DNA from: Vogesella sp. XCS3
Lineage (GTDB): Bacteria > Pseudomonadota > Gammaproteobacteria > Burkholderiales > Chromobacteriaceae
DNA length: 64,000 nucleotides
NCBI RefSeq assembly: GCF_020616155.1
Contig: NZ_CP085530.1
Location: 2,137,501 to 2,201,500, forward strand
Direction of reading: 5' to 3'
Below are positions 1 to 64,000 of this stretch, in pieces; position 1 is the first letter of the stretch, and each line of letters opens with the position of its first letter. A program made the translations under genes and the position numbers. Under the pieces are notes generated by a model. That model did no database searches. It was not told where the DNA came from and saw only the letters and a list, made by a program, of their open reading frames with translations.

Positions 1-153
1 GTGCGCACCGATTTCGGAGCCCTTTTCCAGCAGACAGACACTGATCTCCTGGCCTTTTTCTGCAGCCAGCTGTTTGAGACGAATGGCAGCGCTCAGGCCG
101 GATGGGCCACCGCCGACAACCACTACGTCGTATTCCATGTATTCGCGTTCCAC
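1..153 (-). CDS. Electron transfer flavoprotein-ubiquinone oxidoreductase, N-terminal fragment
   Basis: This is the first 51 codons of a gene that runs off the left edge. Reading leftward from a GTG at 153-151, the protein starts MEREYMEYDVVVVGGGPSG and continues LSAAIRLKQLAAEKG. That is the FAD-binding Rossmann motif (GGGPSG) in the arrangement typical of ETF-QO, the inner-membrane enzyme that passes electrons from electron transfer flavoprotein to ubiquinone. The GTG has an AAGGAG element just upstream; an in-frame ATG five codons later is the alternative start. The gene lies downstream of the glutaryl-CoA genes on the same strand, which makes functional sense because glutaryl-CoA dehydrogenase feeds ETF. 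The identification rests on the N-terminus alone, since the FeS domain is outside the window. Confidence 0.85.
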   Translation of the reverse strand, partial: MEREYMEYDVVVVGGGPSGLSAAIRLKQLAAEKGQEISVCLLEKGSEIGAH

Positions 154-233
154 CGCTTCTCCTTTGCGCAGGGGGAGGTTTGATTGCCCAATGATGCAAT
201 GATTGATGCTGCGCGTCAAAATCAAACAAGCGT

Positions 234-1427
234 TTAAACGGTAACGTTCGCCTTGAGTTGTGCAATCGCCTCAGCGCTATAGCCCAATGATTTCAATACC
301 GCATCGGTATGCTCGCCCAGTTTTGGTGGTGCCGCCTGGTACTGCGGGGGGGTTCCGCTCATTTTGATGGGGCAGGCTACCTGCGGTACCGCCTGGCCGG
401 CTGCATCGCGCAGCTGGATCGCCATCTGCCGGTGTTGTATTTGTGGGTCAGCAAAGGCTTCGTCTACGGTATTGATCGGGCCGCACGGCACGCCAGCTGC
501 ATCCAGCAGCTTGAGCCACTCGTCGCGGCCACGCGCCAGGAATGCCTGGGACAGCTGTGGCACCAGCTGGTCGCGGTAGTGCACCCGCTGCGGGTTGGTG
601 GCAAAGCGAGGGTCTGCGGCCAACTCTGGCCGGCCGATCAGCTCGCATACTGTGCGGAATTGCTTGTCGTTGCCGCAGGCCAGAATAAAGTGGCTGTCGC
701 CAGCGGTACGGAACACCTGGTAAGGCACGATGTTAGGGTGGGCGTTGCCTAGCCGTGGCGGTACTTCGCCGCCCACCAGCCAGTTCATATTGACGTTGGC
801 CAGCATGGCCAGCGAGCAATCGAACAGCGCCATGTCGATATATTGCCCTTCGCCGGTACGGTAGCGCGCCAGCAGCGCAGCCTGGATGGCGTTGGCCGCA
901 TACAGGCCTGTAAAGAGATCGGTAACTGCCACACCTACCTTATGTGGCTCGCCGTCGGCGGGGCCGGTGATGCTCATCAGGCCGGACATGCCCTGCACGA
1001 TGTAATCGTAACCGGGCAGCTGGGCGTAGGGGCCGGTCTGGCCAAAGCCGGTAATGGCGCAATACACCAGCCGCGGGTTGATGGCGCGCAGGCTGTCGTA
1101 GTCCAGCCCGTATTTCTTGAGGCCACCTACCTTATAGTTTTCCAGCAGCACGTCGGCCTGTGCGGCCAACTGCCGCACGATTTCCTGCCCTGCCGGCTGG
1201 GTAATATCCACCGTCAGTGACTGTTTGCCACGGTTGGCCGCCAGATAGTAAGCCGCCGTGCCGTCCGGCAGGCTGGGTGGCGCCCACTGGCGGGTGTCGT
1301 CGCCAGTACCGGGGCGCTCTACCTTGATAACCTCTGCGCCCAGGTCCGCCAGCAGCTGGCCCGCCCAGGGCCCGGCCAGTACGCGGGTAAGGTCGAGGAC
1401 TTTGATACCTGACAGTGCACCTGACAT
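234..1427 (-). CDS. Family III CoA-transferase (CaiB/BaiF), probably acting on glutarate
   Basis: A 397-residue protein of the CaiB/BaiF (class III) CoA-transferase family, which moves CoA between carboxylic acids through an aspartyl-CoA intermediate. The N-terminus (SGIKVLDLTRVLAGPWAG) and the GADVIK-like segment AEVIKVERPG are family hallmarks. The catalytic aspartate is most likely Asp198 in GQYIDMALFD. Length is normal for the family. It lies directly downstream of gcdH on the same strand and next to ETF-QO, so a succinyl-CoA:glutarate CoA-transferase role (making glutaryl-CoA) is the best inference, but substrate cannot be read from the sequence. A terminator-like hairpin separates it from gcdH. 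The gene carries three copies of the 10-mer repeat (615, 891, 1161). Confidence 0.85.
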   Translation of the reverse strand: MSGALSGIKVLDLTRVLAGPWAGQLLADLGAEVIKVERPGTGDDTRQWAPPSLPDGTAAYYLAANRGKQSLTVDITQPAGQEIVRQLAAQADVLLENYKVGGLKKYGLDYDSLRAINPRLVYCAITGFGQTGPYAQLPGYDYIVQGMSGLMSITGPADGEPHKVGVAVTDLFTGLYAANAIQAALLARYRTGEGQYIDMALFDCSLAMLANVNMNWLVGGEVPPRLGNAHPNIVPYQVFRTAGDSHFILACGNDKQFRTVCELIGRPELAADPRFATNPQRVHYRDQLVPQLSQAFLARGRDEWLKLLDAAGVPCGPINTVDEAFADPQIQHRQMAIQLRDAAGQAVPQVACPIKMSGTPPQYQAAPPKLGEHTDAVLKSLGYSAEAIAQLKANVTV

Positions 1428-1457
1428 GTTTGTCTCCTGTAACGTGGGGCTGCCTGC

Positions 1458-1489
1458 AAAAAAAACAGGCCCGGATTGCAGCCGGGCCT
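1458..1489 (-). terminator. Rho-independent terminator between gcdH and the CoA-transferase gene
   Basis: Read on the minus strand this is AGGCCCGG, a short loop, CCGGGCCT and then a run of eight T. It follows the gcdH stop and precedes the CoA-transferase start, so some readthrough or a second promoter must feed the downstream gene. Confidence 0.75.
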
Positions 1490-1547
1490 CAAGGACAGAC
1501 AGGAACCAACATCCCGCCGGGGTGAAGCCCGCCGGCGGAACATCACA

Positions 1548-2735
1548 TCAGGCAAATGCCTGAATACCGGTCTGGGCGCGGCCCAGAATCAGGGCATGCA
1601 CATCGTGCGTGCCTTCATAAGTGTTGACGGCTTCCAGGTTCATCACGTGGCGGATGATGTGGTACTCGTCGCTGATGCCGTTACCGCCGTGCATGTCACG
1701 GGCGATACGGGCAATATCCAGCGCCTTGCCGCAGTTGTTGCGCTTGATCAGGCTGATCATTTCCGGCGCAGCACGGCCTTCGTCCATCAGGCGACCCACG
1801 CGCAGCGCGGCTTGCAGGCCCAGGCTGATTTCGGTTTGCATATTGGCCAGCTTCAGCTGCACCAGCTGGGTGGCGGCCAAGGGGCGGTTGAACTGTTTGC
1901 GGTCCAGCGTGTACTGGCGGGCACCGTGCCAGCAGAACTCGGCGGCACCCATCGCGCCCCAGGCAATACCGTAGCGGGCTTTGTTCAGGCAGCCGAACGG
2001 CCCTTTCAGGCCTTTTACGTGCGGCAGCAGCGCGTCTTCGCCTACTTCCACGTTGTCCATCACGATTTCACCGGTAATGGAGGCACGCAGTGAGAACTTG
2101 CCTTCGATCTTGGGCGCGGACAGGCCTTTCATGCCTTTTTCCAGTACAAAGCCGCGGATCTCGCCTTCGTCGTCTTTGGCCCACACCACAAACACGTCGG
2201 CGATCGGGCTGTTGGTGATCCACATCTTGCTGCCGTGCAGTACATAACCGCCGTCTACCTTGCGGGCGCGGGTTTTCATGCCGGCCGGGTCGGAGCCGGC
2301 GTCGGGCTCGGTCAGGCCGAAGCAGCCTACCCACTCGCCGCTCGCCAGCTTGGGCAGGTATTTGTCTTTTTGTGCATCGGTGCCGTAGGCCCAGATCGGG
2401 TGCATCACCAGGCTGCTCTGTACCGACATGGCGGAACGGTAGCCGGAATCCACACGCTCTACCTCGCGGGCAATCAGGCCGTAGGCCACGTGCGACAAGC
2501 CGGCGCAGCCGTGGCTGTCGATGGTGCAGCCCAGCAGGCCCAGCTCGCCCATCTCGCTCATGATCTCGCGATCAAAGCGCTCTTCGCGGTTGGCGGTGAG
2601 TACGCGCGGCATCAGGCGATCCTGACAGTAGGCGTAGGCGGTTTCGCGCACCATGCGCTCTTCGTCGGTGAGCTGATCGTTCAGCAGCAGGGCATCGTCC
2701 CAGTTGAACGGTGCGCGATTCGAGGTAGCGGCCAT
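1548..2735 (-). CDS. gcdH: Glutaryl-CoA dehydrogenase
   Basis: A 395-residue acyl-CoA dehydrogenase that oxidises and decarboxylates glutaryl-CoA to crotonyl-CoA, using FAD and passing electrons to ETF. Visible signatures are [13 protein letters not shown] (flavin-binding segment), [34 protein letters not shown], and the C-terminal [17 protein letters not shown] containing the catalytic glutamate (about residue 374). The [14 protein letters not shown] tail is specific for the glutaryl-CoA branch. The open frame extends 18 codons further upstream, but the ATG at 2735 has AAGGAGA seven bases before it and starts [14 protein letters not shown], the better start. It is divergent from an IclR-type regulator. 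Confidence 0.95.
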
Positions 2736-2756
2736 GCAGTTCTCCTTTGCACTTTG

Positions 2757-2771
2757 TTCCGCATTGCGGAA
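2757..2771. promoter_or_regulatory. Candidate operator for the IclR regulator
   Basis: A perfect inverted repeat, TTCCGC-ATT-GCGGAA, in the 153-base gap between gcdH and the divergent iclR-type gene. It lies downstream of the predicted gcdH promoter, in the gcdH leader. Local regulators of this family commonly bind such palindromes; binding here is inferred. Confidence 0.45.
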
Positions 2772-2792
2772 TATAGTTCTGTATTGCAAAAT

Positions 2793-2821
2793 AGACTAGC
2801 AAGGCGGCCGGGGCATGTAAA
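2793..2821 (-). promoter_or_regulatory. Candidate sigma-70 promoter of gcdH
   Basis: On the minus strand, TTTACA (2821-2816), a 17-base spacer and TAGTCT (2798-2793). Four to five bases match each consensus box. It points at gcdH and lies upstream of the palindrome at 2757-2771. Confidence 0.4.
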
Positions 2822-2888
2822 GTTTTTTGTGGGAGCAAGGCGCGCACTGCACTATTCTTGCCACTCTTCAGCCAGGAGCATTTCCACC

Positions 2889-3674
2889 ATGTCGTTCACC
2901 CCGCAGGAAGACGAAAGCAAAGACCGCCTGTTTGTCGAGGCGCTGGCACGCGGCCTGCGCGTGCTGTCGGCGTTTCGCCCCGGCGAATCGGCACTATCGA
3001 ACCAGGTACTGGCGCAGCGCACCGGCCTGCCCAAATCCACCGTATCGCGCCTGACCTATACGCTGACCAAACTTGGCTACCTGTCGCAAGACGCCGACAG
3101 CGGTTATTACCGCCTGGGCCTGGCGGTACTGGCGCTGGGCTCGGCCGTACTGGGCAGCTACGACATCCGCCGTGTGGCCGCCCCGCTGATGCGCGACTTC
3201 GCGCTCAAGCACACCATTTCGGTAAGCTTGGGCATGCGCGACGGCAGCGACATCGTGTACCTGGAAACCTGCCGCAGCCAGGCACGGGTATCGGTACAGC
3301 TCAGCGTGGGCTCGCGCGTGCCGCTGGCCAGCACCGCTATCGGCCGCGCTTGCTACAGCAGCCTGAGTGCTGCCGAACGCGAGCTGGCCGACACCGATAT
3401 GGCGGCACGCTACGGACAAGACTGGCCACTGGTGCAAGCCAAGCTGGAGCAGGCACGCCAGCAGGTACTGCAACGCGGCTACAGCGAGTCGTTTGGCGAG
3501 TTTGAACGCGACGTGATGGCGGTTGGCGTGGCGCTGCCCTCGCCCGCCCCCGGCCAGGGCAGCCTGTGCCTGAACGCCAGTGGCCCGGCCTTTGCCTTTG
3601 ACGCCGAGACCATGCGCAGCCAGGTGGCACCAGCCCTGCTACAGCTGGCACGGCAGATCGTGCCTGGCGCATAA
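2889..3674 (+). CDS. IclR-family transcriptional regulator, likely of glutaryl-CoA catabolism
   Basis: A 261-residue IclR-family protein: an N-terminal winged helix-turn-helix (VEALARGLRVLSAF, then LAQRTGLPKSTVSRLTYTL) followed by the IclR effector-binding domain (GMRDGSDIVYLE, LGSAVLGSYDIRRVAAPL). The frame is open far upstream, but the ATG at 2889 starts MSFTPQEDES and has AGGAG about ten bases before it. It is divergent from gcdH with a shared 153-base control region, the usual arrangement for a local regulator such as GcdR. The effector is unknown; glutarate or glutaryl-CoA would be the simple guess. Confidence 0.85.
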   Translation: MSFTPQEDESKDRLFVEALARGLRVLSAFRPGESALSNQVLAQRTGLPKSTVSRLTYTLTKLGYLSQDADSGYYRLGLAVLALGSAVLGSYDIRRVAAPLMRDFALKHTISVSLGMRDGSDIVYLETCRSQARVSVQLSVGSRVPLASTAIGRACYSSLSAAERELADTDMAARYGQDWPLVQAKLEQARQQVLQRGYSESFGEFERDVMAVGVALPSPAPGQGSLCLNASGPAFAFDAETMRSQVAPALLQLARQIVPGA

Positions 3675-3678
3675 AGCA

Positions 3679-3711
3679 AAAGGTTGGCCGCATATGCTGC
3701 GGCCAACCTTT
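3679..3711. terminator. Bidirectional terminator made of two inverted copies of the 10-mer repeat
   Basis: AAAGGTTGGCCGCA, a five-base loop TATGC, then TGCGGCCAACCTTT: a perfect 14-base-pair stem. A U-rich stretch (GTCTTTTAT) follows on the plus strand and AAAGCAAAA precedes it. It lies between the convergent iclR-type and CBS-domain genes and can stop both. Confidence 0.85.
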
Positions 3712-3733
3712 GTCTTTTATTGCCGCGCCAGAC

Positions 3734-4162
3734 TCAGGCGCGGATGTAGTTCACCAGCTGCTCGATCACCAGCTGCTGCTCTTCGATGGTGGCGCGTACC
3801 AGGTCGCCAATAGACAGCATGCCTATCACGCGGCCGGCTTCCATTACCGGCAAGTGGCGAAAGTGCTTGTCCGTCATCAGCGCCATGCATTCGGCCACGC
3901 TTTGCTGCGGCCCCACGTACACCACCTTGCTGGTCATGATGTCGCGCACCTTGGTACCCGCCGAGGTACGCCCTTGCAACACGATGCGCCGGGCGTAATC
4001 GCGCTCGGAAAAAATGCCCAGCACATCGCCCATGTCCATCACCAGCACGGCGCCGATATCCTGCTCGGCCATGACCTGTAGCGCCTGAAACACGGTGGCA
4101 TCCGGGCTGACGCTAATCAGTTCCCCGGATTTTCTTTCCAATAACTGCCTGACTGTCTGCAT
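3734..4162 (-). CDS. Protein with paired CBS domains
   Basis: A 142-residue protein consisting almost entirely of two CBS domains (a Bateman module). The first runs from about residue 8 to 65 (PDATVFQALQVMAEQDIGAV, then IFSERDYARRIV), the second from about 73 to 130 (VRDIMTSKVVYVGPQQSVAE, then GMLSIGDLVRATIEE). Such stand-alone modules usually bind adenine nucleotides and act as energy sensors, but no partner is visible here. The ATG at 4162 is chosen because GGAGG lies five bases upstream; the frame extends a further 35 codons without a ribosome site. Confidence 0.85.
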   Translation of the reverse strand: MQTVRQLLERKSGELISVSPDATVFQALQVMAEQDIGAVLVMDMGDVLGIFSERDYARRIVLQGRTSAGTKVRDIMTSKVVYVGPQQSVAECMALMTDKHFRHLPVMEAGRVIGMLSIGDLVRATIEEQQLVIEQLVNYIRA

Positions 4163-4253
4163 GACACCTCCACACGGTGCGGGTTGAACACAGCGGCGCC
4201 CCATGACGCCAGCACCTTGTACTATAGCCGCCGTCATGCATCTGCCAAATGCA

Positions 4254-4281
4254 AAAAAGGCTGCCACGCGGCAGCCTTTTT
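4254..4281. terminator. Terminator downstream of argB
   Basis: AAAAAGGCTGCC, loop ACGC, GGCAGCCTTTTT. It lies 18 bases after the argB stop; read on the minus strand the hairpin is followed by a T run, so it should end the argB transcript. Confidence 0.8.
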
Positions 4282-4298
4282 ATTGCGATCTCAACGAC

Positions 4299-5225
<927 letters not shown>

Positions 5226-5274
5226 TCAGGTGTTGCATTCTAACCATGCCACTTAGTGAATATTGATTTATTAA

Positions 5275-5303
5275 TTGAACTGGCAGAGTGCTTGCTCTAC
5301 ATT
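5275..5303 (+). promoter_or_regulatory. Candidate promoter of the tetR-RND efflux operon
   Basis: TTGAAC (5275-5280), a 17-base spacer and TACATT (5298-5303), ahead of the TetR-family gene. It sits in an AT-richer pocket between argB and the regulator and is followed immediately by a palindrome at the expected transcription start. Confidence 0.5.
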
Positions 5304-5309
5304 TCACCC

Positions 5310-5321
5310 TTCATTAATGAA
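5310..5321. promoter_or_regulatory. Palindrome at the predicted start of the tetR transcript
   Basis: TTCATTAATGAA is a perfect 12-base palindrome seven bases after the predicted -10 box. A TetR dimer bound here would block its own operon; this is inferred. Confidence 0.35.
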
Positions 5322-5343
5322 CCAATTTTCAGAGAAGGCAAGA

Positions 5344-5997
5344 ATGGACAAGGAATCCTGTTGTCCGGTAGCGCGCTGGCGCCGTCGCAAGGAAGTGCGC
5401 CCTGCCGAAATTCTGGACGCGGCACTGGCGCTATTCGTGGAAAAGGGCTTCAAGACCACCAAAATGGAAGACATCGCCAAAGCCGCCGGTGTCACCAAAG
5501 GCACGCCCTATCTGTATTTCGAAAACAAGGAAGACATCTTCAAGGCGGTGATCCGTGAAAACCTGGTTACCCGCCTGGCAGGCTTTGCCGAGCTGGTACA
5601 GCAGTTTGACGGCAGCAGCGCCGACCTGCTGCGCCTGATGATGCGCCGCTGGTGGCTGGAGGTGGGCGAATCGCCGCTGGGCGGCATCTGCAAGCTGATG
5701 TTTGCCGAGGCCACCAATTTTCCCGAGCTGGCGCGCTTTTATCACGCCGAAGTCATCGAGCCCAGCCACCAGATGTTGCTGCAGGTACTGCGCCGCGGCA
5801 TGGCGCGCGGCGAGTTTCGCAGCATCAACCCGGACGCCGTGGTCGACACCCTGGTGGCGCCCATGATGCTCACCATGACCTGGCGCTGCTCGTTTGGCCG
5901 GGTACTGACCGATACCAAGCACCGCTCGCTGCCGCCGCTGGAGTATCTGGAGCTGTCGCTGGACCTGATGCTCAATGGTCTGAAAACGTCCGACTGA
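5344..5997 (+). CDS. TetR-family repressor of the adjacent RND efflux operon
   Basis: A 217-residue TetR-family regulator. The N-terminal helix-turn-helix is clear (ILDAALALFVEKGFKTTKME, then IAKAAGVTKGTPYLYFENKE). The C-terminal ligand-binding domain is family-typical and helical. The ATG at 5344 is chosen because a purine-rich GAGAAGG lies upstream and the protein then starts just before the usual TetR N-terminus. It precedes the adaptor gene by 38 bases on the same strand, so it is probably co-transcribed with and represses the efflux genes. The inducer is unknown. Confidence 0.85.
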   Translation: MDKESCCPVARWRRRKEVRPAEILDAALALFVEKGFKTTKMEDIAKAAGVTKGTPYLYFENKEDIFKAVIRENLVTRLAGFAELVQQFDGSSADLLRLMMRRWWLEVGESPLGGICKLMFAEATNFPELARFYHAEVIEPSHQMLLQVLRRGMARGEFRSINPDAVVDTLVAPMMLTMTWRCSFGRVLTDTKHRSLPPLEYLELSLDLMLNGLKTSD

Positions 5998-6035
5998 ACC
6001 TATAAATAATTCCATATAGAACGAGGCAAACACAC

Positions 6036-7112
6036 ATGACTCCGCACTATCACAAGCTGGCACTGGCCAGCGCGCTGCTGCTGGCACTGACTGCCTGCAA
6101 AGAGGAAGTCAAACCGGTGGAAGAAATCCGCCCTGTGCGCTACACCATTGCCGGCGCAGGCCAGCAAAACCCTATCCGCCAGTTCAGCGGCGAAGTACGC
6201 GCCCGTCAGGAAAGCCGCCTGGGGTTTCGCGTAGCCGGCAAAGTGGTAGAAAAGCGCGTCAGCAGCGGAGACAGTGTGAAAAAAGGCCAGGTACTGGCCG
6301 TACTGGACGCCAGCGACTACCAGCTCGACAGCCAGGCCAAGCAGGCACAGTTGGCCGCAGCCCAGGCCAATCTGGCCCAGCAGGCTGCCGACCTGAAGCG
6401 CTACCGCGAGCTATTGGCGCAAAACTTCATCAGCGCCGCGCAGGTAGAGCGCCAGCACACCGCCGTGCAAAGCGCCCAGGCCAGCGTGCAGCAAGCCCAG
6501 GCCGCCTTGTCGGCCAGCCGCAACCAGGCCGGCTACACCAGCTTGATCGCCGACAGCGACGGTAGCGTCAGCGAAATCAGCATCGAGCCCGGCCAGGTGG
6601 TAGCAGCCGGCCAGATCGTCGCCAGAGTCGCCGCCGCGGGCGAGCGCGAAGTCTTGATCCAGGTACCGGAAAACGCCGTGGGCGACCTACGCCAGGCCAG
6701 CAGCTTTAACGTGAAATTGTGGGCGGGCCAGCAAGCCATCCCTGCCACCCTGCGCGAGCTGTCCGGCGATGCCGACCCGGCCACCCGTACCTACGCGGCA
6801 CGGCTGAAGCTGTCCGGCCAGCCTGACGGGCTGCGCCTGGGCATGACCGCCACGGTAGAAGCCACCCTGCCAGGCCAGCACAGCGCCGCCATCAAGCTGC
6901 CGCTGAGCGCCATTCTGGACGAGCAGGGCAAGCATTATGTCTGGGTGATTAACCCGAAAACCGCCAAGGTTGGCCGCAAGGCCGTGAGCGTGGGCCGCCC
7001 GGATAGCCAGGGCATCGATATCACTGCCGGGCTGAACGGGGGTGAACAAGTCGTGACCGCCGGCGTACACCTGCTGCGCGACGGCCAACGCGTTACCCTG
7101 CTGGCGAAATAA
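6036..7112 (+). CDS. RND efflux periplasmic adaptor lipoprotein
   Basis: A 358-residue membrane-fusion protein of the HlyD/AcrA type. The signal peptide ends in a lipobox (LALTAC, Cys about residue 21), so it should be anchored in the inner membrane. The beta-barrel/lipoyl region shows FRVAGKVVEKRVSSGDSVKK followed by GQVLAVLDASDYQ, a coiled-coil hairpin rich in Ala and Gln (residues about 90-160), and a second lipoyl half (SDGSVSEISIEPGQVVAAGQ). It bridges the pump encoded 11 bases downstream to the outer-membrane channel. It carries two copies of the 10-mer repeat (6350, 6969). Confidence 0.9.
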   Translation: MTPHYHKLALASALLLALTACKEEVKPVEEIRPVRYTIAGAGQQNPIRQFSGEVRARQESRLGFRVAGKVVEKRVSSGDSVKKGQVLAVLDASDYQLDSQAKQAQLAAAQANLAQQAADLKRYRELLAQNFISAAQVERQHTAVQSAQASVQQAQAALSASRNQAGYTSLIADSDGSVSEISIEPGQVVAAGQIVARVAAAGEREVLIQVPENAVGDLRQASSFNVKLWAGQQAIPATLRELSGDADPATRTYAARLKLSGQPDGLRLGMTATVEATLPGQHSAAIKLPLSAILDEQGKHYVWVINPKTAKVGRKAVSVGRPDSQGIDITAGLNGGEQVVTAGVHLLRDGQRVTLLAK

Positions 7113-7123
7113 GGGCACCCATC

Positions 7124-10100
7124 ATGAAGCAACAACCACTGAATTTGTCCGAATGGGCGATACGCAATAGCTCGCTGGTACGCTACCTGATGGTGGTACT
7201 GATGCTGGCCGGCATGTTTGCCTATACCCAGCTGGGGCAAAAGGAAGACCCGGAATTCACCTTCAAGGCCATGATGGTGCGCGTACTGTGGCCCGGCGCT
7301 ACCGCGCAGGAAACCGAGCAGCAAGTCACCGCCCGCGTCGAAAAGAAACTGCAGGAAATGGGCGAGCTGGAGTACGTCAAAAGCTACACCAAGCCCGGTG
7401 AAGCCCTGCTGATCCTGTCCATCCGCGAAGACGTTTCCCCCAAAGACGTCCAGCAGCTGTGGTACACGGTGCGCAAGAAAATAGGCGACATCAAACACAC
7501 CTTGCCTGGTGACATCCGCGGCCCGTTTTTCAATGACGAGTTCGGCGATACCTTCGGCAACCTGTACGCGTTTACCGGTGATGGCTTCAGCTACGAAGAC
7601 GTACGCAAGTACGTAGAAAAAGCCCGCCAGGAGATTCTGCGCGTGCCCGACGTGGGCAAGGTAGACATCATCGGCGAACAAGAGGAAAAGATTTACGTCA
7701 CGCTCAATACCGCCAAACTATCTGCCCTGCAGCTGGATAGCAGCCTGATCTGGAATGCCCTGTCGGCGCAAAACAGCATCAGCCCGGCGGGTAATTACGA
7801 CACCGCCAGCGAGCGCATCTGGGTACGCGTCAGCGGCAGCTACAACTCGGTAGACGCGATCGCCGCCACGCCGATCAGTGCCGGCGGCAAAACCTTCCGC
7901 CTGGGCGATATTGCCAAGGTTGGCCGCGAGTTCGTCAACCCGCCCACCTTTGGCATGCGCTTTGACGGCAAACCGGCGATTGGCCTGGCCATCAGCATGA
8001 AAAAAGGCGGCGACGTGCTGAAGCTGGGTAACAACCTGCAGCTGCTGATGGACGAAGTCAAAAGCAAGCTGCCGGTAGGCGTGGAAGTGCACGCTGTATC
8101 CGACCAGCCCAAGGTGGTGAAGACCGCGGTCAACGAGTTCATGCGCTCGCTGGTCGAAGCCGTGGTCATCGTACTGGCGGTCAGCTTCTTCAGCCTGGGC
8201 GTGCGTACCGGCATCGTGGTGGCGCTGTCCATTCCGCTGGTGCTGGCCATGACTTTCCTGGCCATGTACTTCCTGGGCATGGATCTGCAACGCATCTCGC
8301 TGGGCTCGCTGATCATCGCACTGGGTCTGCTGGTGGACGACGCCATCATCGCGGTAGAAATGATGGCCATGAAGCTGGAGCAAGGCTGGAACAAATTCCA
8401 GGCGGCTACCTTTGCCTACACCAGCACCGCCTTCCCCATGCTGACCGGTACGCTGATTACCGCCGCCACTTTCCTGCCGGTGGGTATCGCCAAGTCCAAT
8501 GCCGGTGAATACGTGTTCAGCCTGTTCTCGGTGGTGAGCATTGCCCTGATCCTGTCGTGGATCGTTGCCGTGATCTTTACCCCGTATCTGGGCTACCGCC
8601 TGCTGCCGGAAACCATGGCAGGCCACGGTCACGCCGATGTGTACCAGAAGCCGTTCTACATCCGCTTTCGCCGTGCCGTGGAGTGGTGCCTGGACCACCG
8701 CAAGACCGTCATCGCACTCACCCTGGCCGCCTTCGTGCTGTCCATGGTGGCGTTCAAGCTGTTCGTGGCGCAGCAGTTCTTCCCATCGTCCAACCGACCG
8801 GAGCTGATGGTAGACATGTGGCTGCCGCAAAGCGCCAGCTACGAGGCCACCGAGCGCGAGGTGAAAAAGCTGGAAAGCCAGCTGCAAGGGGATAGCAATA
8901 TCGTCAGCGTCACCAGCTATGTTGGCGGCGGCAGCCCGCGCTTCTACCTGCCACTGGACCAGCAACAGCAGCACCTGAACTATGCACAGCTGATGGTGAT
9001 GACGCGCGATGAAAAAGTACGCGAGCAGGTGAAACACAAGCTGGAAAAAATGTTCGACACCGACTTCCCGCTGGTACGCGGCCGTGTCACGCGCCTGGAA
9101 AACGGCCCGCCGGTAGGCTACGCCGTGCAGTTCCGCGTGATGGGTGAAGACCACCAGAAAGTACGCGACATCGCCAAACAGGTAGAAGCCCTGGTGCGCA
9201 GCCACCCTGGCGCCCGCCACATCAATAATGACTGGGGCGAACAGGCTCGCTCGCTACGCGTGGAGATCGACCAGGACAAGGCACGTGCGCTGGGTATGTC
9301 CAGCCAGAGCCTGGGCCGCCAGCTGCAGATGATGCTGACCGGCAGCACGGTAACCGAGTGGCGCGAAGGCGATAAGGCCATAGCCGTCAGCGCCCGCCTG
9401 GAAGGCAACGAGCGCCAGCAGATCGAACAGCTGGGCAGCCTGATGGTACAAACGGCCAGCGGCCGCTACGTGCCGGTATCGCAGCTAGCCAACATCGTCT
9501 ACGCACCGGAAGAAAGCATCATCTGGCACCGCAACCGCCTGCCTACCGTGTCGGTACGCGCCGACGCTGCCGACGGCGTACAAGCGGCCGATATTTCCAA
9601 CGCACTGTGGCCCAAGATGCAGGCGCTGGAAAAAACCCTGCCGCTGGGTTACCACATCGAGCTGGGTGGTTCGCTGGAATCCAGCAAAAACTCGCAAGCG
9701 GCCATTGCCAAGGTACAGCCGCTAATGCTGGTGATTGTGTTTACCCTGCTGATGCTGCAGCTCAAAAGCTTCCAGCGCAGCCTGCTGGTGGTACTCACCG
9801 CCCCGCTGGGCATGATCGGCGTCACACTGACGCTGATCCTGTTCAGCGCCCCGTTCGGCTTTGTCGCCATGCTGGGGGTGATTGCCCTGGCCGGCATGAT
9901 CATGCGTAACTCGGTGATTCTGGTCGACCAGATCGAAAGCGACATCAGCGAAGGCATAGACCGCTTCGAAGCCGTGGTGGGCTCTACCATTCGCCGCTTC
10001 CGCCCCATCATGCTGACCGCCCTGGCCGCCATTCTGGCCATGGTACCGCTGACGCGCAGCACCTTCTGGGGCCCGATGGCCGTGGCCATCATGGGCGGCT

Positions 10101-10186
10101 TGCTGGTGGCTACCCTGCTCACGCTGTTTTTCCTGCCGGCGCTGTACTCGGCATGGTTCAAGGTGCGCCGGCCACAAAAACATTAA
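7124..10186 (+). CDS. RND-superfamily efflux pump, inner-membrane subunit
   Basis: A 1020-residue AcrB/MexB-type proton-driven exporter. The duplicated architecture is visible: TM1 near residue 20, a large periplasmic loop, a TM2-TM6 bundle (residues about 335-480) containing LGLLVDDAIIAVEMM, the conserved TM4 acidic motif, TM7 near 530, a second periplasmic loop and a final TM bundle with LAGMIMRNSVILVDQIE and RRFRPIMLTALAAILAMVPL. Length and motifs fit a drug/metabolite (HAE-1-like) rather than heavy-metal pump. Encoded between adaptor and TolC-like genes, it forms a complete tripartite system; the substrate cannot be predicted. Confidence 0.92.
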   Translation: MKQQPLNLSEWAIRNSSLVRYLMVVLMLAGMFAYTQLGQKEDPEFTFKAMMVRVLWPGATAQETEQQVTARVEKKLQEMGELEYVKSYTKPGEALLILSIREDVSPKDVQQLWYTVRKKIGDIKHTLPGDIRGPFFNDEFGDTFGNLYAFTGDGFSYEDVRKYVEKARQEILRVPDVGKVDIIGEQEEKIYVTLNTAKLSALQLDSSLIWNALSAQNSISPAGNYDTASERIWVRVSGSYNSVDAIAATPISAGGKTFRLGDIAKVGREFVNPPTFGMRFDGKPAIGLAISMKKGGDVLKLGNNLQLLMDEVKSKLPVGVEVHAVSDQPKVVKTAVNEFMRSLVEAVVIVLAVSFFSLGVRTGIVVALSIPLVLAMTFLAMYFLGMDLQRISLGSLIIALGLLVDDAIIAVEMMAMKLEQGWNKFQAATFAYTSTAFPMLTGTLITAATFLPVGIAKSNAGEYVFSLFSVVSIALILSWIVAVIFTPYLGYRLLPETMAGHGHADVYQKPFYIRFRRAVEWCLDHRKTVIALTLAAFVLSMVAFKLFVAQQFFPSSNRPELMVDMWLPQSASYEATEREVKKLESQLQGDSNIVSVTSYVGGGSPRFYLPLDQQQQHLNYAQLMVMTRDEKVREQVKHKLEKMFDTDFPLVRGRVTRLENGPPVGYAVQFRVMGEDHQKVRDIAKQVEALVRSHPGARHINNDWGEQARSLRVEIDQDKARALGMSSQSLGRQLQMMLTGSTVTEWREGDKAIAVSARLEGNERQQIEQLGSLMVQTASGRYVPVSQLANIVYAPEESIIWHRNRLPTVSVRADAADGVQAADISNALWPKMQALEKTLPLGYHIELGGSLESSKNSQAAIAKVQPLMLVIVFTLLMLQLKSFQRSLLVVLTAPLGMIGVTLTLILFSAPFGFVAMLGVIALAGMIMRNSVILVDQIESDISEGIDRFEAVVGSTIRRFRPIMLTALAAILAMVPLTRSTFWGPMAVAIMGGLLVATLLTLFFLPALYSAWFKVRRPQKH

Positions 10187-10265
10187 TCATTTTCCTGCTG
10201 AAAAGCGCGCCATATTCCGTTATGGTGATAACTGCAGAACAGTTTACTTTTTTATGGAACGAGTG

Positions 10266-11573
10266 ATGAACACACGACATCCGCTGATCATTACCGCCCT
10301 GCTGGCACTAGGTGCCGCCAGCAGTGCCCAGGCCTTCGACCTGAATGCCGCGGTACAAGCCGCACGCAGCTACGATGCAGGCTATGCCGGTGCCCGCGCT
10401 ACCTTGCAGGCCGGCCAGGAAAAAGCCGTCCAGGGCCGCGCCCAGCTGCTGCCTAGCGTCGGCCTGTCTGCCAGCCTTACCCGCACCGACGCCATGAAGC
10501 CGGACGCCGACCCCTACAACACCCGTAGTGTCGGCGTACAGCTCACCCAGCCGCTGTTCGATATCGGCAACTACAGCGCCTACAAGAAAGGCCTGATCGC
10601 CAGCGAACTGTCCGGCGTGCAGTTCGACGCCAGCAGCCAGCAACTGATTGCCGACGTCGCGCGCGCCTACTTTGACGTGCTGCTGGCCGAAGACGTGCTG
10701 AACGTGACCCAGGCCACCAAAAAAGCCTACGACCGCCAGCTTGCGCAGGCCAAAAAGTCGTTTGAAGTCGGCACGGCCACCATCACCGATACCCACGAAG
10801 CCCAAGCCGGTTACGACGCGGCCCAAGCACGTGAAATTGCCGCGATGAGCGACCTGGAAATCAAGCGTAATGCGCTGGCCAGCCTGACCGGCTTGCAAGC
10901 GGAAAGCATCAATCGCCTGCGCCAGCAGCCCGCCCTGGCCACCCAGAGCGCCGGTGAGCTGGACGCCTGGATCCAGCGTGCCGAGGCCGGCAGCCTGGCG
11001 CTGAAAGCCGCCGTGCAACAACAGCAGCTGGCCGAACGTAATCTGGAAGAGGCACGCGGCAAACACCTGCCTACCGTCAACCTCAGCGCCGGTCTGAGCG
11101 ATAACTACAGCACCAGCGCCAGCAGCAAGGCTAGCGGCCAGCAGCGTACGCGTGGCAATACCCTGGGCCTGAACCTGAGCCTGCCGCTATACGCCGGTGG
11201 TGCGATCAACTCGCAAGTCACCGAGGCCGCGGCCAACCTGGACAAAGCCCGTGAAGATGTCGAAGCCGCACGCCGCAAGGTAAGGCTGGATATCCGCCGC
11301 GCCTGGCTTGGTGTCAGCAACGGTGCCGCGCTGGTCAAAGCCCAGGAACAGCTGCAGGTTTCGGCCAAGAGCAAACTGGACTCCACCAAGCTGGGTAAAG
11401 ATGTAGGCGTACGTACCAACCTGGACTTGCTCAACGCCGAGCGCGACTACCAGGACGCCGTGCGCGCACTGGCCGAAGCGCGCTACAACTACCTGTACGC
11501 CCGCCTGTCGCTGGCACAAGCAGCCGGCGAGCTGGACGACAAGGCCGTGGCCGAGGTGAACCGCTTCTTCTAA
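10266..11573 (+). CDS. TolC-family outer-membrane efflux channel
   Basis: A 435-residue outer-membrane factor with a Sec signal peptide (MNTRHPLIITALLALGAASS, then AQA). The mature protein has the duplicated TolC repeat: long Ala/Gln-rich helices with ARAYFDVLLAEDVLNVTQA in the first half and DIRRAWLGVSNGAALVKAQE in the second, plus the strand segments PLFDIGNYSAYKKG and LPLYAGGAINSQV. An ATG four codons earlier (10254) has no ribosome site, whereas GGAACGAG lies just before 10266. It completes the efflux operon and is followed by the repeat-derived terminator. Confidence 0.9.
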   Translation: MNTRHPLIITALLALGAASSAQAFDLNAAVQAARSYDAGYAGARATLQAGQEKAVQGRAQLLPSVGLSASLTRTDAMKPDADPYNTRSVGVQLTQPLFDIGNYSAYKKGLIASELSGVQFDASSQQLIADVARAYFDVLLAEDVLNVTQATKKAYDRQLAQAKKSFEVGTATITDTHEAQAGYDAAQAREIAAMSDLEIKRNALASLTGLQAESINRLRQQPALATQSAGELDAWIQRAEAGSLALKAAVQQQQLAERNLEEARGKHLPTVNLSAGLSDNYSTSASSKASGQQRTRGNTLGLNLSLPLYAGGAINSQVTEAAANLDKAREDVEAARRKVRLDIRRAWLGVSNGAALVKAQEQLQVSAKSKLDSTKLGKDVGVRTNLDLLNAERDYQDAVRALAEARYNYLYARLSLAQAAGELDDKAVAEVNRFF

Positions 11574-11600
11574 AAGCGCCGCCCACCCCGCCCTGCCCGC

Positions 11601-11637
11601 ATGCGGCCAACCTGTCACCAGGTTGGCCGCATTTTTA
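11601..11637 (+). terminator. Terminator made of two inverted copies of the 10-mer repeat
   Basis: ATGCGGCCAACCTG, loop TCAC, CAGGTTGGCCGCAT, then TTTTATT: a perfect 14-base-pair stem and U tract, 27 bases after the tolC-like stop. The copies face outward in the opposite order from the pair at 3679-3711. Confidence 0.9.
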
Positions 11638-11696
11638 TTGGCGTGCCGAATCACCACAGTGCAAGCAATCGTAGTGTTTAAATAATCAATCACCCG

Positions 11697-11725
11697 TGAC
11701 TTTTTACTAAACACGACGCTAGAAT
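11697..11725 (+). promoter_or_regulatory. Candidate gabT promoter
   Basis: TGACTT, 17 bases, TAGAAT. The -10 box is good, the -35 weak. It lies in an AT-richer stretch 80 bases before gabT. Confidence 0.35.
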
Positions 11726-11807
11726 GCTTTCAAACAATGGCCAACGATGCGCTTTGCCCGTGTCGCGGCAAACCAGGCCAGCCCGGTCGTCTATCTAGGA
11801 GAGATTC

Positions 11808-13073
11808 ATGAACCCGCAAGAACTGATGCAGCGTAAAGCCAACGCCACCCCGCGCGGTGTGGGCGTAATGTGTTCCTTCTTTGCCGAGCGTGCCAAAAAC
11901 GCCGAAATCTGGGACACCGAAGGCAAGCGCTACATCGACTTTGCCGGCGGTATCGGTGTACTGAACACCGGCCACCTGCACGACAAAGTGCAAGCTGCCG
12001 TAGCCGAACAGCTGAACAAGTTCAGCCACACCTGCTACCAGGTGGTGCCGTACGAGCTGTACATCGAGGTGGCCGAACAGCTGAACAAGCTGGCCCCGAT
12101 CCCGGGCGAGAACAAAACCGCCTTCTACACCACCGGTGCCGAAGCTGTTGAAAACGCCGTCAAGATCGCCCGCGCCGCCACCGGCCGCCCAGGCATCATC
12201 GCTTTTGGCGGCGGCTTCCACGGCCGTACCCTGATGGGCATGGCGCTTACCGGCAAGGTGGCCCCGTACAAGATCGGTTTCGGCCCCTTCCCGTCCGACG
12301 TGTACCACGCGCTGTTCCCGAATCCCCTGCACGGTGTGTCGATTGAAGAATCCATCGCCAGCATCGAAAAGCTGTTCAAGTACGACATTGAAGCTACCCG
12401 CGTAGCCGCTATCATTTTCGAGCCGGTACAAGGCGAAGGCGGTTTCTACCAAGCACCGGCCGAGTGGGTTCGCGCGCTACGCGCCCTGTGCGATGCGCAC
12501 GGTATCCTGCTGATCGCCGACGAAGTACAAGCCGGCTTTGCCCGTACCGGCAAGTTCTTCGCCATGGAACACTACGACGTGGCTGCCGACCTGATGACCA
12601 TGGCCAAATCGATGGCTGGCGGCTTCCCGATTTCGGCCGTAGTTGGCCGCGCCAGCGTGATGGATGCCCCCGCCCCTGGCGGCCTGGGCGGCACCTACGC
12701 CGGCAGCCCGCTGGCCCTGGCCGCAGCCAAGGCCGTGATCAGCGCCATCCAGGAAGAAAAACTGCTGGAACGCGCCAATAAGCTGGGCGCGCAGCTGAAA
12801 GAAACCCTGAACGGCCTGAAAGCCGACGTGCCGCAGATTGCCGACGTACGCGGCCCGGGCGCCATGATTGCCGTGGAATTCAACAAGGCCGGCAGCCACG
12901 ACGCGGACGCCGACTTCGCCAAGAAAGTGCAGACCAAGGCGCTGGAGTCCGGCCTGATCCTGCTGCTGTGCGGCGTGTACGGCAACGTGGTGCGCTTCCT
13001 GTTCCCGCTGACCATCGAAGACGAAATCTTCGAAGAAGCGCTGCAGAAACTGGTTGCCGCCATCAAGGCCTGA
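11808..13073 (+). CDS. gabT: 4-aminobutyrate aminotransferase (or 5-aminovalerate aminotransferase)
   Basis: A 421-residue class III pyridoxal-phosphate aminotransferase. Key segments are TTGAEAVENAVKIARAATGR (cofactor phosphate site), IIFEPVQGEGGF, LLIADEVQAGFARTGKFFAM and TMAKSMAGGFPISAVVGRA with the PLP lysine. Together with gabD it converts 4-aminobutyrate to succinate. The same family pair (davT/davD) converts 5-aminovalerate to glutarate, which would suit the nearby glutaryl-CoA genes; sequence alone does not separate the two. AGGAG lies eight bases before the ATG. Confidence 0.92.
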   Translation: MNPQELMQRKANATPRGVGVMCSFFAERAKNAEIWDTEGKRYIDFAGGIGVLNTGHLHDKVQAAVAEQLNKFSHTCYQVVPYELYIEVAEQLNKLAPIPGENKTAFYTTGAEAVENAVKIARAATGRPGIIAFGGGFHGRTLMGMALTGKVAPYKIGFGPFPSDVYHALFPNPLHGVSIEESIASIEKLFKYDIEATRVAAIIFEPVQGEGGFYQAPAEWVRALRALCDAHGILLIADEVQAGFARTGKFFAMEHYDVAADLMTMAKSMAGGFPISAVVGRASVMDAPAPGGLGGTYAGSPLALAAAKAVISAIQEEKLLERANKLGAQLKETLNGLKADVPQIADVRGPGAMIAVEFNKAGSHDADADFAKKVQTKALESGLILLLCGVYGNVVRFLFPLTIEDEIFEEALQKLVAAIKA

Positions 13074-13092
13074 TACTGACACTGCATTGCTA

Positions 13093-13173
13093 GCCACGGA
13101 AGCACACTGAACTCACGGAATGATCTACAGCGACCATCGCTGCCTTCTGTGTCTTTCTGTGTGCTTCTGTGGC
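13093..13173. repeat. Long imperfect inverted repeat between gabT and gabD
   Basis: The left arm at 13093-13120 begins GCCACGGAAGCACACTGAA and the right arm at 13145-13173 ends GTGTGCTTCTGTGGC. The arms pair over most of 28 bases around a 24-base loop. The right arm is built of a repeating TTCTGTG unit. In RNA this would form a large stem just before the gabD ribosome site, so it may tune or process the gabT-gabD transcript. It does not look like a simple terminator because no T run follows. Confidence 0.7.
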
Positions 13174-13192
13174 CAATAAAGAGAGAACTGCC

Positions 13193-14653
13193 ATGTTGAA
13201 CCTGAAAGACCCATCCCTGCTGCGCCAGCAGTGCTACATCAACGGCCAGTGGGTAGATGCCGATAGCGGCGAAACCATCGCTGTCACCAACCCGGCTACC
13301 GGCGAAGTGATCGCCCACGTGCCGAAAATGGGCCGTGCCGAAGCCGAGCGTGCCGTGGCCGGCGCAGCCGAAGCTTTTAAAACCTGGAAAAAGAAATCCG
13401 CCAAAGAGCGCGCCAATATCCTGCGCAAATGGTTCGACCTGATGATGGCCAACCAGGACGACCTGGGCGTGATCCTCACCAGCGAACAAGGCAAGCCGCT
13501 GGCCGAAGCCAAAGGCGAAATCGCCTACGGTGCCAGCTATATCGAGTGGTACGCGGAAGAAGCCAAACGCATCTACGGCGACACCATTCCGTCTACCGGT
13601 GCCGACAAGCGCATTCTGGTAACCAAGGAGCCGATCGGTGTCACCGCCGCCATCACCCCGTGGAACTTCCCGAATGCCATGATCACCCGCAAGGCTGCCC
13701 CGGCGCTGGCCGCAGGTTGCCCGATGGTAGTACGCCCGGCCAGCCAGACCCCGCTGTCGGCGCTGGCCATTGCCGTACTGGCCGAGCGCGCCGGTATTCC
13801 GGCCGGCGTGTTCTCGGTGCTGACCGGTGGTTCCACCGAAATCGGCGGCGTGCTAACCGGTAGCGATACCGTGAAGAAGTTCTCCTTCACCGGCTCCACC
13901 GAAGTTGGCCGCAAGCTGATCAGCCAGTGCGCCGAAACGGTGAAGAAAGTATCGATGGAGCTGGGCGGCAACGCGCCGTTCATCGTGTTCGATGACGCCG
14001 ACCTGGACGCCGCCGTGGAAGGCGCCATGATTTCCAAGTACCGCAACGCCGGCCAGACTTGCGTCTGCGCCAACCGCCTGCTGGTACAGGACGGCGTGTA
14101 CGACGCCTTCGCCGAGAAGTTTGCCGCCGCCGTGGCCAAACTGAAGGTGGGTAACGGCCTGGAAACCGGTGTGACCCAAGGACCGATGATCGACCAGAAT
14201 GCCGTGGCCAAAGTGGAAGAGCACATCGCCGACGCGCTGGCCAAAGGCGGCCAGCTGGTCACCGGTGGCAAACGCCACGCGCTGGGCCACAGCTTCTTCG
14301 AACCGACCGTGATCACCGGCGTGACCCCGGCGATGAAAGTGGCCAAGGAAGAAACCTTCGGCCCGCTGGCACCGGTCTTCCGCTTCCACAGCGAAGAAGA
14401 AGCCATCCAGATGGCCAACGACACCGAGTTCGGCCTGGCGTCGTACTTCTACGCCCGCGACATCGGCCGCATCTTCCGCGTGTCCGAAGGCCTGGAGTAC
14501 GGCATGGTGGCCGTCAACAGCGGCATCCTGTCCAACGAAGCCGCACCGTTCGGTGGCGTGAAGCAGTCCGGCCTGGGCCGCGAAGGCTCCAAGTACGGCA
14601 TCGAAGACTACCTGGAAATCAAATACGTGCTACTGGGCGGTATCGACAAGTAA
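13193..14653 (+). CDS. gabD: Succinate-semialdehyde dehydrogenase (or glutarate-semialdehyde dehydrogenase)
   Basis: A 486-residue aldehyde dehydrogenase of the GabD group. The catalytic glutamate is in MELGGNAPFIVFDDADLD and the nucleophilic cysteine in RNAGQTCVCANRLLVQDG; the nucleotide site is FSFTGSTEVGRKL. It oxidises the semialdehyde product of GabT, probably with NADP+. I choose the ATG at 13193 (MLNLKDPSLLRQQ) because AAAGAGAGA lies upstream and the N-terminus then matches the family; the frame is open eight codons further. A terminator follows directly. Confidence 0.93.
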   Translation: MLNLKDPSLLRQQCYINGQWVDADSGETIAVTNPATGEVIAHVPKMGRAEAERAVAGAAEAFKTWKKKSAKERANILRKWFDLMMANQDDLGVILTSEQGKPLAEAKGEIAYGASYIEWYAEEAKRIYGDTIPSTGADKRILVTKEPIGVTAAITPWNFPNAMITRKAAPALAAGCPMVVRPASQTPLSALAIAVLAERAGIPAGVFSVLTGGSTEIGGVLTGSDTVKKFSFTGSTEVGRKLISQCAETVKKVSMELGGNAPFIVFDDADLDAAVEGAMISKYRNAGQTCVCANRLLVQDGVYDAFAEKFAAAVAKLKVGNGLETGVTQGPMIDQNAVAKVEEHIADALAKGGQLVTGGKRHALGHSFFEPTVITGVTPAMKVAKEETFGPLAPVFRFHSEEEAIQMANDTEFGLASYFYARDIGRIFRVSEGLEYGMVAVNSGILSNEAAPFGGVKQSGLGREGSKYGIEDYLEIKYVLLGGIDK

Positions 14654-14668
14654 GCCTGTGTGGCATGC

Positions 14669-14704
14669 AAAAAGCCGGTCCCTCTCGGGGCCGGCTTTTT
14701 TTTA
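14669..14704 (+). terminator. Terminator after gabD
   Basis: AAAAAGCCGG, a loop TCCCTCTCGGGG, CCGGC and a run of eight T. It lies between gabD and the convergent diguanylate cyclase gene. Confidence 0.85.
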
Positions 14705-14733
14705 CAGCCTCACCGCGTAGCCAGCGGCGCAGC

Positions 14734-17100
14734 TTACTGGCCGTCCAGCATGACCACCACACGGTTACGGCCCTGCTCTTTTGCCTGGTAACAACGCAGG
14801 TCGGCGCGCTGCATGATGTCGTGCGGCCGCGTGTCCTGCGGCTGGATCTGGGTCAGGCCGATACTGGCGGTAACGCGGCAGACTTCCGGGTTGCTTTGCG
14901 GGCGCAGGCGGGCAATATCGCCACGCACGGCTTCCATGATGCCCTGCGCGGTATCGCGCGTGCAGTTGTACAGAATCAGGGCAAACTCGTCGCCGCCCAG
15001 ACGGGCGATCACATCGGTATTGCGCAGGCGTTTTTGCAGAATGGCCGCAATATCTTGCAGTATCTGGTCGCCAGCCTGGTGGCCGCCGCTGTCGTTCACC
15101 TGCTTGAAGTGGTCCAGGTCCATCATGACCACCACATTGTTTTGCGCCATCGCCTCGCCGTTATCCAGCAACACGGTTAGCGCCCCCAGGAAGCCACGGC
15201 GGTTCAGCAAGTTGGTGAGCACGTCGTGGGTGGCTTCCCAGCGGTGCTTGCGTTCACGGCGGCGGCGCTCGCTATCGTCGTGCAGTACGCAGATCTTGTA
15301 ACCGTGCATGCTGCCGGCAGCCTGCACCACCGACAGGGTTAGCACCACCGGCTGCAGGCGCATATCGCGCGACAGCAAATCCAGTTCTACCGGCACAGCC
15401 ATACGGGTTTCAGCCAGGGTCGCCAGCGATACCGCCTGGCCGCTATCCGGATACGCCAGCGAGACGAATAGCGCCAGCGAGCGCCCCTGGGCTTCTTCGG
15501 CATTCAGGCCCAGCAGGCGCTGGGCGGGCGGGTTGATGTAACACACCTCGTCCAGCTGGTTGGTCAGCACTACCGCATCGGCAATGGACGTCAGAATGGC
15601 CATGCCGCGCTCGCGTTCGGCGTTCATCGACAGCAGGGCGTCTTCCCTGTCGCTGACATCGTGCACAACGCCGAGAAAACGCAAGATGCTGCCCTGCTGC
15701 AAACGGGTAAAACGCAGCTCTACCTTGATCGGCGTGCCACGGGCGCCGGTCAGGTGGCACAGCTGGTAAAATCCCGCTACATCACCGTGGCGCAAAGCCT
15801 GCCACTCCGGCTCGATGGTGGCGCGCTGAGCCGGGTGCACCGCATCCAGCCAGTGGCGCCCCAGCCAGTCTTCTTCGCGCTGTGCCAGGCCGCCCAGCGT
15901 AAGGGTGGCGTGGTTGCAATACACCAGCAGGCCATCGGCATCGGTGACAAAAATGCCCAGCGGCGATGACTCGTTCAAGGCGCGGAAAAACGCCTCGCGT
16001 GCGGCCAACTCCTGGCTGATGCGTTCACGCTCGCCAAACACATCGGTAACGGTTTGCGCCAGCATTTCCAGCTCGTGGCTGCCGTGAATGTGGACACGAT
16101 CTTCTGCCCCGAATGCCATGGCCTGCACTTTGCCACGCAGCGCCTGCAACGGCCCGAGCAGGCGGTGCACGCCCCACCAGCCCACCGGAAACGCCAGCAA
16201 GGTAGCCAACAGCACGATCAGCATATGGTTACGCGCCATTACGCTGATGGGTTCGTAGGCTTCGCGCAGGGGAAACACGCCACCCACCACCCAGTTCACG
16301 TTTTTCATATTGCGGTACACCATCAGCGCGGGTTCGCCGTTGGCCGCAATACTCTCGGTGCTGCCGTCCCAGCCTTGCAGTGCCTTGCCGAATACCGGGT
16401 CGCGGCTGGTATCGGGGCTGGCCTGCATGATACGGCTGCGGTCGGGGTGGAAGATGGTCAGCCGGCTGGCGCGGGTATTGATATTGATGTAGCCGGTACC
16501 GCCGATGGCAATGGAGCGCAAATCACCAAACAGCTCTGGTGCAAACAGCTCCAGGCTACCACCCAGCACGCCGGCAAACTGGCCGTGCTCGTCCAGGATA
16601 GGCGAGGTGAAAATGATCAGGCTGCGCTTGATGTCGCCAGCCACGCGAACCGGCTCGGAAATCTGCGAGCGCAGGGTGTCACGTGTCTGGGCAAAATAGG
16701 CGCGGTCCAGCACGCTGGTGCCGCGCCGCCCTGGCAGCTCGGGGTAATCGGCCACCACATTGCCGTCTGCATCGAACAGCATGATGCTGCTGAAGCTGCC
16801 CTTCAGGTAACGAAAACCATGCAGGATCTCGGGGGCGTGCTTGCTAATATTGTTGCGGTCCAGCTGCAGGCTGGCAGCCGCCTGCTCCAGCAACACGTGG
16901 CGCGTGCGTACGCGGTCGTCTATATCGTCACTGAGCCGGGTAACCACATCTTCCAGGTGCTGTAGCTGCATTTTACGCACGCGCGCCTTGCCCTCCAGAT
17001 AGCTGAGCGAGCTGGTAAACAGCACCACTACTACCATCAGGAGTGAACAGAACAGCGCCAGTCGTGTGCGCAAGGATTTCAAGCCAAGCCAGCCGGGCAA
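14734..17100 (-). CDS. Membrane-bound diguanylate cyclase with periplasmic sensor and two PAS domains
   Basis: A 788-residue protein. TM1 (about 13-31) and TM2 (about 283-303) enclose a 250-residue periplasmic dCache-like domain; then a HAMP-like linker, a PAS domain (about 370-490, VHDVSDRED at its end), a second PAS (about 500-620) and a C-terminal GGDEF domain. The active site GGDEF (702-706) is intact, and RNTD five residues upstream is a full c-di-GMP inhibitory I-site. There is no EAL domain, so it should only make c-di-GMP. The start is an unusual TTG at 17100 with GGAG six to seven bases before it. The ligand is unknown. Confidence 0.9.
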   Translation of the reverse strand: MPGWLGLKSLRTRLALFCSLLMVVVVLFTSSLSYLEGKARVRKMQLQHLEDVVTRLSDDIDDRVRTRHVLLEQAAASLQLDRNNISKHAPEILHGFRYLKGSFSSIMLFDADGNVVADYPELPGRRGTSVLDRAYFAQTRDTLRSQISEPVRVAGDIKRSLIIFTSPILDEHGQFAGVLGGSLELFAPELFGDLRSIAIGGTGYININTRASRLTIFHPDRSRIMQASPDTSRDPVFGKALQGWDGSTESIAANGEPALMVYRNMKNVNWVVGGVFPLREAYEPISVMARNHMLIVLLATLLAFPVGWWGVHRLLGPLQALRGKVQAMAFGAEDRVHIHGSHELEMLAQTVTDVFGERERISQELAAREAFFRALNESSPLGIFVTDADGLLVYCNHATLTLGGLAQREEDWLGRHWLDAVHPAQRATIEPEWQALRHGDVAGFYQLCHLTGARGTPIKVELRFTRLQQGSILRFLGVVHDVSDREDALLSMNAERERGMAILTSIADAVVLTNQLDEVCYINPPAQRLLGLNAEEAQGRSLALFVSLAYPDSGQAVSLATLAETRMAVPVELDLLSRDMRLQPVVLTLSVVQAAGSMHGYKICVLHDDSERRRRERKHRWEATHDVLTNLLNRRGFLGALTVLLDNGEAMAQNNVVVMMDLDHFKQVNDSGGHQAGDQILQDIAAILQKRLRNTDVIARLGGDEFALILYNCTRDTAQGIMEAVRGDIARLRPQSNPEVCRVTASIGLTQIQPQDTRPHDIMQRADLRCYQAKEQGRNRVVVMLDGQ

Positions 17101-17256
17101 ATACAGCTCCTACATGAAAATATCATTAAATAGCCAATTATTTTGCCTCAATGGCATTGTTTCTATAAAAGAGTATATGAAAAGCTCGGCGCTAACCGCG
17201 TACCAAGCTTACTCAGGCGCCCGACAGCAGCATCAACTCGCCAGCCGGGCAGCCGC

Positions 17257-18696
17257 TCAATGGTATCTGGCCTGCTGTTCGCGCAGGGCAATACCGGCCT
17301 GGCGCAGGCACTCGGACAAATCCACCCACGCCTGCACACGACTTGGCCCCAGGTCCGGCACCAGCAGCCATTGCACGCGATTGAGCAGGGTGCCGCTGTC
17401 TCGCTCCAGCAACTGCACATCGTAAGCTTGCTGCTCGGGCAAGAATTCGGCCACCGCCTCGACGTTTTCCAGCTTATCGGTTTTGCCCTGCACCAGCGCC
17501 ATATGCAGGCCCAGGCGCTTGCGGTTAAAGGCATAGACGCCAGCGCCCAGTGCGTCCCACCAGGGCAGCGGGGCAAACAACTCGGCTTCACCGTATTTCA
17601 TTTCGGCAGCAATCGCCTGCTGTACCAGCGGCATGGCGGCATCCAGCGCCTTGCGGGCGTGCTGGCGTACGCGGTCGATATCCAGCTTGCCGCTTTCCAC
17701 GATAAATGGCAGCCAGCACAACGATAACTGCGGGTTCACCGTCTGGCTGGCGGCGTCAAAGGTGGCGCGCGCGGCGTCCACGTCTTGCTGCGCCATGTCG
17801 CAACCGGCATCCATGATGGCCGCCAGGTGCACCAGCGACTGGCAGCTACGCTCGATCAGCATGTCGGTATTGAAGATGGTGGGCGACAGCCACAGCACGG
17901 TGTCTTCCGGCAGGCCCAAGGCATCCACCAGCGCCGGCTCCACGCGCTCCAGCAGCGGGAAGTGCCACCAGAAGCCGCCCTGCGCACGCGAGAAGATCAT
18001 GGGCAGCGCCCATAGCTCGTAAGACACCACACTGCCGTCCGGGCGCATCACTTCGGGGAAGGCAATACTGTCGCGCGCCAGTGCCAGCAGCTGCTCGCGG
18101 GCGGCGGTGTGCTCTTGCAGCGCCAGCTGCGCCTCGGTAAACACCGCCTGATCCCCCCCGGTCAGCGCTTGCTGCACCAGCATGGGCAGCTGCATGCGCT
18201 TCATCGGGTTGCTATCGGCTTCCATCGCCGTGCTCACCAGCTCCTTGATGCGCTGCTGGCGCTCTGCGGGGGGCAATGGCTCGGTAGGTACCAGGCGGAA
18301 ATCGCGCTCTTTGGGCGCGACCTCGCGCTCGATATAGGCTTTTTGCAGGCGCTGGTACTCCTGCATGGCGTCGTCGCAGACTTTTTTCAGCTGTGCCGCG
18401 GTGGGCAGCTCGCCCCAGAAATTGAAATCGAACAGGCGAAAGCCCGAGTTGGTGACGTAGTGCGTCAGATTGTTGGCAGCATCAAACAGTACATCGCTCT
18501 GAAAGCCTTCCTGCTCACGGCTGTCAAACGGGGTCTGATCCATGCCCACCAGGCGGCAGACAAAAGCCGGGGTCACGGTATGAATCACATACTCGTAAGG
18601 CTCCAGGCCTTTCTCTTCGACGGCATCGCCAAAGATAAAACGGCTGGGAATAAAAGGATCGCCCTTGATGCGGGCATTGCGCGGGTGGGATTTCAT
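17257..18696 (-). CDS. Uncharacterised 479-residue protein
   Basis: I do not recognise this family. The protein is acidic-to-neutral, has no signal peptide and no clear membrane helix, and is rich in Trp and aromatic clusters (FDFNFWGELP, GGFWWHFPLLERVEPA, LFAPLPWWDALGAG). The middle third (about 120-215) is charged and probably helical (ERQQRIKELVSTAMEADSN). No nucleotide-binding or metal-binding motif stands out. Codon use is like its neighbours, so it is not an obvious recent import. It lies between the diguanylate cyclase and the acetyltransferase operon, both on the same strand, with 156 bases of AT-richer sequence below it that probably holds the cyclase promoter. No good ribosome site precedes the ATG. 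Confidence 0.75.
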   Translation of the reverse strand: MKSHPRNARIKGDPFIPSRFIFGDAVEEKGLEPYEYVIHTVTPAFVCRLVGMDQTPFDSREQEGFQSDVLFDAANNLTHYVTNSGFRLFDFNFWGELPTAAQLKKVCDDAMQEYQRLQKAYIEREVAPKERDFRLVPTEPLPPAERQQRIKELVSTAMEADSNPMKRMQLPMLVQQALTGGDQAVFTEAQLALQEHTAAREQLLALARDSIAFPEVMRPDGSVVSYELWALPMIFSRAQGGFWWHFPLLERVEPALVDALGLPEDTVLWLSPTIFNTDMLIERSCQSLVHLAAIMDAGCDMAQQDVDAARATFDAASQTVNPQLSLCWLPFIVESGKLDIDRVRQHARKALDAAMPLVQQAIAAEMKYGEAELFAPLPWWDALGAGVYAFNRKRLGLHMALVQGKTDKLENVEAVAEFLPEQQAYDVQLLERDSGTLLNRVQWLLVPDLGPSRVQAWVDLSECLRQAGIALREQQARYH

Positions 18697-18744
18697 GCGG
18701 CTAACGTCGTTACTGCCTTGTAAAACCAGCGATTTTACCCCGAC

Positions 18745-18754
18745 GTTGGCCGCA
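18745..18754 (-). repeat. Intergenic copy of the 10-mer
   Basis: Single copy in the 70-base gap between the uncharacterised 479-residue gene and the double GNAT gene, both on the minus strand; it is not part of a hairpin. Confidence 0.85.
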
Positions 18755-18766
18755 CCGTGAAATTAA

Positions 18767-19927
18767 TCATCCCAATGTCAGCTGATAGCGATAGAAACGC
18801 TCGTCGCGCTGCCAGCCTTGCCCGGCATAAAGCGCCTGCGCTGTATGGTTATCCACAGCCGTGACCAGATCCAGCCGCTGTACACCGTGCTGACGCGCCA
18901 GTGCGGCCGCTGCCTGCAGTAGCGCCTGGCCCACGCCGCGCTGGCGGGCGGCTTCGACCACATACAGGTCATTCAGCAGCCACACCGGGGCGGCCAGTAC
19001 CGAGCTGAATTGCGGCAGCAGCTGGGTAAAGCCAAGCAACTGCCCTTGCTGCTGGTACACCAGCACGTGGCTGTCGGCCTGGATCAGGCGCTGGCGGATG
19101 AAGTCGTGCGAGGTTGGCGCGTCGCCCTGCTTACCGTAAAAGCGGCGATACGCGTCAAACAGTGCGGCCAACTGTGGCAGGTCGGCCAGCGTAGCAGCCC
19201 GGATACCGTCAGGTAGCGTAGCGGCGGCCTGCTGCCGGCGGCATTGATCCACACGGTGGATCTGCTGCCCGGCAGCGTCAAAGTTGGCCGCATCCAGCCA
19301 GGCTTCCAGCACCGCGCGGTTGGCCAGCCATTCGCTGTCCAGCAAGCTGAACCAGGCGGTATCGCGGTTCAGGCCCCAGTTGACGCGCGCCTGGCGGAAA
19401 ATGCCTTCGAAGGTGAAGCCCAGCCGCTCGGCAGCGCGCATGGACGGTGCATTCAAGCTGTTGCACTTCCACTCGTAGCGGCGGTAGCCCCACTCAAAAG
19501 CCTGTTTCATCATCAGGTACATCGCTTCGGTAGCGGCCACCGTGCGCTGCAAGCGCGGCGAAAAGCGCAGCCAACCCACCTCGATGACACCGTTGGCCGC
19601 ATCGATGCGCAGATAGCTACAGCTGCCAATGGCATCGCCGCTCACACCATCGACAATGGCAAAGAACAGCGGATCGCAGCTGCTTTCCATCATGGCAAAC
19701 CACGTGTCCCAGTCGGCATCGCTTTGCGGGCGCGGCATCAGGTAGGCCCAGTCGCGGCCGTCGCGGTCCAGTTCCAGCGCCGCCCGCAGGCTGTCGCCAT
19801 GGCGGGCGCGCTCGAACGGCTCCAGCCGGCAATGCCGGCCTTGCAGCGTGACTTTCTGCGGCGGGCAGGCGCCCTGCCAGCCCGCTACCGGCACACCCAG
19901 TGGCTGTTGAAACGCGTCGTAGTGCAT
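18767..19927 (-). CDS. Fusion of two GNAT acetyltransferase domains
   Basis: A 386-residue protein with two GNAT folds. The first (about 20-210) is RimJ/RimL-like: LQGRHCRLEPFE, GDAIGSCSYLRID, IEVGWLRFSPRLQRTVAATE and NAPSMRAAERLGFTFEG. The second (about 240-385) has LNDLYVVEAARQRGVGQALL, the acetyl-CoA-binding motif, and NHTAQALYAGQGW. Each is a complete-looking domain, so this is a fusion, not a duplication of one. I use the ATG at 19927, one base after the rhodanese stop (TGAtATG), implying translational coupling. Substrates are unknown. Three copies of the 10-mer repeat lie inside (19163, 19283, 19592). Confidence 0.85.
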   Translation of the reverse strand: MHYDAFQQPLGVPVAGWQGACPPQKVTLQGRHCRLEPFERARHGDSLRAALELDRDGRDWAYLMPRPQSDADWDTWFAMMESSCDPLFFAIVDGVSGDAIGSCSYLRIDAANGVIEVGWLRFSPRLQRTVAATEAMYLMMKQAFEWGYRRYEWKCNSLNAPSMRAAERLGFTFEGIFRQARVNWGLNRDTAWFSLLDSEWLANRAVLEAWLDAANFDAAGQQIHRVDQCRRQQAAATLPDGIRAATLADLPQLAALFDAYRRFYGKQGDAPTSHDFIRQRLIQADSHVLVYQQQGQLLGFTQLLPQFSSVLAAPVWLLNDLYVVEAARQRGVGQALLQAAAALARQHGVQRLDLVTAVDNHTAQALYAGQGWQRDERFYRYQLTLG

Positions 19928-19928
19928 A

Positions 19929-20330
19929 TCAGCCCCCGCAACCGCAGTCGTCCGACGGCGCAACGCCGCAGCTGGCACCGCCCTGTACCGTGGGGTAGCC
20001 GTCGCGCTTCCACCAGTCCACGCCGCCTTGCAGCTCTTTGACGGTAAAACCCAGCTCGGCCAGCTTCAGTGCAGTCTTGGTGGAAGCATTGCAGCCGATA
20101 CCGTCGCAGAAGGTCACCAGCAGCACGTCACGCGGTAGCTGCGCCGTGGTCTCGGCACTAATGGTGCGGTGCGGCAGGTTGATGGCGCCCGGCAGGGTTT
20201 CCTGCGCGTAGGCGGCGGCAGAGCGGCCATCCACCAGCTGCAGAGCCGCGCCCTGCTTGAGCTGATCGGCTACGTCCCAGCTATCAATCTCGAATGCCAG
20301 TTTGGCCCGGTAAAACGCTAGCTGATCCAT
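19929..20330 (-). CDS. Rhodanese-like domain protein
   Basis: A 133-residue single rhodanese domain: LVDGRSAAAYAQETLPGAIN is the CH2A-like segment and VTFCDGIGCNASTKTALKLA holds the active-site cysteine loop (CDGIGCN). The loop contains two cysteines, and the C-terminus carries a further Cys-rich tail (CGVAPSDDCGCGG). It is translationally coupled to the double GNAT gene. Sulfur carrier or detoxification roles are typical of the family; a specific one cannot be assigned. Confidence 0.85.
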   Translation of the reverse strand: MDQLAFYRAKLAFEIDSWDVADQLKQGAALQLVDGRSAAAYAQETLPGAINLPHRTISAETTAQLPRDVLLVTFCDGIGCNASTKTALKLAELGFTVKELQGGVDWWKRDGYPTVQGGASCGVAPSDDCGCGG

Positions 20331-20424
20331 GCTGCTTTCTCCTGTTCAGGGTTGATGCAAGCATGGTAAAACAGCAGTGCGGCCCCTCGTAAGGGCCAGT
20401 TTTTCCCGACAGGAGGGAGCCACT

Positions 20425-21888
20425 TTGCTGGAACAATGGATCATCGACGCGCTAGCCACCGACCTGCAGCGCGATAGCCGAGAGGGCCTGGCGCGCCAGC
20501 TGATGCGCCTGCTGCGCGAGCGCATCCGCAGCGGCCAACTGGCCGGCGACACCCGGCTGCCGGCCAGCCGCGACCTGGCGCACAGCCTGGGCTTGGGCCG
20601 CAACACAGTGCTGGAAGCCTACGAGCAGCTGCAGGCTGAAGGCTACCTGCATAGCCGCCACGGCGCCGGCACCTTCGTGTCCGGCCTGTTTGCAGGCCAG
20701 CCGGAGCCCATCACCCGGCGCGCTCAACCGCTGGGCCTGTCACAACGCGGTCAGATGCTGTTCGACAGTGTGGGGCTGCCCACCGGGCTGTACGGTGCGT
20801 TTGCCCCAGGCGTACCGGAAATCCCGCTGTTTCCGCATGCCTGCTGGCAAGGATTACTGGCGCGACACCAGCGCCAGGCCAGCCCGGCCATGCTGGGCTA
20901 TACCGCCGACGGCGGCCTGCCGCAGCTGCGCGAAGCGCTGGCCGAATACGTGCAGCTATCGCGTGGCGTGCGCTGCAGGCCGGAGCAGGTGCTGATAACC
21001 CAGGGCACACAACAGGCCATGGAGTTGGCCGCACGCCTGCTGGCCGACCCCGGTGATGTGGCCTGGCTGGAAGACCCCGGTTATGTCGGCGCCCATGCCG
21101 CGCTGCGCGGGGCCGGCCTGCAGCTGGTGCCGGTACCGGTGGATAACGAGGGGCTGAATCCCGCCGCCGTCACCGACACGCGCCCGCCACGGCTGATCTA
21201 CACCACACCATCGCACCAGTACCCGCTGGGCGTGGTAATGAGCCTGCCGCGCCGGCTGGCCTTGCTAGCCCATGCCGCACGCAGTGGTGCCTGGATACTG
21301 GAAGACGACTACGACAGCGAATTCCGCTACAGCTCGCAACCCTTGCCTGCGCTGCAGGGGCTGGCGCAAGACGAACGCGTGATCTACATGGGCACCATGA
21401 GCAAGGTGATGTACCCCGGCCTGCGCCTGGGTTACCTGGTCGTCCCGGATAGCCTGATCGACCCGTTTCGCGCGGCCAATGCCCGGCTATACCGCGAGGG
21501 CAGCTACGCGGTACAGGCCGCGCTGGCAGAGTTTATTACCGCGGGCCACTTTGCCCGCCACGTGCGGCGCATGCGCGAGCTATACCGAGAGCGCCAGCAC
21601 CAGCTGCGTCAGGCACTGGCCAACAGTAGCGCTGAGAACCTGCTACTCTCGCCCGGCCACGCCGGCATGCACCTGGTAGCCAGCCTGCCCGCCAGCCTAA
21701 ACGAGCACGCCATCAGCCAAGCCGCCGCCAAAGAGCAAGTGTGGCTACGCCCGCTGGCTCGCCACTATCTGGGCACACCAACACAAAACGGGCTGGTGCT
21801 GGGCTATGCCGGCGTCGACCACCAGGCCATCGAGCACGGCGTTGCCACCCTGGCTCGCGTGCTACAAGCGGTACCACACCATGACTAA
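20425..21888 (+). CDS. MocR/PdxR-type regulator (GntR HTH fused to aminotransferase domain)
   Basis: A 487-residue MocR-family regulator. The N-terminal GntR winged helix (REGLARQLMRLLRERIRSGQ, ASRDLAHSLGLGRNTVLEAY, HGAGTFVSG) is joined by a linker to a fold-type I aminotransferase domain with EDDYDSEFRY and the PLP lysine in MGTMSKVMYPGLRLGYLVVP. Such proteins use bound PLP or an amino-compound adduct as signal. The start is TTG at 20425, seven bases after a strong AGGAGGG; an in-frame ATG 16 codons upstream has none. It is divergent from the rhodanese/GNAT operon, a possible target. Confidence 0.88.
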   Translation: MLEQWIIDALATDLQRDSREGLARQLMRLLRERIRSGQLAGDTRLPASRDLAHSLGLGRNTVLEAYEQLQAEGYLHSRHGAGTFVSGLFAGQPEPITRRAQPLGLSQRGQMLFDSVGLPTGLYGAFAPGVPEIPLFPHACWQGLLARHQRQASPAMLGYTADGGLPQLREALAEYVQLSRGVRCRPEQVLITQGTQQAMELAARLLADPGDVAWLEDPGYVGAHAALRGAGLQLVPVPVDNEGLNPAAVTDTRPPRLIYTTPSHQYPLGVVMSLPRRLALLAHAARSGAWILEDDYDSEFRYSSQPLPALQGLAQDERVIYMGTMSKVMYPGLRLGYLVVPDSLIDPFRAANARLYREGSYAVQAALAEFITAGHFARHVRRMRELYRERQHQLRQALANSSAENLLLSPGHAGMHLVASLPASLNEHAISQAAAKEQVWLRPLARHYLGTPTQNGLVLGYAGVDHQAIEHGVATLARVLQAVPHHD

Positions 21889-22354
21889 ACCTGCCCTGTT
21901 GATCAGTGCCTGCCTGCTGGGCCAGCCGGTACGCTACGACGGCGCCAGCAAAGGTATGGCGGCGAGCTGGCAACAGCAGTTGGCCGCACACTACACACTG
22001 CTGCCTTTCTGTCCGGAATGCGCGGGTGGCTTGCCTACGCCAAGACCGGCAGCCGAAATACACGGTGGCCATGGTAGCCACGTGCTGGCCGGCCAGGCAA
22101 CGGTACGCACGGCCAGCGGTGACGACGTAAGCGCGGCCTTTGTGCACGGTGCACAACTGGCTCTGGCGCTGGCGCAGCAGCACGGCTGTACGCTGGCATT
22201 GCTGAAAGCCAACAGCCCGTCGTGTGGCAACCGGCAGATTTACAGCGGGCAATTCGACGGCCAGCTGCAGGAGGGCGCCGGCGTGTGCGCCGCGCTACTG
22301 CAACAACATGGCATAACGGTGTATAACGAAACCGAGCTGGCGCAGCTACTGTAG
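21881..22354 (+). CDS. DUF523-family protein
   Basis: A 157-residue DUF523 protein. Conserved cysteine-containing segments are LLISACLLGQPVRYDG, LLPFCPECAGGLPTPRPAAE and LKANSPSCGNRQIYSG. The cysteines suggest a metal or FeS site, but no function is established to my knowledge. The ATG at 21881 overlaps the MocR stop by eight bases, so the two are translated together. Confidence 0.85.
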   Translation: MTKPALLISACLLGQPVRYDGASKGMAASWQQQLAAHYTLLPFCPECAGGLPTPRPAAEIHGGHGSHVLAGQATVRTASGDDVSAAFVHGAQLALALAQQHGCTLALLKANSPSCGNRQIYSGQFDGQLQEGAGVCAALLQQHGITVYNETELAQLL

Positions 22355-22381
22355 CCCCCCCTACCCACCACGAGGACCACC

Positions 22382-23053
22382 ATGCTCACTCTGCACCACC
22401 TGAATAACTCGCGCTCGCAGCGCATATTGTGGCTGATGGAAGAGCTGGCGCTGCCCTACCACATCACCACCTATCAACGCGACCCGGCCACACTGCTGGC
22501 CCCCGCCGCGCTCAAGGCCATCCACCCGCTGGGCAAGTCGCCCGTCGTCAGCGATGGCGACATTGTGGTGGCCGAGTCCGGCGCCATCGTGGAATACCTC
22601 GTCGATACGTACGACACGACGCACCGCCTGAAACCCGCCGCTGGCAGCCAGGCGGCACGCGACTACACCTACTGGCTGCACTATGCCGAAGGCTCGGCCA
22701 TGCCACCGTTGCTGATGAGCCTGGTGTTCAGCCGCATCAGCAAGCCCCCGATGCCGGCGCTGCTGCGCCCCCTGGCACGCATGATCGAGAAAGGCGTGCG
22801 AAAAGGCTATATCGACCCGCAGCTGGACATGCACCTACGCTATATCGACAACCATCTGGCCGGCAGCGGCTGGTTTGCCGGGGACAGTTTCAGCGCCGCC
22901 GACATCCAGATGAGCTTTGTACTGGAGGCAGCCAACAGCCGCGTGCCCCTGTGCAAGGCACTGCCGCACATCCAGGATTTTTTACAACGCATCCATGCGC
23001 GCCCTGCTTATCAGGAAGCGCTGCTGGCAGGCGGCCAGTACGACTACGCGTAA
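22382..23053 (+). CDS. Glutathione S-transferase
   Basis: A 223-residue soluble GST. The N-terminal thioredoxin-fold half has LTLHHLNNSRSQRILWLMEE (catalytic Ser region) and IHPLGKSPVVSDGDIVVAES, with the cis-proline and glutathione gamma-glutamyl Ser; the C-terminal half is all-helical with FAGDSFSAADIQMSF, the conserved N-capping box. It follows DUF523 by 27 bases on the same strand. Substrate specificity is not predictable. Confidence 0.9.
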   Translation: MLTLHHLNNSRSQRILWLMEELALPYHITTYQRDPATLLAPAALKAIHPLGKSPVVSDGDIVVAESGAIVEYLVDTYDTTHRLKPAAGSQAARDYTYWLHYAEGSAMPPLLMSLVFSRISKPPMPALLRPLARMIEKGVRKGYIDPQLDMHLRYIDNHLAGSGWFAGDSFSAADIQMSFVLEAANSRVPLCKALPHIQDFLQRIHARPAYQEALLAGGQYDYA

Positions 23054-23063
23054 AGCACACGCC

Positions 23064-23073
23064 TGCGGCCAAC
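23064..23073 (+). repeat. Intergenic copy of the 10-mer
   Basis: Eleven bases after the GST stop and just before the shared terminator; extended to AACCCT. Confidence 0.85.
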
Positions 23074-23095
23074 CCTGGCGGCAGGCGGAAAACGC

Positions 23096-23124
23096 AAAAA
23101 GCCCAGTCCGAAGACTGGGCTTTT
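23096..23124. terminator. Terminator shared by the GST gene and the tRNA-Lys operon
   Basis: AAAAAGCCCAGTC, loop CGAA, GACTGGGCTTTT. On the minus strand the loop reads TTCG (a stable UUCG tetraloop) followed by TTTTT, ten bases after the last tRNA; it can also stop the plus-strand GST transcript. Confidence 0.85.
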
Positions 23125-23134
23125 CTGAATTTCT

Positions 23135-23210
23135 TGGTAGGCCGTGCGGGATTCGAACCTGCGACCAACGGATTAAAAGTCCGCTGCTCTACCAGCTGAG
23201 CTAACGACCC
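23135..23210 (-). tRNA. tRNA-Lys (anticodon TTT), copy 3 of the array
   Basis: 76 bases including an encoded CCA end. On the minus strand it starts GGGTCGTTAGCTCAGCTGGT, has anticodon stem-loop CGGACTTTTAATCCG (anticodon TTT) and T arm GCAGGTTCGAATCCCGC. Nearest to the terminator. Confidence 0.97.
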
Positions 23211-23227
23211 GCCGTGTGGCGGTATGA

Positions 23228-23303
23228 TGGTAGGCCGTGCGGGATTCGAACCTGCGACCAACGGATTAAAAGTCCGCTGCTCTACCAGCTGAGCTAACGA
23301 CCC
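23228..23303 (-). tRNA. tRNA-Lys (anticodon TTT), copy 2 of the array
   Basis: Identical in sequence to its two neighbours, encoded CCA included; separated from copy 3 by 17 bases. Confidence 0.97.
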
Positions 23304-23324
23304 ATCATACATTTTCTCTCGGAG

Positions 23325-23400
23325 TGGTAGGCCGTGCGGGATTCGAACCTGCGACCAACGGATTAAAAGTCCGCTGCTCTACCAGCTGAGCTAACGACCC
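23325..23400 (-). tRNA. tRNA-Lys (anticodon TTT), copy 1 of the array
   Basis: First of three identical genes, 17 bases downstream of the -10 box of a near-consensus promoter; separated from copy 2 by 21 bases. Confidence 0.97.
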
Positions 23401-23417
23401 GTCCTTGAGAGAAAGCG

Positions 23418-23446
23418 ACTATACCTATCGAAGGCTGGTACGTCAA
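23418..23446 (-). promoter_or_regulatory. Strong sigma-70 promoter of the tRNA-Lys operon
   Basis: On the minus strand TTGACG (23446-23441), exactly 17 bases, TATAGT (23423-23418), then a pyrimidine-rich discriminator and leader before the first tRNA. Confidence 0.85.
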
Positions 23447-23512
23447 GCAGTTTCCGTAAAAAAACCTGAAAACCGCCAAATCCGGAACCTTTACCCAGCA
23501 GGAATGCCGAAA

Positions 23513-23833
23513 TCATGCCCCTGCAACACTTGCCCCTACCCAGCCCAGATACGCTGGCAAACCGCATTCTGCTGCCACGGCAATAATTTCTGGTACATCA
23601 TAGGGGTGAAGTGCTTGGATTCTGGCCTGCAACCCCTCATATTGGTTTGCAGTGGTCTTGATCAGCAACGGGATTTCACTGGCGGTTTCAATACGCCCCT
23701 CCCAGCGATAGACCGACTGGCAGGCCGGCAAGATATTGACACACGCGGCCAAGCCCTCGCCCACCAGCACCGCTGCCATATGCTGCGCAAGCGCTTCATC
23801 CGGCACATTGCACACTACGATTAACACCTTCAT
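23513..23833 (-). CDS. cutA: CutA1 divalent-cation tolerance protein
   Basis: A 106-residue trimeric ferredoxin-like protein. Signatures are VLIVVCNVPDEALAQHMAAV, GLAACVNILPACQSVYRWEG, EIPLLIKTTANQYEGLQARI and LHPYDVPEIIAVAAECG, as in CutA1. Linked to copper and divalent cation tolerance in some bacteria; its biochemical role remains unclear. It is divergent from fxsA with a 15-base gap, so the promoters must overlap the coding regions. Confidence 0.93.
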   Translation of the reverse strand: MKVLIVVCNVPDEALAQHMAAVLVGEGLAACVNILPACQSVYRWEGRIETASEIPLLIKTTANQYEGLQARIQALHPYDVPEIIAVAAECGLPAYLGWVGASVAGA

Positions 23834-23848
23834 GCGGATATCCGTTTC

Positions 23849-24310
23849 ATGCGTGGATTACTGATACTTTTATTGTTGTACCCGTTTCTGGAAATGTACT
23901 CGCTCTTCAGCCTGGCCGACCATATCGGCGGCGGCTGGACGCTAGCCTGGGTCATTGTCACCTTCTTGCTGGGTAGCGCCCTGATGCGCAACAGCAAGCT
24001 GGGTGGGCTGCTCACCCTGGCAGGCACCCTGCGCGAAGGCAAGGTCTCGCTATTTTCGCTGCTGTGGCCGCTGCGCGTGATGCTGGCAGGCCTACTGCTG
24101 GCCATCCCCGGCCTGGTAAGCGATGTGCTGGCCCTGCTGCTGATGCTGCCGTGGAAAGGCCCCAAACTTGCCAATATCGATATGAGCCAGGCCTTCCGCC
24201 AACCCGGCGCCCAGCAACATGGCCAGGATAATGCGGCCAACGGTGACATTATCGAAGGCGAATACGAACACGTAGATCGCCATACGCCGAACGATCGCCG
24301 CCTGCACTAG
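23849..24310 (+). CDS. fxsA: FxsA-family inner-membrane protein
   Basis: A 153-residue FxsA homologue. Hydrophobic segments lie at about 3-24, 29-47 and 74-100 (LRVMLAGLLLAIPGLVSDVL, the typical FxsA motif), followed by a hydrophilic C-terminal tail. FxsA of E. coli relieves exclusion of phage T7 by the F plasmid; the native function is unknown. Its last codons overlap the convergent DUF167 gene by four bases. Confidence 0.9.
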   Translation: MRGLLILLLLYPFLEMYSLFSLADHIGGGWTLAWVIVTFLLGSALMRNSKLGGLLTLAGTLREGKVSLFSLLWPLRVMLAGLLLAIPGLVSDVLALLLMLPWKGPKLANIDMSQAFRQPGAQQHGQDNAANGDIIEGEYEHVDRHTPNDRRLH

Positions 24311-24603
24311 GCCTCCGGCAGTAACAGCGCCAGCGCGGCCGCGGCATCCAGCCCTGCAATGGCCACGATCTTGTGCCGGTTGCGCTCGCCACTGAGCAGC
24401 ACCACCGACTTGCGTGGCAGGCCCAGATAGCCTGCCAGCCAGCGCACCAGTTCGGCATTGGCCTTGCCTTCTACCGGCGGTGCGGCCAACCTGATCTTCA
24501 GCGCTTCGCCATGCTCGCCGGCAATCTCGCTCTTGCGTGCACCGGGCTGTACGTGCAAGGTAAGGCGTATGCCTTCGGGCTGAATGGTTAACCAGGGTTT
24601 CAT
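24307..24603 (-). CDS. DUF167 (YggU-family) protein
   Basis: A 98-residue DUF167 protein: [40 protein letters not shown] and [19 protein letters not shown] are the family core. Function unknown. I take the ATG at 24603; an in-frame TTG five codons upstream is less likely. Convergent overlap with fxsA suggests that the two transcripts interfere. Confidence 0.9.
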
Positions 24604-24668
24604 CGGGCTTCTTTGCAAAAGGAAGCATTGTAAAACGTATCGTCATCACGTTTCACGGGAGTATCACC

Positions 24669-25133
24669 ATGGATATCGGCATTTCCGAACAAGACCGCGC
24701 ACGCATTGCAGAAGGCCTGTCACGCCTACTGGCCGACAGCTACACCCTGTACCTGAAGACCCACTTTTTCCACTGGAACGTGACCGGCCCCATGTTCCAG
24801 ACCCTGCACCTGATGTTTGAAACCCAGTACAACGAGCTGGCACTGGCAGTAGACCAGGTTGCCGAGCGCATCCGTGCCCTGGGCCACATCGCCCCCGGCA
24901 GCTATGGCGATTACGCCCGCCTGACATCGATCAGCGAAAGCCAGGGCGTACCCAAGGCACAAGACATGATTCGCGAACTGGTACAGGCACACGAAACCGT
25001 CTGTCGCACCGCGCGCTCGCTATTCCCTCTGGCCGACGCTGCCGCAGACGAGCCTACCGCCGACCTGCTGACCCAGCGCCTGCAGGTACACGAAAAAACC
25101 GCCTGGATGCTGCGCAGCCTGCTCGAAGGCTAA
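24669..25133 (+). CDS. Dps-like ferritin-family protein
   Basis: A 154-residue Dps/ferritin-like protein. The inter-subunit ferroxidase motif is present: [20 protein letters not shown], then [20 protein letters not shown] with the conserved acidic residues. Dps proteins store iron using hydrogen peroxide and can coat DNA; the N-terminus here is short with few basic residues, so DNA binding is uncertain. It is monocistronic or leads the following TonB-like gene (40-base gap). GGGAG lies before the ATG. Confidence 0.9.
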
Positions 25134-25173
25134 GCAGGTAGCGGGCATGCTACACTCCGCACAGGAGTCCGCC

Positions 25174-25899
25174 ATGCCCGCACCTCGCTTATTCAAACCC
25201 GTCCCCGCTGCGGTAGACGGGTCTTTGTTCAAGGTAGCGATACTGATATCGCTAGCCTTACATCTGCTTTTGCTCGCCAGCGCCGGCGGGCTGATTCCCC
25301 CCATTACGCCCCCCGTGTGGCCACACAGCACGCTGCAGGTTACCGTGCTGAAAACCCCGCCTTCTGCCAAGCCCGCCCGCGCAGACGTGCTGGCACAGCA
25401 TGACAGCCAAGGCAGCGCCAACCCGTCTGGCGACAACAGCCCCCCCGCCGCCCCGGCACGCACCACTCCGCAAGCCAGCCTGCGCGCGGCCAACACAGCC
25501 CCCGATAGCCAGCAAGACAGCGCGACACCGGTGCGCGACAACCGCCAGCAAGCGCGCCTGGGCGCCGCTGCGGTTGGCGTAAGCTGGGCAGCCTACGTAG
25601 AAGACTGGCGCCGGCGTGTCGAGCGCATCGGCAACCGCCACTACCCGGCCGAGGCGCGCGCACGCGGCCTGTACGGCAGCCTGGAGCTGGTCGTGACCCT
25701 GCGTGATACCGGCGAGCTGATGAATGTCCGCATTGCCCGCAGCTCCGGCAGCCCGCTACTGGACCAGGCCGCCATCGATATCGTTCGCCTTGGCGCGCCC
25801 TACCCGCCGTTCCCCGCGCGACTTGCGCAAGAGTACTCATCGCTGGAAGTCGTGCGAAAATGGTCATTTACCACGGCACACCGGCTAGACGGCAGCTAA
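25174..25899 (+). CDS. TonB-like energy transducer
   Basis: A 241-residue protein with an N-terminal membrane anchor (VAILISLALHLLLLASAGG), a Pro/Ala/Ser-rich periplasmic spacer (about 45-130) and a C-terminal TonB domain (NRHYPAEARARGLYGSLELV, then ARSSGSPLLDQAAIDIVR). It should couple the proton gradient to outer-membrane transport, but no exbB, exbD or receptor gene is adjacent, so its ExbBD partners lie elsewhere. AGGAG precedes the ATG at 25174; an upstream in-frame start is weaker. Confidence 0.85.
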   Translation: MPAPRLFKPVPAAVDGSLFKVAILISLALHLLLLASAGGLIPPITPPVWPHSTLQVTVLKTPPSAKPARADVLAQHDSQGSANPSGDNSPPAAPARTTPQASLRAANTAPDSQQDSATPVRDNRQQARLGAAAVGVSWAAYVEDWRRRVERIGNRHYPAEARARGLYGSLELVVTLRDTGELMNVRIARSSGSPLLDQAAIDIVRLGAPYPPFPARLAQEYSSLEVVRKWSFTTAHRLDGS

Positions 25900-25926
25900 T
25901 CGCCCTTACCCGCAAAAGGACACACC

Positions 25927-26295
25927 ATGTACGAAGTCAACCGCAGCATCGCCATCCTCAAACCGCGCCAGCCCTTTCTGGACTGGCTCAAGAGCCTGCC
26001 AGGCGGCCTGGACGAGCAGCTGGAACTGGTGCAACTGCGCGGCGACTGCAACGCACTGCTGATTCCGGCTGCCGACGACTACGACAGTGCCGAAGATTTT
26101 GTCCGCCAGCATTACCACTCGCTGTTTAGTGCCGAGCTGGCCGACTGGTGCGACGACGAGTCATTCTGGCCCGAGCTGACCCCTGTGCTGTTTACCGAGT
26201 GGTTCGACGTGGAAATCCACTCCGTGCTGACCGACCTGGTAGAGCAGCCGCTGGAGCGCGAAGCCTTCATACCGCTGGACCTGGATCAAAACTAA
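25927..26295 (+). CDS. Conserved hypothetical protein
   Basis: A 122-residue, strongly acidic soluble protein (many Asp/Glu, Trp at WCDDESFWPEL and FTEWFDVEI). No signal peptide and no motif I recognise. It is 27 bases after the TonB-like gene with AAAGGA before the ATG, and its codon use matches its neighbours. Function unknown. Confidence 0.7.
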   Translation: MYEVNRSIAILKPRQPFLDWLKSLPGGLDEQLELVQLRGDCNALLIPAADDYDSAEDFVRQHYHSLFSAELADWCDDESFWPELTPVLFTEWFDVEIHSVLTDLVEQPLEREAFIPLDLDQN

Positions 26296-26325
26296 AACAG
26301 GCTGGCACCCTGCCGCGGCGCTCGC

Positions 26326-26335
26326 TGCGGCCAAC
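26326..26335 (+). repeat. Intergenic copy of the 10-mer
   Basis: Between the small acidic protein and the thioesterase, extended to AACCTT, 20 bases before the thioesterase start. Confidence 0.85.
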
Positions 26336-26355
26336 CTTTCCACACGAGGGGAAAC

Positions 26356-26766
26356 ATGCAACACATCACCAAGATCAAGGTACGCGGCTACCATCTGGAC
26401 CTGTACCAGCACGTGAACAACGCGCGCTATCTGGAGTTTCTGGAAGAAGCCCGCTGGACCTACTTTGAAGAACGCGCCGACTTGCCAGCTTTTCTGGCAT
26501 CCGGTATTGCCCTGATTGTGGTGAACATCAATATCGATTACCGTCACCCCGCCACCATGAACGACGAGCTGGCCATCGCCACGTCGGTGAAGTCGGTCGG
26601 CAACCGCAGCGCGGTCATCCACCAGCGCGTTACCCTGGATGGTAGCGACAAGGTGGTGGCCGAAGCCGACGTGACGTTTGTCGCGTTTGATGGCCGGCAA
26701 AACAAAGCGGTACCAATTGAAGGCAAAATGCGGGAACTTCTGGAAGGCCTGCAACACCAAGCCTGA
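26356..26766 (+). CDS. YbgC/4HBT-type acyl-CoA thioesterase
   Basis: A 136-residue hotdog-fold thioesterase. GYHLDLYQHVNNARYLEF, with the catalytic Asp and the HVNN motif, defines the 4-hydroxybenzoyl-CoA thioesterase-like group; INIDYRHPATMNDELAIATS follows. It hydrolyses acyl-CoA esters of unknown chain. It sits between the small acidic protein and a TlpA lipoprotein on the same strand. Confidence 0.9.
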   Translation: MQHITKIKVRGYHLDLYQHVNNARYLEFLEEARWTYFEERADLPAFLASGIALIVVNINIDYRHPATMNDELAIATSVKSVGNRSAVIHQRVTLDGSDKVVAEADVTFVAFDGRQNKAVPIEGKMRELLEGLQHQA

Positions 26767-26812
26767 CCTGCCAGGCCGCTGTAAAGCGGCCTTACCTGAC
26801 GGATTTAGTACG

Positions 26813-27301
26813 ATGAAGCTCAAGCACACCCTGATGATCCTGGCGCTAGGCGCCGCCACCACGCTTAGCGGCTGCGCGTTTACCGACGCCGCCCCGGCAG
26901 TAAGCTATACCAGCCTGTCCGGCCAGCAGGCCAGCACCGACAGCCTGAAAGGCAAGGTGGTACTAGTGAATTTCTGGGCGACCAGCTGCAGCGGCTGCAT
27001 GGCAGAAATGCCCAAAATGGTGGAAACCCACCAGAAATACGCCAAGCAGGGCTACGAGATGGTGGCCGTGGCCATGAGCTACGACCCGCTGAACTATGTA
27101 CAGGCCTACGTGAATGATAAAAAGCTGCCTTTCTTTGTCACACAGGACAAGGATGGCAGCATTGCCAAAGCCTACGGCGAAATCCAGCTGACCCCCACCA
27201 GCATCCTCATCGACAAACAGGGCAATATCGTGAAGCGCTACGTGGGCGAACCGGACTTCAATGAACTGCACCAATTGATCGAGCAGCAACTGAAAGCCTG
27301 A
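26813..27301 (+). CDS. TlpA-like thioredoxin-fold lipoprotein
   Basis: A 162-residue exported protein with a lipobox (TTLSGC, Cys about 20) and a redoxin domain: VVLVNFWATSCSGCMAEMPK contains the active site CSGC, followed by AYGEIQLTPTSILIDKQGNI with the cis-proline. It should reduce or exchange disulfides in the periplasm, perhaps for cytochrome c maturation or peroxide defence. The ATG at 26813 is chosen because it alone gives a signal peptide. Confidence 0.87.
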   Translation: MKLKHTLMILALGAATTLSGCAFTDAAPAVSYTSLSGQQASTDSLKGKVVLVNFWATSCSGCMAEMPKMVETHQKYAKQGYEMVAVAMSYDPLNYVQAYVNDKKLPFFVTQDKDGSIAKAYGEIQLTPTSILIDKQGNIVKRYVGEPDFNELHQLIEQQLKA

Positions 27302-27315
27302 TCCGCCGCCGCAGT

Positions 27316-27348
27316 AAAAAACCGCCTCCCAAGGGAAGCGGTTTTTTT
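27316..27348. terminator. Terminator after the TlpA lipoprotein gene
   Basis: AAAAAACCGCCTCCC, loop AAG, GGAAGCGGTTTTTTT: a stem with one imperfect pair and a run of seven T, between two convergent genes. Confidence 0.85.
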
Positions 27349-27359
27349 ATTGGCACAGC

Positions 27360-28118
27360 CTAACGTTGGCCGCAAACCGGGCAATCCGGGTCGCGCGGCA
27401 CCTTCAGCTGGCGAAAGCTCCCCTCCAGCGCCTCGTACAGGGTCAGCTGCCCCAGCGCCGGGCGGCGGCCAGCCAGCAGCTTCACCGCCTCTACCGCCTG
27501 CAGGCTGCCGATCACGCCCACCAGCGGTGCCAGCACGCCAAAGGTGGCACACGGCCCGTCGCTGGCCTCGCCTTCCTCCGGAAACAGGCAGTGATAACAC
27601 GGCGAGGCTGCGTCGCGTACGTCGTATACCGCCAGCTGACCACTGAAACGCACCGCGGCACCCGATACCAGCGGCACACGGGCGGCCACGCAGGCACGGT
27701 TGATGGCATGGCGGGTGGCAAAGTTGTCGCTGCAATCCAGCACCAGGTCGTGTGCGGCCACCTCTGCGGCCAACCTTTCACCGGCCAGGCGTTCGTTCAG
27801 CAAGCGCAGCTGTACGTCGGGGTTGATGGCTGCCAGTCGCGCCGCGGCCGACGCAACCTTGGGCTGACCCAATGTCTGCATGTCGTGAATCACCTGGCGC
27901 TGCAGATTGGTCAACTCTACCGTGTCGTCGTCTACCAGCGTGAGCTGGCCCACCCCGGCGCTGGCAAGATACAGCAAGGCCGGCGCGCCCAGGCCACCGG
28001 CGCCCACCACCAGAACACGTGCGGCCAACAGGCGCTGCTGGCCTTCGATATCAATCTCGGGCAACAGGATATGCCGGCTGTAGCGCAGCAAGGCGCTGTC
28101 GTTCAGTTCTTTTGTCAT
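27360..28118 (-). CDS. moeB: MoeB/ThiF-family adenylyltransferase
   Basis: A 252-residue E1-like enzyme that adenylates the C-terminus of a ubiquitin-like sulfur carrier (MoaD or ThiS). VLVVGAGGLGAPALLYLASA is the nucleotide-binding motif and LVDDDTVELTNLQRQVIHD the family hallmark; CYHCLF and CPVCGQR are the zinc cysteines. It lacks the rhodanese domain of MoeZ. MoaD/ThiS partner genes are not nearby, so MoeB and ThiF cannot be separated here. Three copies of the 10-mer repeat lie inside (27365, 27765, 28020), one of them covering the last codons. Confidence 0.88.
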   Translation of the reverse strand: MTKELNDSALLRYSRHILLPEIDIEGQQRLLAARVLVVGAGGLGAPALLYLASAGVGQLTLVDDDTVELTNLQRQVIHDMQTLGQPKVASAAARLAAINPDVQLRLLNERLAGERLAAEVAAHDLVLDCSDNFATRHAINRACVAARVPLVSGAAVRFSGQLAVYDVRDAASPCYHCLFPEEGEASDGPCATFGVLAPLVGVIGSLQAVEAVKLLAGRRPALGQLTLYEALEGSFRQLKVPRDPDCPVCGQR

Positions 28119-28181
28119 GATGTAAAACGGCCGCTTGCGCGGCCGTCGGGTAGCCCCCGCAGGAGCAGTAAAAAGGCAGGC

Positions 28182-29450
28182 TTACTCTTCCGCCACCTTG
28201 CGGCTAAATTTCACACCCAGCTGCTTGAGCTTGCGGTACAGGTGGGTTCGTTCCAGGCCCACTTTCTGCGCTACGCGGCTCATATTTCCGTTTTCCAGCA
28301 CGATGTGGTACTCGAAGTAACGGCGCTCCAGCTGTTCGCGCAACTCGCGTAGCGGCAGGCTGAAGTCGAAGCCGGTTTCTTCCACCGGTTTCTCGTGGCG
28401 GAACTGCGCCAGCACCTTGTTGACTTCGGCCGCATCGATATCATCCGACTCGGCGGTCAGGCCCAGGCTCTTGATGATGCTGCGCAGCTGCTCCAGGTTG
28501 CCCGGCCACTCATACTGGCGCATGGCATTCAGTGCCGCCGTGGTCAGGCGGCGCGTGGGCATCTGCTTGGACTCGATCAGCTCGTGCAGGATCTGCTCGG
28601 CAATGAAGGTGATGTCTTCCGCGTGCTCGCGCAGCGGCGGAATCGGCACAATCACGCTGGACAGCGCGGTGAGCATGCGGTTATCGCACTCCGGGTCTAC
28701 CAGCAGCTCTTGCAAGGGCCGGCTGCAGGAACACACCAGGCGCACGTTGAAGCGGTCCAGTTTGGATAGCAAGAACAGCAAGCCTTGCTGCGTACGACGA
28801 TTGTACTGACCGATCTCCGGCAGGAACAACACGCCGTTATTGGCTTTTTGCAGCAGTTCCAGCGGGGCATCGGCCAGCTGTTCCAGCTTGGCTGGCGTTA
28901 CCCACGGGGTATTGCCGTGGTGGAAAAACCGGGCCACCAGCTCGAAACCTACCCCTGCCTCACCGGTCAGCAACACCGGCGACTTCACCTTGGAAACACG
29001 CTCCAGTTGGCGCTTCAGTTCGTGAATAGGCGCGCTCTTGCCCAGCTTGTCCAGGTTCAGCGAGGTATTCGCCTGCATGTCGCCATATTTCAGCGCACGC
29101 TGCACCGTAGTCAGCAGTTTCTGTAATGCAATCGGCTTTTCGAGGAAATCGAAAGCGCCGATACGGGTGGCTTCAACCGCCGTGTCGATACTGGCATGGC
29201 CAGACATCATCACCACCGGCATATTGAGCTGCCCGGATTTGGCCCACTCCTTTAGCAAGGTAACGCCATCACAATCGGGCATCCAGATATCCAGCAGCAC
29301 TAAGGCCGGGCGTGTCTGGTTCCGCAATTGGCGGGCAACTTCGGCATTTTCTGCCAGGGCGACGGTAAAACCTTCGTCCTGCAGGATTTCCGAGAGCAAC
29401 TCCCGGATACCGATCTCGTCATCAACAATCAGAATATCGCTGCTTCGCAT
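28182..29450 (-). CDS. ntrX: NtrX-like response regulator with a degenerate sigma-54 domain
   Basis: A 422-residue response regulator. The receiver domain is intact, with phosphorylation site Asp54 (LVLLDIWMPDCDG) and Lys105 in DFLEKPI. A Fis-type helix-turn-helix lies at the C-terminus (SRVAQKVGLERTHLYRKLKQ). The central AAA+ region is eroded: Walker A reads GEAGVGFE (163-170) with Phe where the ATP-binding Lys should be, Walker B reads GVLFLPEIG with Pro for Asp, and no GAFTGA loop is present. It therefore probably cannot hydrolyse ATP or activate sigma-54, and may act as a DNA-binding repressor or activator of another kind. Its start overlaps the ntrY stop by one base. Confidence 0.88.
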   Translation of the reverse strand: MRSSDILIVDDEIGIRELLSEILQDEGFTVALAENAEVARQLRNQTRPALVLLDIWMPDCDGVTLLKEWAKSGQLNMPVVMMSGHASIDTAVEATRIGAFDFLEKPIALQKLLTTVQRALKYGDMQANTSLNLDKLGKSAPIHELKRQLERVSKVKSPVLLTGEAGVGFELVARFFHHGNTPWVTPAKLEQLADAPLELLQKANNGVLFLPEIGQYNRRTQQGLLFLLSKLDRFNVRLVCSCSRPLQELLVDPECDNRMLTALSSVIVPIPPLREHAEDITFIAEQILHELIESKQMPTRRLTTAALNAMRQYEWPGNLEQLRSIIKSLGLTAESDDIDAAEVNKVLAQFRHEKPVEETGFDFSLPLRELREQLERRYFEYHIVLENGNMSRVAQKVGLERTHLYRKLKQLGVKFSRKVAEE

Positions 29451-31561
29451 TAAGCCTCCAGCAATGGCAGGGTGAGATGGATCCGCGCACCGCCACTGTC
29501 TGCATTGGCCAGATAAATCTGGCCGTGGTGTTCCTCCACTATTTTTTTCACCACAGCAAGGCCCAGGCCGGTCCCTTTCGCCTTACTGGTTACGTAAGGC
29601 TCAAAGGCACGTGGCAGAATGTCTGCACTGAACCCGGCGCCGTTGTCCTGTACACAGACGAGCGCGTTCCTTCCTTCTAGTCGGCTGCTAATTTGAATCA
29701 TCGGGATGCTAGCGTCAAGGACTGCATCTTGCGCATTCTGCAGCAGGTTATGCAAAACCTGGCGCAAAAGTGCCGCATCACCCATAAACGGCAAGGGTTC
29801 CGGACTCAAATCCACTCTCAGGGCAGGGTTGCTTTCGTAGAGGATCAATACCTCTCGTACCAGCTCATTCAGGTCCAGCGGCACCAGTTTTGTCCTGGGG
29901 GCGCGTGCGTAATCCCGGAATGCATCCACCATGCCTTTCAAGGCCGTTACCTGTTTGACGATGGTATCGGTGGCACGCCGCAGCATATCGGCGTCGCTGC
30001 CTTCGAGCTTGTCGGCCAGCTTCATGGCCAGGCGCTCGGCAGACAGCTGTATCGGCGTGAGCGGGTTGCGAATCTCATGCGCCAGCCGTTTGGCCACCTC
30101 ACCCCAGGCGGCGTCGCGTTGGGCGCGCGCCAGCTCGGTAATATCGTCAAACACCACAACATAGCCGGTAGCGGACTGCTCTGGCAATACCGCCCCCCGC
30201 GCCACCAGCTGGCGGCTGCCCTGCGAACCCAGGTAATCCACTTGCTGTTGCCAGTCGTGCGGGCTGGCATTGGCGGCCTCGCGCAGGATGGTATCTACCA
30301 GCGGTGACAGCTCCGGCCGTAGTGCCGGCCATACCTGTATTTCGTGTGCGGCCAGCTCGGCAAAGTCCACCCCCAGGATGCGCCCGGCACTGGTGTTGGC
30401 CGCTCGCAGGTTCCAGCTGCTATCAAAAGCCATCACCCCGGCAGACAGGTTGGCCAGAATACTTTCCAGATACAACTTGCTGGATTCCAGCAGGCGACGG
30501 CTTTCATCGGCGGTATGCCTGGCCTCGTCCAGCTGCTGGGTCATGCGGTTGAACATGGTGGTGAGAATGCCCAGCTCGTCCTTGCGGTATACCGGGTGGC
30601 GCTTGGAGTAATCGCCCTGCGCCACGGCACGGGTGCCGGCGGCCAGCTCGGACAGCGGGGCCGATAACCGCTCGGAAATAAACAGCGCAAACGCCAGGGC
30701 GGCAGTGAGCGCCAGCAGGAACACCAGCGCCAGCGTCAGCATGTAAAACGTCTTGAGGCCATCCCGCGCCAGCACCAGCTGGCGGTAATCGGTGCGCGCC
30801 TCTTCGATCAGCTCGGCATCGCGGGCGATATCGGCCGGGGCCGGCTGGATGACCTGCAGGATCAGCTGCTCGCCGGAGATGAAGCTGCGATAAGGCATGA
30901 GCACTTTCAGCAGCAGGCCGCTGCGTGCGTCATTGTCGATGCTCTCATGGGTCTTGCGGCCTTGCAGGGAGCGCAGCAGCTCGTAGTCGGGCGCGCGCGG
31001 CAGGTAACGGGTATCGTCCGGGCCGGCAAAGCTCACCAGCTGGCCCTGGCGGGTATAGACCGCCACCTCCTCCACCCCCAGCTGTTCCCGCAGGCGGGAA
31101 AGCCGGCTATTGAGCTCGCGTTCGCTCTGGTCGGCCACATCCAGTGCAATCACGCGGGCTTTACGCGACACATCGGTCAGCACGTAGCCCAGCGCGTTCT
31201 TGCCCAGCTCCAGGCCGCGATCCAGCGCACTTTCTACTTGTACGTTGAACCAGCTTTCGATACTTCGCGTCAGGAACTGCGCCGATACGGTAAACACCAG
31301 CATGCCCGGCAGCAGCGCCACCACGGCAAACATCACCACCATTTTCTGTGTGAGCTTGGCGCCGAATTCACGGCTTTTCACACGGCGGCGCAGACGCAAC
31401 AGCTGGCGGATAACCACCCCCATCAAGCCAGCCAGGCCCAGCACGTTCAGGCCGAACACCCACCAGTAGTACTCGGCCAGCTTGGACGTATTGCCGGTGG
31501 AAATGGCCAGCAGGTAGAGCATGACGACACCCAGTGCCGCCGCAATCACCGGGTAACGCAT
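29450..31561 (-). CDS. ntrY: NtrY-like membrane sensor histidine kinase
   Basis: A 703-residue sensor kinase. Hydrophobic helices lie at about 5-22, 35-55, 75-95 and 270-295, with a periplasmic sensor between the last two; then HAMP (LSELAAGTRAVAQGDYSKRH), PAS (about 360-470) and the kinase core: LAHEIRNPLTPIQLSAERL with the phosphoacceptor His, HNLLQNAQDA (N box), DNGAGF and GTGLGLAVVKKIVEEH (G boxes). It pairs with ntrX. In Neisseria gonorrhoeae and Brucella relatives the NtrYX system has been linked to respiratory and redox control; that role is only suggested here. Confidence 0.92.
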   Translation of the reverse strand: MRYPVIAAALGVVMLYLLAISTGNTSKLAEYYWWVFGLNVLGLAGLMGVVIRQLLRLRRRVKSREFGAKLTQKMVVMFAVVALLPGMLVFTVSAQFLTRSIESWFNVQVESALDRGLELGKNALGYVLTDVSRKARVIALDVADQSERELNSRLSRLREQLGVEEVAVYTRQGQLVSFAGPDDTRYLPRAPDYELLRSLQGRKTHESIDNDARSGLLLKVLMPYRSFISGEQLILQVIQPAPADIARDAELIEEARTDYRQLVLARDGLKTFYMLTLALVFLLALTAALAFALFISERLSAPLSELAAGTRAVAQGDYSKRHPVYRKDELGILTTMFNRMTQQLDEARHTADESRRLLESSKLYLESILANLSAGVMAFDSSWNLRAANTSAGRILGVDFAELAAHEIQVWPALRPELSPLVDTILREAANASPHDWQQQVDYLGSQGSRQLVARGAVLPEQSATGYVVVFDDITELARAQRDAAWGEVAKRLAHEIRNPLTPIQLSAERLAMKLADKLEGSDADMLRRATDTIVKQVTALKGMVDAFRDYARAPRTKLVPLDLNELVREVLILYESNPALRVDLSPEPLPFMGDAALLRQVLHNLLQNAQDAVLDASIPMIQISSRLEGRNALVCVQDNGAGFSADILPRAFEPYVTSKAKGTGLGLAVVKKIVEEHHGQIYLANADSGGARIHLTLPLLEA

Positions 31562-32166
31562 CAGTTATTTACCTCGGGGGCTACCGTTATCCAGTCAGAC
31601 TCCAGCTTCCAGTCGCGCGAGCCCAGCGCGTTAAGCTGGAACGGCCGCGGTAGCTGGCTGATGTCCAGCTCCAGGCGCACCCTGCCGCGCAAACTGTGCT
31701 GGCTGTCGCTATCCCAGGCAGACACATCCATCACGCGCCAGCCAGCAATGCTTCCCACGGCAGACAGGGCTTCATTCAAGGAGCCGTAATTGGTCGCCAG
31801 GCCACCAATGGCCACGCGGTAGCGATTGGTCAGCCGGTAGTACACCAGCTTGAAGCTCAGCGTAGCCGTGGGTTCAAACAGGGTTTTGAGTTGCTGCCAC
31901 CAGGCAGATGAGCGTGGTCGCGTCAGCTCGAAGGTCAGCTGGAAGGTAAGGGGCACACCCTGCTGCAGCGCGTCTTGCAACGGTGCCGGCAGGGTGGTCT
32001 GGTAGCGGGTGGAAATCTCCAGGGCGCCCTCTTCGATACGGGCAGACAGACGGCGCGCCACGATGTCCTCTGCCGCCTGCGCAGGCAGCGCAGACAGCAG
32101 GCACAGCAAAAAGCCTAGCGCGAGGCTAAACCTTTTTAACCAGCAGGGCGTAGTAGAAGCCGTCAT
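31561..32166 (-). CDS. DUF4390-family exported protein
   Basis: A 201-residue DUF4390 protein with a Sec signal peptide (RFSLALGFLLCLLSALPAQA). The mature part is beta-rich (STRYQTTLPAPLQDALQQG, LTFQLTFELTRPRSSAWWQQ). Function unknown; it is regularly found between rsmB and ntrY in betaproteobacteria. Its ATG overlaps the end of rsmB by 41 bases and its stop overlaps the ntrY start, so the block is translated as a tight unit. Confidence 0.85.
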   Translation of the reverse strand: MTASTTPCWLKRFSLALGFLLCLLSALPAQAAEDIVARRLSARIEEGALEISTRYQTTLPAPLQDALQQGVPLTFQLTFELTRPRSSAWWQQLKTLFEPTATLSFKLVYYRLTNRYRVAIGGLATNYGSLNEALSAVGSIAGWRVMDVSAWDSDSQHSLRGRVRLELDISQLPRPFQLNALGSRDWKLESDWITVAPEVNN

Positions 32167-33376
32167 GTTCCGAGGTAGGCAGCAATTGTTCGTCTTTCAA
32201 CAGTTTCGCATCGCCATGGCGCTTGAGGAAAGCGTCGACTTGCTGGCGGTTTTCCTCGGGCATGATGGAACACGTGGCGTACAGCAGCTTGCCGCCTGCG
32301 GCCAACGTTGGCCACAGCGCATCCACCATGGCGGCCTGCTGCTTGCCTAGTGCGGCAAAATCGTCCGGGCGGCGCAGCCACTTGATATCCGGATGGCGGC
32401 GCACTACCCCGCTGGCCGAGCAAGGTACGTCGGCCAGAATGCGGTCAAACGGCTGGCCGTCCCACCAGGTTTCCGGTTTGGCCGCATCGGCCGCTTTCAG
32501 CGTGGCGGACAGGCCCAGACGCTGCAGATTGTCCTCTACGCGCTGCAGGCGTTCGGCGTCTACATCCAGCGCCAGCAGTTTGACCTGGGCCAGCTCCAGA
32601 ATATGGCCGGTCTTGCCGCCGGGTGCCGCGCAGGCATCCAGCACACGCATACCCTCGGTAACGTCCAGCAGCAGCGCCGCTTTTTGCGCGCCGAAGTCCT
32701 GTACCGACACCACGCCTTCGGCGAAGCCTGGCAGATCACGCACATTGCACGGTGCGTCCAGCTGCACGGCCTGGCCCTTGATGATGCGGGCCTTGATGTC
32801 TTTTGCGGCCAACTGCGCCACGTAGTCTTCGGCGCTGAGCTTGCCGGCATTCACGCGCAGGGTCATGGGCGGGCGGCGGTTGGACATTTCCAGCACCGAA
32901 GCCCACTGCGTAGGGTAAGCGGCACGCAGGCGCTGTACCCACCAGCGCGGGTGGTTGTAACGCGCTTCGTTATCGCGGCCGGCGTCGGCCAGCAAATTGT
33001 CTTTATTGCGCAGGAAGTTGCGCAGCGTGCCGTTGACCAGGCCTTTCAGGCGGCCCATAGCGATGTCTTCGGCGCAACGCACCGCCTGATCGACTACGGC
33101 ATACGGCGCAGCACGGGTGTGTGCCAGCTGGTAGAGCGCCACCAGCAGCAGGCGTTCGATGTCGTCGGAAGGCAGGCGCTTGGGTACCAGCTCGCGCAAG
33201 ATAAAGCGCAGCTGCCCCAGGTGGCGCAGGGTGCCGTAGCCGATGTCCTGCAGCGCACCGCGCTCGCCAGCGCTGAGCTCGGTACTGCGCTGGGCGGCCG
33301 CCAGTGCTTCGGTGAGGGTACGGCCTTCTTCGACACGCGCGATCAAACCCGCGGCCAGTTCCTGAATACGATGCAT
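32126..33376 (-). CDS. rsmB: 16S rRNA m5C967 methyltransferase
   Basis: A 416-residue methyltransferase that makes 5-methylcytosine 967 in 16S rRNA. The N-terminal NusB-like domain (ARVEEGRTLTEALAAAQRST) is followed by the RsmB/NOP2 catalytic domain: LDACAAPGGKTGHILELA (SAM site), ILADVPCSASGVVRRHPDIK (motif IV) and YATCSIMPEENRQQV (catalytic cysteine). Two repeat copies lie inside (32297, 32804), the first followed by a one-mismatch inverted copy, forming a near-palindrome of 20 bases. Confidence 0.93.
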   Translation of the reverse strand: MHRIQELAAGLIARVEEGRTLTEALAAAQRSTELSAGERGALQDIGYGTLRHLGQLRFILRELVPKRLPSDDIERLLLVALYQLAHTRAAPYAVVDQAVRCAEDIAMGRLKGLVNGTLRNFLRNKDNLLADAGRDNEARYNHPRWWVQRLRAAYPTQWASVLEMSNRRPPMTLRVNAGKLSAEDYVAQLAAKDIKARIIKGQAVQLDAPCNVRDLPGFAEGVVSVQDFGAQKAALLLDVTEGMRVLDACAAPGGKTGHILELAQVKLLALDVDAERLQRVEDNLQRLGLSATLKAADAAKPETWWDGQPFDRILADVPCSASGVVRRHPDIKWLRRPDDFAALGKQQAAMVDALWPTLAAGGKLLYATCSIMPEENRQQVDAFLKRHGDAKLLKDEQLLPTSEHDGFYYALLVKKV

Positions 33377-33401
33377 GCTGTTTGGGTCTTTCCAATAAAA
33401 C

Positions 33402-33430
33402 CGGCCACCGCCCAGCTAGGGCGGTGGCCG
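33402..33430 (-). terminator. Strong hairpin between htpX and rsmB
   Basis: CGGCCACCGCCC, loop of five bases, GGGCGGTGGCCG: a perfect 12-base-pair stem. On the minus strand it is followed by GTTTTATT. It can end or attenuate the def-fmt-htpX transcript before rsmB. Confidence 0.75.
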
Positions 33431-33461
33431 CAAATCAAATTTAAGGCCGAATGATACCGTT

Positions 33462-34322
33462 TCACGCGCCGCCGCGGGCGATCTCCTGCAGACGGGCGAT
33501 ACGTTCTTCGGTGTGCGGGTGGGTACGGAACAGGCTGCTGATGCCACCGCCGCCGGATAGCGGGTTGATAATCATCATTTGCGCCGTTTCCGGGTGAGCC
33601 TCGGCAGCAGGCATGGTGCGGTACTGCGCGTAGTACTCGATCTTCTGCAGCGCGGCGGCCAACGCAAGCGGGTCGCCACTGATTTCGGCGCCGCCACGGT
33701 CGGCTTCAAACTCGCGCGCACGGGAAATCGCCATCTGGATCAGGCTGGCTGCCACCGGCGCCAGGATAGCCACCGCGATGGCGGCAATCGGGTTCACCGG
33801 GCGGCCATCTTCGTCGCGGCCACCAAAGAACATGGCAAAGTTGGCCAGGGCAGAAATGGCACCCGCCATGGTGGCGCTGACGGTAGAAATCAGCGTGTCG
33901 CGGTGCTTCACGTGGGCTAGCTCGTGCGCCATCACGCCGCGCAGCTCACGGTAGTCCAGCATGCGCATGATGCCGATAGTGGCGGCCACGGCGGCGTGCT
34001 CGGGGTTGCGGCCGGTAGCAAAGGCGTTGGGCTGCTCTTCGTGAATCACGTACACGCGCGGCATGGGCATATTGGCGCGCTGCGCCAGCTCGGCCACCAT
34101 GCCGTACAGTTCAGGGGCGGATTGCGCATCCACTTCCTGAGCGTTGTACATACGCAACACCATCTGGTCGGAGTTCCAGTAGGCGTACACATTCATGGCG
34201 CCACCCAGCAACAACGCGATCAGCATGCCGGCCTTGCCGCCCATCATGCCGCCCATCACCACGAACAGCGCCATGATGGCGGCCATCAGCATCGTGGTCT
34301 TGAACCAGTTGAAACCACCCAT
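33462..34322 (-). CDS. htpX: HtpX membrane zinc protease
   Basis: A 286-residue M48B metallopeptidase for quality control of membrane proteins. Two N-terminal membrane helices (about 8-28 and 31-48), the zinc motif HELAH (133-137) in [17 protein letters not shown], two more hydrophobic segments (about 150-170 and 175-200) and the third zinc ligand region [16 protein letters not shown]. Length is as in E. coli HtpX. The upstream gap of 54 bases carries no repeat. Confidence 0.93.
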
Positions 34323-34376
34323 GGCGTACTCCTTTCTCGGGTCTGTTACAGACTATGGGGACGTCTGCGCGTCAGC

Positions 34377-35297
34377 TCAAGCCCCCAGTACGGTACCGGC
34401 CAGCACCGGGCGGCCTGCGATGAAGTCGCGTGCAGCCAACCTTTTGCCACCGGCGGCTTGCAGTTGCGTCAATACAACAAGCCCGCTACCACTGCCGACC
34501 ACGACACCATCGGCGTCGGCACGAACCACCTGCCCTGCCGGCGCCTGGCCGTCGATAGCGTGCGCGTGCCACAGCTTCAGCGCCTCGCCCGCCAGTAGCG
34601 TGTGCGCACCCGGTGCCGGGTTATAGGCGCGGATGGCGCGGGCGATATCGGCCGCCGGCAGCTGCCAGTCGACGCGCGCTTCTTCTTTGCTGAGCTTGGC
34701 AGCGTAGGTCACGCCATCTTCCGGCTGTTTGACTGCCGGGCAGACATCGAGTGCCGCCAGCGTGGCCACAATGGCCTCGGCGCCCAATGCGGCCAACTTA
34801 TCGTGCAGGCTGGCCGCGGTATCGTCGGCGCTGATGGGCAGCGGGTGCACCGACAGCATGTCACCGGTATCCAGCCCCACGTCCATCTGCATGATGGTGA
34901 TGCCGGTTTCTGCGTCGTCCGCCAGGATGGCGCGCTGGATAGGCGCCGCACCGCGCCAGCGCGGCAGCAGCGAGGCGTGGATGTTGAGGCAGCCGCGCGC
35001 CGGCATGTCCAGCACCGCCTTGGGCAGCAGCAGGCCGTAAGCTGCCACCACCATCACCTCGGCGCCCACCTCGGCCACCAGCGCCTGCGCCTCGGGCGTT
35101 TTCAGCGTCAACGGCTGCTCTACGCGCAGGCCATGCTGCAACGCCAGCTCTTTCACCGGGCTGGGCTTGAGCTTCATGCCGCGACCGGCCGGGCGGTCCG
35201 GCTGGGTCAGTACCAGCGGAATCTCGTGGCCAGCGTCGATCAGCGCCTGCAGCGCCTGGGCAGCAAATACCGGGGTGCCGGCAAAAATCAGTTTCAT
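34377..35297 (-). CDS. fmt: Methionyl-tRNA formyltransferase
   Basis: A 306-residue enzyme that formylates initiator Met-tRNA with 10-formyl-tetrahydrofolate. [20 protein letters not shown] and [20 protein letters not shown] (folate-binding core with the catalytic Asn/His) are diagnostic; [20 protein letters not shown] follows, and a C-terminal OB-like domain ends the protein. I take the ATG at 35297 giving MKLIFAGTP; the frame is open 47 codons further upstream without homology. Downstream of def in the usual order, but separated by 163 bases with hairpins. Confidence 0.95.
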
Positions 35298-35346
35298 CGG
35301 GAATCTTCCTGACAGCGTGGCCTGGGCCGTGGCTGAAAATAACGAA

Positions 35347-35410
35347 GGGGCACGCTGGCGTGCCCCGTCTATCAAGGACAAACCCTGCGTGCGGTAGCAG
35401 CAGGGTTTGT
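35347..35410. repeat. Two inverted repeats between def and fmt
   Basis: GGGGCACGC-TG-GCGTGCCCC (35347-35366) and ACAAACCCTGC ... GCAGGGTTTGT (35378-35410, loop of 11 bases). Neither has a clear T run on the minus strand, so they look more like mRNA structures in the def-fmt spacer than terminators. Confidence 0.65.
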
Positions 35411-35460
35411 AGCGCAAAACGGTACGCCCCCCCGCCAACAGGGCAGCGGGTCGCTGGCGC

Positions 35461-35964
35461 TTACATATTCTGCTTCTCGCGCTTTTTCATGCGGGTCTTG
35501 ATGCGGTTTTGCTTCATCTCGGACAGGTATTCCACGAATACTTTACCGTCCAGATGGTCTACCTCGTGCTGCAGGCAGATAGCCAGCAGGCCGTCGGCTT
35601 CCAGCTCGAAAAACTCGCCCTTGGCGTTTTGCGCCCGCAGTGTCACGCGTTCGGCACGGGTTACCTTGTCGTATACGCCCGGCACCGACAGGCAACCTTC
35701 TTCGTACACGGTTTCGCCGTCTTTTTGCAGGAACTCGGGGTTGATCACCACCAGCGGTTCGGTTTTGTCTTCCGACACGTCGATCACCAGCAGGCGGTAG
35801 TGATAGTTCACTTGCGTGGCAGCCAAACCGATACCTTTGGCCTCGTGCATGGTTTCAAACATATCATCGACCTGCTTTTGCAGCGCCGCGTCGAAGGTAG
35901 TGACCGGGGCGGCTACCTTGTGCAGGCGCGGGTCGGGGTAGTGCAGGATATTAAGCAGTGCCAT
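35461..35964 (-). CDS. def: Peptide deformylase
   Basis: A 167-residue metalloenzyme that removes the N-formyl group from new proteins. All three motifs are present: [10 protein letters not shown] (motif I), EEGCLSVPG with the metal Cys (motif II) and [19 protein letters not shown] with HEVDH (motif III). It opens the def-fmt-htpX-rsmB-DUF4390-ntrYX block and is divergent from the LysM gene. Confidence 0.96.
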
Positions 35965-36071
35965 GATTCAAGCAGATTTCCAGTTGTAGGATGGCGGCAG
36001 CGGGAACGATAATGTTGCCAGCATCCGGTTAGCCTTTTTCTCAAGTGCCGGTCAAATGGGGTCACTTTCTG

Positions 36072-37085
36072 ATGTTTAAACCTATTATATCGCTACTCCT
36101 CGCCCTTGGCCTGTCCGCTCCGGCCAGCGCCGACACACTGGCACTGCGTGAGGACGCACCGCAACGCTATGTGGTCAAAAAAGGCGATACCTTGTGGGAC
36201 ATTTCGGCCAGATACCTGAAGTCCCCGTGGAAGTGGCCACAGCTCTGGCGCCTGAACCGCGAGGAGATCAAGAACCCGCATCTGATCTACCCCGGCGAGA
36301 CGCTGGTATTGGACATGATAGACGGCGAACCGGTTCTGCGCCGCGAAGGCAGCCGGGTAGTCAAGCTATCGCCCCAGATCCGCACCGAGCAGCTGGACGC
36401 GGCAATCAGCACGATCCCGGCCAAAATGATCGAGCCCTTCCTGAAGCGCCCGCTGCTGCTGGACGACTTGTCCAGCTATGACAGTGCACCGCGCATCATT
36501 GCCGGCCAGGACAACCGGGTGATCCTGTCCACCACCGATGTGGCCTACGGCCAGGGTCTGGATGCTGGCGGTACGTGGCAAGCCTACCGGCTGGGCCGCA
36601 CCATTACCGACCCGGACACCAAAGAAGTGCTGGGCCACGAAGTCACCTACGGTGGCGAGCTCACGGTCAGCAAGCTGGACACCATCAGCACGCTGAAAGT
36701 AGGCAAAGTGGCCGAAGAAGTACTGGTAGGTGACCGCCTGATGAAAACCAGCCAGTTCACCGTGATGCAGTACGCCCCGCACCAGGCCCCGGCCACGCTG
36801 GAAGGCCGTGTGGTGAGCGCCTACAACGGCGTGAACGAAATCGGCCAGAATTACAATGTAATGATCAACCGCGGCCTGCGCGACGGGGTGGAAATCGGCC
36901 ACGTATTCGGCATCTACCGCGCACCACGCACCGTGCAGATTGCGCCCAAGCAGCACGCGGTACTGCCTACCCAGCAAGTTGGCCGCCTGATCGTTTACCG
37001 CGTCTTCAACAAAGCCTCGTACGCGCTGGTTGTGGATGCCAGCCAGCCGGTGATCGTAGGCGACCGCATCGCGCAGCCGGAATGA
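36072..37085 (+). CDS. Secreted LysM-domain protein
   Basis: A 337-residue exported protein with a Sec signal peptide (MFKPIISLLLALGLSAPASA) and one LysM peptidoglycan-binding domain near the N-terminus (RYVVKKGDTLWDISARYLKS, LIYPGETLVLDM). The remaining 250 residues form a conserved region of unknown function. The start is uncertain: a GTG nine codons upstream (36045) is also possible. Its stop overlaps dprA by four bases (ATGA), the usual arrangement upstream of dprA in betaproteobacteria. Confidence 0.85.
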   Translation: MFKPIISLLLALGLSAPASADTLALREDAPQRYVVKKGDTLWDISARYLKSPWKWPQLWRLNREEIKNPHLIYPGETLVLDMIDGEPVLRREGSRVVKLSPQIRTEQLDAAISTIPAKMIEPFLKRPLLLDDLSSYDSAPRIIAGQDNRVILSTTDVAYGQGLDAGGTWQAYRLGRTITDPDTKEVLGHEVTYGGELTVSKLDTISTLKVGKVAEEVLVGDRLMKTSQFTVMQYAPHQAPATLEGRVVSAYNGVNEIGQNYNVMINRGLRDGVEIGHVFGIYRAPRTVQIAPKQHAVLPTQQVGRLIVYRVFNKASYALVVDASQPVIVGDRIAQPE

Positions 37086-38173
37086 GCTATAACTTGCAAG
37101 ACTGGGCCACGCTGGCGCTATCCCCCGGCATCGGCCCGCAGCGCTTTTTGCAGCTACTGCAGCGCTTTGGCAGCGCCACCGCCGCACTGGCTGCCAGTCG
37201 CAGCCAGCTGGCAGGCCTGCTGGAAGGCGATGCACTGGACGCGCTGGGCGGCGACATCGCCCGCCAGAGCGCTGCCGATGCCCTGGCCTGGGCACAGCAG
37301 CCCGGCTGCAGCCTGCTCACCCTGAACGACGCCGACTACCCCTGCCAGCTGGCCGAAGCCGGCGCCGCCCCGCCACTGCTGTTTGCCCGCGGCCAACGTG
37401 CACTGCTCGCCACGCCCATGCTGGCCATCGTCGGCAGCCGCAATGCCACCCCGCAGGGCGAAGATAACGCACGCACCTTTGCCAAAAGGTTGGCCGCACA
37501 GGGCTACACCATCGTCAGCGGCCTGGCCGGTGGCATCGACGCGGCCGCCCACGAAGGCGCGCTGGCGGCCGGTGGAGGCACCATCGCCATCATCGGCACC
37601 GGCATAGACCGCGTTTACCCGGCCAGCAACCGCAAGCTGGCGCACCAGATCGCCGAGCAAGGCCTGATCTTGTCCGAGTTCGCACTGGGTATGGGCCCGC
37701 TGGCGCAACACTTTCCACGCCGTAACCGCATCATTGCCGGCCTGTGCCGTGGTTGTTTGGTGGTAGAAGCCACACTACAAAGTGGCTCGCTGATTACCGC
37801 CCGCCTGTCGCTGGAAGCCGGGCGTGAAGTGATGGCCATACCGGGCTCCATCCTGAACCCGCAAGCACGCGGCTGCCACCGCCTGATCAAGGACGGCGCA
37901 CGGCTGGTAGAAACGGTAGACGACGTTCTGGACGAAATCGGCAAACCGTCGCTGCCACCACCCGACACCACGGCCGAGGCAGAACAAGGCACCACCCAAG
38001 GCAGCGATATTCTGCATGCCATGGGCTACGACCCGGTAGACGCCGACACTCTGGCTAGCCGGCTCGGGTTGACGGCAGGGGACGTTTACGCGATGCTTCT
38101 TGAGCTCGAACTACTGGGCCATGTCGACAGCATGCAAGGCGGGCGCTACCAGCGCCGTGCCGACGCCCACTAG
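37082..38173 (+). CDS. dprA: DNA-processing protein DprA
   Basis: A 363-residue DprA/Smf protein that loads RecA onto incoming single-stranded DNA during natural transformation. A SAM-like N-terminal domain (LALSPGIGPQRFLQLLQRFG) precedes the Rossmann-like core: MLAIVGSRNATPQGEDNART, YTIVSGLAGGIDAAAHEGAL, ILSEFALGMGPLAQHFPRRN and MAIPGSILNPQARGCHRLIK. A C-terminal winged-helix domain (ILHAMGYDPVDADTLASRLG) ends it. It carries a copy of the 10-mer repeat at 37489, which matters because that repeat is a candidate uptake sequence. Overlaps the LysM gene by four bases. Confidence 0.94.
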   Translation: MSYNLQDWATLALSPGIGPQRFLQLLQRFGSATAALAASRSQLAGLLEGDALDALGGDIARQSAADALAWAQQPGCSLLTLNDADYPCQLAEAGAAPPLLFARGQRALLATPMLAIVGSRNATPQGEDNARTFAKRLAAQGYTIVSGLAGGIDAAAHEGALAAGGGTIAIIGTGIDRVYPASNRKLAHQIAEQGLILSEFALGMGPLAQHFPRRNRIIAGLCRGCLVVEATLQSGSLITARLSLEAGREVMAIPGSILNPQARGCHRLIKDGARLVETVDDVLDEIGKPSLPPPDTTAEAEQGTTQGSDILHAMGYDPVDADTLASRLGLTAGDVYAMLLELELLGHVDSMQGGRYQRRADAH

Positions 38174-38203
38174 CCAACCCATACAAGTGACTGATTCCTA
38201 TAG

Positions 38204-38662
38204 ATGTTTGACGTTCTCGCCTTTTTGCTAGAAGAATTCAATGACCCCGATCATTGCCCTGCCCGTGATGATCTGGGGCGCCAGCTAGCCGCAGCCGGTT
38301 TCGAAAATGAAGAAATCAGCGATGCCCTGGACTGGCTTGACGGCCTGAACGAGCTCAATGAAGGTGCCTATCTGGGTGCCAATGACGGCAGTGGCATGCG
38401 TATTTTTCATGACTATGAAATCTCGCGCCTGCCCAGCGATGTACGCGGCCTGATTGTTTTCCTGGAACACAACGGCGCCCTGTCACCGGCCCAGCGCGAG
38501 ATGCTGATCGACCGCCTGCTGGTGATGCCGGACGACGAAATTACCCTGCCAACAGCCAAGCTGGCCGCGCTGATGGTACTGTGGGCACAACGCGCAGAAC
38601 TGCCGGTGCTGGTAGGCGAAGACCTGCTCAGCGCCCTGCACGGCGAACCCACCATGCAATAA
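38204..38662 (+). CDS. smg: Smg/DUF494 family protein
   Basis: A 152-residue acidic protein of the Smg (DUF494) family: MFDVLAFLLEEFNDPDHCPA, then ISDALDWLDGLNELNEGA and LIDRLLVMPDDEITLPTAKL. Function unknown; its position between dprA and topA is conserved in many beta- and gammaproteobacteria. A repeat copy and a terminator follow it. Confidence 0.9.
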   Translation: MFDVLAFLLEEFNDPDHCPARDDLGRQLAAAGFENEEISDALDWLDGLNELNEGAYLGANDGSGMRIFHDYEISRLPSDVRGLIVFLEHNGALSPAQREMLIDRLLVMPDDEITLPTAKLAALMVLWAQRAELPVLVGEDLLSALHGEPTMQ

Positions 38663-38684
38663 GCACGCACTGCGCGCCATCAAG

Positions 38685-38694
38685 GTTGGCCGCA
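38685..38694 (-). repeat. Intergenic copy of the 10-mer
   Basis: Between smg and its terminator; in the extended form with CTT after AAC when read on the minus strand. Confidence 0.85.
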
Positions 38695-38708
38695 GTGTCA
38701 GGATTCGA

Positions 38709-38740
38709 CAAGAGCGCAAAACCTTGCGCTCTTGTTTTGT
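38709..38740 (+). terminator. Terminator of the LysM-dprA-smg operon
   Basis: CAAGAGCGCAA, loop AACC, TTGCGCTCTTG, then TTTTGTTT. It separates smg from topA, which needs its own promoter in the remaining 55 bases. Confidence 0.85.
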
Positions 38741-38796
38741 TTGATGAATACACAATATGTCGCGCCCCATGGCGTGCTACTGAAAACAAAGCAGAC

Positions 38797-41091
38797 ATGC
38801 CCTCCAGTCTCCTGATCGTCGAATCGCCCTCCAAGGCGAAAACGCTGAAAAAATATCTGGGCCCGGACTTTGAAGTCCTGGCTTCCTATGGCCACGTGCG
38901 CGACCTGGTGCCGAAAAACGGTGCTGTGGACCCGGAAAAAGACTTCGCCATGAAGTACCAGCTGATTGCGCGCAACAGCAAACACGTGGACGCCATCGTC
39001 GAAGCCGTGAACAAGGTAGACCACGTCTACCTGGCAACGGATCCGGACCGCGAAGGCGAAGCCATTTCCTGGCACCTGGTGGAAATCCTCAACAAGAAAA
39101 AGCTGTTGAAGGATAAAACCGCCCAGCGCGTGGTGTTCCACGAAATCACCAAAAACGCCGTGCTGGAAGCCATCGCCAATCCGCGCGCGATTGCGCAGGA
39201 TCTGGTAGACGCCCAGCAGGCCCGCCGCGCGCTGGACTACCTCGTAGGCTTCAACCTGTCGCCGCTGCTGTGGAAGAAAATCCGCCGCGGCCTGTCGGCT
39301 GGCCGCGTACAAAGCCCGGCGCTGCGCCTGATCTGCGAACGCGAAAACGAGATCAAGGCCTTTGTGGAGCAGGAGTACTGGACAGTCCACCTGGACAGCC
39401 ACAAGAGCCGTACCAAATTCAGCGCCAAACTCACGCAGTTTGCCGGCAAAAAGCTGGAACAGTTCGACGTACCCAACGAAGCGGAACAAAGCCGCATCCT
39501 GGGCCTGCTGGCCGGCCATGCGGCCAACGTCACCAGCATCGAAAAGAAAAAGAAATCGCGCAGCCCCGCCGCGCCGTTTACCACGTCTACCCTGCAGCAG
39601 GAGGCCGTGCGCAAGCTGGGCATGACCACCGACCGCACCATGCGTACCGCGCAACAGCTGTACGAAGGTATCGATATCGGCCAGGGTACCGTGGGCCTGA
39701 TTACCTACATGCGTACCGACTCGGTGGCGCTGGCCAATGAAGCTGTAGAAGAAATCCGTGGCTATATTGCCGAGCGTTTTGACGCGGAGCACCTGCCCAA
39801 AAACGCCGTCAGCTACAAGAACAAGTCCAAGAATGCCCAGGAAGCGCACGAGGCCATCCGCCCGACGTCCATCCTGCGCACGCCGGAATCGGTGAAGCCG
39901 TTCCTGACTACCGACCAGTTCAAGCTGTACGACATGGTATGGAAGCGCACACTGGCCTGCCAGATGGCCCCGGCACGCTTTGACACCACCAGTATCGATA
40001 TTGCCGTAGGCGACGGCATCTTCCGCGCCAGCGGCCAGGTGCAGGTGTTTGCCGGCTTCCTGTCCGTGTACGAAGAAGACGTAGACGACGCCGAAGACGA
40101 AGAAAACGCCAAGCTGCCGCTGCTGACCGAGGGCGAAACCCTGCCGGTAGACAAGCTGTATGGCGACCAGCACTTTACCCAGCCACCGCCACGCTTCTCG
40201 GAAGCCAGCTTGGTAAAAGCGCTGGAAGAGTTCGGCATCGGCCGCCCGTCTACCTACGCCAGCATCATCTCCACGCTGAAAGACCGCGAATACGTCATTA
40301 TCGACAAAAAGCGCTTCTTCCCTACCGATACCGGCGACATCGTCAACAAGTTCCTGACCGAGCACTTTGCCCAGTACGTGGACTATAACTTCACCGCCAA
40401 GCTGGAAAACCAGCTGGATGAAATTGCCAGCGGCAGCCGCCAGTGGGTACCGGTGATGGACAGCTTCTGGAAAGGCTTTTCCAAGCAGATCACCGAAAAA
40501 GAAGGCATTTCGCGCGCAGAAGTCACCACCGAAAGCCTGGACGAAGCCTGCCCGAAATGCAGCAAGCCGCTGTCGATCAAGTTCGGCAAACGCGGCCGCT
40601 TCATTGCCTGCACCGGCTACCCCGACTGCGACTACACCCGCAACGTAGGTGAAACTGCCGAGCAAGCCGCGGCCGAAGCAGAAGCACCCACCGTCATTGA
40701 AGACCGCACCTGCCCGGAATGCGGTGGCGAGCTGCATATCAAAAAAGGGCGCTTCGGCAAATTCATCGGCTGCGCCAACTACCCGAAGTGCAAGCACATC
40801 GAGCCGCTGGAAAAACCGCGCGACACCGGCGTGCAGTGCCCGGAATGCAAAGCCGGCAGCCTGATCGAACGCAAGAGCCGCTACGGCAAGCTGTTCTACA
40901 GCTGCAACACCTACCCCAAGTGCAAGTACGCCACCTGGAACCCGCCGATTGCCGAGCCCTGCCCGAAATGCAACTGGCCTATCCTGACGCTGAAAACCAC
41001 CAAGCGTCGTGGCACCGAGAAAGTGTGCCCGCAGAAAGAATGCGGCCACGCCGAGCAGATCGCCCCGCCGGAAGGTAAGGCCGAAGCCTGA
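38797..41091 (+). CDS. topA: DNA topoisomerase I
   Basis: A 764-residue type IA topoisomerase that relaxes negative supercoils. The toprim domain shows LLIVESPSKAKTLKKYLG and YLATDPDREGEAISWHL; the catalytic Tyr is Tyr304 in GLITYMRTDSV; AQEAHEAIRPTS follows. Four C-terminal zinc-ribbon modules are visible (CPKCSKPLSIKFGKRGRFIA, CPECGGELHIKKGRFGKFIG, CPECKAGSLIERKSRYGKLF and CPKCNWPILTLKTTKRRGTE), each with four Cys. I take the ATG at 38797 because the protein then begins at the conserved toprim N-terminus; the frame is open 72 codons further. A repeat copy (39519) encodes HAAN at 241-244. Confidence 0.95.
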   Translation: MPSSLLIVESPSKAKTLKKYLGPDFEVLASYGHVRDLVPKNGAVDPEKDFAMKYQLIARNSKHVDAIVEAVNKVDHVYLATDPDREGEAISWHLVEILNKKKLLKDKTAQRVVFHEITKNAVLEAIANPRAIAQDLVDAQQARRALDYLVGFNLSPLLWKKIRRGLSAGRVQSPALRLICERENEIKAFVEQEYWTVHLDSHKSRTKFSAKLTQFAGKKLEQFDVPNEAEQSRILGLLAGHAANVTSIEKKKKSRSPAAPFTTSTLQQEAVRKLGMTTDRTMRTAQQLYEGIDIGQGTVGLITYMRTDSVALANEAVEEIRGYIAERFDAEHLPKNAVSYKNKSKNAQEAHEAIRPTSILRTPESVKPFLTTDQFKLYDMVWKRTLACQMAPARFDTTSIDIAVGDGIFRASGQVQVFAGFLSVYEEDVDDAEDEENAKLPLLTEGETLPVDKLYGDQHFTQPPPRFSEASLVKALEEFGIGRPSTYASIISTLKDREYVIIDKKRFFPTDTGDIVNKFLTEHFAQYVDYNFTAKLENQLDEIASGSRQWVPVMDSFWKGFSKQITEKEGISRAEVTTESLDEACPKCSKPLSIKFGKRGRFIACTGYPDCDYTRNVGETAEQAAAEAEAPTVIEDRTCPECGGELHIKKGRFGKFIGCANYPKCKHIEPLEKPRDTGVQCPECKAGSLIERKSRYGKLFYSCNTYPKCKYATWNPPIAEPCPKCNWPILTLKTTKRRGTEKVCPQKECGHAEQIAPPEGKAEA

Positions 41092-41105
41092 TACTTTGCC
41101 ATGCG

Positions 41106-41132
41106 AAAGCCAGCCAAAAGGCTGGCTTTTTT
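41106..41132 (+). terminator. Terminator after topA
   Basis: AAAGCCAGCC, loop AAAA, GGCTGGCTTTTTT. Confidence 0.9.
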
Positions 41133-41370
41133 CATGCGCACGCAAACCACAATTCACGCCAAACACATGGCCTGGCAAACGATTTCACGCAGAAATCATG
41201 TCAGAAAGCCACTAAGCTTCTAACGCAGCCGCCCGCCTATGGCCAGCATGGCCACGCAAGCCGCCTCGTGTTTGCCAGACGGACAGCCCCACCGGGCCAT
41301 GCAGCGTGCCCCTGCGCTGCATGACATGGCAAACCGGCACCTCTGGCGAGGTGCGCCGCGGACTCTCGAC

Positions 41371-41745
41371 ATGAACAGCCAATTCTTCCTGAGCGGCAGC
41401 AGTGTGCTGACCGTGGTATTTGCCATGGGCGGCGCCTGGCCACTGCTGGCGCTGTCTTTTCTGGTGATGATGGTAGGCATCTGGCTGGCCGACCGCGAGC
41501 AGATCGCCGCGCAGGCACCCGAGACCCTTGCCATGTTTGTACAAGACGAGCGCCCGCTGCTACCGCTGGATTACTTTCAGGGTGAGCAACTGCTGTGGTA
41601 CCAGGCCGGCACCCCGGTCTACCGCATCCTGCAAGCACAGGACACCACCTGGGAGCTGGTCGGCAATGAAGGAGAAGTGCCATTCGAAAACGGCATGATC
41701 AGGGTTGTACCGGGGCTACTATACCGGCAACGCCCCGACAGCTGA
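41371..41745 (+). CDS. Small membrane protein of unknown function
   Basis: A 124-residue protein with one or two hydrophobic segments near the N-terminus (SVLTVVFAMGGAWPLLALSF, then LVMMVGIWLA) and a soluble C-terminal part (LDYFQGEQLLWYQAGTPVYR, EVPFENGMIRVVPGLLY). I do not recognise it. The ATG at 41371 lacks a strong ribosome site; earlier in-frame starts exist. Codon usage resembles the neighbouring genes, which is the main reason to call it real. Facing dgkA across 71 bases. Confidence 0.5.
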   Translation: MNSQFFLSGSSVLTVVFAMGGAWPLLALSFLVMMVGIWLADREQIAAQAPETLAMFVQDERPLLPLDYFQGEQLLWYQAGTPVYRILQAQDTTWELVGNEGEVPFENGMIRVVPGLLYRQRPDS

Positions 41746-41816
41746 CCCGGATGGCAAGCCGCCACCAGCTGGCAACCGCCCCATGCTGGCTGCGCTGCCA
41801 CTGATCGGGCTGCCAA

Positions 41817-42200
41817 TCAGCCAAACAACACCAGCCCCCACACCAGGCCCAGATTGATCAGGCCCAGCAACTGGGCCGCGCTGCCCATATCCTTGGCCCG
41901 CTTGGCCAGCGGGTGTCGTTCCAGCGAGGTGTGATCCACCGCCGCCTCAATAGCCGAATTGAACAGCTCGATGATGAGCGTAGCCAGCGAGCTGGCGACC
42001 AGCAGCGCCCGCGCCAAGGGCGTGGCAGGCACCACAAACAGCGCCAGTGGCACCAGTACGATGGCCAGCAGGGTTAGCTGCCGGAAGGCATCTTCGTGAC
42101 GGTAGGCCGCACGCAAGCCGTCCAGCGAGTAGCCAAAGGCATTGATCAGGCGTTTTACGCCGGTTTTACCCTTGAACGGGCTTTCCTGATGCGAACTCAT
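41817..42200 (-). CDS. dgkA: Diacylglycerol kinase
   Basis: A 127-residue integral membrane kinase with three hydrophobic helices. INAFGYSLDGLRAAYRHEDA and LIIELFNSAIEAAVDHTSLE, containing the catalytic Glu and the NSAIE motif, are diagnostic. It phosphorylates diacylglycerol (or undecaprenol) at the inner membrane. The ATG at 42200 with AGGAAC upstream is chosen; it overlaps the apbE stop by four bases. Confidence 0.93.
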   Translation of the reverse strand: MSSHQESPFKGKTGVKRLINAFGYSLDGLRAAYRHEDAFRQLTLLAIVLVPLALFVVPATPLARALLVASSLATLIIELFNSAIEAAVDHTSLERHPLAKRAKDMGSAAQLLGLINLGLVWGLVLFG

Positions 42201-43261
42201 GGTGTTCCTGTGAGGTGAAGTCGGGTTGGCCGCAGCGGCCACTGCAGCCGTTTATCCAGCGCTGGCGGCAGCCAGGCCTCGCCGCGTGAATCGATCAACA
42301 GCCAGCCTGCCAGGCCAAAACGGCGGGCGTAGCCAGCTGCCGCTTGTGCCCCGGCAAAGTACAGCGGCTTGGACGCCACGTCGGATAGCAAGCCGGCGTG
42401 CGGCCCAGGGCGGCTGAACACGGACACGGATTGTACGTGACAGCGGCTTTGTGCGTCGCGCGGGTCGATCAGGTGGCAATAACGCCGGCCGTTCAGCGCA
42501 AAAAAACGCTGATAGTCACCCGAGGTACCGACAGCCTCGCCATCGGCCAGCGCCAGCGTCGCCATGGCGTCGGCCTGGCGCGGGTGACGCACGCCTACCT
42601 GCCACGGCTCGCCACCGGGTTTGCTACCCAGCGCGATAATATTGCCACCGATATTTAACAACGCCGAGCTGATGCCTGCCTTAAGCAAGCGCGCCCGGCT
42701 GCGGTCTAGCGCCCAGCCTTTTGCCATACCGCCAAAATCCAGCTGCACGGCCGGATTACGGCTAAGCCAGCGGCCGTCCGGCTGGCGCAGCAAGTCGGCC
42801 ATGCGTGGCTGCGCGGCGGCCAGATCGGACAACACCTGCGCAGCAGGCAAACGCGCGGCGTACTGCTCGGCATGAAAGCCCCAGGCCGCCACCATGGCGC
42901 CAATTGCCGGCGAGAACAAACCATCGCTTTGTTGTTCCAGCTGCTGGCCTAGCGTAATGAGCTCGGCCAGCTCGGCCGACGCGCGAAAGGGTTCGCCGGC
43001 AGCGATGGCCTGGTTAGCCGCATAAACCTCCCCTGCCGGCTGCCAGGCGTGCAGCCGCTGGTGCAGCTGGTCCAGATCCCCCAACACCTGCGCTATGGCT
43101 GCCTGCGCCTTGCCACGATCGGCATCGTAGACGGTCAGCGCGACACGGGTGCCAAACACGAAGCTTTCTTGCTGCAGCGGCTCCGGCTGTACGCTGCAGG
43201 CGGCCAGCGCAGAAACGACAAAGGCGGCCGAAGCCGCCCGTAGCCAGTTACGTAGACGCAT
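42197..43261 (-). CDS. apbE: ApbE FAD:protein FMN transferase (lipoprotein)
   Basis: A 354-residue exported ApbE protein that attaches FMN covalently to target threonines in respiratory flavoproteins such as Nqr or Rnf. The signal peptide ends in a lipobox (VSALAAC, Cys about 22). Core motifs: VQLDFGGMAKGWALDRSRAR, ALLNIGGNIIALGSKPGGEP and SGDYQRFFALNGRRYCHLID. No flavoprotein target is encoded nearby. It overlaps gshB by one base (TGATG) and dgkA by four. Confidence 0.93.
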   Translation of the reverse strand: MRLRNWLRAASAAFVVSALAACSVQPEPLQQESFVFGTRVALTVYDADRGKAQAAIAQVLGDLDQLHQRLHAWQPAGEVYAANQAIAAGEPFRASAELAELITLGQQLEQQSDGLFSPAIGAMVAAWGFHAEQYAARLPAAQVLSDLAAAQPRMADLLRQPDGRWLSRNPAVQLDFGGMAKGWALDRSRARLLKAGISSALLNIGGNIIALGSKPGGEPWQVGVRHPRQADAMATLALADGEAVGTSGDYQRFFALNGRRYCHLIDPRDAQSRCHVQSVSVFSRPGPHAGLLSDVASKPLYFAGAQAAAGYARRFGLAGWLLIDSRGEAWLPPALDKRLQWPLRPTRLHLTGTP

Positions 43262-44214
43262 CAGGCTGTGTGGCCGGAGGCACGCTCCAGCGCATCGATG
43301 AACAATGCCGCCACGTTAATGCCCGCCTGATCCATGATCTCGCGGAAACATGTCGGGCTGGTGACATTGACCTCGGTCAGGTAGTTGCCAATCACGTCCA
43401 GGCCCGCCAGCAGGATACCGCGGCGTTTGAGCTCGGGGGCCAGCGCAGCCGCAATCTCGCGGTCGCGTTCGGTCAGCGGGCGGGCTTCGCCACGGCCACC
43501 GGCTGCCAGGTTGCCGCGTGTCTCGCCGCCCTGCGGGATACGCGCCAGGCAGTAGTCCACCGGCACGCCGTCAATCACCAACACGCGCTTGTCGCCCTCG
43601 CGGATCTCGGGGATATAGCGCTGCGCCATCACGGTTTGCGTGCCTTGGCAGCTGACGGTCTCAATAATCACGTTCAGGTTAGGGTCGTCCGGCGTCACGC
43701 GAAAAATACCGCTACCGCCCATGCCGTCCAGCGGCTTGAGAATGGCGTCCTGGTGCTGGCGCACAAAGCGCTTGAGCCGGTCCGGGCGCGAGGTCACCAT
43801 GGTCGGCGCTGTCTGCTCGGGGAAATTCAGGATCGCCAGCTTCTCGTTAAAGTCGCGTAGCGCCTGGCCTTTGTTGAAGACGCGCGCGCCTTCTGCCTCG
43901 GCCAGGGTCAGCAGCTGCGTGGCGTACAGATACTCCAGGTCAAACGGCGGGTCTTTACGCATTACCACCGCGCTGAAACCTTGTAGCGGCAGGCGCTGGC
44001 TATTGCCCTTCTTGAACCATTCTTTGCCCCCCTGGCCGGTAAACGTTACCGGGCGGGCTTCGGTCAGGATACGGCCACCCTCGACATACAGCTCACCCGC
44101 CTCGCAAAACCAGATGGCGTGGTTGCGCGCATGCGCTTCTTCCATCATGGCGTAGGTAGTGTCCTTGTGGATCTTGAAGCTTTCCAGCGGGTCGGCAATA
44201 AACAGTATTTGCAT
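43261..44214 (-). CDS. gshB: Glutathione synthase
   Basis: A 317-residue ATP-grasp enzyme adding glycine to gamma-glutamylcysteine. [20 protein letters not shown] and [20 protein letters not shown] match the proteobacterial GshB N-terminus; [16 protein letters not shown] is the ATP-grasp loop, and [20 protein letters not shown] the metal and substrate site. It follows gshA after 32 bases, the gap containing a single repeat copy. Confidence 0.95.
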
Positions 44215-44228
44215 GTATTGGCTTCCAG

Positions 44229-44238
44229 GTTGGCCGCA
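44229..44238 (-). repeat. Intergenic copy of the 10-mer
   Basis: Occupies a third of the 32-base gshA-gshB gap, immediately upstream of the gshB ribosome site region. Confidence 0.85.
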
Positions 44239-44246
44239 GCGGGTGC

Positions 44247-45530
44247 TTACTCGGCGTCGGGGTCGGTGGCTTCCAGTTCGCGCGAGGCCGCCAGCAGCGC
44301 CAGGCGGGCTACCACGCCGTAAGCGTAGAAGCGGTTTGGCGGGGCATCGGGGCCGACTTTATGGTCTGGCAGGCAGGCCGTTTCAAACGACAGCGGCACA
44401 AAGTGCATGCCGGGGGCGTTCAGGTTTTCATCCACACCACGCCCGGTGTGCACGCGGTAGAAGCCGCCCACCACGTAGCGATCCATCATGTACACCACCG
44501 GCTCGGCCACGGCATCGTTGATGGATTCGAAGGTGTGCACGCCTTCCTGCACGATCACCTCGCTCACTTCCAGGCCTTCTTTTACCACCGACATCTTGTT
44601 GCGTGCCTTGCGGTTCAGGCCCACCACCTCTTCCGGTGATTTCACGCTCATCACGCCCATGCCGTAGGTACCGGCGTCGGCTTTTACGATGACATAAGGG
44701 TCGTGGGTAATGCCGTATTCGCGGTATTTGATGCGGATCTTGTCCAGCATCTGCGCCACGTGCTCGGCCAGCGCATCCTCACCCTGACGAGTGTGGAAAT
44801 CCAGCCCGCCTGCCGCGCTGAAGTACGGGTTGATCAGCCAGGGGTCGATGGAGATCAGCTGGGCAAAATCATTGGCGACCTGGTCGTAAGCGGCAAAGTG
44901 GTTGGTTTTGCGACGTACAGCCCAGCCAGCGTGCAAAGGCGGCATCAGGTTCTGTTCGATGCCTGCCAGTACGTCGGGCAGGCCGGCAGACAAATCGTTA
45001 TTCAGCAGCACGATACACGGGCTGAAACCGTCGGCCAGCACCACGCGGTTACCACGGCGTTGCAGCGGCTCGACCGTCACCACGGCACCGTTGGCCGCAG
45101 TCAGCGCGGTAGGCTCGGTGATTTCCGGGTTCAGCGTACCCAGGCGCACCTTCAGGCCGGCTTGCTCGAAAATATGCACCAGCGCGGCCACGTTCTGCAG
45201 ATAGAAGGTATTGCGGGTGTGGTTTTCCGGAATCAGCAAAATGCTCTTGGCTTTGGGGCACACGCGGTCTACCGCGCTTTGTGCCGCCTGCACAGCCAAG
45301 GGCAGAAAATCGGGGTTCAGGTTGTTATGGCCACCCGGGTACAGGTTCATGTCGACCGGTGCCAGTTTGAAACCGCTATTGCGCAGGTCTACCGAGCCAT
45401 AGAACGGCGCAGCGTGGTTGTGCCACTGGCTGCGGAACCAGTGCTCGATATGCGGCTGGGCCGTCAGGATGCGGCTTTCCAGCTCCAACAAAGGGCCGGT
45501 CAGAGCGGTGGTCAAATGCGGTACGGTCAT
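44247..45530 (-). CDS. gshA: Glutamate-cysteine ligase (proteobacterial type)
   Basis: A 427-residue enzyme of the second, non-E. coli type of glutamate-cysteine ligase found in betaproteobacteria and some gammas. Visible blocks: [60 protein letters not shown] and [20 protein letters not shown]. It makes gamma-glutamylcysteine, the rate-limiting step of glutathione synthesis, and heads the gshA-gshB-apbE-dgkA operon. The only annotated promoter space is the 270-base gap upstream. Confidence 0.92.
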
Positions 45531-45749
45531 GGTGCCCTTTCTGCGGGGAAAGCGGTAATGGGTGCATGGTGGGGCCGCTGCGCTGCTTATTCAACCCCGT
45601 TATCACTTTGTGACGCTTTGCTACAAAATGAAATCTTGCCGTGCTGAGCCGCACGCGCAGGCCAGGCATCGCCGACTTACGCACAAGCCTTTGATTTTAA
45701 AGCAGACTATCGTACATGGCGCGAGCAGACTACAGCATGAAAGCATAAA

Positions 45750-45770
45750 GCACGCCGTAGCGTGCCTTAT
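45750..45770 (-). terminator. Terminator after the PfkB kinase gene
   Basis: On the minus strand GCACGC, loop TACG, GCGTGC, then TTTATGCTTT, 32 bases past the stop codon. Confidence 0.65.
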
Positions 45771-45801
45771 TGAACAGTGTGTAAAACACCCGGTTTTCTG
45801 C

Positions 45802-46746
45802 TTACAGCGGCCACGGGTCGCCGTAAGCCTGCATATACAGTGACTTGAGTTTGTCCCAGTCAAAGAAATGGTTCTGCGGGCCGTGGCTCGTCACCTTGAT
45901 GGCACCCAGCACATTGGCCAGCCGGCCGGTAATTTTCCAGTCGTAGCCGTGCTTGATGCCGTACAGCAGGCCGGCGCGGAAGGCGTCGCCACAGCCCATC
46001 GGGTCTACCGGCTTGATCGGCATCTGCACGCGCGGAATCAGGTGGATGGTGTCATCCACATAAATCTCGGCACCTTTGGAGCCGCGGGTGACGATCAGCG
46101 CTTTCACCTTGTCTTTCAGCACTTCTACCGGCAAGCCGGCGCGCTCGCGCATCAGCTCGCTTTCGTAGTCGTTGATGGCAACGTAGGTCGCCAGCTCCAC
46201 AATTTCGTTCAGCTCGTCGCGCGACAGCAGCGGCAGCTCCTGGCCCGGGTCGAAAATGAACGGGATACCGGCCGCATGCAGCTCGCGCGTATGCTGCAGA
46301 AAGGCTGCGTGGCCACCAGGCGACACAATAGCCACCTTCACCGGGTCTTTCACGTCGGCAATATGGTTTACCGTAGCGTGGTCCATGGAGCCGGGGTGGA
46401 AGGCCATCAGCTGGTTGCCGTCCTTGTCGGCAATGCCGAAGCATTGCGACGTATACTGCCCGCGAATGGTACGGATAAAGCGGTCATCGACCCCCGCGCG
46501 TTTCAGGTGCTGGCGGTAAGGCTCGAAGTCCTCGCCTACTGCCCCCATGACCAGCGGCTTCTCACCCAGCAGGCACAGGCTGTAGGCAATATTGCCAGCC
46601 GGGCCGCCAAACTCGCGGCGCATGGTGGGCACCTTGAAGGTGGTGGAGATCTTGTGCAGCTGATCGGGCAGGATATGGTTATCGAAGCGATCTTCGAAAT
46701 TGAACAGGGTGTCGTAGGCCAGCGCCCCGCAAACGAGAATAGACAT
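45802..46746 (-). CDS. PfkB-family sugar/nucleoside kinase
   Basis: A 314-residue ribokinase-fold kinase. PfkB signature 1 is FGGPAGNIAYSLCLLGEKP and signature 2 is PVDPMGCGDAFRAGLLYGIK with the catalytic Asp and anion hole. The N-terminal MSILVCGALAYDTLFNFED resembles bacterial adenosine-kinase-like members, but substrate is not certain. It is transcribed toward gshA, with its own terminator between. Confidence 0.87.
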   Translation of the reverse strand: MSILVCGALAYDTLFNFEDRFDNHILPDQLHKISTTFKVPTMRREFGGPAGNIAYSLCLLGEKPLVMGAVGEDFEPYRQHLKRAGVDDRFIRTIRGQYTSQCFGIADKDGNQLMAFHPGSMDHATVNHIADVKDPVKVAIVSPGGHAAFLQHTRELHAAGIPFIFDPGQELPLLSRDELNEIVELATYVAINDYESELMRERAGLPVEVLKDKVKALIVTRGSKGAEIYVDDTIHLIPRVQMPIKPVDPMGCGDAFRAGLLYGIKHGYDWKITGRLANVLGAIKVTSHGPQNHFFDWDKLKSLYMQAYGDPWPL

Positions 46747-46815
46747 GACTCGCGCGCAAACAAAAAAGTAATCGGCGAGTTTATCATGAACGTTTGTTTA
46801 AAGGCAGCGGCGAAC

Positions 46816-46825
46816 TGCGGCCAAC
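46816..46825 (+). repeat. Intergenic copy of the 10-mer
   Basis: In the divergent gap between the PfkB kinase and the TlpA-like gene. Confidence 0.85.
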
Positions 46826-46868
46826 TTGCAGATATCTAACAACTTTTTACTATCAAAATGGAATAAAA

Positions 46869-47357
46869 ATGCTCAAATTCACCACGCTGTTACGCCACGG
46901 CTTGCTGTTGCTTGCACTGGGCGCCAGCTTGCCCGTACTGGCTGCCGGGCCACTGGATAAAGCCAGGCTGACACTGGTGAGCGGCCAGGCCGCCGCCTTT
47001 GCTCCGTTTCAGGGGCGGCTGACCGTAGTGAATTTCTGGGCGACCTGGTGCGCGCCCTGCCGCCAGGAAATGCCCATGCTATCGACGCTATCGGTAAAGC
47101 TGGCGGCCAAAGGCATCAAGACTGTCGGTATTGCACTGGATCAGCCCGATCAGGTTCAGGCGTTCCTGAAACAGACGGCGGTAACGTACCCCATCCTGAT
47201 GAGTGATGGCGACGGCATTGCTGTCATGCGCGAACTGGGCAACAAGAGTGGCGGCCTGCCCTATACCGTGGTACTGAATGCGCAGGGCAAACCGGTTAAA
47301 CAGCTGCTGGGCATTCTGGATGAAAAAACACTCGTGAAAGCGCTGGCCGGGCTATAG
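46869..47357 (+). CDS. TlpA/ResA-like thiol-disulfide oxidoreductase
   Basis: A 162-residue exported thioredoxin-fold protein with a Sec signal peptide (RHGLLLLALGASLPVLAA) and active site WCAPC in TVVNFWATWCAPCRQEMPML; GGLPYTVVLNAQGKPVKQL contains the cis-proline. The ATG at 46869 follows GGAATAAAA; the longer frame lacks a ribosome site. Its last six bases overlap the convergent GGDEF/EAL gene. Confidence 0.88.
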   Translation: MLKFTTLLRHGLLLLALGASLPVLAAGPLDKARLTLVSGQAAAFAPFQGRLTVVNFWATWCAPCRQEMPMLSTLSVKLAAKGIKTVGIALDQPDQVQAFLKQTAVTYPILMSDGDGIAVMRELGNKSGGLPYTVVLNAQGKPVKQLLGILDEKTLVKALAGL

Positions 47358-50300
47358 CGACAGGCTCAGGCTGCTTTCGTGCAGCTGCGGCATACCGGAT
47401 AACAAGCTGTGCACTGCCTGCTCGTGCTGCTGCCGCAGGGTAAGAATAAGCGGAATGTGCTGCTGGATAGCTTCGTCATCGCCCAGCTGGTGCGCCTGCC
47501 ACAGCTGCTGGCAATGCAGGGCCAGCGACGACTGCAGCTGGCCTAGCTGGGCAAAGCTGGCATGGCCACCGTAACGCATCAGGCCGTCGGTACCATACCA
47601 GCGCAGGAATCGTTCGCTGACCGCATCGTCCCACTCCCCCTGCGTCTCCTCATCTTGCGCCAGCGCCAGCAGGCGCGACAGCGAGCTGCGCAAGTTCAGT
47701 TCGAGGCCGAACAGGAAGATGTCTTCCTGCGACCAGCGCTTGCGCGCGCCCTGCCACTGCGGCGGGCTGTGCCAGTGGCGGCACCAGGCCACCACATCTG
47801 CCGCCGGCATCGGCTTGGCTACGCCATACCCCTGCGCAATATCGCACCCCAGGTGCAACAGCAAGCTGCCGTGCTCCACGGTTTCCACCCCCTCGGCTAC
47901 CAGCTCGCGGCTGAAGGCTTCGGACAGGCCGATAATACCCTGCACAATAGCCAGATCGTCGCTGCTTTCGTGCATGCCACGGATGAAGGACTGGTCAATT
48001 TTCAGCTTGTCCGCTGGCAGGCGCTTCAGGTACAGCAAGGATGAGTAGCCAGTACCGAAATCATCCAGAGAGAAGCGCACCCCCAGTGCCTGGCAGGTTT
48101 GCATCAAGCGGCCAACGTGTTCCACATCCGATAGCGCCGTGCTTTCCAGCACCTCGATTTCCAGCATGCCGCGCGGGACATCCGGGTGGGCATCCAGCAG
48201 GCTGGCAAGCCGGGCGGCAAAGTCCGACTGCTGCAGGTGGTGGGCAGAAATATTCACGCTGACAGACAGAACACGCCCTTCACCCCGCCACTGTGCCATC
48301 TGCTGCAGCGCCGTATCAATCACCCACTCGCCAAGGCGGATATCCAGGTGGCTGTCTTCCACCTCGGGCAAAAAGGCCCCCGGCGGCAAAACGCCACGCT
48401 GCGGATGGTGCCAGCGCATCAAGGCTTCCATGCCCACAATCTGGCCATCACGCATATTGACCTTGGGCTGGTAGTACAGCTGCAGCTCGCCCTGCACCAG
48501 CGCCTGCTCCAGCCTTTGCAGGCTTTGCAAGCGGCTACGGCTCTGGCGGTCGTGCTCGGCGTCAAAAATCTGGTAGCCATTGCGCCCCAGGTCTTTGGCC
48601 TTGTACATAGCCTGGTCGGCGTGGCGCAGCAGGGTATCGGCATCCTGCTCGTCCTGCGGGTACAGCGTGACACCGATGCTGGCGGATACTTGCACCTGTA
48701 TGTCACCGATATCGCACGGTGCAGCCACGGTTTCCAGAATATGGTGCAGGCTCTGGTGGCACGCTTCGATATCGGGCAGCCCCGACAGCAACAGCGCGAA
48801 CTCGTCGCCACCCAAGCGCGCCACGGTATCGCCACCGTGCATGGCAAGCTGCAAGCGGTCGGCAATCTGGATCAGCAGCTGGTCGCCCACGTCGTGGCCA
48901 TAGCGGTCGTTCACGCGTTTGAAGCCATCCAGATCCATAAAGCAGATCGCCAGCCACTGGCCACTGCGGCTAGCCTGGGCAATGGCTACCCGCATGCGGT
49001 CGCCCAGCAAGACACGGTTGGGTAGCTGGGTGAGCGGGTCGTGGTGTGCCATACGGTCCAGCCGGGCTTCCTGCTCTTTCATCACCGTGATATCGGCAAA
49101 CACCGCGATATAGTGGCGTACCTGGCCTTGCTGGTCGTAAATCACGGATATCGAAAGCAGTACCGGGTAGAGGCTGCCATCCTTGCGGCGGTTCCAGACT
49201 TCACCCTGCCAGTGGCCTTTCTGGCTCAGCGTCAGGCGGATGGCTTGGTAAAAGTCTTCATCATGACGGCCGGAGTAGAAATGGCTGGGCATCTGACCTA
49301 CCACTTCATCGCGCTCGAAACCGCTGATTTCGCACAGGGCGCGGTTGACATCGACGACTCGGCCACTGGCGTCGGCAATGACAATACCTTCGCGTGAATG
49401 CTTGAACACGCCGGCGAGCAGCTGCAAGCGGCCTTCGGCGCGCCGCAGGTCCGAAATATCGTTCCAGGCACCGATAATGCCGGCAATCTCGCCCTGCTCG
49501 TCGTAGAACACATCTTTGGAAAAAATCACATGGCGCTGCTGGCCATGCTGGTCGGTCAGCAAGCCTGCATACTCTTGATGGCCCAGGCCGGCATTCAGCG
49601 CCTCATCGTGGCGCATATGCAATGCGGCCAGCTCGGCCGGCCACAGCTCGGCAGCGACCTTGCCACGAATATCGCGGCGGCTCAGGCCGGTCACGCGGGC
49701 AAACGCATCATTACAGCCCATATAGCGGCCGTGGGCATCCTTGTAAAATACCGGCATGGGCATGGCCAATAGCAGCATATCGGTGAAGCGCTGGCTTTTG
49801 GCCCACTTTTCATCTGCCGACTGTACTGCCGCCGCCATGCGGTTAAACGCCAAACCCAGGCGACCAACTTCGTCCACACCATCTTCCGGTGCACGCACCG
49901 ACAGGGTGCCATGGCCCAAGGCTTCCGCAGCCTGGGTCAAACGCTTCAGCCGCCGCACAATCCATACGGTAACCAGCACCATCCAGATCGTTGCCAACAG
50001 GCCCGCCACCACGACCATCGGCGCAGTGCGCTGGATAAAACTCAGAAAAATCTGCCGCGCCTCGGCAACGCGTAGGCCTAGCTGCACATCACCCTGGGTC
50101 AGGGAGAAACGGGTATCAAACAGTGGGTCACCATTGCCGGCAATATCGCTATCCTGCGCAAACTGCTGTGTCTGGATACCACTGCGCGCCATGATCTTGC
50201 CTGCACTGTCGCGTACCACCAGATAGGCCAGATCGCCGGAGCGGGTCAGCTCGTCGGTAATTTCCTGCAGCGTGCTGTAATCGCGTTCCAGCATGGGGGC

Positions 50301-50483
50301 AACCAGCGCGGCGCGCAGCTCGACCTGCAGGCTACCCAGCCGCACACGCGTCTGCTCTACCGCCATCTCGCGCATCATGTGTACGCTTTGCCAGGCAATA
50401 ATGCCGAACAACAGCAGCTGTACCACGAACAAGGCTGGAATGATGATCCAGGTCAACGAACGCGGACGCAGGTCGATGGCCAT
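47352..50483 (-). CDS. PAS-GGDEF-EAL c-di-GMP turnover protein with a C-terminal CZB-like domain
   Basis: A 1043-residue membrane protein. TM1 (about 12-32), a periplasmic segment, TM2 (about 152-174), HAMP, two PAS domains (about 230-350 and 355-475), GGDEF (558-562 intact) and EAL (686-688 EAL, DDFGTGYSSL, EGVETVE). The I-site position five residues before GGDEF reads HGGD, so feedback inhibition is probably lost. Both catalytic cores look complete, so it could make or degrade c-di-GMP. The C-terminal 130 residues (RFLRWYGTDGLMRYGGHASF) resemble a chemoreceptor zinc-binding (CZB) domain, but the Cys and one His ligand appear replaced. Overlaps the upstream binding-protein gene by one base (TAATG). 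Confidence 0.88.
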   Translation of the reverse strand: MAIDLRPRSLTWIIIPALFVVQLLLFGIIAWQSVHMMREMAVEQTRVRLGSLQVELRAALVAPMLERDYSTLQEITDELTRSGDLAYLVVRDSAGKIMARSGIQTQQFAQDSDIAGNGDPLFDTRFSLTQGDVQLGLRVAEARQIFLSFIQRTAPMVVVAGLLATIWMVLVTVWIVRRLKRLTQAAEALGHGTLSVRAPEDGVDEVGRLGLAFNRMAAAVQSADEKWAKSQRFTDMLLLAMPMPVFYKDAHGRYMGCNDAFARVTGLSRRDIRGKVAAELWPAELAALHMRHDEALNAGLGHQEYAGLLTDQHGQQRHVIFSKDVFYDEQGEIAGIIGAWNDISDLRRAEGRLQLLAGVFKHSREGIVIADASGRVVDVNRALCEISGFERDEVVGQMPSHFYSGRHDEDFYQAIRLTLSQKGHWQGEVWNRRKDGSLYPVLLSISVIYDQQGQVRHYIAVFADITVMKEQEARLDRMAHHDPLTQLPNRVLLGDRMRVAIAQASRSGQWLAICFMDLDGFKRVNDRYGHDVGDQLLIQIADRLQLAMHGGDTVARLGGDEFALLLSGLPDIEACHQSLHHILETVAAPCDIGDIQVQVSASIGVTLYPQDEQDADTLLRHADQAMYKAKDLGRNGYQIFDAEHDRQSRSRLQSLQRLEQALVQGELQLYYQPKVNMRDGQIVGMEALMRWHHPQRGVLPPGAFLPEVEDSHLDIRLGEWVIDTALQQMAQWRGEGRVLSVSVNISAHHLQQSDFAARLASLLDAHPDVPRGMLEIEVLESTALSDVEHVGRLMQTCQALGVRFSLDDFGTGYSSLLYLKRLPADKLKIDQSFIRGMHESSDDLAIVQGIIGLSEAFSRELVAEGVETVEHGSLLLHLGCDIAQGYGVAKPMPAADVVAWCRHWHSPPQWQGARKRWSQEDIFLFGLELNLRSSLSRLLALAQDEETQGEWDDAVSERFLRWYGTDGLMRYGGHASFAQLGQLQSSLALHCQQLWQAHQLGDDEAIQQHIPLILTLRQQHEQAVHSLLSGMPQLHESSLSLSL

Positions 50484-51307
50484 TATTTCAGCATCACCTT
50501 CAAGTCCTGCACATATGGGTCCAGCGCCTTCATGTCGGCGGCGGAAATGTCTTTCAGGCCACCATGCCCCAGCTCTTTACTGAACGCCTTTCCTTCATCC
50601 GTATTGTTGGCGAACTGGAACAACTGGCTGCGCAGGCTATCTATGCGGCTAGTACCCAGCCGTTTGTGCGCCAGATACAGCAAAGGGATGGTCTGCGGCA
50701 GGCGCTTCATCACGCGCACCCGCACCGTGGTGCCGGGGTGCAGCTGACGTAAAGCGGTAACGGAAATGATCGCGGCGGCGGATTCGCCGTTCAGCAGGGC
50801 TTGTACCGAGTTGGCATGGCTGCCTGCTGGGCGGATAGTGACGTCTTTGCCTGGCGTCAGGCCATTCTGGATAAGGTAACGCTGTGCGGCCAAGGTGAGA
50901 TTGGCCAGTTTGTCACTGGTAGACACCACCTTGCCCCGCAATGCCTCTAGCGTATTGACCCCGTCTTTACGGGTCACCAGCAAGGGCTCCAGATTGGTTT
51001 GCGGGCGGGCTAGTGGCTCGTAGCCCTGCTCCAGCTGGGCCAGGCGGCCAAAGTACGGCGACGTGGCAATCACGTCGTAACGGCCTTGCCCGGTACGCTC
51101 CAGGTAGCTTTGATAATCCGGGGCAGACTCGATAACCACCGGTACGCCCGTGGCAGTTTGCAATTGGGCGCGCATGGGTTCGTACAGCTCGGCCAGCTTG
51201 CGTGCCGACAAGTACGGCACCACCCCCAGCACCAGCATATCAGCGGCCTGTGCCAGCGGAGTCAGGCAGCAGGCAGTCAGGCAAAACAGCAGGAATTTTC
51301 TGGCCAT
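50483..51307 (-). CDS. PhnD-like periplasmic binding protein partnered with the GGDEF/EAL protein
   Basis: A 274-residue secreted solute-binding protein of the phosphate/phosphite/phosphonate (PhnD) type: signal peptide ending TPLAQAA, then LVLGVVPYLSARKLAELYEP, IATSPYFGRLAQLEQGYEPL and RPAGSHANSVQALLNGESAA. No ABC permease or ATPase gene is adjacent. Instead its stop overlaps the start of the c-di-GMP protein, suggesting that it binds a ligand and signals to that protein's periplasmic domain. The ligand is unknown. Confidence 0.83.
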   Translation of the reverse strand: MARKFLLFCLTACCLTPLAQAADMLVLGVVPYLSARKLAELYEPMRAQLQTATGVPVVIESAPDYQSYLERTGQGRYDVIATSPYFGRLAQLEQGYEPLARPQTNLEPLLVTRKDGVNTLEALRGKVVSTSDKLANLTLAAQRYLIQNGLTPGKDVTIRPAGSHANSVQALLNGESAAAIISVTALRQLHPGTTVRVRVMKRLPQTIPLLYLAHKRLGTSRIDSLRSQLFQFANNTDEGKAFSKELGHGGLKDISAADMKALDPYVQDLKVMLK

Positions 51308-51649
51308 CCCGGCATTCCTTTATCGTTATTGTGGCGATTCACTCGTCGCGCAGACAGCAAACACCTCAGGCCTGACTTTAAAGTCAAGCGGCTGATGCTT
51401 AACAATGTACCGTCAACACACCCACGCAATCTAGCATTTCAATAAATATGAATTTTTGATTTGGCTAAATTCTATCGGTAATTGCTTCTTTTATGGCAAA
51501 AATGCCGCAATCAAATATTTTTAAATGCCAAAAGAATATAACAGGCAAATAAAAAAAGACTGCCAGGCACACTGGCAGTCTTTAGCACTTCATAGAATGA
51601 AGTTCATCAGACAATGACGCGGCGCCTTGCCGCGCGATTGTTCAGTAAA
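51308..51649. other. Intergenic region, 342 bases, AT-rich in the middle
   Basis: No open frame with coding character. Positions about 51420-51550 are markedly AT-rich compared with the surroundings (repeated AAAT, TTTT runs) and probably hold the promoter of the phnD-like operon. The fadH terminator lies at the right end. Confidence 0.7.
51556..51583 (-). terminator. Terminator of fadH
   Basis: AAAGACTGCCAG, loop of five bases, CTGGCAGTCTTT, with an A run on the plus strand that reads as a T run on the minus strand. Confidence 0.8.
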
Positions 51650-53786
<2,137 letters not shown>

Positions 53787-53875
53787 TTCTGCCCGCCACC
53801 TACCCGCTAGACATACAACATTGCTTATGAAATGACCTAGAATGCACCAAGGTTATCTATCAATTCAGGGAGAAA

Positions 53876-54436
53876 ATGATGTGCCAGTGTTCTACTCACG
53901 CGCAGCACGATGCTGCGGCCAACCCTGGCCGGCGCCAGTTTGTACAACTTGCCGCACTGGGTGGTGGTGCAGCCCTGCTAGGCAGCTTTCTGCCCCAAAC
54001 CGCTTACGCTGCCGGTGGCACCGATGCCCTGCTGCTATCGTGCATGGACTACCGCCTGGTAGATGAGACCGAAGCCTTCATGGCGGGGCTCGGCATGAAA
54101 AACAAGTACGACCATATCGTGCTGGCCGGCGCGGCGCTGGGGGCGGTCACCAGTAAATTCCCGGCCTGGAACCAGGCGTTCTGGGAGCATCTGGACGTGG
54201 CGATCAGCCTGCACCATATCCATAAGGTGATGGTGCTGGACCACCGCGACTGTGGTGCTTACAAAGTGGTATTGGGCGAAGATTTTGGCAAGATTCCCGA
54301 CAAAGAAACCCAGACCCACGCCGAAACCCTGATGACGCTGCGTAAACAGATTCTGGCCAAATATCCGCAGTTGGCCGTAGAAACCTACTTGATGGCGCTG
54401 GATGGCAGCGTGCAGCAAATCGTGCCGAAAGGCTGA
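53876..54436 (+). CDS. Tat-exported beta-carbonic anhydrase-like protein
   Basis: A 186-residue beta-carbonic anhydrase-type protein. The N-terminus is a probable Tat signal (GRRQFVQLAALGGGAALLG, twin Arg 19-20). Zinc ligands follow the beta class pattern: CMDYR (Cys56, Asp58, Arg60) and HRDC (His123, Cys126). It should interconvert CO2 and bicarbonate in the periplasm. Shorter than full-length beta enzymes, so it may be a variant. One repeat copy lies within the signal-peptide coding region. It converges on the hydrolase of the sbtA operon. Confidence 0.82.
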   Translation: MMCQCSTHAQHDAAANPGRRQFVQLAALGGGAALLGSFLPQTAYAAGGTDALLLSCMDYRLVDETEAFMAGLGMKNKYDHIVLAGAALGAVTSKFPAWNQAFWEHLDVAISLHHIHKVMVLDHRDCGAYKVVLGEDFGKIPDKETQTHAETLMTLRKQILAKYPQLAVETYLMALDGSVQQIVPKG

Positions 54437-54456
54437 ATAAACCGCGTATCCCATAG

Positions 54457-54490
54457 AAAAAAGCACCGCCGGGTATGGCGGTGCTTTTTT
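54457..54490. terminator. Bidirectional terminator between the carbonic anhydrase and hydrolase genes
   Basis: AAAAAAGCACCGCC, loop of six bases, GGCGGTGCTTTTTT: a perfect stem with T runs on both strands. Confidence 0.9.
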
Positions 54491-54505
54491 CATTGGCACA
54501 ACGGC

Positions 54506-55420
54506 TCAGGCCGTAATACGGTTCAGCCAGGCCAGCAAATCAGCTTCCAGCTGAGCGCGATTGGTTTCGTTATGCATCTCGTGCCGGCCACCCGGGTAGA
54601 CAGTCACGCTCACGTCCTGCATGCCGGCAGCGCGGTAGCGGCTGGCCAGCTGGCCCAGGCCAAACTTGCCCAGGCTCACCGGGTCACGGCTCCCCGCCTG
54701 TAGCCACACCGGGCAGGTTCTGGGCAGAGCGCGGCCGTCCGCCTCACCCAGTTCCAGCTCGATAATGCCGCCAAACAGGTCTATCCAAAGCTGTGGGGTG
54801 GGATGTTGGCCGCATAGCGGGTCGGCAATATAGGCGTCTACCTGAGCCGCATCGCGGCTTAGCCAGTCCAGCCGGGTGCGAGCGGGTAAAAAACCCAGGT
54901 TGAAGCTGCCAAACACCAGCGACGTCATGAATGTACTGGGCTTGCTGGCGCCCCCCAGCCTGGCGACCAGCCGCGCGACACCGCGCATCACACGCGACAG
55001 ATACCGCTGACGGTAGCCGGTAGCAGACAGCACCATGCCGGCCAGACGCTGGCCGTAGCGCAGGATAAAGGCACGTGCAACAAAGCTACCCATGCTGTGC
55101 CCGTACAACACCACCGGCCGCTCGTGCTGCTGGCGTGCGTAATCCACTACCTCGCGCAGGTCGTCCACCACACGCTGCCAGCCCCCCTGCGCGGCAAACC
55201 AGCCCGGCAACGGCGCATGGCGGCCGTGGCCGCGGTGATCGTGCGCATAAACAGCGTACCCCGCCAGTACCAGCTTCTGCGCCAGCGCCTGATAGCGACC
55301 ACCGTACTCGCTCATGCCATGGCTGATCACCACCACGGCGCGCGGTTCGCCGACAGGTAGCCAGCGGCAGCCGTAGATATCGGCCTCGTCACTGGCGGTT
55401 ATACGAAAGGCTTGCGTCAT
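54506..55420 (-). CDS. Alpha/beta hydrolase, monoacylglycerol-lipase-like
   Basis: A 304-residue serine hydrolase of the lysophospholipase/monoglyceride-lipase type. The nucleophile is Ser109 in LYGHSMGSFVARAF, the oxyanion segment is VVVISHGMSEYGGRY, and the acid and His are likely in LQAGSRDPVSLG and YPGGRHEMHNE. No signal peptide, so cytoplasmic. It follows the sbtB-like gene by 29 bases on the same strand and is probably co-transcribed, without an obvious functional link. Confidence 0.85.
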   Translation of the reverse strand: MTQAFRITASDEADIYGCRWLPVGEPRAVVVISHGMSEYGGRYQALAQKLVLAGYAVYAHDHRGHGRHAPLPGWFAAQGGWQRVVDDLREVVDYARQQHERPVVLYGHSMGSFVARAFILRYGQRLAGMVLSATGYRQRYLSRVMRGVARLVARLGGASKPSTFMTSLVFGSFNLGFLPARTRLDWLSRDAAQVDAYIADPLCGQHPTPQLWIDLFGGIIELELGEADGRALPRTCPVWLQAGSRDPVSLGKFGLGQLASRYRAAGMQDVSVTVYPGGRHEMHNETNRAQLEADLLAWLNRITA

Positions 55421-55449
55421 GTTTCCCCCTGATTGCTGGCAGGCACGCG

Positions 55450-55752
55450 CTAGAATTTGTCTGCGCGTAGCACCCCTACATCCGAAACATACAGGATCAA
55501 GCCGTAATCAGGCAGATAGGCTTGCTCGCAACGCAAAGCAATCGCCTTGGCTACCTCGGTATCACATACCACATCAATCCGGATATTGCGGTCGAAACTC
55601 CACGCCCCGCCCTGCACCCCGTGCGCGCCACCGCCACGGGCATCCACCACGGTATAGCCGTGTGCACCCAGGCGCTGGATATCTTTGACCAGCCGCGCCT
55701 CCAGCACGGACTCGGTCACAATCGTCAGCAGCTTCTTGGTATGAAATGGCAT
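55450..55752 (-). CDS. SbtB-like PII-family signalling protein
   Basis: A 100-residue ferredoxin-fold PII-like protein: KKLLTIVTESVLEARLVKDI, GAHGYTVVDARGGGAHGVQG and a T-loop-like segment follow the SbtB pattern. The C-terminal CGPxGC redox loop described in cyanobacterial SbtB is missing. Family members bind adenyl nucleotides and regulate the SbtA transporter. The ATG at 55752 has AAGGAAG upstream; the gene starts 11 bases after the sbtA-like stop. Confidence 0.8.
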   Translation of the reverse strand: MPFHTKKLLTIVTESVLEARLVKDIQRLGAHGYTVVDARGGGAHGVQGGAWSFDRNIRIDVVCDTEVAKAIALRCEQAYLPDYGLILYVSDVGVLRADKF

Positions 55753-55763
55753 CGAGCTTCCTT

Positions 55764-56696
55764 TCAGGCGTAAACCTGCTGCGCCAGCCACAGGTACAGT
55801 GGAATACCCAGCAACAGATTGAACGGGAACGTTACCCCCAGGCTGGCAGCCAGGGAAATAGCCGGGTTAGCCTCCGGCACGGCAATACGCATGGCGGCGG
55901 GGGCCGCAATGTAGGACGACGAGGCACACAGGGTAGCCAGCAGCATGGCGCCGCCTACCGACAAGCCCATGGCTAGCGCGGTGGCCAGCCCCAGGGCGGC
56001 AAACACGAGCGGCATCAGTATGGCCACGGCCACCACAAACAGCCCCTGGGCACGTAGGCCCGCCAGTTTGCCTGCGGTGAGCAAACCCATCTCCAGCAAA
56101 AACAGCGACAACACCGGCTTGAACAGATCGATATAGAGCGGCGACAGGCTCTTGATACCGTCGGCACCGGCCAGCCAGCCGATCAGCAGGCCGCCCATCA
56201 GCAGTACCATACTCTTGCCCAGAAACACCTCGTGCGCCAGGCGGCCCCAGTTCACCCGCTTGTCGCCACCCATGCGGGCCAGCAACACCCCCACCACCAG
56301 GGCAGGCATTTCCATCACCGCCAGAAACACCGTCAGTTGCGGCTCGGCCTCTACCCCCTGGCGCGCCAGATACGCACTGGCGACGGCAAACGTCACCACA
56401 CTGACCGAGCCATAATGCGCTGCCGTAGCCGCCGCATCCGCCCGCCCCAGGCGCCAGCGCAATACGGCAAAAGCGACCAAGGTCAAACCGGCGCCCAGCA
56501 AGATCACGGCCACCACTTGCCACAGCACTGCGCTGCCAGTGAGCTTGGATAAAGCCACCCCGCCCTTCAGGCCGATGGCGATCAGCAAGAACACCGACAA
56601 GGTCTCGTATAGTGCAGGGGGGAGTTTGAGATCAGACTTGGCCAGCGCCGCCAGCAAGCCCAACACAAAAAACAGCACAACAGGATCTAGCGTCAT
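55764..56696 (-). CDS. SbtA-like (DUF897) sodium-dependent bicarbonate transporter
   Basis: A 310-residue protein of about ten hydrophobic segments. LPPALYETLSVFLLIAIGLK, GGVALSKL, AAHYGSVSVVTFAVASAYL and MEMPALVVGVLLARM are the SbtA/DUF897 motifs. Such proteins import bicarbonate with sodium in cyanobacteria; heterotroph homologues are less studied. The SbtB-like regulator follows directly and a carbonic anhydrase lies two genes away, supporting an inorganic-carbon role. Confidence 0.85.
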   Translation of the reverse strand: MTLDPVVLFFVLGLLAALAKSDLKLPPALYETLSVFLLIAIGLKGGVALSKLTGSAVLWQVVAVILLGAGLTLVAFAVLRWRLGRADAAATAAHYGSVSVVTFAVASAYLARQGVEAEPQLTVFLAVMEMPALVVGVLLARMGGDKRVNWGRLAHEVFLGKSMVLLMGGLLIGWLAGADGIKSLSPLYIDLFKPVLSLFLLEMGLLTAGKLAGLRAQGLFVVAVAILMPLVFAALGLATALAMGLSVGGAMLLATLCASSSYIAAPAAMRIAVPEANPAISLAASLGVTFPFNLLLGIPLYLWLAQQVYA

Positions 56697-56781
56697 CTGA
56701 ACACCTTGCTTGATGAAGAGGCCACATCATAGCGTATGTAAAAATTCCGCCAACCCTATGAGGAATAGGCCTTTTCTGTCA

Positions 56782-56791
56782 TGCGGCCAAC
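56782..56791 (+). repeat. Intergenic copy of the 10-mer
   Basis: In the 126-base gap between the rimJ-like gene and the sbtA-like gene, extended to AACCCT; downstream of rimJ and upstream of sbtA. Confidence 0.85.
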
Positions 56792-56822
56792 CCTGCGGCC
56801 CGACGCATTGCACCCTCGGGAC

Positions 56823-57404
56823 TTAAGCGCGCAATGGCGTGGCATCAAAATCCGGGTTGCGGCGCGAAGTCAGTACATGGTCGCGCCAGGCACCGTTCAG
56901 AAACAGATAATCCTTGGCCTCGCCTTCAATCGTAAAACCCAGCTTGGCCAGCAAGCGTGCACTACGCTGGTTTTCCGGCTGATAGTTGGCCTGTACACGG
57001 TGCAGGCCCAGGTCGCGGAAGGCAAACTGCACCACAGCCTCGACTGCCTCGCTCATCATGCCCTGGCCCTGGTAAGCTTGGTCGATGTTGTAGCCCAGGT
57101 GGCAAGCCTGGAACACGCCGCGCACGATATTGCTCAGGCTCACCGTGCCAATCACCTGCCCGGGCTGCTTGTCGTGCATCACCAGAAACATGGCGCCACG
57201 GCCCAGCTTGAAATCCTCGATGCGCTCGCGCAGGCGCATGCCCCAGAACAGCTCGGTAAAGTACATATCGCCGTGGGTGGGGTCCCACGGGGCCAGGTGC
57301 TCGCGGTTGCGCAGCTGGTAGTCGCGGACGGCGCGGGCCCAGGCCGCTTCCGGCGGCAAAAGCTGTAAACGGGCGGTGCTGAGCGCGGGCTGGCTACGGG
57401 CCAT
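56823..57404 (-). CDS. RimJ/RimL-type GNAT acetyltransferase
   Basis: A 193-residue GNAT protein resembling RimJ (ribosomal protein S5 N-acetyltransferase): TARLQLLPPEAAWARAVRDY, VRGVFQACHLGYNIDQAYQG, QGMMSEAVEAVVQFAFRDLG with the acetyl-CoA loop, and NQRSARLLAKLGFTIEGEAK. The ATG at 57404 follows GGGAG; the frame is open 27 codons further without homology. Exact substrate unproven. Confidence 0.85.
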   Translation of the reverse strand: MARSQPALSTARLQLLPPEAAWARAVRDYQLRNREHLAPWDPTHGDMYFTELFWGMRLRERIEDFKLGRGAMFLVMHDKQPGQVIGTVSLSNIVRGVFQACHLGYNIDQAYQGQGMMSEAVEAVVQFAFRDLGLHRVQANYQPENQRSARLLAKLGFTIEGEAKDYLFLNGAWRDHVLTSRRNPDFDATPLRA

Positions 57405-57470
57405 ATGAGCTACTCCCTTGGCAGATTCGATAAAAGCGCAAGTATGCCACCAGTGCGGCGGGCGGGGATG

Positions 57471-57492
57471 AAAAAGCCCGCACAAGGCGGGC
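57471..57492 (-). terminator. Terminator after purC
   Basis: On the minus strand GCCCGC, loop CTTGT, GCGGGC, then TTTTT, 29 bases after the purC stop. Confidence 0.8.
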
Positions 57493-57520
57493 CGGGCAAG
57501 CGTCTGGCTGGTGCCAGGGC

Positions 57521-58387
57521 TTACTGTGCGGTCAGGCGCTCCAGCGCCTCGCGGTATTTGGCCGCGGTTTTCTCGCGTACGTCCAGCGGTACCGCCGGGG
57601 CTGGCGGTGCCTTGTTCCAGCCGGAAGCTTCCAGCCAGTCGCGCACGAACTGCTTGTCGAACGACGGTGGCGTGGTGCCTTCGGCGTAGCTGTCGGCTGG
57701 CCAGAAACGGCTGGAGTCCGGCGTCAGCGCCTCGTCCATCAGCACCAGGGTGCCGTCGGCGTCCAGGCCGAACTCGAACTTGGTATCGCAGATAATGATG
57801 CCACGCTTGGCTGCGAAGGCCGCAGCGGTCTGGTACAGCATGATGGCGGTGTCACGCACCTTGGCCGCCAGCTCGGCACCCACGATGGCTTCGCACTGGG
57901 CAAAGGTAATGTTTTCGTCGTGGTCGCCTACCGCCGCCTTGGTGGACGGGGTAAAGATAGGCTCGGGCAGCTTGCTGGATTCCTGCAGGCCGGCCGGCAG
58001 CGCAATGCCGCACACGGTGCCGGACTTCTGGTATTCCTTCCAGCCGGAGCCGGCCAGATAGCCGCGTACGACGGCTTCGATCATCACCGGCTTCAGGCGC
58101 TTGGCCACCACGGCACGGCCAGCCACCAGCGGCAGCTCGGCAGCGGCGACGACGTCTTCTACCTGGTCACCGGTCAGGTGGTTGGGCACCACGTCTTTCA
58201 GGGTGTCGAACCAGAAATTGGAAATGGCAGTGAGGATCTGGCCCTTGCCCGGAATCGGGTCGTCCAGGATCACGTCGAATGCGGACAGGCGGTCGCTGGC
58301 CACCATCAGCATGCGCTGATCGTCGATCTCGTACAGGTCGCGTACTTTACCCGAGTAGATTTTTTTCAGGCTGGTCAGTTGGGTCAT
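57521..58387 (-). CDS. purC: SAICAR synthetase (phosphoribosylaminoimidazole-succinocarboxamide synthase)
   Basis: A 288-residue enzyme of de novo purine synthesis that joins CAIR and aspartate. [40 protein letters not shown] and [20 protein letters not shown] are signature segments. Length matches the longer, eukaryote-like PurC type rather than the 237-residue E. coli type. The ATG at 58387 follows AAGGAAG. It follows purE and purK in one direction, separated from purK by a hairpin. Confidence 0.95.
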
Positions 58388-58406
58388 GAAACTTCCTTCA
58401 CAAAGC

Positions 58407-58432
58407 AAAAAGCGACGCCTTGTGGGCGTCGC
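58407..58432 (-). terminator. Hairpin with T run between purK and purC
   Basis: On the minus strand GCGACGCC, loop CACAA, GGCGTCGC, then TTTTT. It could attenuate purC relative to purEK. Confidence 0.75.
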
Positions 58433-58441
58433 CTGTTTTCA

Positions 58442-59572
58442 TTACAAGGTGTCTTTCAGCGCGCGCGCCTGTTCCAGCGCGTCGTCTACGTTGGCCGCCA
58501 GCACACAGTAGTGCGCCATCTTGCGGCCTGGCCGGGCTTGTTTCTTGCCGTAGCTGTGCAGATGGGCGTTGGGCGCTTCCATCAGCACGGCCCAGTTCGG
58601 CTCGCTGCCGTCCTCGCCCCACACATCGCCCAGCAGGTTCACCATCACCACCGGCGATAGCAGGTCGGTCTTGCCGGGTAGCAGGCCGCACATGGCACGC
58701 ACTTGCTGCTGGTATTGGTCGGTGACACAGGCATCAATGGTGTAGTGGCCGGAGTTGTGCGGGCGCGGTGCCATTTCGTTGACCACCAGGCTATCGTCGC
58801 CCAGTACGAAAAACTCTACCGCCAGCACGCCTACATAGCCCAGCGCCTCGGCTAGCTGCACCGCGTACTGCTGCGCGCGTGCGGCCAACTCGGGGGCAAT
58901 GCGCGCCGGTACGATGGATTCGTCCAGAATGCCGTTCTTGTGGATGTTTTCCGATACCGGAAACACGGACACTTGCGCCGCACTGGTACGGGTAACAATG
59001 GCCGACACTTCCAGCTTCAGGTCCAACATTTTTTCCAGCACACAGGCCTGGCCACCCAGGTTGGCGTAGGCGGCGCGGGCTTCGTCGGCGGTTTTCACGC
59101 GCACCTGGCCTTTGCCGTCGTAGCCCAGGCGGGCGGTCTTGAGAATGCCCGGCAGGTAGGGCGACAGCTCGACCTGGATGTCTTCTACACTCTCGATCGC
59201 CAGATAGGGCGCGGTCGGCAGGCCGGCTTTGCCTACCCAGCTCTTTTCGGCAATACGGTCCTGGGCAATGGCCACGCAATCGCCGGATGGCGATACGCGT
59301 GTGGTTTTGGCCAACAGGCGCATGGCATCGGCGTTGACGTTCTCGAACTCGGTGGTAACCGCAGCGCAGCTGCGCGCCAGGGTGGCCAGCGCGTCAGCGT
59401 CGTCAAACGCGGCGCACAGGTGCACGTCGGCAAACTCGGCTGCCGGAGCGTTGGCATCCGGGTCCAGCACGGTTACACGGTAGCCCATACGTTTGGCGGC
59501 GGTAACAAACATGCGGCCCAGCTGGCCACCGCCGAGAATGCCCAGCATGGCTGGCGGCAAAATGGCGGCCAT
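58442..59572 (-). CDS. purK: N5-carboxyaminoimidazole ribonucleotide synthase
   Basis: A 376-residue ATP-grasp enzyme that makes N5-CAIR from AIR, ATP and bicarbonate. The N-terminal Rossmann segment is LGILGGGQLGRMFVTAAKRM; later LGYDGKGQVRVKTADEARA, VLAVEFFVLGDDSLVVNEMA and RPHNSGHYTIDACVTDQYQQ are PurK hallmarks. It uses bicarbonate, so the SbtA/carbonic anhydrase genes nearby could supply a substrate. Start overlaps the purE stop by one base (TAATG). Confidence 0.95.
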   Translation of the reverse strand: MAAILPPAMLGILGGGQLGRMFVTAAKRMGYRVTVLDPDANAPAAEFADVHLCAAFDDADALATLARSCAAVTTEFENVNADAMRLLAKTTRVSPSGDCVAIAQDRIAEKSWVGKAGLPTAPYLAIESVEDIQVELSPYLPGILKTARLGYDGKGQVRVKTADEARAAYANLGGQACVLEKMLDLKLEVSAIVTRTSAAQVSVFPVSENIHKNGILDESIVPARIAPELAARAQQYAVQLAEALGYVGVLAVEFFVLGDDSLVVNEMAPRPHNSGHYTIDACVTDQYQQQVRAMCGLLPGKTDLLSPVVMVNLLGDVWGEDGSEPNWAVLMEAPNAHLHSYGKKQARPGRKMAHYCVLAANVDDALEQARALKDTL

Positions 59573-60060
59573 TACTGCACCTCCGGCAGGCTCATGGCCA
59601 GCACGGTGTCTTCTTGTTGCTTGCGGAAGGCCTTCAGTTTGGCCGCCAGCTCGGGGTTACCATTGGCCAGCATGGCGATGGCAAACAGGCCAGCGTTGGC
59701 CGCACCGGCTTCGCCAATGGCAAAGGTAGCCACGGGAATGCCTTTGGGCATTTGCACGATGGACAGCAGCGAGTCTTCACCACGCAGGTACTTGGACGGC
59801 ACAGGCACGCCCAGCACCGGGATATGGGTCTTGGCGGCCAGCATGCCCGGCAAGTGGGCGGCGCCACCGGCACCGGCGATGATGGCTTTCAGGCCACGCG
59901 CTTCGGCGGTTTCGGCGTACTGGAACAGAAGGTCGGGGGTACGGTGGGCGGAGACGACGCGGGTTTCGAAAGCGATGCCGAAGTCTTTCAGAACGCGCGC
60001 GGCGTTTTGCATGACTTCCCAGTCGCTATTACTACCCATCACGATGCCAACTTCGATCAT
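59572..60060 (-). CDS. purE: N5-carboxyaminoimidazole ribonucleotide mutase
   Basis: A 162-residue class I PurE converting N5-CAIR to [44 protein letters not shown] and [20 protein letters not shown] cover the active site, including the Ser and His. The ATG at 60060 follows CAGCCTCC-type leader and gives the typical [10 protein letters not shown] start. First gene of the purEKC block. Confidence 0.95.
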
Positions 60061-60165
60061 GGAGGCTGATTCCGTCAAGAAGGGGAAAAAACGGAATTTT
60101 ACCTGATTTGGCAAGGGCTTGCCGCCGGGATTTACCTTCCACGGAAGCATCTTCCCGGCAAGACA

Positions 60166-60196
60166 AAGCCGGCATCCCTGTGGGAAATGCCGGCTT
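60166..60196. terminator. Terminator after cpoB
   Basis: AAAGCCGGCAT, loop of nine bases, ATGCCGGCTTT, 30 bases past the cpoB stop on the minus strand; also near the purE promoter region. Confidence 0.7.
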
Positions 60197-60225
60197 TCGA
60201 TAACCGAGTCTACGCGTTGGCCAGG

Positions 60226-60981
60226 CTATAGCGTAGCCAACTGTTGCTGGGCACGCTGCGCAGCCGGGGTGCCCGGGTATTGCTTGATGAGCTTGCGCAG
60301 TGTCAGGCGGGCCTGGTCTTTCTGCTCCAGCTGCAGCTGGTTACCCGCCATCAGGCGCAGGGTTTCGGCGGCTTTGGGGTGCTTGGGGTATTGCTCGGCA
60401 AAGCGGCGCTGGATATCGATGGCGGCGCTGTATTGCTTCAGCGCAGTGTGCGCCACACCCATCCAGTAAGTCGCCTCCAGGCCCTGTTCGCTACCCGGAT
60501 AAGCATCGGCCACGGCTTTCAGCAAAGGCAGCGATTTGGCAAAGTCGCGGGCACGCAGCACTTCCAGCGCCCGCGCCAGTGCGGCATCGGCGGGGTTGGC
60601 CGCAGCCGGCTCGGTGGCCGGCGCCTCGGCTTGCGGCTGGCTGGCATCGCGCAGCTGCTTCTCCAGCTTACCCAGACGCAGGTCGATGTCGTTATACAGG
60701 TCGTTCTGGCGCTTTTGCGTTTCGGCTACCTGGTGCTGCAATACCTCGTTCTGCCCGCGCAGCGTAGACATTTCGCCTTTCAGCAGGGTGACCTGGTTCA
60801 CCAGGTCCAGCAGGCGCTGGTTGGCCAGCTTGGCCTCGACATCCGACAAGCGGGCACTGGCCTGCTGGCTGGAGCTGGCCAGCTTGCTTTCCAGGTCCAG
60901 ACGCGCCTGCTCCAGGTCGGTGGTGGTGGCGCATGCACCCAGTACGATGGGCAACAACAGGGGGAACAGTCGGTTACGCAT
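60226..60981 (-). CDS. cpoB: Tol-Pal system protein CpoB (YbgF)
   Basis: A 251-residue periplasmic protein: signal peptide, a coiled coil (about 25-105, LESKLASSSQQASARLSDVE, then TLRGQNEVLQHQVAETQKRQ), a Pro/Ala linker and a C-terminal TPR domain (LEATYWMGVAHTALKQYSA, FAEQYPKHPKAAETLRLMAG). It links the Tol system to peptidoglycan synthesis at division. The signal ends VLGACATT, a plausible lipobox, whereas the E. coli protein is soluble. The repeat copy at 60595 falls in the linker. Confidence 0.9.
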   Translation of the reverse strand: MRNRLFPLLLPIVLGACATTTDLEQARLDLESKLASSSQQASARLSDVEAKLANQRLLDLVNQVTLLKGEMSTLRGQNEVLQHQVAETQKRQNDLYNDIDLRLGKLEKQLRDASQPQAEAPATEPAAANPADAALARALEVLRARDFAKSLPLLKAVADAYPGSEQGLEATYWMGVAHTALKQYSAAIDIQRRFAEQYPKHPKAAETLRLMAGNQLQLEQKDQARLTLRKLIKQYPGTPAAQRAQQQLATL

Positions 60982-61074
60982 GGCAGTTCGGGCTTTGCTA
61001 AATGGATAACCCGGAAAGGTTGACGCCTTCCCGGGTGCAGGTCAAGCCAGCCGGCCTAGACAGTGGCCGCTTGC

Positions 61075-61617
61075 TTACTGGTAAACGAAGTCTGCGCGGC
61101 GGTTCTGCGCATGATCGCCGTCGGTGTTACCGGTCGCACGGGGTTTTTCCATGCCGAAGCTCACGGCTTCTACCTGCTCCGGCTTCACGCCCAGCACTTC
61201 CAGCGACTGTTTCACGCTTTCGGCACGGCGCTGGCCTAGCGCCAGGTTGTACTCGCGGCTACCGCGTACGTCGGTATTACCCTGTACCAGTACGTGCCCT
61301 TTGTACTTGCCCAGATAGGCGGCATGCGCTTCGACTACGCCCTTGTATTCGTCCTTGATGGCGGACTGGTCGAAATCAAAGAACACGCTCTTGCCATTCA
61401 CCCCCGCATACGCAGCGGCCTCGGCACCCACCGCGTCTACCTGCGGCAGCGTCTGGGCCGGGTTCAGGCTGCTGCCCGCGCTACCGGCGGTGCTGGCGCC
61501 GTTACCGGATACAACGGTGGCACCGGCCGTTTTGGCACCATCAGCCGGGTTGCTGGTACTGGCGCAGGCACTGAGCAAAACCGCAGCTGCGGCTACGACG
61601 AAGGGTAAGACTTTCAT
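61075..61617 (-). CDS. pal: Peptidoglycan-associated lipoprotein
   Basis: A 180-residue outer-membrane lipoprotein: signal and lipobox LLSAC (Cys about 18), a low-complexity Ala/Gly/Thr linker, then an OmpA-like domain (SVFFDFDQSAIKDEYKGVVE, VQGNTDVRGSREYNLALGQR, RAESVKQSLEVLGVKPEQVE) that binds peptidoglycan. Works with TolB. Spacing of 93 bases to cpoB. Confidence 0.95.
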   Translation of the reverse strand: MKVLPFVVAAAAVLLSACASTSNPADGAKTAGATVVSGNGASTAGSAGSSLNPAQTLPQVDAVGAEAAAYAGVNGKSVFFDFDQSAIKDEYKGVVEAHAAYLGKYKGHVLVQGNTDVRGSREYNLALGQRRAESVKQSLEVLGVKPEQVEAVSFGMEKPRATGNTDGDHAQNRRADFVYQ

Positions 61618-61718
61618 GCGACGCTCCTTGTTCTGGCTGGCCGGGTATAGCCAGTGAAATTAATGCGGGTAAATCCTAAAGACTTTTGAACAAAACCAAA
61701 GTTCCGGTGTAGCACGCA

Positions 61719-63008
61719 TCAAGGGTTGAATGGCCCCCAGGCAGCGTCCTGCACCTGGCCCTCCAGCACCCCTAGCTTGACGCGTCCCGGGTGCTGGATA
61801 GAGGCGGCGTACAGCACGCTACGGCCGCCTTCGTCGCTGGCGTACAGCACCATTTTGCCGTTGGGGGCAAAGCTGGGCGACTCGTCAAAAGCACTATTGC
61901 TGATCATGCGTGCATCGCCGGTGGCGAGGTCTTGCAGCATCACCTTGAAGCGCCCGGCTTCGCGGCGCACGTAAGCCAGCTGGCGGCCATCCGGCGAGAA
62001 AGCCGGCGACACATTATAGCTACCCTGGTAAGTCACCCGACGGACGGTCTTGCTGCCATCCAGCGGCTGGATATAAATCTGCGGGCCGCCGCTGCGGTCG
62101 GATACAAACGCAATCTGGCGGCCATCCGGGCTGAACACCGGCTCGGTATCGATAGCGTCGCTGTAAGAAAAGCGGCTCAGCCCGGTGCCGTCGGCATTGA
62201 TGATGTACACCTGCGAGTTACCACTTAGTGTCAGTACGATCGCCAGCTTGCGGCCGTCCGGGCTCCAGGTCGGTGCCGAGTTGCTGCCCTTGAAGTTGGC
62301 CAGCAGGCGGCGCTGGCCGGTGGCCAGGTCTTGCACGTAAATGACGGGTTTCTTGTTTTCGAACGAGACATAAGCCAGGCGGCTGCCATCCGGGCTCCAG
62401 GCCGGTGAGATGATGGGCTCGGCCGAGCGCAGCACGGTCTGGGCGCGGCGGCCATCCACGTCGGCCACTTGCAGGCGCGACTCTTTGCCCTTCTGCACCA
62501 CAAAAGCAATGCGGCTGGCAAACAGGCTTTTGCTGCCCAGCAGCGCCTCGTAAACCATGTCGGCGATACGGTGCGCGACATCGCGCAGCTGCGAGCTGTG
62601 AACATCAAACTCGGCGGCCAGCTTCTGCTCGCGCGGGTTGACGGTTTCGGCCCAGAAAGTCAGGCGCAGCAGGCCACCATCGAGCTTGCTGACTTTACCG
62701 TACAACACGGCACGGCTGCCGTTCTGCTGCCATGGCGCAGGGTCGAAAGCCTGTGGCGAGGCCGGCAGCACGGTGCCACCAGGCGGCTCCAGCAAGCCGA
62801 ACAAGCCGGTCATGGCCAGATCGCTTTTGACGGTTTGTGTTACCGCCTCGGGCAGCCATTCTTCATTTTGCATGGGCAGAATGGTAAGCGGGTAACGGCT
62901 GCTGCCGCCGCCCACGATATCCACGGTCAGGTCGGCACGCGCCAGCGGTGCGGCCAACATCATGGCCAGCAGCAATACGCGCCAGCAGTAAGCAATGAGT
63001 CGGTGCAA
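61719..63008 (-). CDS. tolB: TolB periplasmic beta-propeller protein
   Basis: A 429-residue periplasmic protein: signal peptide (YCWRVLLLAMMLAAPLARA), an N-terminal alpha/beta domain (LTVDIVGGGSSRYPLTILPM) and a six-bladed propeller with repeated SPDGRQ/SPDG blocks (SPAWSPDGSRLAYVSFENKK, PTWSPDGRKLAIVLTLSGNS, PVFSPDGRQIAFVSDRSGGP, PAFSPDGRQLAYVRREAGRF). It binds Pal and TolA. The best start is TTG at 63008 with AAGGAG ahead, overlapping the end of tolA; it gives E. coli TolB length. Confidence 0.95.
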   Translation of the reverse strand: MHRLIAYCWRVLLLAMMLAAPLARADLTVDIVGGGSSRYPLTILPMQNEEWLPEAVTQTVKSDLAMTGLFGLLEPPGGTVLPASPQAFDPAPWQQNGSRAVLYGKVSKLDGGLLRLTFWAETVNPREQKLAAEFDVHSSQLRDVAHRIADMVYEALLGSKSLFASRIAFVVQKGKESRLQVADVDGRRAQTVLRSAEPIISPAWSPDGSRLAYVSFENKKPVIYVQDLATGQRRLLANFKGSNSAPTWSPDGRKLAIVLTLSGNSQVYIINADGTGLSRFSYSDAIDTEPVFSPDGRQIAFVSDRSGGPQIYIQPLDGSKTVRRVTYQGSYNVSPAFSPDGRQLAYVRREAGRFKVMLQDLATGDARMISNSAFDESPSFAPNGKMVLYASDEGGRSVLYAASIQHPGRVKLGVLEGQVQDAAWGPFNP

Positions 63009-63012
63009 GGCA

Positions 63013-63873
63013 TTACTCCTTGGGGCGGAAATTAAGGGTGATACGGCGATAGTCGGCAAAGTCGGCACCTTTGGGTAACGGCGGGAAGCGCCGCACTTCG
63101 GCCAGTGCCGCCAATACCGCCTGGTCCCACGCCGCCGAGCCGCTACTGCGCAGGATACGCGTGCTGCGAATTTCCAGTGTCGGCAAGATGATGACCTCCA
63201 CCGATGCCTCCGGGTTACCCTTGATACCGTCGGGTATCACGATATATGGGCGCACACGGTTCTTGATCGCCTCGCCGTACTGCTGTTTCTGGTCTGGCTG
63301 GCCGTTGGCCGCACCGGTTTTGGCGCCGGTTTTGGCCCCAGCCTGGTTTACCTTGCCCTGCCCGGGGCCGGGTGGCAAGGCATCCAGCTCGGCCAGCAGG
63401 TCGTCTGTTTTCACCGCCGCCGGTTTGGGGTTGGCCGCAGGTTTGGCTGCCGCTTTGGCAGCCACCGTGGTAACGGGTTTCACTGGCGGTGTGGGTTCCG
63501 GTTTGATCAGCTCCGGCTTGGTCTTAGCGACCGGCGGTGCTTTCTCGGCCGGTTTGCTTTCCGGCTGCGGCAGTTTCCTGGCGGGTTTGCCAGCCAGGAC
63601 TTTGACATCGGCAGCCGGGTTCTCCTGCACCGGGGCAGGTGGCGGAGGCGGTGCCTTCGCGGCCACTGTCGGTGCCGGGGTTGGTGAGGGGGCTGGCGTA
63701 GCTACCGGTGCCGCTACCTGGCCGGCATTACCGGCCCATAGCTCTAGCGCCAGCGGTGGCGGCGTCTTGATCTGCTCTGGCGCGGCAGATAGCCACAGGC
63801 ATAGCAGGACAGCCACGTGCAAGAGGGCGGACAGCAACCATGAAGCCGCACCAGGTTGGCGGGAGGCAATCAT
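63013..63873 (-). CDS. tolA: TolA inner-membrane energy transducer
   Basis: A 286-residue TolA. One N-terminal membrane helix (ASWLLSALLHVAVLLCLWLS), a long Pro/Lys/Ala/Thr-rich domain II (about 40-185) and a C-terminal TonB-like domain III (YGEAIKNRVRPYIVIPDGIK, then RSTRILRSSGSAAWDQAVLA). It uses the proton gradient through TolQR to pull the outer membrane inward at division. Two repeat copies (63304, 63430) sit in the flexible domain II coding region. Start overlaps the tolR stop (TGATG). Confidence 0.93.
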   Translation of the reverse strand: MIASRQPGAASWLLSALLHVAVLLCLWLSAAPEQIKTPPPLALELWAGNAGQVAAPVATPAPSPTPAPTVAAKAPPPPPAPVQENPAADVKVLAGKPARKLPQPESKPAEKAPPVAKTKPELIKPEPTPPVKPVTTVAAKAAAKPAANPKPAAVKTDDLLAELDALPPGPGQGKVNQAGAKTGAKTGAANGQPDQKQQYGEAIKNRVRPYIVIPDGIKGNPEASVEVIILPTLEIRSTRILRSSGSAAWDQAVLAALAEVRRFPPLPKGADFADYRRITLNFRPKE

Positions 63874-64000
63874 CAGCTACCCTGCTGGCGTACCGTGAGC
63901 GCGACACGCTGGATACCGGCAGCGTGCAGCTTGTCGGCCACCTTGACCACTTCGCTGTACTTCAGGTCCTGGTGCGCAGTCACCACCACCGGGCGGCCAT
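63873..64000 (-). CDS. tolR: TolR/ExbD-family protein, C-terminal fragment
   Basis: The last 42 codons of a gene leaving the right edge: GRPVVVTAHQDLKYSEVVKV followed by ADKLHAAGIQRVALTVRQQG and Ser. This is the periplasmic C-terminal end of TolR/ExbD, the ion-channel partner of TolA. Position directly upstream of tolA makes TolR the likely identity. Confidence 0.88.
   Translation of the reverse strand, partial: GRPVVVTAHQDLKYSEVVKVADKLHAAGIQRVALTVRQQGS

Follow-up and report, generated by a model that had tools for sequence, protein, structure and literature searches.

A DUS-like word in Vogesella and its sister dialects, with a ComP-type pilin as candidate receptor

Why does a single 10-mer recur throughout a 64-kb stretch of the chromosome of Vogesella sp. 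XCS3? The window (the whole stretch of 64,000 nucleotides that was analysed) had been described in a first-pass annotation as carrying 47 copies of one word, TGCGGCCAAC or its complement GTTGGCCGCA, from position 615 to 63439 and in both coding and intergenic DNA; a role in DNA uptake was proposed. On recounting, exactly 47 copies were obtained, 24 as TGCGGCCAAC and 23 as GTTGGCCGCA, the first starting at 615 and the last ending at 63439 (Table 1). The word is the top 10-mer of the window, where 10-mers free of overlap with it reach 11 copies at best; our own script for gene calls, which is not a standard annotator, places 11 of the 47 between genes.

Table 1. Word copies, inverted pairs and dprA in the window; strand is that on which TGCGGCCAAC reads for the word copies, and coding status follows our own gene calls
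Feature	Position	Strand	Remark
TGCGGCCAAC copy	615..624	+	in gene 234-1427
word copy	891..900	-	in gene 234-1427
word copy	1161..1170	+	in gene 234-1427
word copy	3683..3692	-	intergenic, left arm of inverted pair 1
word copy	3698..3707	+	intergenic, right arm of inverted pair 1
inverted pair 1	3683..3707	.	terminator-like two-word stem, convergent genes either side, flanks AAAAG / CTTTG
word copy	6350..6359	-	coding
word copy	6969..6978	-	coding
word copy	11602..11611	+	intergenic, left arm of inverted pair 2
word copy	11622..11631	-	intergenic, right arm of inverted pair 2
inverted pair 2	11602..11631	.	terminator-like stem downstream of gene 10254-11573, then TTTTTATT
word copy	13904..13913	-	coding
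word copy	16000..16009	+	coding
word copy	16339..16348	-	coding
word copy	18745..18754	-	intergenic
word copy	19163..19172	+	coding
word copy	19283..19292	-	coding
word copy	19592..19601	-	coding
word copy	21024..21033	-	coding
word copy	21979..21988	-	coding
word copy	23064..23073	+	intergenic
word copy	24232..24241	+	coding
word copy	24481..24490	+	coding
word copy	26326..26335	+	intergenic
word copy	27365..27374	-	coding
word copy	27765..27774	+	coding
word copy	28020..28029	+	coding
word copy	32297..32306	+	coding
word copy	32804..32813	+	coding
word copy	34788..34797	+	coding
dprA (DNA recombination-mediator protein A)	37082..38173	+	PF02481, E 6.3e-76
word copy	37489..37498	-	inside dprA
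word copy	38685..38694	-	intergenic
word copy	39519..39528	+	in DNA topoisomerase gene 38797-41091
word copy	42225..42234	-	coding
word copy	44229..44238	-	intergenic
word copy	45090..45099	-	coding
word copy	46816..46825	+	intergenic
word copy	51659..51668	+	coding
word copy	52180..52189	+	coding
word copy	52961..52970	+	coding
word copy	53914..53923	+	coding
word copy	54805..54814	-	coding
word copy	56782..56791	+	intergenic
word copy	58880..58889	+	coding
word copy	59695..59704	-	coding
word copy	60595..60604	-	coding
word copy	62949..62958	+	coding
word copy	63304..63313	-	coding
word copy	63430..63439	-	coding

Genome-wide, 2279 copies were counted (1106 + 1173), against 3 + 8 for the same word read backwards. 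Chromosomal statistics were taken from the window and 31 stretches, each 20 kb long (together 678 kb of unmasked bases in a 3.72-Mb chromosome); 10-mers were ranked on sampled stretches, and the word also ranked first in those of Vogesella. The earlier estimate of a two-hundredfold excess was right as to a very large effect and somewhat high as a figure, since the excess comes out differently under different null models: an order-3 Markov model of 40 kb of the same chromosome gave 0.28 expected copies against 34 seen (about 120-fold), and shuffling of synonymous codons in 645 called genes (600 kb) gave 10.8 against 332 seen (about 31-fold), with a maximum of 18 in 60 shuffles. The word thus stands far above the expectation from codon bias. 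That the word simply follows from codon and dipeptide usage (Leu-Ala-Ala, Ala-Ala-Asn) is almost certainly wrong: its commonest reading frames do give permissive alanine-rich peptides, but such an origin is contradicted by the excess over codon-shuffled versions of the called genes, by intergenic copies that are also in excess (119 vs 52) and by the background counts of other genera of the family.

All 13 Vogesella genomes contain 1871-2895 copies, and the 48 other genomes of the family have low counts (8-58), so that occurrence throughout the genus and scarcity in related genera, both raised by the first-pass annotation as points to be checked, were borne out. Two sister words, GTTGGCCGAA and GTTGGCCGAG, mark 10 further genomes of six genera, including Crenobacter and Gulbenkiania, and are the top 10-mer in sampled stretches of six other family members. 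GTTGGCCGAA has 183-2168 copies genome-wide in eight genomes (G013, G014, G016, G017, G021, G022, G023 and G076), and GTTGGCCGAG has 1590 and 1940 in G015 and G024; the dialects vary, by lineage, at positions 9-10 of the word. The known DNA uptake sequence (DUS) GCCGTCTGAA, used as a positive control, was counted 1863-4285 times in eight of nine genomes of one genus, 247 times in the ninth and 1-12 times in the other seven genomes given. The degenerate form GTTGGCCGMR reached at most 223 copies in 386 genomes of other families, against 1304-2757 in word-bearing genomes in the same comparison. Some of the other-family genomes showed up to about fivefold more copies than the reversed control (for example 82 vs 16 in G123 and 139 vs 31 in G288), which we take to be an effect of composition. 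No other DUS-like word at DUS density was found in sets of 26-146 kb from g7, g8, g9 and three more genomes of the Aquitalea group; repeated 10- to 12-mers are present in the pooled g7 stretches. The single g10 stretch examined had no copy of the word, though the g10 genome has 1851.

The word is best written AG-GTTGGCCGCA: of the 451 sampled copies, 249 have A at -2 and 254 have G at -1. The lean towards AG persists in copies that stand alone in coding DNA, in three reading frames, and a similar lean is seen in the sister dialects, on 17-37 sites each. Positions +6 to +8 of the core are CCG in all three dialects found, and A+10 occurs in two of the three. Close pairs account for 62 of the 451 copies, and 30 of the 31 pairs are inverted, vs 7.3 expected. 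Each of the 26 wholly intergenic pairs adjoins the 3' end of a gene and none lies between divergent genes. One pair arrangement recurs 43-113 times in each of 13 Vogesella genomes, with a control count of 0. Many of the pairs are terminator-like, as would be expected if the word were a transcription terminator, or another element acting on RNA, that selection had spread at the ends of genes; such an element is nonetheless an extremely unlikely account of the word as a whole, given that 389 of the 451 copies are single and that 331, of both orientations, fall entirely within coding sequence.

Copies are spaced more evenly than a Poisson process would give (variance/mean 0.79, 134 bins), and they are scarce in mobile DNA. 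The second replicon (164.5 kb), which was read whole in nine stretches, has four copies, vs 451 in 678 kb of chromosome. In stretch L024, the phage genes from 2173 to 13519 are without the word, and the sole copy of the stretch lies at 19459; the GC content of these prophage genes is mostly host-like. Site conservation was followed in one 12-kb region, where 20 of 27 site comparisons with three relatives of 84-85% identity were kept exactly and about 8 of 27 would be expected from windows of 7 GC; as the test covers one region and five relatives, the sites are not independent.

Very abundant genome-wide words include Chi sites and HIP1, and motifs of the Chi type are usually strongly skewed in orientation relative to replication. 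A recombination hotspot of the Chi kind, or a different motif that is oriented by replication or segregation and read by a DNA-processing machine, could also occur throughout the genome, be specific to a genus and be rare in foreign DNA. The copies do tilt slightly relative to GC skew, 246 of 451 being on the leading strand (binomial p = 0.06, Fisher p = 0.047), but so weak a tilt falls short of a strong orientation bias, and a motif of this kind predicts neither even spacing nor inverted pairs beside gene ends nor an AG-prefixed resemblance to DUS. It is considered very unlikely. Unlike Chi and HIP1, the Vogesella word is non-palindromic, lacks strong strand polarity, forms terminator pairs and has dialects that are accompanied by a ComP-type pilin. 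With an AG extension, inverted gene-end pairs and even spacing, and with hardly any copies in the second replicon and the prophage, it behaves like a Neisseria DUS.

In Neisseriaceae, positions +6 to +8 of the DUS form a CTG core and position +10 is A (PMC3630211). The Vogesella word resembles this DUS in being a 10-12-mer, in the AG that precedes G+1, in numbering thousands of copies per genome and in having one dialect per lineage, as well as in its inverted pairs at gene ends and low frequency in mobile DNA. It has the base of GCCGTCTGAA at +1, +4, +6, +8 and +10, and GTTGGCCGAA also at +9; in register with one Neisseria dialect, 9 of 12 positions are shared (shuffle p about 0.005-0.006). 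It differs in that CCG replaces CTG at +6 to +8, in that the hosts are genera of Chromobacteriaceae, and in that the core matches any single one of the seven Neisseriaceae dialects compared at just 4 to 7 of 10 positions. The uptake signal sequence (USS) of Pasteurellaceae is similar in abundance, placement on both strands and terminator pairs, and the 5-mer TGCGG is common to the Vogesella word and the USS consensus AAGTGCGGT (PMC13020248). However, the Vogesella word has no AAG before TGCGG, variable bases precede TGCGGCCAAC, and TGCGG is followed by C, not T. The receptor proposed for USS is ComN/PpdA, not ComP (PMC12616744).

Candidate comP-like minor pilin genes, to which the first-pass annotation had pointed, were found: each of the 23 word-bearing genomes has a ComP-type pilin, identified with a profile built with rows from 10 of these genomes. 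The best PDB matches of the profile are the ComP structures 2nba, 2m3k and 5hz7, and a structure model (pLDDT 91) of a homologue with 94% identity has ComP 5hz7 as its best Foldseek match. In G000, the comP homologue lies at C1:3106142-3106552. The pilin resembles ComP (2m3k, 2nba, 5hz7) in its prepilin N-terminus, in W-P-x-L-P after a long helix and, in the model, in a loop, about 12 residues long, that joins strands one and two. The DD region of ComP is formed by two disulfides between four cysteines (PMC4906244). By contrast, the homologues keep the C-terminal cysteine pair alone, as in all 11 Vogesella sequences of the set (G010 being left out), and since the first-strand cysteine (C76) and its partner are missing in the sequences read, the DD region is missing too. 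P0010, from Vogesella sp. LIG4, has four cysteines; two of these fall in the N-terminal helix part, and the first strand has none. ComP homologues also differ from known ComP in occurring in word-less relatives. As a predictor of the word, the presence of ComP was ruled out, because a ComP-level match occurs in 34 of the 38 genomes without the word; ComP and the word are both absent only in g9 (4/4 genomes). PF16732 (ComP_DUS) was dropped as a receptor marker because it also takes PilE-type pilins and so matches in 61 of 61 family genomes, and its top match in G000, C1:112281, was dropped as receptor for its likeness to PilE (its best structure being 4noa).

Of the 20 word-bearing sequences read, 19 (all but G017) keep a lysine in the loop that precedes WPxLP, and the 13 word-less sequences read, two of them paralogues, lack it; this is a single correlation on related sequences. 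The L184 pilin has one extra residue in the same loop. The net charge of the globular part, +2 in G000 and -4 to +6 across the 20 word-bearing sequences, showed no pattern as a predictor of the word. The ComP tree has long branches and weak deep support. ComEC is present as an open frame of 740 aa, and dprA, reported earlier for the window, was upheld by its PF02481 match (Table 1); dprA is permissive evidence for transformation, nothing more.

The company of a ComP homologue in all word-bearing genomes, together with lineage dialects at positions 9-10, also speaks against a methylation- or restriction-related word, or a mark of chromosomal architecture with no uptake role. Methylation or restriction has been discussed for HIP1 in cyanobacteria (PMC4390886). 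The palindrome GGCC lies inside the Vogesella word, which is genus-wide, but the word itself is non-palindromic and its extension is asymmetric, and a role of this type is very unlikely.

AG-GTTGGCCGCA is very probably the DUS of Vogesella, a genome-wide self-mark bound by a ComP-type minor pilin, and we call it a DUS-like system with a candidate receptor. We infer that this pilin, as part of the type IV pilus, would bind the word, so that uptake in transformation would favour DNA from the same genus over foreign DNA. Preferential uptake and recombination of word-carrying DNA would allow copies to build up and persist, and pairs of copies would also have been co-opted as transcription terminators. 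The GTTGGCCGAA and GTTGGCCGAG dialects would serve related genera of the family, and all three words probably share ancestry with the DUS of Neisseriaceae.

In 2013, a survey reported no obvious DUS in five relatives, namely Laribacter, Lutiella, Pseudogulbenkiania and two Chromobacterium (PMC3630211). In a mostly open-access literature, represented by titles and the openings of abstracts and searched by name for Vogesella, Gulbenkiania and Chromobacteriaceae, no report of a DUS was found for the word-bearing genera; papers listed for the word itself were, to judge by their titles, unrelated, and DUS are described only in Neisseriaceae in the papers we saw. The signs point to a Vogesella word that is related to the Neisseria DUS and lacks the core common to all described versions. 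On balance, we lean slightly towards a history in which uptake words and ComP predate the split between Chromobacteriaceae and Neisseriaceae, and the latter went on to specialise with a CTG core and a DD region; Chromobacteriaceae would have kept a CCG-core word, read by a ComP that has no DD region, in at least three dialects, and would have lost the word at least twice (in most Aquitalea and in g7), leaving orphan ComP genes that later diverged.

With at least three dialects outside Neisseriaceae and a ComP that lacks the DD region, the family would offer an independent system for studying how a pilin reads DNA. Pairs of species with and without the word (in the Aquitalea group, one genome vs nine) may serve to follow the gain and loss of uptake specificity, and the word is predicted to be a practical tag for the transformation of environmental Vogesella, Crenobacter and Gulbenkiania.

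The first-pass annotation had counted 47 copies of the 10-mer TGCGGCCAAC in the window, and an exact search gave the same number, split 24/23 between the strands. The host genome (chromosome 3.72 Mb, second replicon 164.5 kb) is assigned to Vogesella (genus g1), a member of the Chromobacteriaceae, Neisseriales, in the NCBI taxonomy. The word is not restricted to the window; it occurs 1106 + 1173 times in this genome, against 3 + 8 for the reversed-letter control. All 13 Vogesella genomes carry 1871-2895 copies each, compared with 8-58 in the 48 remaining family genomes. The host PilE-type pilin matches proteins of Vogesella aquatica, V. urethralis, two "Neisseriaceae bacterium" MAGs and "Beta proteobacterium L13" at 80-96% identity; the V. 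aquatica and V. urethralis loci contain nine and eight copies of the word, respectively, in 12 kb each.

Codon bias, which would produce the word as a by-product of preferred codons, was examined by shuffling synonymous codons within each of 645 called genes (600 kb of the sampled host chromosome). The shuffled genes gave a mean of 10.8 copies (maximum 18 in 60 shuffles) and the real ones 332, far above the codon-bias expectation, and the abundance of the word is not due to codon bias. A second 10-mer, GCTGGCGCTG, also exceeds its shuffled expectation in sampled host coding DNA (108 vs 38), an excess far smaller than that of the uptake-type word.

One-mismatch variants are scarce in the sampled host DNA, except at position 10 (A 451, G 81, C 75, T 28) and, to a slight degree, at the first two positions. 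Among the bases preceding the 451 copies read as GTTGGCCGCA, A is found at -3 in 197, A at -2 in 249 and G at -1 in 254, giving an extended word (A)AG-GTTGGCCGCA. Coding copies that stand alone show the AG lean too, in each of their three most frequent reading frames, so terminators or a single peptide are not its sole cause.

Intergenic copies number 119 of the 451 sampled, vs 52 expected, while coding copies are read chiefly as Leu-Ala-Ala (133) or, on the opposite strand, Ala-Ala-Asn (125). In sampled host DNA, 31 pairs lie at most 60 bases apart, and 30 of these are inverted; random placement gives 7.3 (maximum 19 in 2000 trials). The 26 wholly intergenic pairs lie between convergent (12) or tandem (14) genes and none between divergent genes, though divergent gaps make up 81 of 412 intergenic ones. 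Several pairs, two of them in the window, show the A-run, stem and T-run layout of an intrinsic terminator, a location shared with the Neisseria DNA uptake sequence (DUS) and the Pasteurellaceae uptake signal sequence, as described in passages of two papers (PMC3630211, PMC13020248). Pairs of one arrangement number 43-113 per genome in all 13 Vogesella genomes (control 0). For the sister dialects, genus g4 gave two inverted pairs and g3 gave three pairs, one of them direct and the others inverted; g2, g5 and G017 (Aquitalea group) had none in the 40 kb taken from each.

The second replicon holds 4 copies in 164.5 kb (0.024 per kb), compared with 0.665 per kb in the sampled chromosome. No copy lies among the tailed-phage genes of L024, whose GC is mostly host-like; low-GC L020, which looks like a defence island, has three. 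Elsewhere, copies are spread more evenly than chance (variance/mean 0.79, 134 bins of 5 kb), and orientation relative to GC skew is near even (246/451, p = 0.06).

Coordinates of the features discussed, with positions counted within the named stretch (G000, host genome; C1, chromosome; L numbers, sampled stretches)
Feature	Stretch or locus	Position	Content
Copies of TGCGGCCAAC	window	615-63439	first to last copy
Tailed-phage genes	L024 (G000:C1:1500001-1520000)	2173 to 13519	tail sheath, head, portal, terminase
Sole copy of word in L024 (inside a gene)	L024	19459	
Low-GC stretch	L020 (G000:C1:700001-720000)		two DDE transposase genes with identical Pfam results; BrxC/BrxD ATPase, TerB-C protein, DEAD-box helicase, integrase
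PilA-like major pilin genes	L027 (G000:C1:2262001-2282000)	~8800-10280 (counted along the reverse strand)	three in tandem, two nearly identical
ComP-profile match	G071:C1:465054-465458 (word-less genome)		carries a TGA codon in frame; gene may be decaying

Conservation was examined in five relatives over a single 12-kb region. Of 45 comparisons of individual sites, 35 show the word unchanged, where windows of equal GC predict ~17; for the three relatives at 84-85% identity the tally is 20 of 27 (~8 predicted). The nine sites are shared by the comparisons, and the conservation is therefore supportive, short of a formal test.

A related word was the top 10-mer in stretches of six further family members, and whole-genome counts bore out two sister dialects. 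GTTGGCCGAA occurs 2168 times in G014, 1851 in G021, 1368 in G017, 1245 in G016 (Gulbenkiania), 1104 in G013, 893 in G022, 579 in G023 and 183 in G076, with 8-62 in the remaining family genomes save 77 and 78 in g4. GTTGGCCGAG is found 1940 times in G024 and 1590 in G015, with an intermediate 165 in G023 (all three Crenobacter) and 13-92 in the rest. From these counts, one of the three dialects is present in 23 of 61 family genomes and none in 38. The GTTGGCCGAA counts of G023 and G076 are below those of their nearest relatives, and G023, with both sister words, perhaps has a dialect in transition. Among 399 genomes drawn across the order, GTTGGCCGMR reaches at most 223 copies in the 386 outside the family and 1304-2757 in eight word-bearing ones; some outside genomes reach about five times the reversed-control count, at no more than one-tenth of the density in word-bearing genomes. 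The Neisseria word GCCGTCTGAA, counted with the same tool, served as positive control: one genus has 1863-4285 copies in eight of its nine genomes and 247 in the remaining one, and seven other genomes have 1-12, among them the host with six.

Compared with seven DUS dialects in the spellings used, AGGTTGGCCGAA matches AG-mucDUS at 9/12 positions and AGGTTGGCCGCA matches AG-simDUS at 9, both in register; shuffled words attain 9/12 in 0.5-0.6% of trials (seven dialects, both orientations), and in 4-5% attain the resemblance without the AG prefix. In the passages drawn on from a 2013 survey, eight DUS dialects are described, which all share CTG at positions +6 to +8 as well as A+10; no obvious DUS is reported there for Laribacter, Lutiella, Pseudogulbenkiania and two Chromobacterium genomes, and the passages do not name Vogesella, Crenobacter or Gulbenkiania (PMC3630211). 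The new words depart from that core by a C at +7 while keeping C+6 and G+8, and because the CTG core is absent, the word is none of the described Neisseria dialects.

In the loop before the WPxLP motif of ComP homologues, a lysine common with Neisseria ComP is present in 19 of 20 word-bearing homologues read (the exception being G017) and missing from all 13 word-less ones read. In L157 and L160, from the word-less Aquitalea-group genomes G043 and G045, a second ComP-like pilin, lacking WPxLP, occurs in addition to the ComP homologue.

Judged by these sequence tests, the Vogesella word behaves as DNA uptake sequences do and is a new CCG-core branch of the DUS kind, extending across several genera of one family. 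The weaker resemblance of the bare 10-mer and a tie with PilV lower confidence in this reading very slightly. By homology, a type IV pilus, a ComP-like receptor, ComEC and DprA would carry out the proposed word-directed uptake.
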